Below, piece after piece: positions 1 to 64,000 of a DNA stretch of 64,000 nucleotides; position 1 is the first letter of the stretch, and each line of letters opens with the position of its first letter. The stretch is from Nymphaea colorata. Its lineage: Eukaryota > Streptophyta > Magnoliopsida > Nymphaeales > Nymphaeaceae. The notes below the pieces were generated by a model. The model was not told the origin of the DNA, did not search any database, and saw only the letters and a program-made list of their open reading frames with translations. A program made the position numbers and the translations under genes. Location: NCBI RefSeq assembly GCF_008831285.2, contig NC_045142.1, positions 22,197,354-22,261,353 on the forward strand, read 5' to 3'.

Positions 1-196
1 CTTCAAATTCTATTGCTTGTTATATCAATTATCACGCTTCCTGATTGCAATGTAATTTTTTGTTACTTGTAAACCGAAGCATCTGGCATTTGACCACAGG
101 ATGATGCCTGTATCCAAGTTTCCTTACTAACTCATACTTTCTCTTGTCATAAGTCATGTAAAAATAACTTGCAAATGATATCCTTGTGCTTTGCAG

Positions 197-538
197 AGTG
201 CTTTAAAGCATTACAGATTAGTGTTCGATGCCATTTACACTCCCATAGATACCCGACTCCTGACTGAGGCAAAGGAGGCAGGAGCTATTCCTGTTAGTGG
301 TGTTGAGATGTTCCTTAGACAAGCAAAGGGACAGTTTGAACTCTACACCGATGGCTCTCCTGGTAACTTCAGCTGTCCCTTCCCATTTTCATTCTCACAA
401 TATCTGGCAGCCAGGGAGAATAAATTGTATTCTTCATTGTGTTCTGTTTGTTTCACTTTGTGCCTTACCAATTTTCTCATATTGGCTAATGCAGCACCTG
501 TGGACGTTATGCGAGAAGCTGTCCTAAGCAAAAAGTAG
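197..538 (+). CDS. DHD/SDH copy A, last two exons only (5' part outside window)
   Basis: These are the C-terminal exons of a bifunctional 3-dehydroquinate dehydratase/shikimate dehydrogenase. The exons are 197-362 and 495-538, joined across a GT-AG intron in phase 1, with a TAG stop at 536-538. They encode the end of the SDH domain: the helix reading VFDAIYTP, the SGVEMFLRQAKGQ motif whose Gln is a conserved substrate contact in this family, and an ending in REAVLSKK. Exon lengths (166 and 44 nt) are identical to those of copy B 8.5 kb downstream. The shared EL-Y-T and VLSK endings make A and B sister copies, distinct from C and D. Bases 1-196 are intron. The catalytic residues of both domains lie outside the window, so it cannot be assigned to the shikimate or quinate type. 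The visible exons show no damage. Confidence 0.9.
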   Translation, partial: SALKHYRLVFDAIYTPIDTRLLTEAKEAGAIPVSGVEMFLRQAKGQFELYTDGSPGNFSCPFPFSFSQYLAARENKLYSSLCSVCFTLCLTNFLILANAAPVDVMREAVLSKK

Positions 539-1903
539 AAGAAATGCTCTCAGCCATTTTACTTTTAATTTATGCATATAAATCTCCGGTGTTTGCATTC
601 TTCTTTAGTGAACTTTGTATCGAACTCTTCATCTCTCAGTAATGAGATTTTGGTAGCAATTCTTAATTCTGTTTTTGTGTCAAAACTCCTTAGATGAATT
701 TTCTGTTTTCATGATGGAATCTAGCTTATTAGCATTCTTTCCTGCATTCTGCAGTAAAACCTAGATGTCTCTGACGAATTACAGTAAATTTTGCTGATTC
801 TGCTCTCCGAAGAGATGAGCATCTCAACATTGGGTTTGGCTTTATCATCATTGTTGGACAGTCGGCCTTCCTTTGAGGAATGGTTGAACTTAATATCAAA
901 GAGGGCTTAAAACAAACTATCTGTGATTCTTAGACTTCCTCAAATTCCTTTAAATATTTATTAGAACTGAGATAATCATTCCACAAACATAAAGGTGTAG
1001 CCTATGATTCTTAGTTGTTAACTGCAAAAGTTGAGATGCTCTACGCCTCTGACACAATCACAGGCTAATGAAACCCTTTCCCAAACCTCATTCTGTTACC
1101 CAACTGAACGTATCGCCACCCATGAAGATTGGATTTCTTGAGTAAGGACCATGAAATGTCAGATTTCCTGTGACTTGTGAAGAACTGACTTAGAGAGGGA
1201 AATAGTCTCGTCTTATTGAGTAGAAGCATGAATGCCCCAATAGGTCTCTTAACCAGCTACCATCTAGGTTGAAAAGGAAGCTAGGGATCTAGAAATCGGT
1301 ACAACCAAAAATACCTACATCCCAAAACCATATCCTGCCTATTTACATCCTACCGGAGTGTTTGATAGCATGCAATGTAAAAAATGTTTCATCAAGAAAA
1401 TGGCCCTCAAAGTTCTGAGAGAAAACTTGAAAAAACTATATCACATAGATATAGTAACGAGTTCCGGTACCAGTATAGATATGGAGCACTTCCAAAAAAA
1501 ATTGGGGCCTCGGATACGGCCAACACACATGCACACACATATATAACAAAAAATAATATTTTAAACAAACAAAACAATATAAAAATCCAAAAAATTATCG
1601 GTCGCCGGAAAATCCTGTTAAACAGGTGGAGTTAGACCATACAGAACATGAACAGCTCTTCCGTTTCCGTAAAGGGCTGTCCAATTCCATTATATGTACA
1701 CTATTGTTAAGAAACGACGGACAAAATTAAACTTGGTCAAGTATGACCGAGTCCAAGAAAAGGACAGATTTGGTTATGGGCTGATACAAGTTTAATCATG
1801 TCCAAGCCATGTCCAATTGTGTATCCTTACCGGGTGCCTATGTAGTACCCATGCCGATGTCAATATAGGTACCTCGCCCAAATAAAGGTATCCATCTGAC
1901 ATA

Positions 1904-2124
1904 GTGACCAAGGGGTTGTAGCGCATTGGGCGGCAAGGAGTTTGAGGTTCAAATCTCGTGGTCGCTGTCATGACCTAGTGCGCTCATCCTCTATACCGTA
2001 ATAGGTCTGATGCAAGCTTTATGAACCGTAGGGGCGATGAGCTCATGGGGGAGGTATGAGCTCATGGGGGAAGTAGTTGCCTCTCTTCGGGGTGATAAAG
2101 ATGAACCACTCACCCTAAAAAAAA
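1904..2124 (+). mobile_element. tRNA-derived SINE
   Basis: The 5' part looks like a degenerate tRNA. GTGACCA at 1904 can pair with TGGTCGC at 1959-1965 as an acceptor stem. TAGCGCATTGG near 1919 resembles an A box, and GGTTCAAATC near 1947 is a near-perfect B box. A tRNA-unrelated body of about 150 bp follows, with a 20-bp tandem repeat of the words GAGCTCATGGGGG, ending in an A8 run near 2117-2124. This layout is that of a tRNA-derived SINE. At 62 nt the tRNA-like part has no room for an anticodon arm, so it is not a functional tRNA. Target-site duplications were not resolved. Confidence 0.55.
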
Positions 2125-3774
2125 GGAAGACAGATAAAATAACACATTATATTTCTACCAACCTTTCTTCTTTCTATTGAACAAGTGGAGATTGTGTAGA
2201 TGGCTGTCAGTCAACTTAGAAAGTTTTTAGGTGGAACTGGAAGCCCTGGCTAGGTGGGTGAAGGTTTTGTTGGTATATTTGTTAATATTTACTAGAGTAA
2301 GAGCTAGTATGAATGAGATGGAAGCTTGTTCAATATATATTGGGTGCACAGTCATAAAAAAATGTTCTTGCGTTTTAAACGTAAGGTTTTTCTCAAGTGT
2401 AATATGTCAACCCTGAAAAAAAAGCAAAAAAAAAAAAGAATTTTTTTTTTTGAAACATTTAAAAAAAACTGAAACTGAGGAAAAACGAAAATAAGTGAGA
2501 CATTAATAACACCAACATAAAAAAAATAAGTAAACAAGCAACAAACAAAAATTTAAAAATGAATACAAGCAGTTTGGTAAGAAAAAAACATGAAAACGAT
2601 GCTTAAAATGAAAAAAAAAGGGAAAATGGCTAAAAAACACATTTTTTTGCATTTTTTTGTTTACACATTTTTTTAAACTACGTTTTTTTTTTTAAGTTTC
2701 AACAACTGACTTTTTTAAATGCATTTTTTGTGACTACGATTGAATGGATGTGTTCGGGTGCTTGAATTTACAAAAATGGCCCTGTCATTCATTGTCCAAG
2801 GCCTAAAGAGTTTCCCCTATAAGGCGAAAATGGGAAAAAAATTGTTCTCTCATTTTACCAACCTTAAGAAGAAGGCATTTATAATTAAAGCTCTAATCCA
2901 ACATCTCTCACTTAACCATGAGAGTAAAAAAATCATTGTTCACAAATCCACATACTCTTCAATGTTCACATTACAAGGAAACTAAATAAGCAAACAAGGT
3001 GATTGACATTATTTATGTCATATTAGTGCTGATGGGAATTTGCCACAAGTACAGAGGCATTTTCAGAAAGCTTAAGTTCATAAATCATGGATCATGTTTG
3101 CAACACAATACATAAGAGAGGAACCAATTTGCAAAAAGAAAAAAAATAACGTCCCTTTTTTTGCATTGGAAAACAATGCAGAAATAATCACTGATGCCAA
3201 GTCACCGACGCTAAAACTTTTAGTACTTTTTTTAAGGGGAAAAAGAAAAGGAAAATTACTATACACAAAAAAGGGAATTTTCTATCAAGTTTTGTTCTTT
3301 TCTTTGCTTTCATTGAGAAAAGGGCTTGTTGTGCTTCAATTAGTTGGACCCTAGGAGTGTTCAATGAGTCGAACACACTTAAGCTTGAGTCTTCAACTCA
3401 AACTCGCTCAGCTAGGCTCAACTTAAACTCGACTCCGCTCAGCTAAGCTCAACTTAAACTCGACTTGTTTCACAAATGAACCGATTTCGAGTTAGGCAGA
3501 TTCGGCTGGTCTAAACTCGTGGTAAGAGAACATGTTGAAGACCTTTCACATTTTATTTAAAAAAAAAAAATTGTTTAAATGGGGCTTCCTTGTAACTTGC
3601 AATAGGTGAGTTCCGAGATGGAGTCCCTTTTGTCTCTTTTCAATGAAAAAAATATTTTTTTTAATAAATGGCTTGGCTAAGCTCAAATCAAATCTCGCAA
3701 GTTCAAATCTTTGAGATGTGGAATGTTTCGAACAACTTTAACAACATGTTGCTAAAAAAATAATCGATATATGA

Positions 3775-3985
3775 GCATCAACAATGGGTGATGGAGCCAA
3801 GAATTTTTTGTCGCAGCCAAACTATAGTTTCAAAATTCGAACAGGGGCCAAAATATCAATTTTTAAAATTTTTATATATATTAAACTAAACTTTTTATAT
3901 TTACATATAAGTTTTTAAAGTGTTTTTTAAAATCTGAGAGGGGCCAAGGCCCCTACTGCGCCCCCCTTCCCTTAGCCCCTGGGTC
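3775..3985. repeat. Dispersed repeat with GGGGCCAA/GGCCCC ends
   Basis: An AT-rich core, including a stretch of TTTTATATATATTAAAC type, is flanked by AGGGGCCAAAAT on the left and GAGAGGGGCCAAGGCCCC on the right. A related sequence (GAGGGGCGAGC followed by AATTCAAAATTTTTAA) recurs at about 29930-30080, so it is a dispersed family. No ORF and no certain ends. The superfamily cannot be assigned. Confidence 0.4.
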
Positions 3986-4479
3986 TAAATAGTGCCCAAG
4001 TGAAAATCGAAGCTCCCTAGAAACTCGATTTCAAAGCTCAATTTTCTATTAATGCAATTGAAACTTTACTGATGAAAACCGAAGTCTTATTGCTTTTCAG
4101 GGCTGCATTGGTACTTACGTTGGTACTCATGTTGCACGTCTATTCATCTCTCCTTTCCTAATATGAGAGCTGATTGGCCTTTTATCAGCCAACCAGTGAG
4201 GAAACACCCCAAAAATCTTATTTTATAGGATCCAAAAATTAAACAACTTATACTAATTTTATTTTACAGGATCCCAAAATTAAACAACTTATAATAATTT
4301 TAGAAAAAACAATGAGGGTGTCATGCATCTCCTAAACCAATGTGACTTCTTCTATTTCTTCATTGTTCCTACAAATTCCCGGTGACCGGGAGACCAACAA
4401 CCTGCCCACAAAAAAGAGACTTGAAGCCCCCCTCATTCTCCTACCCCCAGAGTCCTAAACTGTGTTGAGGACCAAGGTG

Positions 4480-4615
4480 GAAGGTGTGGGTATGGTACAC
4501 TCTTCAAATATTGTTGCGATCCCACCGTTTGTGGTTCAAGAGAAGTAGCACTCACATGAATCGAACCACTACCTACTCGATAAGCTAGGTTACACCGCTT
4601 GAAGTCAGAGTGTTG
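4480..4615 (-). mobile_element. SINE-like tRNA-derived unit (minus strand)
   Basis: Read on the minus strand, the sequence has a B-box match GGTTCGATTC (plus-strand positions 4558-4567), preceded about 30 nt upstream by CCTAGCTTATCGAG, which resembles an A box. The internal pol III promoter layout suggests a second, degenerate SINE or a tRNA relic. No poly(A) tail or target duplication was resolved, so the limits are approximate. Confidence 0.35.
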
Positions 4616-5354
4616 ATATAAATTAAAAAGATGTTGTTGGCCTCCATTTCCCTTCTACTGTCGCTGACGAACCCACCTTGTCTGCAAAGCAGGTTATATG
4701 TTCGGCCCTCATGCATGCATGGGATATAAAATTACCATAAAGTCCAGGGCATATAAAGAAGAAGAGCCCCCTCCTATAAGGGAGAAAAAAGGAAATTAAA
4801 TGGAGATAAAAAAATTGTGTGTAAAGCGGGGTTCAAGCATGTGCATGCAGGCACATGGCGTAGCAGGCACATCTCATACGATTTATCAAGTCACATGGCG
4901 TAGCAGGCACGTGACCTAAGTTAAAACGATGCATCAGTACCATTCTGAAACCCCACGCAGCCCAAGAATCCAAGACTTTGGAAGCATGCAGCAGAATGGA
5001 GGGAAAGGTTCTTGCTCTTTTTTGGGCAGTGAAAAATGAAAACAATACATGAATATTAAAATCTGTAAACTGTAGCTTGTCCAAACTAATGTTAACAAAA
5101 TATATCGGCAGCCTTGCTGATCCGGTGAACCGGCTCAAGCAAATCAGCGTTGATTATGTGATCTACTTACCATATTAAATGTTGAATCTTCTGCACTTAT
5201 CCCTCCGTTTATTCTTGTTTGATAAGATAACAATCATATAATGCTCACTGTAATCTGTGATCTTCTCCCAAGTGCCATTTTTGCTTCTTTTTTTTTTCTT
5301 TTACCCAATTGAATGGAGATGGAAACTATTATTGATGCCCTTCGTACATGAAAA

Positions 5355-5361
5355 TATAAAT
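5355..5361 (+). promoter_or_regulatory. Putative TATA box of DHD/SDH copy B
   Basis: TATAAAT lies 95 bp upstream of the copy B start codon, which would leave a 5' leader of roughly 60-70 nt. This is only a sequence match to the plant TATA consensus. Confidence 0.3.
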
Positions 5362-5455
5362 GCAGTGTGCCCACTGGTGAAATTCTATGGTGTCCTTCTC
5401 CACTGAAAGAAAAGAGCAAGGTAGCTTCTGAACTTAGAGTTGGAGTTGAGGAGAG

Positions 5456-8400
5456 ATGGCTCTGCTATGTGTTCCTCTTGTAGCTTCATCCGTGGAAAAG
5501 ATGCTGCTCGATGCAGACAGGGCCAAGGCAAGTGGTGCTGATGTTGTGGAGTTGAGGTTGGACTGCCTCAAGAATTTTCAGCCTCGCCAGGACTTGGGTG
5601 TGCTGTTGAGAGAGAAGAAGCTGCCAACAATAGTTACATACAGGTAAACAGTCGGAGGATCACATTTTCCTTAGTTGTAACTTCACAGAATTTTTCACTG
5701 CTAGTGGGCTTTGTTTCAGAAGCTGTTTATGCTTTTACTTGCTTCTTAGTCTCTGAAGTATCACAATCATGGCACTCTGAGGTAGCTTCTCATAAAGCAT
5801 AAGCTAAGCTACTATCTGCTGCAACTCTGTTTTGGTTCTAAACAAAGAAAGAAATGGATTAAAGAAGAAATGAACAACAGAAAGCTTGAAAGGAAGTAGG
5901 ACAGATGTGGTGTTTTGATTTTAACACTTAATAGATTGGCATTTCAATGGAGTTCTTGTTCTCATAATGCTGTGCAATATTATGTGAAGTCCTGGCGCTC
6001 TGTAACTAGACTTTTTAAGAAATTTGTTGATTCCAGACCAAAATGGGATGGTGGTCGAACTGAAATTGATGAACAGAAAAGACTGGATGCACTTCGTCTG
6101 GCTGTTGAACTAGGATCTGACTATGTCGATGTGGAGCTTAAGGTAATTTCCTGAACTACTTGTGAAACACTCACCCTTGACTATTAAAAGAAGTTCCCAA
6201 GAAAGTCAGCATGTATTGAGCAACCTACAAAGAACAAATTGAAGAAACTATGAAGAATGATTCAGTTATAACCCTTTGTATTTTGTAGAATGTTAGTGAT
6301 TGAAGGATCGTGGATCAATAGGTTATCTAAGCGATGTAGCACAACGAATATGATCCTTTTGTTGTCTCTCCTCTGTTTTTGCAGGTAGCTGATGAATTCA
6401 TAAAATCAATCTCTGAAAAGAGGCCAGAGATGCTGAAGGTCATTGTATCATCATGTAACTACGAAAATACTCCCTCTGTTGAGATTCTGACCAGCCTCGC
6501 AGCAAAAATTCGATCTGCTGGAGCTGATATAGTTAAGATTGCAACAACTGCCAAAGACATTACAGACGTGTCTCGGGTGTTTCAAGTATGCACTAGTTGC
6601 AAGGTGCTGTACACATGCTTTTTGTGCTACTTCTTATGTGAGATGGAGATGATGATCTATATCACGTCAATCTTCAAATCCTAGCAGATTAGTCTGTTCA
6701 ATGAAACATTGTCAGACAAATTACAGAACTTGTACAGAATTAATTAACTATAAATATAATGAAGTTAAACTTTAAGTGGAGAAATTACATAGGTGATTGT
6801 TGCAGCATTTGACATGAAGTCCTTTTCTCCAAACTCGGTTTTGGTAACAGGATCTATGATAATAGAGCAATAATAACACAAACTTCTCTCCAGGTTCCAA
6901 TCATAGGACTGGTTATGGGCGATAGGGGTGTGATCTCCAGATTGTTTGCCTCAAAGTTTGGAGGATACCTTACTTATGCAGCTCTTGATGGTGGAATAGA
7001 ATCAGCTGTTGGAGAACCAACAATCAAAAAAATGCTCGATGTGTATAACTTTAGGAGGGTGGGAAGAGACACCCAGATATTTGGCCTCATAGGGAATCCT
7101 GTCTACCACAGCAAATCACCATTTGTGTACAACAAAGCTTTCAGCTTTTTGGGGCTTAATGCAGTCTTTGTGCATTTTTTGGTGGATGACCTTCCAAGTT
7201 TCCTCAACGTCTATTCGTCGCCAGATTTTGCTGGATTCAGGTGTAGTTCTTCTCTGATGATAGTGTGGTTATCAAAAGGATCTTTTATTGTTGAAGTGTC
7301 TAAACTCTAAAGTTTTCTGGATATTTAATAAGTTTTCTGGATATTGAAGTGATAAAAATTTACCATTTTTCATGCTCCAGTCCTATTCTTTAATAATTTT
7401 GACACAATTATGAGACAACCTATACTGATGACATCCCTCAAAAAAATAAGTCTTTACATTTTTCCCCTGTTAATTGCATGAATGGGCTGCAGTTGCACAA
7501 TTCCACATAAGGAGATCATGTGCAGATCTTGTGACGAAGTTGATCCTATTGCTAAGGTAATAGGTGGAGAATATTTCTGAGCTCATCTAGTTGCTTTCTG
7601 TCATATACTCACAAAGTGATGAACTCTTTCTCTTCATGTCAAAGTTTGAAGAGTAAATCTGGTTAATAGTTACGTCTGCATTATGTGGGATGTAGGCCAT
7701 GGGGGCTGTAAATACGACCATCAGACGCGATGGGAAACTGATTGGTTGCAACACTGATTACATTGGTGCCATCTCTGCAATTGAAGAGGCACTAAGAGGT
7801 TTCACGTATTAAACTTCCTAATCTGATACTTTAGCTAATGCTAACTCCATTGCCTGATAATTATGTTTGGTGTGATTCAACCCAGCTGCAAATATTCAAG
7901 GTAATATTCCTGGTGGCTCACCTGTTGCTGGGAAACTCCTTGTTATCATGGGAGCTGGAGGAACTGGTAAAGCACTTTCTTATATTGCCAAAGAGAAAGG
8001 AGCCAGGGTGGTCATTGCAAATCGCACTTATGGTACAGTGCATTCTAACCAGAAGTTTTAAGACTTTCAGTGAAAAGATCATCGTTTACCTAATATAGCT
8101 TTGAATGTTTGATCCATGCAATTTAGACAGTCCTAATTTGATGTGCTTATGAGAATACCTCCCCTTTACTCCGTATTCTCAGAGATGCTCATGGTTTCAA
8201 ATCTATTGAGTTTAAATTCATCCTTGTCTGCCCATCTGCAAAATCAAATTTCATGCTGATAATCTGACTATTCTTAAACTTTCCGATAATGAGGCAAATG
8301 TAATCACTGTTGCTTCTCATTGAGTAGAACGAGCTGAAAAGCTCGCACAGGCCATTGGTGGTCAGGCGATCCCTTTGTCTGAACTAGAAGACTTCCATCC

Positions 8401-9044
8401 AGAAGAAGAAATGATCCTTGCAAACACAACATCTGTCGGAATGTACCCAAATACTGGTGTATCACCAATTCCAAAGGTTTGTCTTCTTCTCTAATCCTTG
8501 TTAACAAACCTCTTCAAATTCAGCTGCTTTGAATATTACTCGTTGCAATTACTGATTCTAATTTAGTTTCCTATCATCTTTAACATGAAACCTCTGGTAC
8601 TGAAAACACAATGCGACTCCCGCATCCAAGCTTACCAAAAAATATTGTTCTCTTTCTTCTGCTGATACTACCGGTGCTGGTTTTGCAGCATGCTTTGAAG
8701 CATTACATATTGGTATTTGATGCAATTTATACTCCTAGGGATACCCAACTCTTGATTGATGCAAAGGAAGCAGGAGCTATTATTGCAGATGGTGTTGAGA
8801 TGTTTCTTAGACAGGCAAAGGGACAGATTGAACTCTACACCAACCGCTCTCCTGGTAAATTTCAGAACATCTATCGTTCCTCATTCGCATTCTCACTATT
8901 CTTAGAGTCTAATGGTAACGTACTATGAATTCTGTAATTCTTCATATTATGCTTCAGTTCAGTTGAACTCTTGCTGACAATTTGCTCATGATTGATGCAG
9001 CACCAATGCATATTATGGAAGAAGCTGTGCTAAGCAAGGATTAG
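5456..9044 (+). CDS. DHD/SDH copy B: shikimate-type SDH with altered dehydratase active site
   Basis: Exons 5456-5643, 6037-6142, 6385-6603, 6894-7240, 7493-7556, 7696-7798, 7886-8032, 8328-8476, 8689-8854 and 9001-9044 join in frame to 510 codons. The N-terminal half is type I dehydroquinate dehydratase: the Schiff-base Lys is K149 (IVKIATTA), but the usual catalytic His of VSSHNY is Cys122. The C-terminal half is shikimate dehydrogenase. It has S244-K245-S246, T289 and K293 (SCTIPHK), N327-T328-D329, a glycine-rich GAGGTGK loop, and NADP-type N388-R389-T390. The usual VSG before EMF is ADG. These residues predict 3-dehydroshikimate/shikimate interconversion with NADP(H) and weak or absent dehydratase activity. 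Translation starts at the DHD domain with no transit peptide, suggesting a cytosolic enzyme. The exon 3 donor (AAG|GTGCTG) was chosen by homology. Confidence 0.93.
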
Positions 9045-9509
9045 AAGAAATGCCCACGTCAATTCCCCTTCGATTTAAATCTCTGCTGCTTCTATTTGTC
9101 TTACTAGAAAGGAACTCTTGGTGATCTGTATTTTGCAAAGGTTCTTGTTTCTTGTTAAATTTCAAACCTCTTGGATGAACTGTCAATGACGTTTTGAGTG
9201 TGGAATCTACCTTACCTTGTCTTCTTGCATTTCCATTAAAACCTGGGGGTGTAGAAGCTCATAGTTTATGTGCCACTCTAGACCATCGCTTTGAGAAGGG
9301 AATGCAAAACTTTATTTGTTAACACTTTCAAAAAATTAATTTTGCCCCTAAAATTTTTTGAAAAATATACTGGGGACCTAAATGAAAGTTTTCATAAATT
9401 TTTTTTAGCATACTACCCACCCCCAACAACCCACAAGAAAAAAATCCAGATTCACCCTTGTTTGCATGTTTTAGTGAACATGCCTACCAAATGGATACTG
9501 GGAATTAGG

Positions 9510-9850
9510 GCTGCACAACGAGCCAGTCACTCACTAAAAAAAAACTTGGCTCGTGCCTGACTTGTTTACAAATGAGCCGAGTTCGAGCTTACAAAGATAC
9601 TCGAAACAACAAATGAGTCGAGTTTGTTCAGGAACTCGACTTGTTTATACTCGGCTCGTAAACCGATAGTCTATATAATATTGCCAAAACCGATTCACCG
9701 AATCATTGGTTTTAACTTTTAAGGCAAAAGCAATTTTCCAAAAGTTACATGAGTTCAACACTTACACTAGTTAACGAGTTGATGCTTATACGAGTTAAAT
9801 GAGTTAAATAAATTAAATGAGTCGAGTTCGAGCTCAATTTTGTGTAGTCA
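9510..9850. repeat. Degenerate CTCGA/TCGAG-rich dispersed repeat
   Basis: GAGCCGAGTTCGAGC, ACTCGACTTG and GAGTCGAGTTCGAGC words appear in both orientations. The same vocabulary occurs at 3360-3540 and at 11640-12010 inside intron 1 of copy C. It is non-coding and the ends are unclear. Confidence 0.45.
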
Positions 9851-10242
9851 GAGCACTAGTAGTAGCAGACAGTCAAAGCTTCACCCATTCAGTAGCAGAC
9901 AGTCGGATCTTCACCCGTTCAAAAGAATCCTTTAAACAAATTTTAACTAAACACTGTGGCAGCTGGTAGGTGAACCGAGCGGCTATTTCAATTCTAAGAC
10001 TTTTAAGTGTCCAAGATAAAATTACTATAAAGTTCAAATTAATCGTTATATAACTAAATTGACGAGTTCACTCCTACAAAATTATTATTCATAAAGTCAT
10101 ATTTGGTAGCTCACCATATTGCAAATGGGTGCATATGGTATTTAATTGGTCATCCAACATTCAGAAAATGTATACGCGCGCGAAGATACTTTTATAGATC
10201 TTTGTGGCTGACCAACAAAAAACTTAGGCGTGTCCTTCTCAA

Positions 10243-10249
10243 TATAAAA
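10243..10249 (+). promoter_or_regulatory. Putative TATA box of DHD/SDH copy C
   Basis: TATAAAA lies about 240 bp upstream of the copy C start codon, implying a leader of about 210 nt that contains a GAAAGAAAGA purine-rich tract. Consensus match only. Confidence 0.3.
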
Positions 10250-10490
10250 AAGCTAGGCCTGCTTTCCGTGAAATTTCCCTATTTTTCTAATGTATTTTGA
10301 AATATTCCCGTGAAAGAGCCTTAAGTTTTGCCATTTAATGCAGTAAGTTGTGCCAATTCTAGTGGCATCCTTTCTCCTTGATTCACCATAGAAAGAAGCA
10401 AGGAGTTTCTCTTGAGAGTGTAGGACGATCTCTTAGCTTCTCTTTGATTCAGTGGAGAAAGAAAGAAAGAGGTTGATCTTTTTGAGAGCA

Positions 10491-11200
10491 ATGGCGGAGA
10501 AAGCCACTCTTCTCTGTGCTCCACTATCTGCATCTTCTGTGGAGAAGATGTTGCACCAGATCGACGAAGCCGTGGCTGCCGGCGCGGACCTCGTGGAGAT
10601 CAGACTGGACCATCTTCGCAACTTTCAGCCACACCAAGATCTTGAAGTCCTGCTGAAGGGAAGAAAACTCCCAGTTCTCGTTACTTATAGGTACGAGCCA
10701 CCAGTTCTTTCCGGCGAAATCTCCGACCATTTTCCTTCCTCTTTCTTCTTTTCCTTTTCCGGCCGGAGCTGCTTGATAGCATAGCTAAGAATTTTAAGTT
10801 GAGGAGCACTAATTTAAAATTTTTCTTGATATATATCAGTGAGTAAATCGTTTACGAAAATATAAAAGATTTTTGTGAGGTTAGTTCCGACAACTGCTAG
10901 CTCGGCCGCTAGAGCGGCTTGGAGCAATGGATTGGTCGGCAAGGGGACATGCTTGTGTCTGGAGGACAATCATAGCTGGCGTTGTACTCTGGAGGACAAT
11001 CATAGCTGGCGTTGTATTATGCAGTGCACAATTTCTCGTGCACTAGTATAGTATGGTTAATGAATGTGAAGTCAAAATTAAAAAATAAAAATAATATGAA
11101 AAACATTTATTTTTAATAATTACCAAGATATCATTCTCTCCTTCAATCTGCCCCAACCCAAGTATAAAGGTAATAAAATAATAACCATCTGACGACAGAA

Positions 11201-11238
<38 letters not shown>

Positions 11239-14200
11239 CATTTTGATAAAAAACATTGTCTGATCTTTGTATTGGGTAGATTACTTTGAACGTGGTGGCA
11301 GTAACCTTGAGCAATGCCATTAAAAGCTATTATATACTTGTCAGCTTACATCATGATCAAGCGAATATAAATTTCTCTTCTTACGTGTTACGATCGATGG
11401 GGCAGATCGCTTCCAATCTTTTGTTATTATTCTTTATATTTTTGTTTAAATTTTTCCAAATGGATCAATTCACCTACATTCGATGTTTTGCTGAAAAAAA
11501 AATCACCTTAATTATTTATTTTCAGACAAAAAAAACAGTAAATATGAAAAATATGTGGAAACGTTGACATTTTGAAATTAATTTTTTTTTAATGGCCAGG
11601 ACCTCTTCCAAGGCACAGTCCAGAGAGCCTTTTGGGTGTTCGGCTCTGGTTAAGCTCCAATACATAACTTTAATGAGCTTTACAAGTCACAACCGGCTCG
11701 ACTCCATAGACTAAGCTCAATTCATTTAAGCTAGTGAATTAAAACTAAACTAGGCTCAACTTTGCAAGTTGGAACTTCAACTAGAGCCAATAATACTTTT
11801 GCTCGATAGCAAGCTAACAGTCGAGTTGACTCGACTTGCTGAACACCGTCTCGAATAATACATAAACTTACTCGAATTTAATGGAGTCCGGTTTGTGTAA
11901 CTTGAATTCGACTCGTCTACAAATTCGAGTTTTTAATTTAAACTTGAACTCAACCAGTTGAATAAATGAGTCGGGTTCAAGTTGAGTTTAACCGAGTGAG
12001 TTCGAATCGAACCACTGTTAGGGTCGACCGTCAAGAACAACACCAGACACAAAATGGTAGATGATCGAGACTTGATTTAGGCCGGTTTTCAATTTATTGT
12101 GGCAATTTTCTTTTTAAGACGAGAATCAAACAATAGTTACAACAAATAAATATTAGTCTTCATCTTTTTTTTTTTTTTTGCATTTATATTTTCAAAAAGG
12201 TTTCGGCCTTAAACACTCTTAAATTTGTTAATTTTTACTTGATTATTGAGTTTTCAATCTAATTTGTTCTAATTTCAGGCCTAAATGGGAAGGTGGTAAT
12301 TACGAGGGCAATGAACATGAAAGACTGAAGGCACTTCGCTTAGCTATGGATTTAGGTGTTGACTACGTGGATGTGGAGCTCCAGGTTATCTTTTTTCTTG
12401 ATTTAAATTTTTGGATTTTTTTTCTTGGAATTTCAAGGTCAGGTTGGCAGACTTCTAGCTGTTTAGATAAGAACTGTTTTATGGTGTTTCGAGGTGAGTA
12501 CCCTGCTATGCACTATTTGCATATTGATGTTTCCTTTTGCAGCGCAAAAGGTTGACATGTGGTATTTTTGAGCATGGATAATGCCATTGCCGTACACATG
12601 AACGTAAGGGAAGTGAAGTCGCTTTTTAGATTTTAACATGACTTAATGACTTCTAAACAGCCGAAATTAGCTTGTTAATCTTCCAAAAACCCTGTTATTT
12701 ATTCCGTTTTTTCTTTTCATTTTGTTACTTGTACATCAAGATTCAGATAATTAATCTTTTTTTCTCTACCTCCACTTGTAAGATCTAATACTTCAAAATT
12801 TTGTGGAGGAAATTGTAATAAAAATTTGTGAATTTTGTATGGATATGGTGCTTTTGCTGTTTTTGTAATAAAAATTTGTCATTGTTGAGGTCCGGACTAA
12901 TAATTTTCTGGAATACTAGAAATTATTACACACACAGCAGCGGCTGCCCTTGGTGGAGGAGCAGCAATGGAGTGTCCTTACACACACAGCTCAGGCCAGC
13001 AAAGCGATTTGCTCGGCTAGCTGTTTGTGTAAGGAAGAGCATTTTCTCTCTCTTGTCGTGCAATTGGATATTTAAGCATCCACTATTAAAAAGGACCATA
13101 AAGCATCTTTAAAACCACTTAACTACCGTTGTACCATAATTTAGTGATTGGTTTTTAAGAGAGAGAGAGAGAGAGAGAGAGATTTCTACCCATAACTTCA
13201 AACTTCAAAAAGAGGTTGCCTTTTCTGATTTTTCGAGTAAGGGGCTCCTTTCTTATAGAGAATGTCGAAGAAGGAGTCGAAGTGGATACCTTGAGAAATG
13301 AAAAGTTCAGATCCTTATTGGACAGTTTCTATAGAAAGTGTATCTTATACTCAAAAAATTTGCAAAGAATGGTCCCTTTTCTAAAGTTATAGGCAAAACG
13401 TAAGCCTGGAAACGGAAATTTCCCAATCAGCTGACAAGGTGTTTTCATATTTTCAAATTTTACTCCTTACTTTTCATTCAACTTATTTTACTTTTTTTAT
13501 TATGCTTGCGGGACAACGGTCTACCAGACCAGTTTATATGTTATGGCCCCTACCACAGGACGGTGTGTTAGGGACTGGAAAAGACCAAAATGTCTTTACC
13601 GCTAAAATGAAAACCCCCTCCCTGATAAGGGCAAAAGTGAAATGGAGGAAACATTCTTTCATAAATGACAAAAAATACGCTTTGGATACACCATGGGAAC
13701 ATAGCTTCCCGTGTTAGCGACATAATGCCCTAAGCTTCTAACTGCTAAAAACTAGTCCTAAAAGTGAGGCATGATATCTGAAGATACAAAAATGTAGGGA
13801 CCTTTTCTAGAAATTATGAGAAAGGTAAGAAAGTTATTTCATTAAAGGCTTGCTTCTTTTGGACTAAATTGACAGAGAATTGCAAAGTTGAAAAAAAAAA
13901 AGTTAAATTTTCCCACCACTAAATGAAACAAACATCAAAAGAAGAGGTTGAGAAAAAATTGAGCCAGAGGAGGACAATTTTTCTCACCCACTTTAGTGCA
14001 AAGAAAATGGATTCCCTTCTTAACTGATGGAAGAAATGGGCCTTAAATGATTGGTTTTGTACATTTGGTCATTGAAGTAGAAACCAAGCACGACTCAGGT
14101 TAGCCCTGGGATTTGATAAGTCACATTTCATTCATAGTTGGATTGACTTCAAAATAGTTTTTTCTTTGATTAGATTTAGTTTAAGTCTGAACTAAGATCA

Positions 14201-14986
14201 GCTCAAAACGTAATTTTTACATATAAAATGTATGATTTCTGCTATTTTGTCCAATTTGTTTTTGGGCACTTTTTCTTTGGATTCAGTAATATCACAAACT
14301 GCGGGAATTGAATTTGTTCTGGATTATCGGATCTTTTTGAATTCAGATTAGTTGTATTTCATGTTCAGTAAGATCCAGTGTGACATGTGTAACCGTCATA
14401 TGCATTGTATATTAAATCAAAATCCCATGGTTAACTCTAACCTTTTGTGGATTGGTAGGCTGCCAATGACTTTATTAGCTCCATATCTGGAAAGAAGCCT
14501 GAGAACTTCAAGATTATTGTTTCATCACACAACTATCAAAGTACTCCTTCTGTTGAGGAACTCACAGATCTAGCTGCAAAACTACATGCAACTGGAGCGG
14601 ACATAGTGAAGATTGCCACAACAGCTGTAGATATTACAGATGTAGCTCGAGTTTTTCGAGTAATCGTAAACTGCCAGGTAACTTGAATATCTTATTTTGG
14701 TCTTTATTTCAGAAACTGCAACAATCTTCATCCCTAAAACGAAGAAAGTCTTTTCAGATTGCAAGTAAATAAGAAAGTTTTATTTAAATGTTAATCCATT
14801 TATATTCATGGAGAGAGGCTGATGTGACCCAAATTGGCATCATAGCAGCCAGTATATGTCACATGGGTGTGGGTATGAGTACAGATATGGGTGCGGACAC
14901 AAGTGCATAACAGCTTCAAAATTTGGGTGCATGGATACAGCCATGTGTATAGGTGTGTGTGTGTTTGTGTGTCTGCCTATACATAC

Positions 14987-15042
<56 letters not shown>

Positions 15043-18000
15043 AACACATATTCATTATTTATAATAAGAAAACATAGATTACTAAACAAAAGATATCAAA
15101 ATTGTACAAAAAGGTTCAAAGGATGAGTCTGCCATGTCCTGTATCCACACCTCCAGTCATGATAATAGGGGTGAAGTATCCATGTGACATAGTTAAGGGT
15201 CCTTGCATCGGCTCCTGCATCATTGCAGCGAATAATTGTCCTGTATAGGCTAATAGGTACCAATATTGATAACACTATGCTTGCATTATCAGATCATGCC
15301 TTGAAAATTTTTCAACTAACAAACATGACGTACTGTTCTTTTCCAGGTTCCAGTTATTGGATGGGTCATGGGAGAGAGGGGACTGATTTCTAGATTGTTG
15401 AGCCCCAAATATGGTGGGTACCTTACTTATGGGGCCCTTGAATCTAGCAAGCAATCTGCGCCTTGGGAACCCACATTAAGAGATTTGCTAGATTTGTACA
15501 ACATAAGGCAGGTTACGCCTGACACTAAAGTCTTTGGTGTTATTGGAAAGCCTATTGGACATAGTAAAGGGCCAACTATGTACAATGCAACATTCAAGCA
15601 TGTTGGATATAATGGCATCTATGTGCATCTATTGGTGGATGACCTTGCTCGCTTCCTTGACACATATGCTTCACCAGACTTTCCTGCTTTCAGGTACAGC
15701 TTTCTGATGATATATTGGAATATTCTTCTCGCCTGAATCTTTTGATTTTTAGGTGGAAGACAGTGTGGCCATTGCAGAACATGACAATTAGTAGACTTGC
15801 CAAATGAATTCTCTGATAACTCTGTCTAGTTCTCGAGCTCCCTATAGTGTAGGGGGCTAGTTGTTAAACTTAAAAGTGCTAGACGAAGCCTAAGCAGTGA
15901 GCTAAACTTAGAGCCTAGCCAGGACTTATCATATTAAGCGATATAAAAGAAAAATTATCCAACAAAATGCAATATTACTTTTTTAAATTAACAGCAAAAC
16001 TGAAACATTTCTCAAACCTATAATTTTCAATTTATAGCAACAAAATATTAAAATGCACAATAGCAGTCCACTCACATTCAACATTTCGTAACATGACAAT
16101 AAGCAAAATTAAGTGTTCAAAAGAGCAAATGTAACGAAGTTTAACAATTGAAATTTAAATGTCAGATAGCATAAAAAGAGAGAGTCCATAATTTAAAACA
16201 CTTCTTTGGAATGTCACAGAGCATGCAAAATTTTTAATTTCCTAATGCAAACTATTAAATCTCTGTCTAATTTCTAGACTTTAAAAGCCTAAAGGCCCTA
16301 AACTAAAGCCTAAAATTACTAATCTTTGTTTCCTGAAAAAGTAAGAAGTGAAAAAACAAATCCGCAACATCCGTGTTAGCACTGCCTCTCATAAAAGATA
16401 AAACTGTTTTCCATTGTAATTCTAATACAACAAAAAGTAAAATATATATATATATAGATAATGCTTTTTCCTTTTTACTAATGTGTGTATGTGTAAAGCA
16501 GTTAAAAACCTAAAACAACATACATACACGTATACATCCTTAAGCAAATGTACTTATAATTTGAGCACTTGCAATGTAAAAAAGAATGAGGAACAGAAAA
16601 TCAACATTAAAGCCAAAGAAGAAAAAAAAAAGGTATGCAGTTGACAAAAGGAAAAGAAGAAAAAGAAAAAAAAATCTGCTTCAAAGAGCAGTGGAAAGGA
16701 AAAAGAAAAGAACTCTAGGCTGTTGAGTGAAAGGTGCCCTAGGTGACAGCCTAGTCCTTCCAAATGGCAAGTCAAATAAGAACAGCCAGACTAAGCAACC
16801 AGTCAAGCCTATGAAACTAGGCAAGCCTGGGCGCATGCCTGGTGCATTTTTTAACAACATAGATTGCAGGAAATGCTAATAAGTAATAAGCAAATTGCCC
16901 AAATGAATTCTATGAGAACTGCGTTTAGTTTTCTAACATTAAAAGTTTATTGGTGATTCAGTGGACATAAAAGCACCACGCAGGAGGTTTATGTTGTTTT
17001 TTCTTTTTCTCAGAATTTGGTATTGGTGGTAATGTTGTTCTAAGCACATTTTGAGTGGAGCACACCATCCTAAACATGGTTTCCTTTGTTTCTTTTTTCA
17101 GTTCTCTCTAAATCAAAATGATGATTGTCATTCTTTATGTAACCGATCTTTTTCTTTTTCTTTTTTACTTACTAACCTGATTGTAATTTGTTATGCAGTT
17201 GTGGTATCCCTCACAAGGAGGCTGCAGTAGTATGCTGTGATGAAGTTGACCCAATTGCAAGGGTACTACTGCAATACATAGAATCAATTTTAGTCTATAT
17301 ACCTAAGAAACAGAAGACACTATTGACCTTATTATGTTTCTCTTTCAGTGGCCATATTATGCTGCAATTCCCTGCAGCCTTTTTCTAAGTTGCATAACCG
17401 CACAACTGCCTTTTCTTTTCTTTTTCTTTTTTTTTTCCTCGGAATTCCATTAGAGCATTGGAGCTGTGAATACTATTGTCAGCCAGCCATTTGGTCAAAA
17501 GTTGATGGGATATAACACTGACTACTATGCTGCCATATCTGCCATTGAAGATGCACTTAGAGGTCTGTATCAGGATTATCATCTAACATCTGCAAAAGGA
17601 TGACATGTTTTCTTGATTGATGTAATCACTCTACACAACAGGTACGACTACTAGCAGCAATACAGCCAATTCACCTCTTGAAGGTAAACTGTTCGTTGTC
17701 ATTGGTGCTGGTGGGGCTGGGAAAGCACTTGCTTATGGTGCAAAAGTAAAAGGAGCAAGAGTTGTCATAGCCAATAGGACCTTTGGTAAATTTTTCTCTT
17801 TTACACCTCAAGGCTTCCCATATGTGTGCATTATAAGACAAATCTGAACCACTTGAAGAGTATTCAAGCTTTTTCTGTGAATATGTGGTAAATGTCTTGA
17901 ACAAAATTTAGGACTCTTAGAAACTATAGTTTAAAGTTCTTGGATTTTTATTTATTTATTTATTTTTGTGTGTGTTGGGGGGGGGGGGGGGGGGGGGTGG

Positions 18001-18784
18001 GGGGTGGTTGTTCTCGATTTCTTTGAGACTAGAACAATCACTACCATAATCTTCTCTGTTTGATGCAAGAACGAGCTAAAGACCTTGCTGAGTTAGTTGG
18101 TGGTGCTGCTTTAACTTATGCTGAACTGGCGAACTTCCACCCAGAGAAAGGCATGATCCTTGCAAATGCTACTTCTGTTGGAATGCAGCCACAGATAGAG
18201 GAGACACCAATACCAAAGGTTTGCTATATCTAATGCCTAATGGATATATATGCGGCATTGGAACTTTATTTTTTAGTGTACATGTAGATAGCTTGTGCCC
18301 GACTTCTTTTTATCCAACTGCTTCAATTTGGTTGTAAGTTACGTCTATGAACTATAATTATATGAATTATGATGCTAATGCCTATGAAGGTCCATTCTTG
18401 GAATCATGGATTTGTCCTTCTCTTTGACTTCCAACAACTGAAGCCTGACACCTATATATTTGGATGCATTGCAGCATGCTTTGAGATATTATGCTATTGT
18501 TTTTGATGCCGTCTACACCCCCAAAGTTACAAGACTAATGCAAGAAGCAGAGGCCTCAGGAGCTATCCCAGTTAGTGGTGTGGAAATGTTCATTAGACAG
18601 GCGAAGGGACAATTTCAACACTTCACTGGCCTACCTGGTAATGGGTGGTGTCCATTTTCAGCTTCTACTTTTTTATTGTTGTTCATCTGTTTTTTGGGCC
18701 TAAATCATAAAGTTGATGAATTTCAAATGTGTTGCTGCAGCACCTGAGGAAGTAATGCGTGAGGCAGTTCTAAATAAGATCTAG
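10491..18784 (+). CDS. DHD/SDH copy C: quinate-dehydrogenase-like, NADP-type
   Basis: Exons 10491-10690, 12279-12384, 14459-14677, 15347-15693, 17199-17262, 17454-17562, 17642-17785, 18070-18218, 18475-18637 and 18741-18784 give 514 codons in frame. Both dehydratase catalytic residues are present: H126 (SSHNY) and K153 (IVKIATTA). In the SDH half, Lys297 (IPHK) and N333-T334-D335 are kept. The two residues that line the substrate C1 side are Gly: S248-K249-G250 and S291-C292-G293. That is the pattern I recall for angiosperm quinate dehydrogenases (Ser338 and Thr381 of the Arabidopsis enzyme). The cofactor motif N393-R394-T395 is NADP-type. Inferred role: dehydroquinate/quinate interconversion plus dehydratase. 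The start is the only in-frame ATG before the domain, so there is no transit peptide. Introns 1, 2 and 4 (1.5-2.1 kb) are swollen by repeats; intron 7 holds a long G tract. Confidence 0.93.
10958..11016 (+). repeat. 30-bp tandem duplication in intron 1 of copy C
   Basis: The unit beginning TCTGGAGGACAATC and ending CTGGCGTTGTA occurs twice head-to-tail (10958-10987 and 10988-11016) without a mismatch over the 29 bases compared. It looks like a recent local duplication within intron 1. Confidence 0.85.
11202..11237. repeat. (TA)n microsatellite, copy C intron 1
   Basis: About 18 uninterrupted TA units within intron 1 of copy C. Confidence 0.95.
11640..12010. repeat. CTCGA/TCGAG-rich dispersed repeat in intron 1 of copy C
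   Basis: It has dense GACTCGACT, CTCAACT and GAGTCGGGTTC words, similar in vocabulary to 3360-3540 and 9510-9850. Non-coding, with ends not resolved. It contributes to the 1.6-kb size of this intron. Confidence 0.4.
13159..13182. repeat. (GA)n microsatellite, copy C intron 2
   Basis: Twelve uninterrupted GA units in intron 2 of copy C. Confidence 0.95.
14979..15040. repeat. Compound (ACAT)n(AT)n microsatellite, copy C intron 3
   Basis: Five or so ACAT units run directly into twenty AT units in intron 3 of copy C. Short ORFs on both strands here are translations of the repeat. Confidence 0.95.
17977..18008 (+). repeat. Long poly-G tract in intron 7 of copy C
   Basis: A run of 21 consecutive G is followed by TGGGGGGTGG. 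It lies in the 284-bp intron 7, about 60 bp before the exon 8 acceptor. The tract is on the transcribed sense strand, so it would appear in the pre-mRNA and could form a G-quadruplex. Confidence 0.9.
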
Positions 18785-19578
18785 AAGTTGAGACTATACT
18801 TCCATATCGGACAATAAAATCAATCTCTTCTTTAACAGCATATATTTCTGGCTTTATGCAATTTTTTATCTAGCAACCATCCAAAAGCTGGGTTTAGTAC
18901 TTCTCCTATGATTATGAACTGTCTGATGGATTTAGGTGAGAGCACAAAAGCAGAAAGAAGGCATACAATGTCAACCAATAGAGCCAGCTAGGTAAGTTCT
19001 TTCCATTTTCCAATGTGAATTGTTCTGCACAGTCCTCAGAAAGGATAATGTATACAGAGCCAGCTACATAGGTATTTTCCATTTTCTAATGTGAACTGAT
19101 CTACACAAACCCCTGTAAGCTCGCCACACTGAAACCATGACTGCCTTTTTCTCATGTCTATTTCTCATTTTGAACAATTTCACTGTTGAAATGCAACTAT
19201 GATTTGGTTGCCAAAATCTGAAAAAGGAAACTTCTCAAATGGTTTAGTGCATGTAGCATCAATGCATTATTTATTCATAGGAACAGTGATAACACATGAT
19301 TTTGAGGCCCCACCCAATTGAGCCCCAAGGCATCTGAAATGTGTACCATGTGTGTATCACCAGAGCCACCCACTTAGCTATGAAAGCCAAATTCTCATGC
19401 CTTGCTATTATATGGCAGAATACACAATGATGGTATTATCCTTGGTGGTCATTTCTCATTTCTTTATCAGCTGACTATCTTATTCATGATGCATCTTAAG
19501 CATCTAAGTCAGAAGGGTATTTGAAAATCATTTTCCAGCTTTCTTTGCTTTCATCATAAATCCTGGTTAGTTTGGCAT

Positions 19579-19612
<34 letters not shown>

Positions 19613-20911
19613 CTCTGTGCACACATATAACTTTGTGACTTGCATAGGTTAGAATAAATTGAAGAAGAAAAGAACAGAGTCAAACCAGTGCCACATAAAA
19701 TGTGTTTTATTTGAAAAAACGAAAAAAAAAAAAAACAAGTCAGCAAAAAAAGGAAGAAAATATGTTTTTTTAAGCGAAAAAACAAAAAAAAAGTGCTTTA
19801 TTTGTGTTTTCTTGTTTTTTTCATTTTTTCCCCTTTTTGGTGTTTTTTTTATCTTCACATTTTTTTAGTTACCAGATTTATATTTTCCCATTTTATTTTA
19901 GTTTTTTAACTTTTGTAAAATTTGTCAAGATTTTCCCTAGAAAAAAAGCTTTGTCATATTATACCTGAGAAAAACTTCATTGTTTTATACCCAAAAATGA
20001 TATTTGAGAAAATGAGTCAAACACATCAGTTTATCTGATGAGCAAACAAAACAGCAACTTATATCAACACTAACCTGACATCAGATAGGAGTAGGTCTGA
20101 TCAAGTAGCAATTAAGGGAAAAGAATATAATAAGAATCAAAGAAGCAACAAGCAGACAAAACAGCAACCTGAATTCATAACAACCAGGAGCACTGATTTT
20201 GAGTAGATCCGGTTGCATAGTAAATTAGTAATCAAGGTAATGGAGCAGAAGTAGAGGAAGAATGAGAGTAGAAGAAGCAAGGAAGAGGAGAAGAAAGAAA
20301 AGAGAAAGAATATCATTACCTTCTTTAGGGGATCACGATATAATACCACAATTTGAAGGAAAAAATAAAAAGAATGGGCAGTCCATGTAAGAAGACCCCT
20401 GCTCTTGTGCAAATAGACCTTAAGAAACTACTTATCCACTGGGGATTTTAAAGTCCTTTCTTTTCAAATTTGTAGTTCATGTAAGAGGCCCCTTACTCTT
20501 GCATATGAATTGTGGTTTCTGAGCTTATTCTCTCAACAACCTTTGCACAGGATTTGTGTTTTATTCTTTTCTCTTACTTTATTCTAACTTGGAGTACACT
20601 AAAACCATATACAAATATAACAGTTTAACAGGATATGTGCTTGACAGATGAGAAAACATCATCTATGGCATTCTGAAGTGAATTCAGAAAAATATCAAAA
20701 TATGGCAACAATAAAATATTAAAGCTTTCTTGACAAATAAAGCACCAAACCCACCATGTGAACTATGAGAGATCAATATAGTGCCAAATTTTAAAACGTA
20801 CACCATAACAATAAGAAGAGAGTCTCTAGATCAAACAGATAATATTGGTCAAATAAGAGACATACTACCTTTTATAGGTGGGGATGATGCAGTCCAAAAG
20901 CTTGTAGAATC
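18785..20911. other. Intergenic region between convergent copies C and D
   Basis: This holds the 3' ends of two tail-to-tail DHD/SDH genes. No gene is visible. It contains a CT/CTAT microsatellite at about 19580-19615 and an A/T-homopolymer-rich block at 19660-19900 (AAAAAACG- and GTTTTTTT-type runs) that is open on both strands only because of its composition. No obvious transposon ends were found. Confidence 0.55.
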
Positions 20912-23900
20912 CTAAATTTTAGTCAGGATATTGCGCATCAGATTCTCAGGTGCTGCAATGTATAAAATGAGACAGATCAAACTTTTGAAAATAAGCATTC
21001 AAATCCACAATTTTAAGTAAAAAAACTAAACCTATACCAGGTAAACCAGTGAAGTGTTTGAACTGTCCCCTTGCCTGTCTAACGAACATCTCCATGCCAC
21101 TAACTGGAACAGCTCCTGATTCCTCTGCTTCACGCAGTAATCTGGTGTTTCTGGGAGTATATACCGCATCAAAAACAAGAGCATAGTATCTCAGAGCATG
21201 CTGGCAATGCACCCATACATACATGTCAGTTTCCACTTTTCCAAGGAACAAAACTATGCTTAAGCACGGACAGAATGGAATATCATCAAGTATTGGAATG
21301 TACCTTATGATATATAAGGTATATATCATAACTATAGGGAAGCAAATACAGTATGCCCTGAAACAAGTTTCAGGGTTCTGATAATACAGCATCTTGTACA
21401 ACATATGATGCACCTTGTTTTTTTATCTTACAATATGATGCAGGATCTTCATGTATATTATGTTATATCTTCAAAACACAAAAAGATGACAAAGAAACTT
21501 GAATTTACATAAATTCCTTAAAGATGAATATCTATTGTCTCAAGAGCTATTCTTAAAGTGAAAAAAGTAAAACTTAAAGCTGATGTCATGCACGAAAATT
21601 GGGCATTTATGAAAGAAAAGAAAAGGTTGATGTTTTACACGATTTAAGTTGTTCATACTTCATAGTTTCAACTTTCGAGGAGTAAGTTTACACACTAAAG
21701 ATTATTGATTTCATGTCCATTTAAGGATTAAGAGTAATTTTAGTTGTTAATTTTAGTTATTTCTGATGAAGATGTGTATGCTGCTTGTATTATATACATT
21801 TTATTATTGTACATTCAATGTTTTTAAGCAATTTTCCATTTGAATGTGAAATTGTAGTTTAATCTTGAAGTTAATGGAATTTTCTAATCTAATATGTCTT
21901 TTCCAGAACTCTTTGTGGATTTTTTTTTATTTATACATGTTTCTTTAACAAAATTTGCAAGTTTTACAGTCTATGTCATAGTACATACCTTATCTTGGAC
22001 TCGACCAATATGTGTTATGATACACATTTTACGACACTGAGTATCATAGTCCATAACAATGTGTCATGCGCTTAAGAATTCAGAATGGTTCTTGAAAGGT
22101 TCATTATAGCTATGACCAAGACATGGACATGCATGGAAAAAAGAATATTCATATATTACAGTGTGCCTACTGATCTATTGAACATGCCAAACCTTAGGTA
22201 TTGGCGTCTCCTGTATATTTGGCTGCATTCCAACTGGAGTAGCATTTGCAAGGATCATGCCCTCTTCTGGATGAAAATCCTCCAGTTCAGCCATGGTTAT
22301 GTTATCAGCACCAACTGAACTGGCAAAATTTTTTGCTCGATCTCATAAAAGAAAAAAAATTACGATCAGTCTAGTGAAAGACAGATAGGAAAGAAACAAA
22401 AGGAACAGCCAGCAAATAACCAATATGGAGCAAAAACCAACACCCTAGACATCAAGCTCTCGGTGGCCTCTTGAGTGCCTTGAGTTGACCTGCCTAGCCA
22501 ATATGTGGAACTAGATATTGTGGCAAAATTGATTTGTCAAGAAATCAACTTATACTACAAACAACAAATCATATGCTTTTCAACTAATTCAGCTTGTAAA
22601 TCTGTTAAATGCATGTAGGCAAACTTTTAGTATGTTCCACCAGTTAGGCCAAAAAAGATCTTTTACCAGAAATTAGATCGGTTATGACAACTCTTGCTCC
22701 TTTTACTTTGGCACCATAAGCAAGTGCTTTACCAGCCCCTCCAGCTCCAATAACAACAAGTAGTTTACCCTCAAGAGGTGAGTTGACTATGTTGCACTTA
22801 GCAGTTGAACCTGCCATCCAGAATGGAATATTCAACATAAACCAACAAAAATGGCTATACTTTCCTAGGTGATATTCTTTTCTTTATAAACGACAGTTTA
22901 TAATCAACATGAAAACCTCTAAGTCCATCTTCAATGGCAGATATGGCAGCATAATAATCTGTATTGTATCCGATCAACTTTCCGTCTCTCGGTCGCCTGA
23001 CAATTGTGTTCACAGCTCCAATGCACTGGAAATTCCAAAAGTATACATATCAAACTGATTAGAAGTAATTGGTTGGGATATCATCATCTGCTATCAGATC
23101 CAGATCCGATTAGTTGGATCCTCTAAGGAAATTCAAATTAGATTAGCAAACTGAACTTGAATTTTTAACTTTTTTATGTTTTTCTTACTGAACGTAATGG
23201 ATATTCAATTCTAACAGATATCCAAGTCCAGTTTCAAGTGAAAATATAGCCTCATATTTGGCATATTCAGATTAAATTCAAGATGAATTGGTAATCTTTG
23301 ACAAGTCAGATGTGGTAATTTCTGCATCCTATCTGAGCTCGATCTGTTCACATTCCTAATGCTGATGCAGTTATCAAACTTCACAAAGGACAGCTTGCAA
23401 CATGTTGCTTTAATGCTATTGGTTTCTTAACAAAATTTGGTTGACAAGACTATTGCCAATAGTACCTTTGCAACTGGTTCAACTTCATCACAGCATAGAA
23501 CTGCAGCTTCTTTATGAGGGATGCCGCAACTGCATGTTATACAAGAAGGACACATTAGTACCTAAGAGAAGAAAAAGATCAGCCTCATGAGACTCCACAA
23601 ACTTTGAGTTGAACGAGAAAATAAGTGATTTTTTGTTTTACAGAAATTCGTGGAAAAAATTGTGAATGCAGGGTTTGACGTTTTGTACAGTCAGTTTGAG
23701 GTTTTTTTTCTACATTAAATCTATTTTAGGAATTTTTCTTTTCTTTTCTTTCATTTTCTGAAAACAATAAGAAACCATTTAATTGATGTGTTAGGTGTTT
23801 CTTGTTATACGTGACCTTTTTTTAGATTGGTTTCCCATTAGTGGCCCTTGCCGGATACTAAAAATACTTTTGGAAAAATATATAACATTAGAAAAGGAAA

Positions 23901-25503
23901 ACCCTTAAGCAATGTTATCAAAGGCGTAGCATATCACGTATCGGTCGGGCCGACCTATACGCCGTATTGTTACGTATCGTAACGTATCGTAACGTATCGT
24001 AAAATTAATTTTTTAATTTTTAAAAAATATTAGAAATTCATAAAAATAGAAAAAATCATAAAAAATCCAAAAAAATCAGAAAAAACAAGCAAAAATCAGA
24101 AAAAATAAAGAAAAATGTATTTAAAGGAACATTCATGTAAATGAAGTATGAAGTATGAACAACACATTCCAAAATAAGAAATTAGACATTCAAAATAACA
24201 TAATAAGCAGCCGAAGATAATTCGATTACATCACAATTCATAAGTTCAAAAGTCAAAACATATAGTGTTTAGACTATATGTAGTGTTTAGAAACAAGAAA
24301 AGAGAGAGAGAGGAGCGTAGGTTTTAAAAGAACACGCAAAAAACGGCCCCTTTTTAATTTTACTCTTGTATCCTACGATACGGGGGTGTATCGCACGTGT
24401 CGTGCGATACGGCCCCCGTATCTCACAATACGGGCGATACGCGTATGATACGCACGCGTATCGCGTATCGAACGCGTATCATATAGGTTTCTTCGACCTA
24501 TACGATACGTATCGATACAGATAACATTGCCCTTAAGAATCTTTTCAAATGGCAGTGTTTTGTAAAGATATCAAAGAAAGATAGAAGATCCAAAGAGTTA
24601 ACCAAATTGGCAGGCACTTCTATTGTTGTTTGTAAAAGGAGGAACTTAAATTGTTGCAAATTTAGGGAGGAAAAAATTACTCCATGTGCTACCAGAGAAT
24701 CATACCTGAAAGCTGGGAAGTCTGGTGCAGCAAATGTATTGAGAAAGACTGCGAGGTCATCCACCAACAGGTGCACGTATATTCCATTATATCCAACATG
24801 CTTGAATGTTGTATTGTACACAATCGGCCCTTTACTATGTCCTATTGGATTCCCAATAACACCGAATACCTGAGTATCAGGCCCAACCCATCTTATATTG
24901 TACAAATCCAGTAAATCTCTTAACGTGGGTTCCCAAGGAGCAGATTGTTTGTTAGCTTCAAGAATGCCATAAGTAAAGTATCCTCCAAACTTGGGGCAAA
25001 GCAATCGAGAAATTAGTCCCTTCTCTCCCATGACATATCCAATAACTGGAATCTGAAGAACAAGCTGCATGATGCTGTTAATATGAAAAATTTTAATGCA
25101 TTACATCAACATGCAAGCTTCATGAGCATATGTCAAGAAAGATTCTTTTAAAAAGCTAAAATTACTGACATATAAGAGCTCCCCATTACCAATAAAAAAC
25201 ATGATTATTTCCAGTTTATACTCATGATGTATTTCCGAAGATCAAGATATTTGTGAGTTTATCCTCGTCATGTTCGTGCTATAATATTCAGAGTCTTCTT
25301 TCCTTTTCAATCTTTGGTTCATGTATTAGCTCTCATGCGCTGTTTCATATAGAGATGTCCATTGATGCATCCTGCAGTTGTCTTTTAATCTACAACCCAG
25401 AAAATGAGTACCTATCTTATGTTTTTCTAAAGAAAGAAAAGTCATGATAATCGAATGTTTCATGAGTTAATTTCTCTTTATCCTGTCCTCTTCATCCATC
25501 CAT

Positions 25504-25536
<33 letters not shown>

Positions 25537-28457
25537 GAGAGAGTCAGAGAGTGAGAGAGAAAGAGATGTCCGTCCACCATTCTATGAAGTAGACCCTCTC
25601 ACAAGGTTTTTCTTTGGAAAGCTAAATCTCCTTTGCCTACAAATACATTTATTGTTGAAGAATTATCAACGATTCATTAATAACGGAGAAGTTATATCAT
25701 CTCTATTTTCCTACTAGGCCATTGGCACATATCTGATCAAATTGCCAAGAAAGTGAAGTGCATATACATGCACATGCACATGCAAATACACAAATATATA
25801 TGGGCAATTGTAGAACTGAATAATCTTCACTTGGTCCCTCTTCATGACCTTAACGGTTTAACTGAGTCCATAAACAAGCCAAAATTTTATGCTTGAATGA
25901 AACTAGGATAATTTTGTAAAGAAAGAAACGCTGCCAGTCAATTTCTAAATCACGATCTTTTCCAATTTAACTTGACTGTGCAAAACTTACTATAAAATGC
26001 CAGAACATGAAAATGTATATTAGCAATTCCAATTTAATTTGAAGCTAGACTCTTATGTGTGGAGGCAAGGGTTATATGTTTGTATTATAGTTCACAAAAA
26101 ATTCAAACCAGGCAATCCACCATCACATTTCATCAAGTATTCAGACCAGTGAAACAAGTACTTACTTGACAATGCATCATCGCTTGAAATATGTGTGCTA
26201 CATCTTTAATGTCTATAGCTGTTGTAGCAATTTTCACTATATCTGCTCCAGTTGCAACTAACCTTGCAATTAGAACCCTGAGGTCCTCAAATGAAGGAGT
26301 ACTTTGGTAGTTATGTGATGAAACAATGACCTTCAAGTTCTCAGGCTTCTTTCCAGATACAGAACTTATGAAGTCATTAGCAGCCTGAAAAAAAAAATAC
26401 AGAGACAGCTAATTGAGAATATCAATTCCTTAACAGAATATCTCACCAAGATATATTCCAACAAGTTAAAGAGAAAGAAATATGCAAAAGAAGCACTTCT
26501 TTACTGATATTTGGTATCCAAGTGCAACATCCCCCAATCCGTGTACATCCGACCATGAGTTTGCACCAGAGAACTAACTGTATAGTTAGGTCAATATTTG
26601 TTCAGGGTCGAACATAATTGCATTGGATCAGATAATAACCTACATGTTCATGTTCCTTGATATGCCAACTGGGAAAACAGAAAGGGATCTTTCTGAGTGC
26701 TGACCTATAAGAAGCCATAATGCCAGCACCAATGGTGCAATCATCATTTCTAAATTCTTCCCTATACCGTATGAAAGCAATAGAAAACTAAGTAGGCCTT
26801 CTGAACATAACCCCTATATGAGGCACTCAGTAAAGATTTCCAGTGCCAAATTTTTGCCACAGCGAGCAATTCATATTATAAAGATGCCACAACACCAAAG
26901 TTTTTCCAATATCCATTTTTTCTTCTTCTACAGGTGAATTTAATTTGTCTAACTAATCAGCGTATCTGATTAAAGAAGTGAAGAGAATAGGATTCCAGTT
27001 CCTTAGACATCTGAGCTAAACAAACAAAGGCAGGTGGAACTTGAAGGAAAAGAATTCCAGGTCTTGCAGTTCAATGAATCAGTCTATAATGTTCTATACC
27101 ACAGGCATTTTGAACTATCTTGCAAGTATAACCACGTTAGATGCAGCCAATAAGAACTAGCAAAAATACCACAATATTTTCAAAGGATCAACAGAAATAA
27201 AAAACTGCAATATTGTCAAGATACTCCAATACTTTTCCTGAGATTACCAAAAAATCTGTTTCTTGATCACTTTGAGGAATGATATTTTTGTTCGTTTGAT
27301 TTGTACTTTTAACATTTCTTCTACGTTACACTTTTGCAGGAAAATTACTTGGAAAGCCTACTTCATAGCTTTTCTTATTTAAGTTTGCCAGACTTATAAC
27401 TTGTTTCATTGTTCTTTATATTTTTCTCAAGCCTTAAACTTCAAAAAATTTCCCAATAACTTTTCAGATAAACCTTCCTGGGACATTACTAAGAGTAATG
27501 TCAGCATGTTTGGTTCCGATATGCCCTAACCAGAGTATCTGGAACATATTAATGCAGCCAAAGAGGGGGAGAAAGAACCTCGAGCTCAACATCCACGTAG
27601 TCAGCACCGAAGTTCATGGCTAAACGAAGGGTCTCCAATCTTTCATATTCACTGCCTTCAAAATGACCGCCTTCCCACTTAGGCCTGGAGTCAACACAAA
27701 ATACGTTCCAAAATTTAGGAGAGAAACCATCCTAAAAAGCTTGAACCATTGCAGAGGAGACAAAAAAAGGAAAAAACATAGCAGCAATAACTCCCGTTCT
27801 ATTTATGCAACTATTCATCTTATTAATTTTGCGTACTTCTTCTGTAAAGCCATAGCCTACTCTTAAAGAGATAGCTACACTGTGTTCCTTATAAAGATGG
27901 TTAAAGAATAAAGGAATGCTAGCCATTCTCCGAAACTGAGTTAATCTCCACACGTATAAAAGGTTAGCATGGTCTATAAATTTTGACAGTAGATTTAAAT
28001 GGAATGTGCCATTTTCTATTTGAAAGCCGTCCTAGACATGGATATTCATGCAATCATTTCTATCTGACCGGTGATGGAGTTCTTGGAAAAATCAAGTTCT
28101 TGGTGAAAGATACATCAGCAATCAAACTACCCATCACAATAAGAGCTCAAATGAATGAAGCAATGTAGGTTTTTCGGGAGAGGACCACTGGCTTATTGCT
28201 ACGGTTTACGTAAACAAAATGGTATATGATTTTCAGAAGAGGTTCAGTGACTCATACCTGTATGTAACAAGGACAGGAAGCTTTTTATCTTTTAGTAGGA
28301 TTTCCAAATCTTGGTGTGGCTGGAAGTTTTCAAGAAGGTCCAGTCTGATCTCCACGAGGTCTGCACCGCCAGCCTTGGCCTTATCGATCTGATATAGCGT
28401 CTGCTCCACAGAAGACGCATGCAATGGCACACATAGAAGAGTAGCGTTCCGTGCCAT
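20912..28457 (-). CDS. DHD/SDH copy D: quinate-dehydrogenase-like with non-NADP cofactor motif
   Basis: On the minus strand, exons 28258-28457, 27579-27684, 26166-26384, 24706-25052, 23466-23529, 22917-23025, 22667-22810, 22193-22341, 21038-21200 and 20912-20952 join to 513 codons. The first nine exons match copy C length for length. The dehydratase residues H126 and K153 are intact. In the SDH half, S248-K249-G250 and S291-C292-G293 match copy C (quinate type), and K297 and N333-T334-D335 are retained. At the end of the second Rossmann strand, copy C has NRT while D has D393-L394-I395. An Asp there normally binds the adenine ribose and favours NAD over NADP. The later NATSVGM motif is NATPVGM (P432). 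Inferred role: NAD-linked quinate dehydrogenase with a dehydratase domain, probably cytosolic because no transit peptide is seen. A hAT-type element sits in intron 4. Confidence 0.93.
23902..24537. mobile_element. Non-autonomous hAT-type element (MITE) in intron 4 of copy D
   Basis: The element spans 23910-24529 (620 bp). It is flanked by a perfect 8-bp target duplication CCCTTAAG (23902-23909 and 24530-24537). Terminal inverted repeats begin CAATGTTATC on the left and end GATAACATTG on the right. Inside the ends are clustered subterminal ACGTATCGTA / TATCGTAACG words in both orientations, and the centre is A-rich and non-coding. An 8-bp target duplication, short inverted ends starting with CA, and subterminal repeats are diagnostic of the hAT superfamily. 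No transposase is encoded. Confidence 0.88.
25505..25534. repeat. (CA)n microsatellite, copy D intron 3
   Basis: About fifteen CA units followed by a GA-rich stretch, in intron 3 of copy D. Confidence 0.95.
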
Positions 28458-31400
28458 AGTCACCACCCTCTGAGGGGAACCTCTGTTTCTCGACTCTTTA
28501 TTCTAAACGAAACAGAGAACCAGTTCGCAACTAGAGTTGGAGTCGATTACGTCTTATTGAGTTCACCAACCTCTTTTTCCTTTTTCTTTTTTTTTTCTCA
28601 TTTTCGATCAGAAACATTAAAACAGTAGCAACAAAGTACAAATTTGTCAGTTTCAGATTATTCATCGAATCCCAAATTTCAATACGAGGCACACTTTTCT
28701 TGTGAAACCTGCAGTAAAATCTGAAAAATTATACATATCGCAGTGATCAATTCACAGAACAATAACATAATGAAATCAATTAGAAGCTGTAAATGCCCGA
28801 CAACAATAGTTTCTCAAGCAACTCGTAACAGAATAAATCAAGAAAAACCTGAGCTGACACTTACGCGGCAGAAAGCGATCGTTTACCAAACGCAATGTGG
28901 TGTAGTTGAGAAACTGGTGCTTAATACTGAAACAGAGGAAATTTTCTTGGAAAGAAAATAACAAGTAACCGACGTCCCCGTCAAAGACCGCTTGCAGTTT
29001 CTTCCAAGAATATGTAAGGACATGTAAGCCTTTTCACGAGAGAACATATATTTTTACGTTATTGCAGACAATGGGCACATATTTATGTTTTTTGCAAAGT
29101 CCTCATTTTTCTGATTTTCTCAGTAACCGTAATAAAATAAGGACTTCAGCTTGAAGTATATTATTATAGAAAAAGAAGTTGAAGTTCTTGAAAGATATTA
29201 TTAAACTGCTCGACACACATACTCAAAGATATTGAGATGATTACTTCACAGTTAAGTTCAGAATATGAGTTTAATTTAGACGGCGGCGTTTTGGTCAAAG
29301 CTCATGAGGTTATTTTAAGATCTTAAGATTTCAAAACTTCACTGTTGATGTTTAAAAAGATGCAAAGGTTGATGAAATTTAAGCATATGAAGATTTTAAA
29401 CTCACAGTCTCAAATCCACAACTTGCTAAAGCCACCTATAATCCAAGACATGCAACATATATCAACAAACTCATAAATGTAAAATCTAAGGAGAAAAAGG
29501 TTGACGTCCAGTTAAAATTTCATAAATTGATTAAAGGAAATTTGGAAAACATACTTTTAGCGACTGTAAGCAAACCTGCAAAATTATGTGGTGACTAATT
29601 TGCATTGGCCACTTTAACTGTATCAAGCAAAACTAGTGATGTTCAATTATATTGAGATTAGTATTTGTTTTAATATCAATATTTGTTAGGTGAAAATTGT
29701 CATCAATACTAGAAAGATATGCCATAAAAGCTTAACTACTAATTTTTCTATCCTACTAATTTATTTGACAGAAATAAACTCGTAGATGTTTTTCATTAAT
29801 CATGAAAGAACTCACAGACCAAGTTGTTTATTATGGTATTTATATCAACAAATCATGTAGATTTTTAGTTGTCCCCTGTTTTTTCGAGTGTGCTCTTGGA
29901 AAATTTCTCAAAAGGAAAAATGATGCCATCAAGGGAAGAGCCAAAACTTTTTCGTGAGGGGCGAGCTATAATTCAAAATTTTTAACGGAGGGTGAATATA
30001 ATTTTTCAAAAGTTTTATGCAGGTTAAATGAATTTTTAAAAATTACATGGCCGAAATAGATGCCATGTCAGCCATGACATGCATGTTTTGGCTTCTGGCT
30101 AGGTGCCAAGCTAAGGCCATACCATCAATAGAATATTTTTTGTATGTGTTGTTCTTTGCCATTCCTTTGGTCTTATCCAAAACCTTATGTCTCTTTTCTC
30201 AACTTAGTTAATCAACAAAAAAGTTTGCCGGCTCTCCTGCAGTAACTTTACAAAGAAAACTTAAAACATAACCTTGTGATTAAGGTTAAAATATAGTGTT
30301 TATATTAAGTACGTGATTTTTAGAATGATGGTCATAATCTTCTCGCTCACCTAAAAATTTTAAAAGGCGCGCGGGGTCTAAAATTAAAATATAATGCTCA
30401 AGATGTGAGTGTGGGTATCCTTGCTAGTGATTAATGGCCCCATACCAATGTTGCTAGAATCAGCATAAGCTAGTCCTCTCAAGTTAAATATGTGGCAAAT
30501 AGATTTGATTATGTTCATTACTTTATCTCTTTCTCCTTCTTTATATATGTATGGGGAATTAAAATTAGAGAATTTAAATTAGTTAGCTAAGAAATTAAGG
30601 AGGTCAATAGGTCGGATTCCAATTAGACATATCCTTTATCTGTTTTTTTTTTTTTCGAATGATCACATGTTCAAATTCAGATTCGAATGTGAATAGAGAA
30701 AATTCATATCCTAATCCGAATCTGAAATTTGACTTCACAATCGAAATCTGACGCCAATCTGGTTTTTACATCCATATCCAATCGAAATGTTGAACCGAAT
30801 CTGATCGATTTTTAACATAAGCATTGAATATAGGATATCCATATACGGCTTTTTTGAAACGGATCGATTAAATATCCGATTCATATCGAATATATTGACA
30901 TCCCTATACAAAGTGTTATTAAATGGCTAAATAATTAAAATATACCATTAAATTATTTTATCAGAAGGTATGAATTTTTATTATTTAGTCATCTAACAAC
31001 ATACATATCAATATACATGAGGAGTTCAATGTTGTCGCATGTCGGATGCTGCCGGATGTTATATGAATTTGTTTGCCAAAAGCGATGCTGTCAATATCAA
31101 GCATGGATAAAATAAAGTTTTTCAGTTTTTCGATTTTTTTTTGCCTGAACCTGGGTCTAGTCGGACTGAGTACCAGATACCCGTCGGGTACCCGGGCCCG
31201 ATGCCCAAGCTTAAGTAGTAAAAGAAAGATAAAAAAAGAAATAGAAATGGATAGAAGAAAGATTTGGGCCATACATCAGGTGGCTCAGATTTGATGTCCG
31301 TAATGCCACTAAAAACTGAATGTCATTGTTCAGTGTTCCTGTACCAACTGTGACTCATTCGAGGATGTTGGTATTGTAATTAGAGATATTTACTCAATGC

Positions 31401-32238
31401 TTAAAGTAAGTCCTCGTTTGACACTTTGTCAATTCCATGTGTTAAAAAGAAAACCAAAAATGTGAACCAACCTTATTAAAATTACGATAGAAATGTAAAC
31501 CCTAGATTGGAATACATATTCTTTTTTTTTTAATTACTTTATATTAATCGGCATCTGTTGAAATATAGAGGAGCCCACATATTATTTGTTCATATAAAAG
31601 CTTTCACAGACTTTTACTTGTTCCTCTCTAATGCATTGCCACTTTTTATTGCCCTGACTCTAAATTGGACCCGTTTAGTAGAAATTGATAAAAGAAGGTT
31701 TGAGTTAAGCTTGTACATCGGCCTGACCATGCATACTCGGTACTCGGCCTGACTTTCACCTGAGCTCGGACCTAAAAGCCTGATCGCCTCGGGCTTGGGC
31801 GTGCCCAATGGTACCCGGTTTGGCGCGATAAAATTTAAATATTATTTTTAACTAATAATTTATATTTTATTATTAATTTAAGATTATTTTATATTTAATT
31901 TTTTTTTTATTTTAACCATGCCAGGCCCGGGCTCAAGTTTCGAGCATCAAGCCAGCCCGATTCCCAGGCATGCTAAAAATTGAGTGTCGGGGCAGCCTGA
32001 GTAGGCTTGACTAAGCTTGACTCGGCTCCAAAACTTATATTTAATATTATTTTATAATTATATATATTATTTTATATTAAAAAATTAAATTTTAATGTTA
32101 ATCCAGTCAGGGCCTAGGCCACTGTTATGAGCTGCAGCATGGCCCGAGCCCAACTTCTTATCAAGTCGGGCCGGCTTGATGCCCAACCTTCCTAAGCTCT
32201 AAAAAGACTCATCACTCAAGCCCAACGCAGAAATTTAA

Positions 32239-35200
32239 TTGATTGAATCCAATTTGTGTAACATTATTCTTTTTTTAGCAGGATGGATTTGGATCGGGAT
32301 CCAGACCCGGACCCAAACCCATCACATGTTAGCCCGACGCGTTCTTCTCCCTCGCCTTCCTCTTCGTTCCTTCCTCTACGGCATTGCAAAGAAGAGACAA
32401 GAGGCAGGAGCAACAGCCGACGATAGAGGTGTTGCCGTGGCAACGTTCGGGCCGGTGGAGGAAGGGCGACGACGGCGGTGGCGCTTGTAAGCCCTCTCAA
32501 TATCTCTCTGCCTCTTCCTCTCCTTTCTATCTTCTTTCTTCTCCTCCTCCCTCATGTGCAACCCTCTCTTCTTTCCGTTAGCATCCTCCTTTTCCCATGC
32601 CCTCTCTTCCTCTCTGCTCGAGCTCTCTCCCCGTCTCCTCTGCTCCTCTCAATCTCCCCCATTTCCCCCGCTCGATTTCTCCTCTTTGCCCGTTTCTCCC
32701 CTCCATCTGAACTCCCTTCACCAGTCTCCCCTCTCTGTCAACACCATCTCCCTCGCACACTCTTTCCCCTCTCTACTTTCCCATCTCACTGTTTGCACCT
32801 CTCTCTTTACCGCCAGCCTTCTCCCACTCACCTCTCTCGTGTTCTCCCTCTTGCTTTCAACCTTCCTCCCAGCCGACTGCCTTCTTCTAATGACAGACCC
32901 CTCTCTTGAGGTCCCTTTTTGTCGATTTTGATTCCGTTGTGGCTATTTGGTCAATTTGTAGCTTGGGGACTATTATTTCCCCTCATAGCAGTGATGTGAA
33001 TGTGTTGGTGGTGGCGGCATTGAGAGATTTTAGCTGTTTGAGGATCTCTCTAACTCGTGAGGTGGCTGTCAGGAGGACTGCAGTAGCTAAGACTCTATAT
33101 TTGGGGTGAGTAAGGCCTAAACGAGCTTAAATTGTTGAATGTTATTTATTAGAGTGTATAATTATTATTTGAGCATGCTAGACTCATGATTTGATGATTT
33201 GGATTGCATTTTAGCGATGTTGCTATTTTGGGGAAAGTTTATGATTAATTTGAGAAGAACAAGAACCCACGTGTATATCTATTTCTTTAGCATGATGTGT
33301 TGATTTTTGAAGCAATAGGGAAACATGGTAGAGATTGTTATGTTGTCGAGAATATTTAGAACCGTCTTAGTGAGCACGTGGTGCATGTTTTTGTGAACGT
33401 GTGTATCTTGGCGTTATTTGGGAAAAGAATGCGTAAGTTAGATGTAACTATTGGGTTGACACTTTAACTAAAGAAAGCAAATGAGAAATGTGTTAGTGAT
33501 GGATTGATCGCAGGCTTGGTTTTGACGTTTGGTGGCAACATCAAGAAGTTGGGAAGTGACCTATTGGAGGGCCTTGTGGGTCGACACTATCCGTCGACAC
33601 CCTCTTGAGGCGATGACATGCCTCAAAGATTATATTGTCAGATTTGTATTAATTGGAAAGCGATCCGAATAGAGAACTTATCGTTTGACTGTGTTTGCAG
33701 GTACACCGTGCACGTCAAGTAGTCCTTGAGCAATGCAGTTTGTAACTCGTGGTGTTTTGAAGTGATTTGCGGACGCGCAACAGGTATGGCGACATTCCTA
33801 GCAAATCCCTGCTTGGTGCTAACTTGAGAATGTGTGTTCCTAGGATCGTTGAATCCTAAGATTGTGATGTGATTGAATGATTGTTTTGTGAGTGAATGTA
33901 TGTACGCATGCAAATGATTGATATGTCTTTATTTTGAAAAGCTATTAAAAGCTGGTTTTGAAAACTGATACGCATTTGCATGTGCATGCTAGAACTGATA
34001 ACTGCTTAGGACAGATGAGGTGAGGTATCGAGTCAAGTGTCTCCTCGACCCCGATTGTGCATTAGAGAGCATCGTAGAATGATAATTGCATAGGACAACT
34101 ACGAACCAATCACGGATCGAGACTACTCTCCGTGGTTTGGCTAAGTTTTGAAAGATGTGCTGAATATGTGTGATTGTGAATGTTGTAATTTGTTGCATAT
34201 GCATTGTCGTGGGCAATAATGCAATTGAATGAATTGAAGGGTAGTTGTACCCGTATTGTTATGACAGCTAGTTAAAAATGTTAATGATATGTATAGCTCT
34301 CGTGGAGAGGCAATTGGAGGTGTGGGTGCACTCGTGAAGTGAACCAACCTCATGAGCTAGCCAGTTATTTTGTGAATGATTTGTCATGTGACAAGTTTTG
34401 TTTTGGAAAGCTATTAGAAACTTGTTCTAAAAATTATTACACATTTGCATGTGCATGTTAGAATTGATAACTACTTACGACAGATGAGGTGGGGTATCGA
34501 ATCGAGTGTCTCATCGACTCCGATTGTGCATTAGAGACCATCATAGAATGATAATTACATAGGGCAACTAAGAGCCATCACGGTTCGAGACTACTCTCCG
34601 GAGTTTGGTTAAGTTTTGAAAAATGTGATTGATGTGTTTGATAAGATGTGAATTTTTATGAATGTGAATGTGGTGATTTGTTGCATATGTATTGCTGTGG
34701 GCAATGATGCAATTGAATGAGATTATGAGGTAGATGTACTCATATTATTATGATGGTTAGCTAAGACTGTTAACGTTATGTGTGGCCTTCGTGTGGAGGC
34801 AATTGGAGGTGTGGGTGCATTCGTGAAGTGAACCAATCTCATGAGCTAACCAGTCTTTTTTGTGAATGTGCAATTATAATGATAATAATGAAAGAATAAG
34901 AGATGAGAGGCCAGTGGGATGTGGCTATGTATTTGGGAGTTGTCCCGCTTTCACCACTGGTCTCGCCTGTTTGGAGCGCAGGCGGTGCAAGACCCTATGG
35001 TATTGTTGTGTGATATGCTTAGAGCGTTGCGCCTTCCCAACCTGAGTGTCCTAGGGAAGGCTGAGTATCTCTCTTTGGAATTCACACACTTATGGATAAG
35101 TGTTCTACCACTGCAGTGAGAATGGATCCATACTATTATGAGCCACCACAGGAGGTTGTCTCTCGGCTGTAGGCCGCTTACGGTGTGCACGTGCTTGTGT

Positions 35201-36110
35201 TTGCACCCATAGGAACTGTCAATTCACTAAAGTTAATGTAAATGAAAGAATGTGAAAGAAGTGATATGAATGATTGCAATATGTCTGAATTGCGTGTGAC
35301 TATTGAATGTGATATTATGGTCATTTGTGTGACCTTTGCATGTTGTGGTATATGTGATGAGTTTCTTAACAAGTTATGTGACTGTGTGCCCTACTACAAC
35401 ATGATAGTAAATTGTTTCGTAGTTAAAGTAAATGAGAAGAATGTGGCTGTAAATATGAATGAAGTGTATGTGAATGTAGTGAATATGCATGAAGTTAATG
35501 CGATTATGAATTATGTTAAGTTTGGTCATTAAGTGGCCTTCACATATTGTGGTGTGAATGAAGCGAATGAGAATGATAGACTTATGTATGAGTTGCATGT
35601 GATTTATGAATGTGCTATCAACTGTCTTTTACATGTCGTGGTATATGTGAGTGGTTTTCATTTCAAGTCATAGAAAAGCATGACCCATCACGACATGATA
35701 GTGATTGTTTTCGAAATTGTTATATCCCACATTTGAGCATTCATTGTAGAGGGTTAGGGATTTTCCTGGCTTGTTGTCATACTGCGATGGGTAAGCCTTG
35801 AGTTGTTTCATTTTTCAGGTTTTGGAGGATCGAGACAGCAAGTTGATCAGATGACTTCATTCACATCCTACTGGGGAGGTTTTGAGTCTTTTGTAGTGTC
35901 AGTGCATCGTGTCTTGGTCTCTTTGATGTCATGTTTTTGTTAAACATCAAAGTTGTGGTTTGGGGTATTTTTGTTATATGTACTGACGTGATTTTTGTGT
36001 GAATGAAATTGATTATATAATAGGAAGTTGTCCCACTGTCCGAAATTGCATTGTTCATTTCCTTTTAAATTATTGTGTTATCGCACCTCAATGCTTTATG
36101 TTTAAGAAAC
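32239..36110 (+). mobile_element. Non-coding retroelement-like block
   Basis: About 3.9 kb has low gene content but unusual, non-random composition. A strongly pyrimidine-rich part (32480-32900) is followed by DNA dominated by GTGAATGTG/GAATGAATG words. It includes a 469-bp tandem duplication and a moderately GC-rich segment near 34900-35200. The longest ORF, 143 codons in the CT-rich part, is compositional. Long non-coding blocks of this type in plants are commonly LARD/LTR-derived. I did not find a primer-binding site, polypurine tract or paired LTRs, so the class is a guess. Confidence 0.3.
33931..34868 (+). repeat. 469-bp tandem duplication
   Basis: Copy 1 (about 33931-34399) and copy 2 (about 34400-34868) match along their length. 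Anchors such as GACAGATGAGGTG, GATTGTGCATTAGAGA, CATAGAATGATAATT-type words and GGAGGTGTGGGTGCA recur at an offset of 469 bp. Scattered substitutions between copies indicate an older event. Neither copy is open in any frame. Confidence 0.85.
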
Positions 36111-38004
36111 AAAAATTTATTTGAGGATCAAAAAGTTTGAGTGTGACAATTTAAGTCTCAAATCGAGCATGAGTCTGATTTGATTTCATGTGAATGCCAA
36201 TTTTTTTCTGTGTGGGATTCCATATTAGTTTTAGAAACCTATGTTTGAGTCCAAATCAGAGCCTCAGTCCAACTGTGGGATATCTAATTAGGTTGGATCC
36301 AGTAAATGGTGAATCTAAACTGGTTAGGAGAAGAGCTTGTTACCATTAAATGATATAGACAAACAAACCCGAACTGCTCCCACCTTAAGCTTGTGCTCCT
36401 AATATGACATATCCAACTCACCCTCTAACAATTTTCATTTTCACTTATAAAAAAACTAACAAATTAAAACAATTAATCAACCTTGTTATAAACTTTTTAA
36501 TATTTCTAAAAATTTTCAATACCAAATAAAATTTTCACATAATGGGAGCTGGTCATAGAAAAAGATGATAAGTCTCAAGGTGGGACCCACACTTTTGTTA
36601 ATATTGGCTTCATTTTAAAGGCAAAGTTAATATTTGGAAGGGCACCTATATGCGTATAAAAATAAATATTAAATTTATCAGTATAAAAATATAAGAAATT
36701 TTAAAGAGCTGTGTGGGCAACTCCAGTCCACATGTAGCTATCTTATACCGACAATTCTCCAAAATAAGCATTAAAAAATAATTATATCATCTTCGCCAAC
36801 TTTCATAGACGTTGATGCCTCCTTTAAAAGGTAGATGAAAAGACGAAAGTGTTGGCCAAGATTTTAAACATAATTTGGAAGAAGCCTAATAACTTTGAGG
36901 TTTTTAGTATAGTCTGCATTTTTTTGAACAACTCACTAATGGCTGTCATTTTAAACATTAAGGAGGCGTTTGATATGTCTAGAATCACTGAATTTTAGAA
37001 TCAGAACACTCATTTTTAAAACTTGAAATTATTGAACCGACAGAGTATTTTGTTTTTAAAATTAGGAAACTAACATTTAAAATTTTGATTCCATTTTAGT
37101 TTGACGAGGAGTTGAGATTTTTGAATCAAAATTCTAAACCATCAAACACAAAAAGTTCAAGAATAGTTTCATCTTTATGCACTGTCCTTTAAAAATCGAG
37201 AAACGAGTTTTGTTATTATAGGAACCCTGGGGAAGGGAGCTGCGAGAAAATGCCAGAGACTCGTATTCGGCATTTATTTACAAAATATGGTAGTAATAAG
37301 AATTATTTGAAAAATAAGGCCCTTTCCATAATTATAGCGAAATGTTTGGTGGTTAAACAGAAAAACTCTTTTATGCGAAACTTGGAGTATACGGGCTGCT
37401 GAGAACCCCTACCTCTCGGCTTGTTCGCTCGCTCGCTCTCTCTCGCTCTCTCTCTCTCTTCATTTTGGAGACGTTGGGAGAGCCGCGACCTCTTCAGCGG
37501 CCCCCTTTCCGGCAAGAAGGCTCATCTTTGGACTTCACATGGTACCCTTCCATCACATCAATCCCCTTTTTATACTACTGTTGTTGTTGAAAAAGCGTCT
37601 GTAGTCAAATTTTGCCGGTTTCAAACGAAGCAGTTTTCCCTGGTTTGGTTGATTTGATTCAAGAAAAGTAGGAAAAAATAGTTTATTAGGCCGTGAGTAG
37701 TCGGTTTTCTTGTGGTTTCTTCTGTGGAACCGTTTTTCTGTGGGATGAAACAATTTCAGAACTCTCCCTCTGCGGACGAATCATTTTCAGAACTCCTCAT
37801 ATCAGTGGAGGAGGCAATTTTCCTCTTGAATGCTGAATCACTTTATCTGTGACATTAACCTCTCGAATTCCTTCGTCGTTAATTGATGACTGCTATCTCC
37901 ATTTTCTTTGTAGTGCGGGAGTTTCTTTCATAACTAAGAGCGGTAGGATTACATATGAATGAAAGAACAATGACCAAAGACTGAGTTGATGAAACTCTTT
38001 CAAG

Positions 38005-39843
38005 ATGTCAAGCATGCTCAGAACTGGCCTCCTACCGAGCCAATTGCTTACCACCTTGCGTTCATCTTCACTACCCATCAATCTACTTAGACAAATTCAT
38101 GCCCAGTTTGTTGTGAATCCTATTTTGTGCCCAACCCTTCACATTTTCAACTCTATAATCCACGCCTATGCTCTCACTGCTGCACCCAAGCAAGCCTTCA
38201 CCTTCTATGTGGCTTATGCCCACCTGCTTCAACCCAACAATTTCACTCTCCAGTTCCTTCTCAAGGCGTGTTCTCGATCATCCTCTGTTTGGGAGGCGTT
38301 TCAAGTCCACACCGTCTGTCTGAAGTTAGGGTTTCATTCCTACACTTTCCTACAGAATGCTCTTGTGCATCTTTACAGCGTTTGTGGTCAGTTAGGTCTA
38401 GCGCGCAAAGTCTTTGATGAGATACCTCAACGGGATCTGGTGTCTTATAACTGTATGGTTCATGGGTATGCTGAGTCCGGGGATATGGATGCTGCCTTTA
38501 GGCTGTTTGAGCAGATACATGAGCCTAATGTTATCACAAGGACAGCAATGGTTGTGGGATATGCTGCAACAGGTGATATTGAATCTGCAAGGAAAATGTT
38601 TGATGAAATGCCAGAACGTGATCTGGCATCCTGGAATGCTTTGATTACGTGTTATGCCAAGTGTGGGATCCCAACTGAAGCTATTGCCTTGTTCAGGCAA
38701 ATGCAGGAATGTGGCATCAGGCCAAACGCGGTGACAATCACAACGTTGCTGTCTGCATGTGCCAGCATTGGAGCCCTGGACATGGGCAAGTGGATACATG
38801 TTTATTTGAACAAGAACGGATTTCATTTGGACTTCCATTTGGGCTCTGCATTGGTGGACATGTATGCTAAATGTGGGAGTATTGAGTTGGCTTTGCAAGT
38901 CTTCAATTCATTAGGGGAGAAAAATCTATGTACATGGAATGCCATGATCAATGGTTTGGCAATGCATGGCCATGCAGAGCAAGCATTGGTTGTGTTTAAC
39001 CAATTGCTGGACCATGGAACCATGAGACCAGATGAAGTTACACTTGTTGGAGTCCTTACAGCTTGTAGTCATGGAGGATTTGTTGATGAAGGTCTAAGAC
39101 ACTTCCACTTCACAGCCAAGAAATATGGGGTGGCCCTGGTCCTGGAGCATTATGCATGCATAGTTGATCTTCTGAGTCGTTGTGGTCTGCTCAAGGAAGC
39201 TGAGGAAGTTATCAAGAGTATGCCAATTGAACCTGATATTGTTGTTTGGAGGGCTTTGTTGGGTGGTTGCAGATTGCACAAGAATGTGGAATTTGGAGAG
39301 AGAGTTATAGCAGAAATGAACGCCAGTAGTAGTGGAGATTATGTCCTTCTTTCTAACATCTATGGCTCTACTGGTAGATGGGAAGATGTGGAGGATGTGA
39401 GGAGAAAAATGAAGGCGAAGGGGATTAAGAAGGAACCAGGTTTTAGTCTAATTGAGATCAACAATACTTTACATGAGTTCATTTCAGGTGACAAGTCTCA
39501 CCCTAGATACACAGACATATATGCAAAATTAGAGGAGCTGACACTAAATATGTCTGCAGAGGGATACATAGCAGAGACAGGACTGGTGTTGTATGACATA
39601 CATGAAGAAGAGAAAGAGCAGGCCCTTGGCCTTCACAGTGAGAAGTTGGCAATAGCTTTAGGGCTTATAAGTACATCCCCTGGTGTCACTCTTAGGATTG
39701 TGAAGAATCTTAGGGTGTGTGGTGATTGCCATTCAGCAACAAAATTCATATCTAAGATTTGCAATCGAGAAATCATAGTTCGGGATAGAATTAGATTCCA
39801 CCATTTCAAAGATGGTTTGTGTTCATGTAAAGATTACTGGTAA
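38005..39843 (+). CDS. PLS-class PPR protein with DYW domain (organelle RNA editing factor)
   Basis: A single uninterrupted ORF of 612 codons. Degenerate PPR/PLS repeats run from about residue 45 to 430, with typical motifs such as NALVHLYSVCG, ARKVFDEIPQRDLVSYN, SWNALITCYAKCG and ALVDMYAKCGS. E and E+ motifs follow (DYVLLSNIYGSTGRWEDV, KEPGFSLIEI). The C-terminus is a complete DYW cytidine-deaminase-like domain with H544-S-E546, C572-G-D-C575, the second zinc ligands in CSC, and the terminal residues DYW. Family knowledge: such proteins bind a specific organelle transcript and carry out C-to-U editing in plastids or mitochondria. The first ATG gives a short serine/leucine-rich leader compatible with organelle targeting. 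The editing target cannot be read from the sequence. No introns, as usual for this family. Confidence 0.95.
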   Translation: MSSMLRTGLLPSQLLTTLRSSSLPINLLRQIHAQFVVNPILCPTLHIFNSIIHAYALTAAPKQAFTFYVAYAHLLQPNNFTLQFLLKACSRSSSVWEAFQVHTVCLKLGFHSYTFLQNALVHLYSVCGQLGLARKVFDEIPQRDLVSYNCMVHGYAESGDMDAAFRLFEQIHEPNVITRTAMVVGYAATGDIESARKMFDEMPERDLASWNALITCYAKCGIPTEAIALFRQMQECGIRPNAVTITTLLSACASIGALDMGKWIHVYLNKNGFHLDFHLGSALVDMYAKCGSIELALQVFNSLGEKNLCTWNAMINGLAMHGHAEQALVVFNQLLDHGTMRPDEVTLVGVLTACSHGGFVDEGLRHFHFTAKKYGVALVLEHYACIVDLLSRCGLLKEAEEVIKSMPIEPDIVVWRALLGGCRLHKNVEFGERVIAEMNASSSGDYVLLSNIYGSTGRWEDVEDVRRKMKAKGIKKEPGFSLIEINNTLHEFISGDKSHPRYTDIYAKLEELTLNMSAEGYIAETGLVLYDIHEEEKEQALGLHSEKLAIALGLISTSPGVTLRIVKNLRVCGDCHSATKFISKICNREIIVRDRIRFHHFKDGLCSCKDYW

Positions 39844-41610
39844 TAAAACAAAAACTAAGTGATTCATTTGTCAAAATTTTGACCTTGCCCTTGAATTTTC
39901 TTGATCTCATTTTTGTAGTTGCATGGAAACAGTGACTGAAGGTTGTCAAACTTTATTGACAGCACAAGCAGGAGAAAGTATTTGAGACCCAAAAAAAGTT
40001 ACAAGGGGACAGAAAGTGGAACGGAAGTCACTTTTCCAATGTATGCTCCATCCGAATGAACTTTTCACATGAGCTAACTACATTAGAGTGCATTTCTGAT
40101 ATCCATGGTGTTTTTGAACTGAAAGAAATGCCAGTCACTCTTTTACAGTTAGATAGACCCATGCAATGTGCTCAGTCTCTTCGTCTGACTGGTTGCCGTT
40201 GCTGCCGTTTTGGAGGTTCTTTGCTAGTATAAACCTTCCTATGCATCACAGTTGATCCTGTAAAGATAGTTGCACAGATAGGGCCATCCTTTGAAGGTTC
40301 CTCAAGGAGCACTCATAACCTTCTGATAATCAGCTTGGTATTTGCTGCTGAAAGCATAATTTTCTTGGTCTGCATAAAGAGGGGCTCTCTCATTCTGCAC
40401 CCAAATGATTACAAGGTTTCTGGTGCTCACCTTGTTGATCTCCTTTTCATCGACATTTTCATAGCCACCAATACACCCAGATAAGCAATGAAATGTCTGC
40501 CAAAATCTGCTCCAGCAGGTCAACGGAAGTCTTTTCTCTCTTCATTTAAAGTGCTTGCATTTGTGGAAGCTCATTATCTAGTACATCTATAGTCATCTTA
40601 AGCAGAACCTGAAAGTGGTGCCAATTCATAACACACCTGAAACTTTCTTTGGTGACATGATTTGTCAGGAAAGCTTGGCGATGAGAAACCAAATGGCATA
40701 ATATAAATTCTTTTGGAGCTTGTTGTACCCTGTAACCCGTAATACACCAACTACCAAGATACTTTTGGGCATAGGATCATGTATGGAAAGTCCAACATGA
40801 GCATAATGAAGAATTAATGGCAATCTGATGCTTGTCTGCTTGATATGGAATCAAAGTTTTCTTTTTTTTTTTTTTGGTTTCCTTTCTGATTTCACTCGTT
40901 TCTGTTTTCTATCTGTTAATTAATAGCAGTGTACTGTTGTTTCCAGTTAACCTTTTTGCATTTTGTCTGTCTCATGGTTGTGCGTCTCTTACGGTAATTA
41001 TCATGTTTACTGACTAGGGGTTCTTGATGGTGGCATCAGTTTTCATCGATAAACAGGATGCTTTAACTGGACATGCAAATATATATATAAAAAAAAAAAC
41101 TGTACATATGTTGTTACCCATCAACACATATAATGGAGCATGAATTGCTTACTGAAGAAGATATAAATTTTTTTAATACTTTTACTGTATATCTAATACA
41201 TCTAGATAAGTTAGGCAGTCACATGTAACAATCCAAAACCTTTTGCAGTTTTTTATATAAGGAAGGGCACTTTGCTCTTATTCATAGTTAGTCTTGCTTT
41301 TCTGAAATGTCTGATGCCCTAAATGGAATCCTTATGGTCCATTGAAAATTTGAAGCACCATATTTGGCATATGAAGCGACTTCTATGTTTCCAATTATCA
41401 GAAAAATAGAAAATTATCAACTGGTTCCTTTTGAGTTTGAGTTTATAATATCCTGGAAATGCAGAAGTTCATCCATGGGATCCCTCATGTCTGAGTTTGT
41501 GATATCCTAAAAAATCTCGCTTTTCCAAAAGTGTTATTCATACACAAGGGCAAGAACTGATTGTAAGTTCTGAAAATTTATCAGGGTTGGCATGGAAACT
41601 TGAGACCATA
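39844..41610. other. Spacer between the two PPR genes
   Basis: No gene recognised in 1.8 kb. A 73-codon minus-strand ORF at 40302-40523 has a balanced composition (for example KYQADYQKVMSAP) and might be a small relic exon, but I do not recognise it. There is an A-rich run near 41090. The segment just before 41587 reads TTTATCAG, which resembles a splice acceptor, so an upstream exon of the second PPR gene is possible. Confidence 0.45.
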
Positions 41611-43521
41611 ATGCCCTCAAAAGTGTTTGACGAAATGCCCCAGCCAAGTTTGCACTACTATACCTCCAGAATTGTCAGCCTAGCACGTTCTGGTACAATC
41701 CACAGTGCACGCCTGTTGTTTGATAGATTGCCTCAGAAGGACTTAGTGTCTTGGAATGCCATGTTATCAGCATACTCACAAACTGGGTATCATAGAGAAG
41801 CATTGTGTTTGTTTATGGACATGAGAATGGCAGGGCTTAGCTGTGATCCTTACTCTTTTACTGCTGCTGTCAGTGCATGTGCTAATGCGGGTGAGCTCAA
41901 TCATGGCAAAAAATTGCATGGTTTGATTATTTCTCTGGGGTTTGATTCATGCTTGCCTGTTTGCAATTCACTTATAGACATGTATGGCAAGTTATTTCTC
42001 CCATTCTGCTCTTTGACTATCGTTGGGCACATGAAGGAGCTCAATTATGTGTCGTGGTGCTCTCTGCTTTCATCATATGTGCAATCAGGATTACTTGAGG
42101 ATGCCAATTGTGTGTTTAATGAAATGCCAGAAAGGACAGTTGTTGCATGGAATACTATGATTGCTGGTTATGCTTGCCATGGGGATGTCGGTTCATGTTT
42201 TAATTTGTTTAAGGAAATGAGGAGGACTGGCAAATCCCCTGAGCTCCCGACATTTTTGAGTCTCATGAGTGTATGTTATGATGCAGGGCATGCTTCTCAT
42301 GGCCTTATGTGCCATGCCTGCATAGCAAAGTCTGGTCTGGACATGGTGGTAGAGGTGACCAACTCACTTCTTAGCTTCTATGCTAAATTTGATTGCTTGC
42401 AGGAAGCCACTAAGCTCTTTAAATGTCTGGATCATCGTACACATGTATCATGGAATGTGATGATTGATGCCCACATGAGACATGAGAATATGGATGAGGC
42501 CTTTACTTTGTTTCAGTTGGCACCTGAGAAAAACATTATTTCCTGGACTATCATGATTGTGGGGTGCACCAGGAATGGGTATAGCAAACTGTCACTAGAC
42601 CTCTTTGTTAAAATGCGGGCAAATCAGCTTCAACCGGATGATTTTACTTTTGGAGCTGTGCTTCATGCATGTTCTAGCTTAGCATTACTTGGACATGGTA
42701 AGGTAGTACATGCTTGCATTGTTCGAATGGGTTTCTGTTCTTCTGTTTATGTTGCTAATGGTTTGATCAACATGTATGCCAAATGTGGGGACTTGCTTGA
42801 AGCAAACAAAGTGTTTGGTGCTATAAAAAACAAAGACAAAATTTCTTGGAATGCATTGATCAGTGGGCTTGGACAGCATGGCAAAGCTGAGGAAGTGTTG
42901 AGACTCTTCAAGACAATGGTTGTGTCAAATATGAGGCCTGATAAGGTCACTTTCATTGGGTTGTTGATAGCATGTAGGCATAGTGGTCTGTTCGAACAAG
43001 CGTGGCAGCATTTTGAGTCTATGATCCATGATTACGGGGTCACACCCGATGCTGATCATGTAGCATGCATGATTGATATTTTAGGTCGAGCTGGGTCTTT
43101 GAGAGAGGCATGTTCCCTTGTCAAGGATTCTTACAACACAGAGGTTGATGTCAGTGGTTCATTGCTTGTCTCGTGTCTGCTGCATGGAGATGTTGACCTT
43201 GCGAGGAGAGTAGCAGGAAACTTATTACTCATGGAGCCAAAGGAGGAGGTTGGTTATGTCTTACTATCCAACTTATACTGTGGCCTTGGCCAGTGGCTGG
43301 AAGCTCAGAGTGTGAGGAAGTATATGGTCAAGCAAGGGGTAAGGAAGCAACCTGGTTGTAGCTGGATTGAGGTGAAAAACAACGTAGTAGCTTTTGTGGC
43401 GGGTGACTCTTCGCATCCTGAAATCAATGTCATCTGCAAAATTTTGCACTCATTAGCTAGCCAAATGGGAAGCAATAGTTATAACCCGTTAGATTCAGAA
43501 AGCAATCTCAGTTCAAAATGA
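41611..43521 (+). CDS. E-type PLS PPR protein, likely counterpart of Arabidopsis At2g36980
   Basis: One ORF, 636 codons from the ATG at 41611. The frame is open upstream to a non-ATG codon at 41587, and the ATG version begins in the first repeat (VFDEMPQ). PPR repeats cover most of the protein (SWNAMLSAYSQTG, NSLIDMYGK, APEKNIISW, NGLINMYAKCGD, SWNALISGLGQHG). An E/E+ region follows (YVLLSNLYCGLGQW, PGCSWIEV). The protein ends shortly after AGDSSHPE with no DYW domain. Order and wording of motifs match my recollection of At2g36980, a mitochondrial PPR, including GAVLHACSSLALLGHGK. Being E-type, it would need a deaminase partner in trans if it acts in editing. The neighbouring DYW gene is a different protein, not a close duplicate. 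Confidence 0.92.
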   Translation: MPSKVFDEMPQPSLHYYTSRIVSLARSGTIHSARLLFDRLPQKDLVSWNAMLSAYSQTGYHREALCLFMDMRMAGLSCDPYSFTAAVSACANAGELNHGKKLHGLIISLGFDSCLPVCNSLIDMYGKLFLPFCSLTIVGHMKELNYVSWCSLLSSYVQSGLLEDANCVFNEMPERTVVAWNTMIAGYACHGDVGSCFNLFKEMRRTGKSPELPTFLSLMSVCYDAGHASHGLMCHACIAKSGLDMVVEVTNSLLSFYAKFDCLQEATKLFKCLDHRTHVSWNVMIDAHMRHENMDEAFTLFQLAPEKNIISWTIMIVGCTRNGYSKLSLDLFVKMRANQLQPDDFTFGAVLHACSSLALLGHGKVVHACIVRMGFCSSVYVANGLINMYAKCGDLLEANKVFGAIKNKDKISWNALISGLGQHGKAEEVLRLFKTMVVSNMRPDKVTFIGLLIACRHSGLFEQAWQHFESMIHDYGVTPDADHVACMIDILGRAGSLREACSLVKDSYNTEVDVSGSLLVSCLLHGDVDLARRVAGNLLLMEPKEEVGYVLLSNLYCGLGQWLEAQSVRKYMVKQGVRKQPGCSWIEVKNNVVAFVAGDSSHPEINVICKILHSLASQMGSNSYNPLDSESNLSSK

Positions 43522-45748
43522 AAATTGTAAAGTCTAGTGACTTTTGCTATCAGGGTGGTGACCACAGTATGGCAGGTAAAGACAGGCACAGTCAGGTCTC
43601 CATTGCCTTTGCAGATTCTCTGGATAATAATGAGTCCAGAAGGGAAATGTCACATGATACAGCTCTGTATTCCTACATGCAAAAAGGGGCAGACAGGGAA
43701 TGGCCTAGTCAATTTCAAAAGATGGTGAAACTTCACTAACAGTCCAAGTGCTTTATTGTTGCATGGTAATGAGTGTCCACCAGAGAAGTTAATGTGATAA
43801 TGAGATTGGTGGACATCTTAGGGTTCTGGAGTTCAAATGCCTGAGGAGCTATGCCCCAGTTTCCCTGTAGACCTTCAGCCTTGAAAATATAATATAAGAA
43901 AAAGAAATTGGGTAAAATTGTTAGACAGCTATCTTGTCTCAAAGGAGTTCATGAAATGCCGTGCTATTTTGCTCAAGGAAAACAATTCTATGTACTGAGA
44001 AAGGGTTATTATGAACCAAGTAACTGTTGTCATGTTCAATTTTAGGACAGAAAATCTGGGCTTGTGAGATGCACGAGGACTTTTTTTTTTCTTTAAATGG
44101 TGCTTTTATTTGTTTTTTGGATTGTGCTGCTCATTTATGCATCTTTCAGTGCCATTAATTCCTACCAGTATTCCATGCATGCACAGGTAAGTTTGTCAAG
44201 TTCTCCTACTCGTATGTTCTCTTATGTGTCTGGGACATTTTTTTGCCCCAAAAACATTTAAAAGGAACACTTTACATACGTTGAGTTTGCAACCTCTAGT
44301 TTCCCTTCTGCATTACATCATCGTTATGTTCTTTTCCTTTTTGTTATTGGTTGTTTCATTGTTGCTACAATGTCTATCCTGTTCTAAAATAACTTTATAC
44401 TGTGAAGTTGTAGGTGCCGTAAGGAGTGGATGGTTTGACTTCCTAATAAGTCAAGTATAGTAGGCTCTTCCAAATGGATGAAGGTATGTTACAGCATTTG
44501 GATCTTTAAACTCTAAACCTTCAGCTAGCAAGGGGACTTTGATCATGGCACCTTCACCTAGTAGAACTCAATGATTTTATTTAGATCAGATAAGCTTTTG
44601 GTGGTTACCTGAATTGTTATTTTTCAGCTACTAAATTTTTTGCTTCCTATAGTCTCTACTGCTGGTGTTCCAAGTTTTTTGCCTTTTTCACTTTTTTTGA
44701 TAGGGAAGCTGGATAGGGAGTTTCTTTCCCTTGAATTTCTTTTGTGAGATTTTCTCTTGTTCACTTTGAACTGAACTTGATACCTGTTTCCAGTTAGTAA
44801 TGCTTTTCAGTTATTGTCTTGTATTAAACAGAAAACTTTTCCATTGCCAGCAACTCTCGCGAGTGCTGTTTATTGGCTTTATAGATTTATCTTACAATGT
44901 CATCTTCCTCTAGCTGCTGTTTTTACGTGGTCCTCAGGAGATGACCTTACTAATGTCTCCAGGAAGCTGTAGAACTGGATATGTTTGATCCATAATATCG
45001 AATATAATAAGCTTCCAGAACGCAGTTATTTTGGAAAATTTATGACGACGAAGTCAATGTATTTGAAGAGTATGATGAGAATCCATTGTGATTACTGTTT
45101 GAATTAAAAAATAATAATTTTTTGATAGATATTTCTTATAGATCTATTTTTTGCCAAAGGTCTTCCTGTCGAACATGGTTAAAGCACTCACAAAGTGTAG
45201 GGAAAAAGCTCATGATATCAAAGCTTTGTGAGTGCGCTTTGTACAAGCAAAGCCCGTTAGGGAGGCGGTCAAGATAGCGAAAGAAACCGGTCGGTGGAAT
45301 TGGTCGGAATCAGTGAAGGGACGAACTCATGCATGTCTATGGTAGCAGGGAGCCCCGCAATTTTCATGCTCGCGGCGTCTCATTTTTTTTTTCACTTCCC
45401 CTAAACTTGTTATTTATTTTATCTAAAACTTTTTAGAGATTTTACCTTTCTGAGATCTCGAAAGAGGTTCATCACAAACAAAGTTTGTGGTTTTGAAAAA
45501 TGGATATTACCAATTTTCTCATGGATATTGTTTTGGAACCAGCTGGATCATCTATGCATGGTATCATTTACTGCGAGCTTCATGTTGGTGACCATATTTT
45601 TCTTGGAACCAGTAGTCCTGTTTGATTGGTACTCAAATGGTGAAAAGATTATCTGAACAGTGCTGGAGATATATCTATACTAATAAAGCATTGTGTGATT
45701 CATGTCATGTTCTCAAAATTTTGGCTGATTTTTTTGACTTATCAGCCC
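43522..45748. other. Intergenic region
   Basis: No gene seen in 2.2 kb. A degenerate 73-codon frame overlapping the end of the PPR gene (43518-43739) is not family-like. Near 43740-43880 there is a B-box-like GAGTTCAAATGCC preceded by GGTAATGAG, weakly reminiscent of a SINE. The rest is T-rich non-coding DNA. An upstream non-coding or coding exon of the L18a-like gene may lie here, since TTATCAG precedes 45746. Confidence 0.4.
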
Positions 45749-46446
45749 ATGTATTCAGGGCAAACTGTAAATGACAAGGACCTCGTTGGAAGGTACTCCC
45801 TGATCAATGATACAGCAGAAGACGTTCGGGTGGGGATATATGACAAGCCCCTTCCCTGCTTTGGGTGTGGGATAGGATGGTTTTCGTGAGTCTCTATCTC
45901 CCTCCCTCTCTTGTGCATGCATACACACACACACATACACAAACTTGTGCGAAAGAATGCAAATGACTTGGACCTAGGACATTATGTATGTGGAGACTTG
46001 ATCAAGATTGGTTAAAGTAACAGCAACAATTTCGAATCCCTATTTTGGACCTGTCATTTGAGGTATGATGATGGGAAAATTTTGAAATCTTCGAAAGATC
46101 ACTGGAAATTTGTTTGTATTGTGATAACTGGTTCATCATTCACTTTATGTGTCGTGTATTTTATATTGCTAAATTTTTCTTTAGAAAGCCCAGGAGGTTT
46201 TTTCAAGAATGAAATATCTCTCTCTTTCTCTCTCTCCCTCTCTCGCGCGCGTGCGTGCACACACACTCATGTATTATATTGTTCATTGTTGACGAATTGG
46301 AAATTGATGGTGCATCATCTTCTCAGGTTTTTACTGGGATTTGCTTTCCCAGTCATGTGGTACTATGCCACCATCCTGTATTTTGGTAGCTACTATCGGA
46401 AGGACCCAAGGGAGCGTTCTGGTCTGGCAGCTTGTTCCTTTGCTGT

Positions 46447-46484
<38 letters not shown>

Positions 46485-46613
46485 GTTTAGCTGCTGAACA
46501 TTTTGGTCGTGTAAACAGTGTTTTAAAATGGTATATCTTGTGTGCTGTTGTAGGCTTTGGCATGCACAGTGGCTGTTATCATCATCATGGCTGTTCTACT
46601 GTTTTTGAAATAG
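45749..46613 (+). CDS. 60S ribosomal protein L18a-like small membrane protein
   Basis: Three exons, 45749-45885, 46327-46444 and 46554-46613, join in frame to 104 codons. The protein has a hydrophilic N-terminus (DTAEDVRVGIYDKPLPC), then CFGCGIGWFSFLLGFAFP, a first membrane segment, a polar loop SYYRKDPRERSGLAAC, and a second hydrophobic segment (ACTVAVIIIMAVLLFLK) at the C-terminus. This is the layout of the plant 'L18ae-like' family (LPxCGxGIGWF, DYREKPG loop), which is membrane-associated and is not a ribosomal subunit despite its name. The start is uncertain: the ATG lies 3 bp after an acceptor-like TATCAG, so an upstream exon may add N-terminal residues. Intron 2 begins with GTAA followed at once by a CT microsatellite. 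Confidence 0.82.
46449..46480. repeat. (CT)n microsatellite in intron 2 of the L18a-like gene
   Basis: Sixteen CT units begin four bases inside the 109-bp intron, directly after the GTAA donor. Length changes here would alter intron size close to the splice site. Confidence 0.95.
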
Positions 46614-47297
46614 CAGCTGATGCCATACATTTGTACCATCATGTTCATCCCAGCTGTCATACATGTGAAGGTGAACAAGTTTGGGGATCACTGAATGGGA
46701 TGGCATCCTCTACAGATACTGGATCTTGTGTAGTCTGTACATAGTAAATGGTGACTACAGATAATGGAATACTAACTTTTACAGATATTGTGGAAATTGT
46801 GCAGTGCCTTGTGTCGAAATTTTTCTGGCATGGGTCTGTGGTTTTCAACTAGTTTTTCCTTAAAATCTATCAGATCGAAATGGACAGGTACTTTTCGTGA
46901 AAGCGAGTCATTACTTTCAGAACAATTCGAACTTAATACGGTCTCCTTGTTGGGGTTGGTGTAGTAGCAAACATGAGGAACTTCAATGACTTCGAGATCC
47001 GTTTTGGATGCAAAGGGTTTGTCTACACAAAGTGGTTCGTTTCTTTTGTGTGACTTTGCACACAGCTAGCGCAATACGCTTCTGGGGACGCGGACAGGTA
47101 AAGAACATAATTCTCATACAGTTTGCGAGTCTATCATCAGGATTAAAAGGTTGAGGCTTTCGTGATTTTTACCCATTTTTGCTGAATTAGATTTTATATT
47201 TGTACCTAACATGATCCTTTTCAGAAAGTATGGTTTTTTGTTAAACATGCCCTTTTTTGTTAGAAAGTATGTATGTGTGTGTGTGTGTGCGTGCGCG

Positions 47298-47341
<44 letters not shown>

Positions 47342-48837
47342 TTCCATTTGAGAGAAAAACAAAAAGAAAGAATGGGTGGTGAAGTATTTTTGTCATCTGG
47401 CTGGACAATCTGCGAACTTATTTAAAATATTACTTCATTTTAAAAAGCTATATGTTTTTATTATAATTAACTATAATATGTGTTATATTATTTTTTATAC
47501 ATCATATTATATTTACATGTATTTTATTACAATCGGACTGAGCTTGCGCTGCAGCTTGTCCAAGCCCAACTTCTTAATGAGCCAGGCCCGAGAAAACAGC
47601 TCAAGGCAGATGAAGGAGGGGGAACTCATGTTCTTGCATTCCGAAGACAACAAATCATGGATTCCCACGTTTCCAAAATAGTGGAACAGATACAAATGGA
47701 ACGAAAAGATGTCCCTGAGGCACATTGTGGCTGGTGTGTACGATTATCCACACCACCTCCCACAAATTATCATGTTTATATATTAATACTTTCTTAAATT
47801 CTCACTTATTTATATATGGGTATCTCTTGAAAGTTTAAAACTTAAACTATTAGTGCCTTTTAGTTAGAATTTTATGTATTGGCACCCAAATAACCTTGTT
47901 TCTATGTTGGACTCAGAGACAATGGTCTACTATTTACAAGGTGGACCTAACAATATTTGGATTCAGATTTAGATCCAAATTCATGTCTAGCATTGGTTTT
48001 GGAAAACCAAATTCAAGTCTGACCAGCAACTAACCAGGAATGCCAATGCCAACAGTATTAAAATACATGACTAATCAGATATTGCTTAATTGGACTTTGT
48101 TCTCCAAAAAAATGCAAATAATTGGATTTGGACATCCATGATCATATATGCAATAATTCAATAAGTAAAATTCTCAGAATGAGGGACATTAATGTTTTAT
48201 TACTAATGGGATTAAAATTTCAACAATATGTTGTCAATGCTAAAAAATATTTAAAAAATTAAATTAAAATAGATAAAAAGATCATATATAATTAAGGGCA
48301 CTCTGGAATTCATGCGTAAATCAAATCGCTTGATGGCTCCGTCCTCAAACTAGGCTGCTGCAACCTGCACCGAAACCAGGGCCGCTGGAGCTCCGAACCG
48401 CTGGTTAAATGCGCATCCAGAATCAATGGAAATGAGGGCACGGAATCAATGTGTCAGAGATATTTGGCAGACGTGTCATTGTCTTTTCCACGTTCGGGAA
48501 GGGAGACGGACATTGATGGGGGGGAGGGGGGGGGAGTGGAAAGCTGTGTGAACGCTTCCTTCCACAGACGGAAACTGTCTCTCCCTCTCTTTCTGTCTCT
48601 GAGCGCAGGGAAGGAGGTTTCAGACGAAAGGAAAAGGACGATGATGGTGGTGCATGTGGACACTCTTTTAACGCTACCTTCCCCCAAACGGAAACAGCTA
48701 GTCCACCACCATCACTCACCCTCCTTCTCAGTGCATTGAAGGTTGCCGACAGAACCTTGACCAGAGGCTGAAAGGACTGAGATTCTGACTGCTGCCGCCA
48801 TAGTCAAGCGGTGATCAAACAGCAAAGAAACCCCCCG

Positions 48838-48874
<37 letters not shown>

Positions 48875-49527
48875 CAGAGGATTGTGCACCACGCTGTCTT
48901 ATTTTCTGATGAAGACAAGAGTTGATGTTTTTGGGATATGAGGAACGTGATTTTATGAGGTACTTGGAAGTGGACGTTGTTGGTTTTAATGCCTTATATA
49001 AATTGGTTTGAAGGAGATTATTTCACGTCTGGTTCTAGTTCTTCCAAGATACGCACTAGAGAATGTGTGTTTTTAATATGACAACTGGTTAAACCAGCCT
49101 AACATGGAGGTTTCAACTTTTCCCCACACATCTTCTGTCAAAACGTCCTAACAATTCAGGAAAACGCACACACTCACAGATACCATCTCTTTCTCACGCT
49201 TTCTTTAACTCCCTGACCATGGAGCTCTCTCTCTCTTCTCTCAGTGGGAATTGTGGTGCACGTTATTGATGATCCATTAGTTTTACTGAGACTTTATTGA
49301 GTTCATTAATGTATCTCCCCAAATAGTTTTCTCCTTGGGGCCTGCTGAGGACAATTCTTTTCAATTTTTTGTAGGAGGTAGGCTTTTCACAGTACTCTTG
49401 CATGTAGAATGTAGCTTAAAAAGATAATACAGGAAAAGAGTGCTGAATAACCAGTGAGATTCTGAAACCACCTTAGAAGAATGTCATAGAAACTAATCAT
49501 CGATTGCATTTCAAACTGTAGGTGGCA
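46614..49527. other. Intergenic region with microsatellites
   Basis: No convincing gene. A compound (GT)n/(AG)n microsatellite lies at 47269-47339 and a (CT)n tract at 48843-48871. A 100-codon open frame at 47480-47797 (for example LALQLVQAQLLNE, RRQQIMDSHVSKI) has protein-like composition but no recognised family and no splice context. 47930-48130 carries AAATCCAAAT/TTGGATTTGG words that recur near 59870-59960. 48480-48730 is CT/GA-rich with short ORFs on both strands. Confidence 0.45.
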
Positions 49528-49905
49528 AGTAACACCTCAGCAAGAAGCCCGGGATGTTGATCGGCTGCCATCACCATATCAAGAGGCAGTCACTCACCAA
49601 ATGTTGCAGGGAAATCTCCAGTTACAGAGTATAGGAAGAGGCACACAGGAGAACCAGACAAGGACTGCCACCTTAGAAGCTCTTCTGCCATCTGGACCAA
49701 ATGCAATGTCTGAAGCATCAGGGGAGAAGGCCAATCATTCTTTGGAAGACAAAGAAGAGGCATTGGCCGGGCAAGGGGTTGGAAGACAAAGAAGATGCAT
49801 TGGCCGGGCAAGGGGTTGGAAGACAAAGAAGATGCATTGGCCGGGCAAGGGGGAAGGTAAGTATGGCTGAGGAGGAGTCGCATGTCACAGGTGCATATTG
49901 GGAGG
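49528..49905 (+). pseudogene. Decayed fragment of the zinc-ribbon/coiled-coil family (E/F/G type)
   Basis: DNA at 49530-49555 (AACACCTCAGCAAGAAGCC and following bases) aligns with the first codons of gene F, but the ATG is lost. From about 49740 the frame reads LEDKEEALAGQG, and at 49855-49890 it has GTAAGTATGGCTGAGGAGGA, which aligns with gene E coding for KVSRAEEELQ. The zinc ribbon and the middle block between these parts are missing. The coiled-coil part is interrupted by three copies of a 37-bp unit that shift the frame. This is best read as an internally deleted, non-functional family member. The limits are approximate. Confidence 0.6.
49742..49852 (+). repeat. Frame-shifting 37-bp minisatellite, three copies
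   Basis: The unit TTGGAAGACAAAGAAGATGC continuing to GCAAGGGG starts at 49742, 49779 and 49816. Copies are nearly identical (one G/T difference in copy 1, one final base in copy 3). Because 37 is not a multiple of three, each copy is read in a different frame (LEDKEEA, VGRQRRC, WKTKKMH). Confidence 0.92.
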
Positions 49906-51449
49906 TCTATAGTGTGAAGCATAACAACACCCTTTACCTGTACGCAATTGGTCTTTCGACGGTTATGCTACTTCTTTTTTAAAGCCAGCCTTTTGCCTAT
50001 AATTGCAAAAGGGAGACTCCTTTTTTCTTTCGTACCCAGTTTGAGCGCCCCTACCTATCACCCCTTAGAGTGATATCCACCAACTCAAACCAGTGGCCCC
50101 AACACCCTTTGGCTTTGGGGCGATTTAAGTTAAGTTGAAAGCAAATGACCCATCAACTCTTCTTTTTCACAGTTTTTCGCATATAAAGCATAGTCAAGTT
50201 TTTCTTGCGTATGTGAGCTTGAAAAAAATATAATAATTTTTTAAAATTTTTAAAAAACTAAAAATAAAGAAAAAATAAAATAAATAAGAAACTAATAACA
50301 TAAAGATCAAAAGATAAGTAAATTTGTAATAAATAAAAAAATAAACAATAAAAAAACTGTTTCGCATTAAAAAACCAAAAAAAAAGTGAAAAAAGGTAAA
50401 AAAACACTAAAAAATGCATTAAATATATGTTTTTTTTAACGTTTTTTTTCAAAAAAACACATTTTTTTAGTTTTAAATTGTCATTTAATTTATCATTTTT
50501 TTTTTGAAAAAAAATGACTATGATATGATATAAAATGCAGTTCCAAGTATGGTAATGACAAAAGGTAGCCCAGCCTTTCGAATTATGGGCAAAAAGACAG
50601 TAGAGCGTTCAGGCTGGCACATAGACTCTCATGTAGCTTTTGTTTCCATTTTCATCATCCAGAGTTCTCCTTTTCTTTTCTTTTTTTTAAGTATCATCGA
50701 CCCTTTTTTAATCAGTTGGAGCTTCCTTTTTTCTTAGGATTCGAACATAATACCTTTCCTTAGAACTGGAGTTTGGACACTTGATCGAGTCCAGCTCCAA
50801 AGTCAAGCTCTGGGCCGAGCCCACTTGGTGAAATTGGCCGGACTCTGTCCCGGTTCCGGTAACGAAGGACGGAGACGTGAAAGAATGCTCTGAGTCAGGC
50901 TGCGTGGGACGGCCGGTAAAGTTGGACTACGTCTTTCTATCTCTCTCACAACCAACTTCCAGGGAGCTTCCGTTTCTGTCCCCTACTCATCTTCATCACT
51001 GTTCCTTGGTCTCTTTCTTCAAGCCTCTCTCTCTCTCTGGACTGCACTGCAGGATTTCAGGAGGAGGAGGACGACGACGTCCATGATCTGCGAGAAGAGG
51101 AAGAAGGATGCAGAACCAGTACGAGCGTTGAAGAGCAGGTTCTCTCTCTCTCTCTGAAAAACAGTCTGGTGCCCTGGCTATGATCGCGTTTGTTGCCTGT
51201 CATCTTTTTTTCTATGAACGTCTGCAAGTTGGGAGGCTCCTAATTTCCTTTTTTCTTCGTTACCGCTTTCCCTTCTGACAGCAATTTCATCTTCACATTC
51301 TCAGATGGTAGCCTGGTAGGCCTCCCATACATTTCACGATCTCCGTCGCCATTTTATCTCTGGAGCCGAACCTGCTAAGCATGGTCAAGCACGGTTAGTC
51401 TGAAAGCATTTGAACCGGCCACCGCCATCAATTCCCCTCATTCGCACAG
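49906..51449. other. Intergenic region and probable leader of gene E
   Basis: 50220-50530 is A/T-homopolymer rich with no coding. 50930-51150 is CT-rich with CTCTCTCT tracts, and 51050-51140 is purine-rich (GGAGGAGGAGGACG). These resemble a 5' leader, and splice-like sites (GCAG near 51052, CAGGTTCTC near 51137) suggest a leader intron for gene E. No independent gene seen. Confidence 0.4.
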
Positions 51450-52694
51450 ATGGTGGAGACCAAGCAATCACCGGCCAAAAGGCGCTGGAAGGCAGTTTGC
51501 CGCCGTCGCCGCGGCAGGCCGAGGGCATCCTACCAGTCATTAAATCAGCTAGCGAGCTCGGGTGCCGCTGCACGGGAGCAGCGGCAGACGCGGGCAGCAA
51601 TCGTAGAGGACGCCGAGCAGCGGCAGACGCAGGCAGCAATCGTAGAGGACGCCGAGCAGCAGCAGACGCAGGCAGCAATCGTAGAGGACGCCACCTTCAT
51701 GACCGTGTGCAGCAACTGCAAAACGATCTACGAGTACCATTCCCCTGTCCTGGGTAAGCCAATACGTTGCCGTCATTGCCGAGAAGTTTTTGTTGCAGAG
51801 AGGACCACATTGAGTACCGAGCTTGGTGGTGACGATTTAAGCGTCATCTCATCATCTTCGCAAGTTGGTGACATTTCAACCCCAATATCGGCTTCACCTG
51901 TGCGACTGCAAATGGATGAACTGAACTCGAATGATCCAAGAAGAACAGAGAACCATGGAACCACAAACTGTGGCGAATTGAAGACGGGATTAAGTAGCGA
52001 AGACTTGGCTGATCAAAACTTTAACCAGGAAAGGCCGATGGTGAATCGGCCGCCGGTCGGTGATGAGTATTTTAAGCAAGGCCTTCGGTTCATGGTGAAT
52101 GGTTTCTTCTCCCTGGCTAAAGCTGCTAAACCAGAGCAACTCCCTCAACTGATGTCCTATGGCAAAATCATTCTTCGCAATTTTGCTGATCTTGGTATTG
52201 CAGATTCCGGCTTCGGTGCACATCTCAATAGCTTGCAGCAGCAAGCCGCCGACGTTGCCTCACGCGAATCGTTGGCTTCAAGTTCAAAGGCTTCACACGA
52301 TTCGCTTGTTGATTTGTTGCGTGCAACTGAACGTGAGACTTTTGAGGCACGGCAAAAGAAGGCAGCCATTGATGGAGAAATCAGTGATTGCACCAGGCAG
52401 GTGGAGAGAAAAGAGGCATCGCTAGCCGAGGCAAAGGAGAGGGAAGAGATGGCCAGGATAGCTAGAATTCAAGTGGAAGAAGAGCTGGAAGGAGAGAAGG
52501 TGAAGCTGATAGTGGCCGAAGCATCAAGTGAGAAGGCCGCGCACGATTTGGTAGGAAAAGAAGAAGCGTCAGCCAAGGCAAAGAAGAAGGTGAGCAGGGC
52601 TGAGGAGGAGTTGCAGGTGCATATGGAAGCACTCAAAGAGAGCAAGGCAAAGTGGACAACCCTTTGTTTGCAGGAACCTAATTCGCAGGACTAG
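51450..52694 (+). CDS. Gene E: zinc-ribbon/coiled-coil protein, uncharacterised family
   Basis: Intronless frame of 414 codons. A basic N-terminus (KRRWKAVCRRRRGRPR) is followed by three tandem 13-residue repeats (residues 43-81, EQRQTQAAIVEDA type). A zinc ribbon has Cys87, Cys90, Cys107 and Cys110 (CxxC-x16-CxxC) with the words TVCSNCK, YEYH and GKPIRCRHC. This spacing and wording match the zinc ribbon of plant DnaJ proteins carrying DUF3444. After a Ser-rich linker comes a conserved block (EYFKQGLRFMVNGFF, YGKIILRNFADLGI, QQQAADV) shared with F and G. The last 130 residues are a charged, Ala-rich coiled coil (KEREEMARIARIQVEEELE) ending in KWTTLCLQ. No J domain or enzyme motif is present. 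The basic start is compatible with nuclear localisation; function unknown. The ATG chosen is the first in a frame that is open through the minisatellite. Confidence 0.82.
   Translation: MVETKQSPAKRRWKAVCRRRRGRPRASYQSLNQLASSGAAAREQRQTRAAIVEDAEQRQTQAAIVEDAEQQQTQAAIVEDATFMTVCSNCKTIYEYHSPVLGKPIRCRHCREVFVAERTTLSTELGGDDLSVISSSSQVGDISTPISASPVRLQMDELNSNDPRRTENHGTTNCGELKTGLSSEDLADQNFNQERPMVNRPPVGDEYFKQGLRFMVNGFFSLAKAAKPEQLPQLMSYGKIILRNFADLGIADSGFGAHLNSLQQQAADVASRESLASSSKASHDSLVDLLRATERETFEARQKKAAIDGEISDCTRQVERKEASLAEAKEREEMARIARIQVEEELEGEKVKLIVAEASSEKAAHDLVGKEEASAKAKKKVSRAEEELQVHMEALKESKAKWTTLCLQEPNSQD
51576..51692 (+). repeat. In-frame 39-bp coding minisatellite in gene E
   Basis: Three head-to-tail 39-bp units beginning GAGCAGCGGCAGACG encode EQRQTRAAIVEDA, EQRQTQAAIVEDA and EQQQTQAAIVEDA. 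Only a few substitutions separate the units, so the expansion is recent. It keeps the reading frame and lies directly before the zinc ribbon. Confidence 0.93.
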
Positions 52695-52854
52695 GTTCTA
52701 TGATTGGAGAAAGCTTGTTTGAATTTTAAGAAGGGCTCGTAGCATCTTGTTCTTCTTTTTCTCTTGCACCGTCTCTTGTTCTTCTTCAAAAATTGTGCTT
52801 TTAATTGCTATACTTACTATATATATTTGTTGTTGGAAAGAAAGGTGCAATACT

Positions 52855-53304
52855 TAACGCCCTGTTTGGTTGGAGGGAAAGGGAGGGAAAGGAAGGGACG
52901 GAAAGGGAAGGGAAGAGGAAAGAAAGGGAAAAGAATGGAATGGAAAGGAAAGGAAAGAGGTGATTAAAAAACTTGTTTGGATAGAAAGGAAAGGAAAGGA
53001 AAGAAAAAACTAAAATCTTCTTTGTTTTTCTTTTAGACGTGGGTCCTCATAGGTATTATGGGCAAAAAAAACTTTTCATCTTCTTTTCCTTTCCTTTCCC
53101 TCCCAATCCGTCCGATTTGGGAGGGATTGAATTTACACTAATCTATCATTTCTTTTCCCTCCCTTTCCTTTTCCTTCCCTCGCAGCCAAACATACTTTGT
53201 CTCTTTCCCTCCCTTTCCCTCCTTTTTAATTAGCCAACCAAACAAAGGAGGGATTGCTCAATCCCTCCCTTTCCTCCCATTCCCTCCAACCAAACAGGCC
53301 CTAA
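52855..53304. mobile_element. Tourist-like (PIF/Harbinger) MITE
   Basis: The element spans 52858-53301 (444 bp) and is flanked by TAA on both sides (52855-52857, 53302-53304). Ends are inverted: the left begins CGCCCTGTTTGGTTGGAGGG and the right, read inward, GGGCCTGTTTGGTTGGAGGG. Inverted homology continues as purine-rich GGGAAAGGAAGG arms on one side and pyrimidine-rich arms on the other. A TAA target duplication and GGGCCTGTTTGG termini are hallmarks of Tourist MITEs. It is 160 bp downstream of the gene E stop and may lie in its 3' UTR or just beyond. Confidence 0.85.
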
Positions 53305-55583
53305 AAGCAGAGTTGGTTGGAGCCCTGCATGCGTAAATGGTTCCCAAATATGAACTTAAAATCTAATCAAAAGCCAGCTTAGTAAAATAATCACAGCAGC
53401 ATATAGACAAGGTAAGGTCTCTAGTTCCATTGTTGTAGGTGTTACTCTAATTTTTTAATTTTCAAAGGTAGCGGGTTGTGATATGTAAGTTGAAAGCTGC
53501 ATTATTGCCATAATTAATGTCCGCATAGCTTAGGACTTTGGAGGCAAGGGAAACATGGGAACCTTTGAGCTTCAATTGGAGTGGTTGGGATGAATCTCAC
53601 CCACTGAAAAGGTATGTTGTGTGAACTGTAAAATAACTCCAAAGCTGGTAGAATTGTTTATTTTGACAAAAAAACAGTATGAAAGCAATGAAACTCTAGT
53701 AGAAATTGGGTCAAATCATTTATATGAGGAAATGCTCCATTAGAGAATATCTATTTTATAAGTAGTCCCTTATTGTGGTATATTGTGGTATGTGCTTTCG
53801 GTGGCTTACTATGCGAGGTGAAGGGCACTTGTGTCATTTACAAAAATAGATATTTTGGTCATTTTTTAGAAAGGTAAATTCTACATTTCTCACTCTAGCC
53901 TTTATAAGAGAATCTTCCTCTTCAAGCACAAAGAGCATTTCCATGATTTCTTTCCCTCACAACACAAACGTTTGTTAGGGCTTGAAGATTTGACCTTCTA
54001 TACAATTAGGGTTTTCTCTAGGGCTAGCACTCATGTTTAAGGCTAGGCATTGGGGTGGTTATCTGACGGGCATTGGGGTGGGTACCTGACGGAACCAAAA
54101 AAAAAAAAGCACCATGCCAGCTCGATAGTCATGGTGAGCTTGACTAAGCTCGATTCGGCCCAATAAGATTTTTTTTTATACATATGTATTGATTTTTATA
54201 TATAATTATAATATTTCATTATGATTAATTATATTTATATATTATTTTATACTAAAAATATATATTTTTAATTTAATCATGTCAAGCCCTACCCTAGCCC
54301 ATCCAGGCCAGGTACCCGAAAGTTCACCAGATACCGCGGCCTGACACTCACTATTAGCTTTCTCTCATGGTTTGATAATCTTAAAACACATTTAAAGTAC
54401 ATTTAGCTTGTTAGGTTTTACTTGATTACACATTAAATTTACTGTGTTACATTACAAGAGCTAATTTTTTGAAGGAAAAAGGAAACAAAAACAAAAAGTT
54501 GGCCTCAAATGATCTACTATTTTTCCTGAAAACTTTCAACCGCTACAGGTTCATGTTTGCTTCATGCTATCATATTCCCCATGTTCAAAGAGAAAGTTCA
54601 CAATTAGTTTGGGATTTATCATAATTAAAAGAAAGAATACATAAACTAGTTAGCTTGTTCTAGACCAAGCACTGAGCATGTGCACCAGCTTCTTGGCTTG
54701 TTCAGGAGAAAAAGTCTATATTTTGTGGCCCCTAGCAAGACCATGTGCTATGAGCTAAAAGTGATCAAATTTCCTCTTTTAGTTAAATGAAGAAACCCTC
54801 CCTTATAAGGTAAAAGTGGAACTCGGAAAAATTTCCATCTTATAATTACCAAAATATCTTTATAATAAAATATAAGAACATGTCCTATAACACCTCAAAA
54901 ATTTAGTCTTATATTGAAAATTGTGAAGGATTTTGAAAGACTTATAAAAAAAAGCTGTTAATTGTAGGTTGTTTTGATTCCTAACATTTTTTGGGCTAGC
55001 CCGAGCCCGATAATGGGTGGGCCATTACATGTCTTCCCATGTTAATTGCATAACACTGAAAATGCCTTTGTTTAACATAGCTCTTATGACATTTAAAAAG
55101 AGAAAAGAGTAGAGATAGGTGGTCGTTCTAAGGTGGAGGCAGGCGTAGGCAATAGTCCACATGAACTCATCAAAATTGTTTAATTTCATAATGATATATT
55201 AGGGTAATTTTTTTAATTTACATATTGACGCCCCTTAAAAACTTTAAATCTTATTATTAGTATCCTTAGACAAAAATTTCTGACTCCGCTCCTGCGTTGT
55301 TTCTCCTATCTTATGTCACTTAACCACAGTTAACTTCTCGCGTTATTAAGCCTGAAGAATATAAATAGGCGAGGCTTATACATGTTTGCTCTTTGCAAAT
55401 AATTGATACACGGACTATAGCTAGGGATGTGGCATGCACGCACACACACACACATATGATGAATTAATATTTTGAAAAATGGGACAGAATTTTTTAAGTC
55501 TCTTTTTTCCAAGGTAAAAAAGTAAAAAAAAAAGGGTAACTGAGAGACAGTGGGAGGAAAATTTTTTTAGAGTGAAATTCACT

Positions 55584-55618
<35 letters not shown>

Positions 55619-56093
55619 CCAAGGGGCTTCTCAAATATTTGAATTTGAAAATGTTAATGTGAAAATAAAGAAATATAAATGACTCGACCACTGCTGAAAG
55701 AGTAAAAAAGGGAAAGAAACATTAAAAAATTCAGTCCTAATGTAGGGCTAGGCAAAACCATTTTCTAAATATAGGAAACAGATTCATCCAAACCATTCCC
55801 TCTTTATAGCTCTCTTTCACCTATTTTTTTTTTCCTTTCTCCTCGTCCTTTTCATATTTCATCTAAGAAACTGAGAACGATTTGTGCGTTAGGAGGGTTC
55901 TCTGCTTTGTTGTAGTGTGAGAAGGGTAGTTTTGTTATTTCTAAAAAAGAAATGGGCATTTTAGTAATTATATAAATAAGGTAACTTCCATTTCTTTCAT
56001 GCTTTACATTAAAAAAACGAGCCTTCAATTTTCAACCTTGAAGGGCATTTGGCGTGTGAGGGCCCCAAGATATATTTAGGCAAAATGAGTGAA

Positions 56094-56143
<50 letters not shown>

Positions 56144-56894
56144 AACTATCTAACTTTAGTCAAATTCATGATTGAGAAAAAAAAATTAAAAGAATTGGAA
56201 TGACACTCTAAATCTGACAAAATTTGATTTTGCGTCCAAAACGCCATTGCAAGAGTGCTTAGACGATACAAAAATGAGTTTAGGGAGAGTGAATACATGG
56301 CACACCATGTTATTAAAAAAAATAACGTATTTTTGTCATATTGCCAAAACACATAAAACCCTATTTTTAACTGAATAACAAACTAATGTTTTACAATATT
56401 AATTTTTAAAAACCAATTCTTTTGAGATGTTATCTAAATACTTTATTAAGCACTTAATTAAATAAGGCAATCCTGTGGACTTCGTTCTCACATTCATCTG
56501 AAAACACTACTTGATTAGGCATTTAATTAAATAAATAATCCTTGTGGACCTCCATCCAAGTTCAACGCTTTGTGGACTTGTGTTTAATAAATAATCTTTT
56601 TATTTTTATGTTTTGAAAAAAAAAAGATTAATTAAGGACATGTTGTGATTAACCATATTAACGCACGAAAATTCATACATACATGCATATTAAAGCAGAG
56701 TATCACCGAAAGTAAAAAGAGTTGTTTAAGAATTATTTCTAAACTTTCAGTCGCTAATTGTAAACTATGAAAATGTAGGTGGTTATATGTAATATCGATA
56801 ATACCGAACGTACCTCGTCTGTGATGCCCCTCTCGCTCGTGCCCAACAAATCAAGCATAACCAGGTGTGGCTGCAACGGACCTTTTTCCCTAGG

Positions 56895-56912
<18 letters not shown>

Positions 56913-56927
<15 letters not shown>

Positions 56928-57272
56928 TTCATGTTCTTCTTGGTCTTAGTCGTCATGTTATGCTTGGGTTCGTTCCATTTTTGTGGGTTGAGATAAACTA
57001 GGCTGCTTGATTTCTTAGTTTCAGGTGGCCGGATTCATGGTAGCAAACTACTTTTTCTGCTAAAGAAGAAGGGAAGCTGTATGTCCGGTATGCTCTCTCT
57101 CTCCATCTTCATGTTCTTCTTGTTCTTAGTCGTCATGTTATGCTCGGGTTCGTTCCATTTTTGTGGGTTGAGATAAACTAGGCTGCTTGATTTCTTAGTT
57201 TCCGGTGGCCGGATTCATGGTAACAAACTACTTTTTCTGCTAAAGAAGAAGGGAAGCTGTATGTCCGGTATG
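56913..57272 (+). repeat. 180-bp tandem duplication upstream of gene F
   Basis: Two head-to-tail copies (about 56913-57092 and 57093-57272) are bounded by CT microsatellites. Anchor words CTCCATCTTCATGTTCTTCT occur at 56921 and 57101, and GAAGGGAAGCTGTATGTCCG near both ends. Only about four substitutions separate the copies. Together they sit 220-580 bp before the gene F start codon, in its promoter or leader. Confidence 0.92.
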
Positions 57273-57491
57273 CTCTCTCTCTCTCTCTCTCTCTGTTTCG
57301 CTCGCTCTATTGTTTCTCATTCTTTTTGCGAAGCATTTGCACTATTTCTGCCTCTAAACGCCATGCTATCGTTACCATGCAAGTGTCCTGCTTCGTTTCC
57401 ATGCTCTCTGCAAATGGTTTAAAAACATGGCAGCAGAGTGCTCTCTTTGTCTCGACCATTGATGGTTGTTGCAACTTAATGTAGAGTTTAT

Positions 57492-58655
57492 ATGGAACAC
57501 CTGAGCAAGAAGCCGAGGACGTTACCTGGCAGGCGTCAGAACTCTAGGTGGGACATGGCATCTTCTAACCACTCCCCAGATCAAGCAATGAACAAAGCTC
57601 TAGCTAGGCCGGAGCCGCAAACAGAGACTGCTATCGTGCAGATTCCGACCTTCACTTTCTGGACAGCATGTGCCCACTGCAATGCGCCTCAGTCATGCTC
57701 CATGAGTGCCATTGGATGCCTCGTCCGCTGCCAGACCTGCCGGAGACTATTCCCCCTGAAATCCTTTCCCGTCGATACCAATCTTGCAGCGCAAAGGATT
57801 TCCAGCGTTCCTTGGACCCTGCAAAACTATGGGTTAAGCTCCTCCAATGGGGGTGCCGCTAAAAGAATGGAGCACTATGGAATTCAGAACCAAGTGAAAG
57901 GCAGTGATGCCAACATAGGCGCGATGAGCGTTATTAGGTCTCCATTGGCTGGAGAAGCTCAGGAAAAGAGCTCCAATCCAGAGGAATCGGTGCCAAATTC
58001 GAAGACTGCTACTGATCAGTTGTTCAGGCAAGGCGTGCAACTAATGTTAAAGGCTTTCCTTGCCCGGACCGAAGGTGCTAGCCATGACGAACTTGGTGAC
58101 CTTAAGCGCTATGGGAAGATAATTCTTCAAAGTATTGCTGATCTTGGTATTGTCGACCCTGGCCTAGGTGCTCTTCTTGAGAACTTAAACCGGCAAGCCG
58201 CCGATGTAACCGCACGCCGGTCATCGGTCTCTCTCTCTGAAGCCGCTCATGCATCATCTACCAAGACAGCAGATGCCATTCATCAAGAGAAGTTGAAGGC
58301 ACTAGCATTGATGACAGCTGCTGATGAGGAAGTGTCTACCCACATGAAGCAGGTGGAAAGGACAAAGGCAGCTCTGTCAGAGGCAAGGGAGAGGGAAGAG
58401 ATGGCAAAGAAAGCTAGAATTCAAGCAGAGGAAGACCTAATTCTTCAAGAACAGCAGCTGGCAAACAAGGAAGCGTCAAGGGATGAGGCAAGGGATGCTT
58501 TGGAAGAAAGGGAGAACACACTGGCCAAGGCTAAGTTGAAACAGTTAAATGCAGAGAAAGAGATGCTTAAGTGTGTGGAAGAGCTTAAATCCAGTGAGGA
58601 TAAATGGAGAGTTCTCTGCCAACAAGCCCCGGGTTCTAAGAACTGGATTCTGTGA
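57492..58655 (+). CDS. Gene F: zinc-ribbon/coiled-coil protein, paralogue of E and G
   Basis: Intronless frame of 387 codons from the first ATG. A basic start (SKKPRTLPGRRQ) leads to a zinc ribbon with Cys60, Cys63, Cys80 and Cys83 (CxxC-x16-CxxC) preceded by FTFWTAC, the same spacing as in E and in DnaJ/DUF3444 zinc ribbons. It lacks the 13-residue repeats of E. The shared middle block reads QLFRQGVQLMLKAFL, RYGKIILQSIADLGIVDPG and ENLNRQAADV. A coiled coil of about 140 residues follows (EREEMAKKARIQAEEDL, EERENTLAKAKLK), ending in DKWRVLCQQAPG. No J domain, transmembrane segment or enzyme motif. A role in protein-protein assembly or nucleic-acid contact is only an inference from domain types. 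A tandem duplication precedes the gene. Confidence 0.85.
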   Translation: MEHLSKKPRTLPGRRQNSRWDMASSNHSPDQAMNKALARPEPQTETAIVQIPTFTFWTACAHCNAPQSCSMSAIGCLVRCQTCRRLFPLKSFPVDTNLAAQRISSVPWTLQNYGLSSSNGGAAKRMEHYGIQNQVKGSDANIGAMSVIRSPLAGEAQEKSSNPEESVPNSKTATDQLFRQGVQLMLKAFLARTEGASHDELGDLKRYGKIILQSIADLGIVDPGLGALLENLNRQAADVTARRSSVSLSEAAHASSTKTADAIHQEKLKALALMTAADEEVSTHMKQVERTKAALSEAREREEMAKKARIQAEEDLILQEQQLANKEASRDEARDALEERENTLAKAKLKQLNAEKEMLKCVEELKSSEDKWRVLCQQAPGSKNWIL

Positions 58656-61600
58656 AGCCACATGCTTGTTTTCCGCTATCATCAAAGCAGGCTCCTTCCT
58701 CGTTACCTTTTTTGTAGTCCTTGAAGTTTGAACACAAAATGGCTGACTTGACATATATATCCAGAAAGTAATGATTCACTGTTCATATTATACAATGTAA
58801 ACATCTAACAGTCAAGTTTTCTGTAATCTAAGTTTTCATACTTGTAACAATGTCTATAAGGACCATTCTTCTTTGGGTTTGCAGTGAATGCTGCTTTTTG
58901 TATGTACCCTCTTACCTGGTGGTTAATGCATTTTGCTCTTAATATTTGAAGCATTGGAATGATCTGCTTCATATGACTTTGATATCTGATTTACTTTTTT
59001 GGAATTTGGCTTCATTCTTGGTGATGAAACATGCTTGAAAGTGGGTATCTTCTGTGGTTCTGCCTGATCTTCATTCTTATCGTGACTGTTTTCTCATCTG
59101 CTAAACAACAGTTGGCTTTCTGAAACAGAATAGATGTGCTTTTCAGATTCCCTCCATTAATCACACTTCATTGCAAGCTCTCATTCTGGATAATTAACTT
59201 GGCCAATGGCCATTGATATCTATACTAAAACACTACCATTCTGCAACAGCTGTTCTTGAATTATCTTTGGGGATATTTGACTATATTAACAGTTTCTACA
59301 TCTATTGCATTTTCTGTATATGACTGAAATTTTGGGTACTATCTCATCTTCTTTATCTTATGTCCCCTCTTCTGACATACATTTGTGTTGCAGAAGCAAA
59401 ATAAAACTTTGCCATTTCTCTTAATGTAATCCTGAACCTAGGGTTTATGAAGCTCTTAGACTTACAGAGCAACTATAGACCTCTTTCAACTTGGTGGGTT
59501 CAAGGCTTTAAGCCAACTTACCTAGCCCTTTTTGGGATCTTTTGATCAATGCCTAAGGATAAGTTATTTTCTGGTAATGACTCTAAGAATTGATTGTTAT
59601 TTATTGCTGTTGGTATCTGTTAATTATGAGAAACAATGTTTACATTAAACATCTTAATTAGAAACAAGGCTTGATCTGAAATTTTAATATATTTGACTAC
59701 TATCATTTCCATTTAGACAATGTGGCCTCATAAGTTCTTAAGCTGTGGCTAGGGGTGTTGTATTTGTCAGATTATGTCCAATTTCTTACTTATTGAATTT
59801 GCTCAAAAAAAAGAAAAATTTTGATTACTGATAGGATCTTGATTCCATGGGCAGAGTTCTTATGCAAATCCAAATTTTGTTTGAATTTTAAATTTGACTA
59901 GTCCACATCCAAATACATGTCAGATTTAAATCTCGACTAGGCGAATTTGGATTTAGTTTCAGAAAATTGCGGCTGATTATAAATCCAAAATCATGTAAGT
60001 CAAGAGCCAATCAGATGGACTTGATCAAGTTGTAATCTAACGGGAGCCCAAATCATTTAGTTTCTGAAATGGCAAACGGTCATCGATGGGTTCCTTGACC
60101 GGAGACCCTAGTCTGCCTCTATGAAACTAACGCAGCTCACCGACATGAGGCCCGTTTTCGGAATTAGGCACAAAAAGTTGGCCAATAAAGTTTTTTTTTT
60201 TGGGCTTAATATGTGTGGAAAAGTGCATTTCATGAATGAGAAAATTTTGACATTTCTTTTGGAAAAATAAATTTTTATTCAACAGTTGACATTGTGCCAT
60301 TGTTTGAAAAATAAAAAAATAAAAAACTTAATTTCAATAAATTTTCAATGCAGTCCATATTTTTGCCAAAAAATGCTGATCAAGGCCTCTAAATCAAAAG
60401 CTTATCGCTTAAGAGAACACAAAAATTGATTAGTTGTCGGCACAAATCTAAAATACGCTCCTAAGTTAGAGAATTAGTAGCAAAATTCAGTACATTATTT
60501 GGCATGTGCCAGCAAAATGTATGCCTTTAAGAGAAAAATTGGTAAATACCAGCCTTATATACTGAAAAAAAAAATTTGTAGGAATTTCCTTTTAAAATAG
60601 CATGATTTGGCACGTCAAATTTGAAATAATATTGTAATATATGATTTATTGTTGGTTTGACTCGTGTTAGTGTTGTTCTCTAAGTTGTGACTTATGAGTT
60701 GAATTCGTCGAGTTTGTTCCAAGGGGTTTGGGGGTTTGGTACACCTTATTGGGTCAACAGTGAGTAGGCAGCCAATCACATCACTGGTACAAATTTTCGA
60801 GACCCCATGTCTCTTGTGCAAGTCAATGCATGTTTGATGAGGAATTATTTTGGGGATTTTATGCCTTGGTGAGTAACAAATTGTTTAGAAGTATGGTTTT
60901 TTGCTTGGACTCCTATAAATAAATTATTACCATCATTGTTCATGCAAATCTTATAAGCATTTTCTTAAGAGAATTAAGTCAAATAATTTTTTGAGTTTAG
61001 AAGTGTGTTTTTGTAACCATCGGCTCTTATGAAATGCTAGCAGGAAAAGTTAATATTTTTCATGAAATTAACTAAAATTAAAGCATGTTGTATACTAAAT
61101 TAGTTCATAAATATGTAGCATGTTCATATTTTGCTTGTTGATATTTATTTACCAAAACTATAAATGATCTAGCTATGTACGCTTATACGTGAGATGGATA
61201 AGAAACAATTGTTAAGAAACAATCGTAGTCATTGATCTTTTCCATATTGGTAGTTACACCACCATCGATATATATGTATAGGAAAATTAAATGATGACTC
61301 TTTTTTTTAAGTCACCTAATTACCTAATTAAGGTCATTGATCTAACATGATAGACAACTAAGAGAAAAAAGTGATTGGCGTTTTTGTCATTTACTATTAA
61401 TTTATTAATTTTACACTTTTTTTCTTCTTGTTTTTCGTTCAATCAACTATATGCTTTAAATTGACAGCACTGGCTACATGATTTGTTGACTATATATATT
61501 CAACTAGCTATCTAACTAGAGTCGTTCATCTATAAATTGTTGGGAAAAAAAAACAAGAGAGAGAGGCAGAGACGCTATGGACCAGCCATTCTTTTGTTCT

Positions 61601-62970
61601 GGCCCATCATGTACACAAATTTTTTCATGCTTTGTTTCTTGCAAAATTTACATTAAGTGAGTTCATAAGTGGAGCTGGGCCATTTCAACTTGATCGCAAC
61701 TTAAAGTCCTGGCTCAAGCAGAGACTGCAATCGGAGTTTACTAGCTCAAACGTGACTTGACGAAGCCTAAGAGTGATTGAAATCCGCTCTTATAAGCTCA
61801 AGCAGAGCGTCTGCTGTCAATCTTAACGAAGCTAAGTACAGAAAAAGGTTTTGTATTCTGATACTAAAACAGTATTTTCTGCGATAACACACCCTTCACG
61901 TATGAAGTTTAAACCAGCTTACTCATGCTTACAGAAATCCGAGATCACCTCTTTAAACTAAACGAGCTTAATCTTTTGACTCGAACTGACTTATTCGATA
62001 AACCAGTCAAGTTCAAGGTGCATTTAGATGAGTTGTACTTAAGTAGCTCAACTCATTATGCAGTTCTAAGTCCAAACCGTTCATGGTTTGCTCCAAAAAG
62101 TCTTCAGGATATCTTATTACGCCACAGAAACAGAAAGATAGAGATGATAATTCTGTTAACTTGGATCTTCTTATGTTTGATTAACTACAGTTACAACAAC
62201 AGATATAATAATACTAGTAACAACTTGTGGCTTCTTGCAAAAATAATGGGGTTTACCCATATAATAGGGTGGTGAACTTTTTATGCAGAGAAGATTGATC
62301 TGCTTTGAAATATTTGTGTTGCCAAATTTTCATGAGAAATGAAAGCTACTGAGAAGCTGCACCCCTAGCTATTATTCTTGTGCATCAGGATACTCAAGAG
62401 CTTTAACAAGAAACACGAATGGATATATTTCTGCAGACAGATAAGGAGAAACTAAAAAACAGAGCAATTATTGCAGACTGCCTGTGCCTATCCGGGCGGA
62501 ACAAATGGTTTAGGCAGAAGGCCAGACTTAGGCGGGGTCAGTCAGCGACAGCATCAGTCATGGGATTAAATCTGCAAACCAAAGCACAAGGTGGGCCTAG
62601 CTAGAGAGAATCAAGGGAGGCAAATGAGTCAAACGCACTTGGATTCTGTGCATTTAGTGGGATTAGCTCCATAGTTGGTAAATAGGCAGTCAAAGGGATT
62701 TTTGTAAATGGATGTCGATGAAAACCTGAGTTGAGTCCCAACTCTGCCATTTTATAATCTCAGCTTCCCATAGTGTTGTTCCTCAGAAATCCCTGGGTCT
62801 TTGGAGGGTTCCTTGTCATTAAAATACAAGCTAAATGCCAAAAAGAGCTCTGTTAGGCTAATCCCAAAGATTATTATTGTAAACCATCTGATCAAAAACA
62901 TCTCCATACAGATGCTCAAAATATTAGTTAAGAAGAAATGTAAGCATGAGCTTAACAAGCCTCCCTAGAA
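58656..62970. other. Intergenic region between convergent genes F and G
   Basis: No gene recognised in 4.3 kb. The first 750 bp are T-rich and probably hold the gene F 3' UTR. 59870-60010 repeats the AAATCCAAAT/TTTGGATT vocabulary seen near 47950. 61680-62060 has degenerate GCTCAAGC and AACTCGAG-type words like the other dispersed repeats. Open frames at 61925-62275 and 62419-62604 are short and show no family resemblance. Confidence 0.45.
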
Positions 62971-64000
62971 TTAGAGAGCAAAGTCCATTACACCAGGCAA
63001 AGGTTCACAAAGGCTTCTCCACTTGGCATCTTTCTCCTTGAGTGCTTCCATGCTCACCTCAAGCTCCTCCTTAGCCTTGTTCACCTTCTCCTTTGCCTTG
63101 GCCAATGCATCTTCTTTCGCCTCACAAGCATGTTTGGCCTTCTCCCTTGACCGTTCACCCATTATTAGCTGCTCTTTCTTCCTGGCTAGATCTTCTTCCG
63201 CTTTAATCCTAGCTCTCTTAGCCATCTCTTCCCTCTCCCTGGCCTCAGCCAGTGATGCTTCTGCTTCCTCCACCTGCATTGTGTAGGTTCCCACTTCTTC
63301 ATCAATGGATGCCTTCAATGCCATTGCTTCAGAAGTCTCACATTCAGCTGCATTCATGAAATTAAGAAACAATTCATGTGCAGATGTCCAGTTGGAAGCT
63401 AAAGACTGCTGGGAGATAACATCAGCAGCCTGTTTCTCCAAGTTCTCAAGAAGGGCACCCAATCCAGGATCAGTGATACCAAGGTCATCAAAATTTCGAA
63501 CAATTATTCTCCCATAAAACAAAAGATCACCCAGGTCCTCTGCATTAGCAACACAAGCCCGGATGAAGAAACCCTTCATCATCATCCGTAGTCCTTGCTT
63601 AAACAACTCATCGTGGGCTGCCTCCAATTTTCCAACTAATTGCTTTGAATTTGACATCTGCTCGACCGACTCCTCACTAGCTAATGGCATCCTTGTCTTG
63701 CTGTTATCACTTTCAGTCCCATTTCCCAGTTTATCAGCTTCCTGGAGCTGTGTTTTTTGGCAATCAAGACTGTCCTTGGAGTTGGAGTTGAAGTCATTCT
63801 TTGAAAGAGGAACAAGCGACATACATCCGATTTTAGAAATGTTTCCATTTTGTGTACTTGGTGAAACCTGTCCAGTTGTAGAAATCTTTCCAGGTTGTGT
63901 AGCAGGTGTAACCACAATTGAATGGCCTCGTCCAACATTCATGGTAAGTGGAATGTTTTTAGCAGCAAAGTTTTGCTTACAATGGCGGCACCGGAGTTGC
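62971..64000 (-). CDS. Gene G: zinc-ribbon/coiled-coil protein, 5' end outside window
   Basis: A minus-strand frame is open from the window edge to TAA at 62971-62973; at least 340 codons are visible. The first readable residues are LRCRHCKQNFAAKN, the second half of the zinc ribbon (compare RCRHCREVF in gene E), so the start and the first CxxC lie beyond 64000. The Met at 63942 is therefore internal. A linker with a TPATQPGKIS-type repeat is followed by the family block (ELFKQGLRMMMKGFF, YGRIIVRNFDDLGITDPG, ENLEKQAADV) and a coiled coil (EREEMAKRARIKAEEDLARK, CEAKEDALAKAKEK), ending KWRSLCEPLPGVMDFAL. It is closest to F in the middle block and ending. Orientation is convergent with F. Confidence 0.85.
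   Translation of the reverse strand, partial: QLRCRHCKQNFAAKNIPLTMNVGRGHSIVVTPATQPGKISTTGQVSPSTQNGNISKIGCMSLVPLSKNDFNSNSKDSLDCQKTQLQEADKLGNGTESDNSKTRMPLASEESVEQMSNSKQLVGKLEAAHDELFKQGLRMMMKGFFIRACVANAEDLGDLLFYGRIIVRNFDDLGITDPGLGALLENLEKQAADVISQQSLASNWTSAHELFLNFMNAAECETSEAMALKASIDEEVGTYTMQVEEAEASLAEAREREEMAKRARIKAEEDLARKKEQLIMGERSREKAKHACEAKEDALAKAKEKVNKAKEELEVSMEALKEKDAKWRSLCEPLPGVMDFAL

What the first reader, a model, noticed from the sequence alone, without database searches (positions are those of the whole stretch)
1..28457. Cluster of four DHD/SDH genes split into two functional classes
Copies A, B and C are in tandem and D is inverted. The last exons show A and B as one pair (EL-Y-T, VLSK) and C and D as another (FTGLPAPE). 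B is shikimate-type (SKS, CTIPHK) while C and D are quinate-type (SKG, CGIPHK). The locus appears to have duplicated a primary-metabolism enzyme and turned part of the array toward quinate metabolism, placing substrate supply (dehydratase/SDH) and a quinate branch side by side.
Basis: partly seen in the sequence, partly recalled or inferred. Interest (0 to 1): 0.85.

Follow-up and report, generated by a model that had tools for sequence, protein, structure and literature searches.

The report
Water lily shikimate/quinate dehydrogenase gene array
A water lily chromosome carries four neighbouring copies of a shikimate-pathway enzyme gene, two of which look as if they became quinate-making enzymes on their own, probably separately from other flowering plants, after a genome duplication.

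Summary
The array is real. B, C and D are intact 10-exon DHQ dehydratase/shikimate dehydrogenase (DQD/SDH) genes; A starts upstream of the window and was completed from the genome, which is Nymphaea colorata (two published primers match the expected chromosomes). Six such genes were found: A-D on C5, and E and F in a collinear block on C10.

C and D carry both quinate substitutions (S338G, T381G). C keeps the NADP motif; D has an NAD-like one. But there are not simply two classes: A is SKG, unlike B, and B has lost the dehydratase histidine (H214C), so it is a doubtful dehydratase source. F, the nearest relative of C/D, still has T381 and an intact dehydratase site.

Trees, Ks (about 0.9 between blocks, 0.6-0.7 within C5) and synteny place T381G after the Nymphaealean genome duplication and before the C/D split. 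This suggests an independent origin of quinate-type enzymes, perhaps with dehydratase loss by a lid change (G303W/Q304E). Activities are predicted, not measured, and no QDH sequence from another plant could be compared. Independent plant QDH origins and SDH/QDH clusters (grape) are already known: a new variant of a known kind.

The parts
197..538 (+). Gene A, last two exons (197-362, 495-538) of a DQD/SDH; the other eight lie upstream at G000:C5:22193496-22197318. Complete A: G338, T381, T407A, NRS; H214, K241, R279 and G303/Q304 kept, P302D.
5456..9044 (+). Gene B, 10 exons, 510 aa: SKS (S338 codon 7116-7118), CTIPHK (T381 codon 7497-7499), NRT; dehydratase His214 replaced by Cys (codon 6454-6456), Q304E (7014-7016), P302V.
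10491..18784 (+). Gene C, 10 exons, 514 aa: predicted quinate dehydrogenase with NADP-type motif NRT. G338 codon 15569-15571; G381 codon 17203-17205; lid W303-E304 codons 15464-15469.
20912..28457 (-). Gene D, 10 exons, 513 aa, inverted: predicted quinate dehydrogenase with NAD-like motif DLI in place of NRT (codons 22679-22671). G338 codon 24830-24828; G381 codon 23525-23523; lid W303-E304 codons 24935-24930.
45644..46500 (+). Collinear neighbour on C5 and C10 (matching C10:22020555-22021427); resembles a 60S ribosomal protein L18a-like gene (name recalled, not tested). Part of the synteny evidence; end approximate.

Best explanation
This is a lineage-specific DQD/SDH array in Nymphaea colorata. 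An SDH-like gene (ancestor of A/B/E) and a second DQD/SDH (ancestor of C/D/F), presumably neighbours, existed before the Nymphaealean genome duplication. That duplication put one pair on C5 and one on C10. On C5 both genes duplicated again (A/B and C/D, with D inverted). Between the genome duplication and the C/D split the C/D ancestor gained T381G on top of an earlier S338G, making room for the C1 hydroxyl of quinate, together with G303W/Q304E in the dehydratase lid loop. C and D are therefore predicted to interconvert 3-dehydroquinate and quinate with weak or no dehydratase activity: C with NADP(H), D with NAD(H). Shown: sequence, gene structure, trees, Ks, synteny, residues. Inferred: substrate, cofactor, dehydratase loss, compartment, and an origin independent of the eudicot QDH groups.
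For: Intact models under purifying selection (C-D Ka/Ks 0.20). T381G and G303W each need one change on the protein tree, on the C+D branch; F, A, B, E, Arabidopsis and the three outgroups have T381. (C,D) 100/99 and (F,(C,D)) 99/99 in the protein tree; holding F with Arabidopsis, or F with A/B/E, is rejected (AU p 0.005 and 0.010). DNA trees give ((C,D),F) and ((A,B),E). Ks between blocks: A-E 0.89, B-E 0.84, C-F 0.97, D-F 0.92; within C5: A-B 0.62, C-D 0.69. The published N. colorata WGD peak is Ks about 0.9 (PMC7015852, passages). Two further gene pairs are collinear in the same orientation. Functional meaning of T381G, S338G and NRT/DID: PMC7752791 (passages and two sections) and PMC4892741 (passages and one section). 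G303-Q304 is PGQ in 9 of 9 prokaryote loci L030-L038 (seven of them Methanobrevibacter) and SGQ in L029. N. nouchali is annotated with digalloyl-quinic and galloyl-shikimic acids (PMC12717157, passages).
Against: No activity, expression or localisation data. C and D keep H214, K241 and R279; EcQDHa/b and tea CsDQD/SDHb change H214 and R279, so dehydratase loss in C/D is uncertain. D's motif is DLI, not the documented DID or D-I/L-D. No plant sequence other than Arabidopsis could be compared, so the relation to QDH groups II and V is inferred from dating and synteny, not from a joint tree. The position of Arabidopsis relative to A/B/E and C/D/F is unresolved. Ks is a simple NG86 estimate, not the published method.
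Confidence: 0.72

Rival explanations
1. C and D belong to the ancient seed-plant QDH clade (groups II/V), which predates angiosperms, and F reverted G381 to threonine.
For: C/D share G338 and G381 with groups II/V; C's NRT resembles group V and D's Asp483 resembles group II. [quoted passage not shown]
Against: F would need a two-base G381T reversion together with a canonical G303/Q304 lid and H214. C-F and D-F Ks match the genome duplication, and the blocks are collinear. C and D are sisters here, not members of two old groups.
Confidence: 0.17
2. C and D still mainly handle shikimate, or are mixed shikimate/quinate enzymes, despite G381, as reported for two Brassica enzymes.
For: PMC7752791 notes two Brassica enzymes combining SDH and QDH activity (section 19). 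C/D keep most canonical catalytic residues of both domains.
Against: C/D have both T381G and S338G; the Eucalyptus enzyme with both lacked shikimate formation and showed low shikimate oxidation (PMC7752791, passages).
Confidence: 0.2
3. One reading: B (and A) is a normal bifunctional dehydratase/SDH feeding a quinate branch in C/D.
For: B has S338, T381, N406, T407, NRT; A keeps the listed dehydratase residues apart from P302D.
Against: B has H214C and Q304E. A is G338 and T407A. In-frame stops lie 2 codons upstream of the start codons of A and B, so no contiguous plastid transit peptide is seen.
Confidence: 0.1

Closest known systems
Grapevine chr14 cluster VvSDH2-VvSDH3-VvSDH4 (PMC4892741)
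   Same: Linked DQD/SDH paralogues (34 kb) with a QDH-group gene beside SDH-type, gallate-forming genes.
   Different: In grape a further gene, VvSDH1 of group I, sits on another chromosome. In N. colorata all six genes found lie in the two homeologous arrays, and the T381G change postdates the array.
Eucalyptus EcQDHa/b (EcDQD/SDH4a/b) and Populus Poptr2/3, NAD-type QDH, group II
   Same: S338G and T381G; D also has Asp at 483.
   Different: EcQDHa/b have H214F and R279Q; C/D keep both residues and instead have G303W/Q304E. D's motif is DLI, not DID; C is NRT.
Poptr4/EgQDH2-type QDH (group V); EgQDH2 is predicted NADP-dependent and plastidic
   Same: C: S338G, T381G with an NADP-type motif.
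   Different: C has no contiguous transit peptide and is sister to NAD-like D rather than shown to belong to a separate old clade.
Gly381 or QDH activity outside the main QDH clade: FvSDH3 (PMC4892741) and two Brassica enzymes (PMC7752791)
   Same: The quinate-type change arising within SDH-type stock.
   Different: Here it is an early-diverging angiosperm; the change is bracketed by a genome duplication and a later gene duplication, and S338G came first.

Membership tests
Plant bifunctional DQD/SDH | DHquinase_I fused to Shikimate_dh_N and a dehydrogenase C-terminus in one intact gene | tested here: met
   B, C, D: (D has no PF01488 hit at E up to 0.001; B's SDH_C is below Pfam's cutoff); models. 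A, E, F were not scanned with Pfam.
Plant quinate dehydrogenase (groups II/V) | T381G and S338G | tested here: met
   C and D only; A, E, F are G338/T381 and B is S338/T381
Plant quinate dehydrogenase (groups II/V) | Dehydratase residues H214 and R279 replaced, as in EcQDHa/b and CsDQD/SDHb | tested here: not met
   C and D keep H214, K241, R279; they have G303W/Q304E instead
Plant quinate dehydrogenase (groups II/V) | Clusters with group II or V sequences | not testable with these tools
   No other plant sequences held; Ks, synteny and sister gene F argue against
NAD-type QDH (group II) | Asp-containing motif at 483-485 | tested here: inconclusive
   D is DLI (Asp483 but no Asp485); C is NRT
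Plant quinate dehydrogenase (groups II/V) | Measured quinate dehydrogenase activity | not testable with these tools
   Needs recombinant protein
Canonical bifunctional SDH (group I) | S338, T381, NRT plus H214, K241, R279 | tested here: not met
   B fails H214; A, C, D, E and F fail S338; none of the six meets all
Gallate-forming SDH (groups III/IV) | Substitution at N406, T407 or T422 | tested here: inconclusive
   A and E have T407A; B, C, D, F have none. Known cases use T407N, or T407Q with N406S/T422V; group I enzymes other than Arabidopsis have Cys407, so a change at 407 alone is not proof

The most novel reading that the evidence does not exclude
An early-diverging angiosperm re-evolved quinate dehydrogenase from its shikimate dehydrogenase stock after its own genome duplication. 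A permissive S338G came before T381G, dehydratase was lost through a lid-loop substitution not reported in the texts read here, and the new gene pair split by cofactor (C NADP, D NAD) as the two old QDH clades had done. The sister-type genes A and E (G338, T407A) may make gallate, so one array could supply the gallic, quinic and shikimic units of water-lily galloyl esters.
Probability: 0.3. Interest if true: 0.75.

Novelty: new variant of a known kind. Interest (0 to 1): 0.52.

Why it matters
If right, the quinate branch arose again in water lilies, in a dated order of substitutions that can be replayed in the laboratory using F as the unconverted relative. [quoted passage not shown] Nymphaeales are noted as an exception outside the core eudicots that makes hydrolysable tannins (PMC10587339, passages), so this family is where their gallate source would be sought.

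Tried and rejected
Rejected: FTGLPAPE as a quinate marker (Arabidopsis SDH has FTGLPAP). Rejected: A as an SKS enzyme like B (complete A is SKG). Rejected: C/D as recent copies of the neighbouring A/B type (the nine A/B/E versus C/D/F pairs have Ks 1.06-1.84, older than the genome duplication). Considered: A as sister to E rather than B. The protein tree prefers it weakly (73/79) and does not reject A+B (p 0.10); DNA trees on all positions and on third positions reject A+E (AU p 0.0008 and 0.003), so B's S338 looks like a return to serine, and its T407 is either a return or reflects separate A407 gains in A and E. Exon 1 of A and B is unusually similar (92% DNA, pS 0.24), perhaps by gene conversion; not pursued.

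Led nowhere: rooting with prokaryote outgroups (Arabidopsis unresolved: all six Nymphaea genes together p 0.42, Arabidopsis with A/B/E p 0.17, Arabidopsis with C/D/F in the best tree at 70/59). The prokaryote scan gave 10 loci, of which one, L029, is a full-length fusion. Guo 2014, Carrington 2018 and Light 2011 are not held; Gritsunov 2018 was seen only as a reference title and as cited in PMC7752791. Two paper searches aimed at water-lily DQD/SDH or independent QDH origins listed 25 of 565 and 12 of 693 papers; no listed title or abstract start was on a Nymphaea DQD/SDH or quinate dehydrogenase. The unlisted papers were not seen.
Full report
What is there. Four DQD/SDH genes lie at the left of the window. 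B (5456-9044 +), C (10491-18784 +) and D (28457-20912 -) each have ten exons with GT-AG introns and no internal stop, encoding 510, 514 and 513 aa. Only the last two exons of A are inside the window (197-362, 495-538). Pfam gives DHquinase_I and Shikimate_dh_N for B, C and D; SDH_C is above its cutoff for C and D and below it for B; PF01488 is found in B and C but not in D at E up to 0.001.

Where it comes from. The window is G000:C5:22197354-22261353 of a 407.8 Mb assembly in 783 contigs. Forward primers of two of the 13 N. colorata markers tabled in PMC9601493 (passages), Ny-5.2 and Ny-10.1, match exactly once each, on C5 and C10, which are their published chromosomes. The genome is therefore Nymphaea colorata or something very close. 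The published assembly is 409 Mb in 804 scaffolds on 14 chromosomes (PMC7015852, passages), so the held version differs slightly.

The family. A search of the genome with the dehydratase half of C gave 24 matches, all at two loci: genes A-D on C5 and two more genes, E and F, on C10. A search with the Arabidopsis SDH half at E up to 10 gave 39 matches; 36 are at the same two loci and the other 3 have E of 0.34 or worse. A, E and F were completed from fetched sequence (A at C5:22193496-22197891, E at C10:21994029-21998342, F at C10:22001272-22005453), each with ten exons and no internal stop. The tool scores only its best candidates, and an unassembled further copy cannot be excluded.

Residues (Arabidopsis numbering). 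B: S338, T381, T407, NRT; H214C, P302V, Q304E. A and E: G338, T381, T407A; H214, K241, R279, G303, Q304 kept, P302D (A has NRS, E has NRT). F: G338, T381, T407, NRT; all listed dehydratase residues canonical; the closest to Arabidopsis (70.0%, against 58.2-63.5% for the other five). C: G338, G381, NRT; G303W, Q304E. D: as C, but NRT becomes DLI. C and D keep H214, K241 and R279. Numbering was anchored on T381 of 2gpt; the other published positions then fell on the expected letters. Positions 300 and 304 as dehydratase ligands are recalled from bacterial enzymes. PMC4114755 (passages) says that residues of the beta8-alpha8 loop of type I DHQases, which has open and closed forms, are highly conserved. 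G303-Q304 is PGQ in 9 of 9 loci L030-L038 (seven of them Methanobrevibacter, so not independent) and SGQ in L029.

What the literature says of these residues. T381G is reported sufficient to gain QDH activity and S338G to enhance it; NRT goes with NADP and DID with NAD; EcQDHa/b carry H214F and R279Q, offered there as the reason for dehydratase loss (PMC7752791, passages). Gly381 occurs in groups II and V and in FvSDH3 of group I; Gly338 in groups II and V (one member has Arg); Asp in the NRT motif only in group II (PMC4892741, section 20). Tea CsDQD/SDHb has Tyr214, Gln279, Gly338 and D-I/L-D, while CsDQD/SDHc has Gln214 and remains an active SDH (PMC6797610, passages), so loss of H214 in an SDH-type protein such as B has a precedent.

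History. Protein tree: (C,D) 100/99, (F,(C,D)) 99/99, A/B/E 86/90, Arabidopsis unresolved; without the outgroups A/B/E is 100/100. Holding F with Arabidopsis, or F with A/B/E, is rejected (AU p 0.005 and 0.010). DNA trees on all and on third codon positions give ((A,B),E) and ((C,D),F), all starred; on first and second positions A+B is 82/84. The protein tree instead joins A with E at 73/79. NG86 Ks: A-E 0.89, B-E 0.84, C-F 0.97, D-F 0.92; A-B 0.62, C-D 0.69; the nine A/B/E versus C/D/F pairs 1.06-1.84. Third-position differences show the same steps: AB 0.333, CD 0.341; AE 0.404, BE 0.396, CF 0.409, DF 0.411. The published N. colorata genome-duplication peak is Ks about 0.9 (PMC7015852, passages). 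Apart from the DQD/SDH genes, a comparison of open frames in 144 kb of C5 and 120 kb of C10 found two more gene pairs in the same order and orientation: an L18a-like gene and a large J-domain-like gene (names recalled, the C5 protein of the second is). One further hit joined an open frame at the right end of the window to the C10 J-domain-like gene, out of order. The simplest history is an old pair, a genome duplication, then local duplication of both genes on C5.

Where the quinate change falls. On the protein tree position 381 needs one change, on the C+D branch, as does 303; 304 needs two and 338 three. [quoted passage not shown] This last step is inference: no group II or V sequence could be compared.

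Mechanism. Losing the side chains at 338 and 381 should enlarge the pocket around C1 so that the extra hydroxyl of quinate fits; K385, D423, N406, T407, T422, Y550, Q578 and Q582 are unchanged in C and D. A dehydratase that consumed 3-dehydroquinate would compete with the quinate site (argued in PMC7752791). The W-E lid is a plausible way of reducing it, differing from the H214/R279 route, but this is untested; Q304E also occurs in B (GAA in B, C and D). D's Asp483 predicts NAD preference, C's NRT predicts NADP. All fifteen gene pairs show purifying selection (Ka/Ks 0.09-0.31 over whole genes and the two halves), and the dehydratase half of C/D is no less constrained than the SDH half (0.18 and 0.22), so the fold is kept. 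In-frame stops lie 2-18 codons upstream of each of the six start codons, so none has a contiguous transit peptide; an upstream exon is not excluded. Which gene serves the plastid pathway is therefore open; F is the best candidate.

Chemistry fits. N. nouchali is annotated by mass spectrometry with gallic acid, ellagitannins, digalloyl-quinic acid and galloyl-shikimic acid (PMC12717157, passages), and hydrolysable tannins are noted as exceptional in Nuphar of the Nymphaeales, outside the core eudicots (PMC10587339, passages). A and E carry T407A, at one of the positions changed in gallate-forming enzymes (PMC7752791, section 29), though with a different letter; that link is speculative.

Known or new. 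SDH/QDH clusters (grape chr14, 34 kb) and Gly381 or QDH activity outside the main QDH clade (FvSDH3, Brassica) are known, and the title of Gritsunov 2018 speaks of multiple evolutionary trajectories of plant QDHs (seen in a reference list). What seems new, as far as the listings show, is the water-lily case with its dated order of substitutions, the lid change and the C/D cofactor split.

Noticed in passing
G000:C10:21994029-22005453: Second, homeologous two-gene DQD/SDH array (E, F); A, E and F have G338 with T381, a combination not described for groups I-V in the texts read.
   Followed up: yes
window 5456-5643 and G000:C5:22193496-22193683: Exon 1 of A and B is 92% identical in DNA (pS 0.24) while their other exons are 74-82%; possible recent gene conversion.
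   Followed up: partly
Start codons of A-F: No contiguous transit peptide in any of the six genes, and no gene with the full canonical SDH residue set found, so the plastid enzyme is unidentified.
   Followed up: partly
window 37993-39843 and 41503-43521: Two long single-exon PPR genes, the first with E, E+ and DYW deaminase domains, the second with an E motif only.
   Followed up: no
window 51414-52694, 57480-58655, 62974-63999: Three related open frames (35-43% alike over about 340 aa); the first has a zinc-ribbon match below Pfam's cutoff, and the last (- strand, running to the window end) has a distant match to the J-domain-like gene on C10.
   Followed up: no
window 33949-34896: Two imperfect direct copies, roughly 470-490 bases apart, seen in the six-frame self comparison.
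   Followed up: no
L029: A Calditrichia MAG has a fused dehydratase/SDH (32% to the plant proteins) directly after a frame that looks like 3-dehydroquinate synthase (name recalled, not tested).
   Followed up: no
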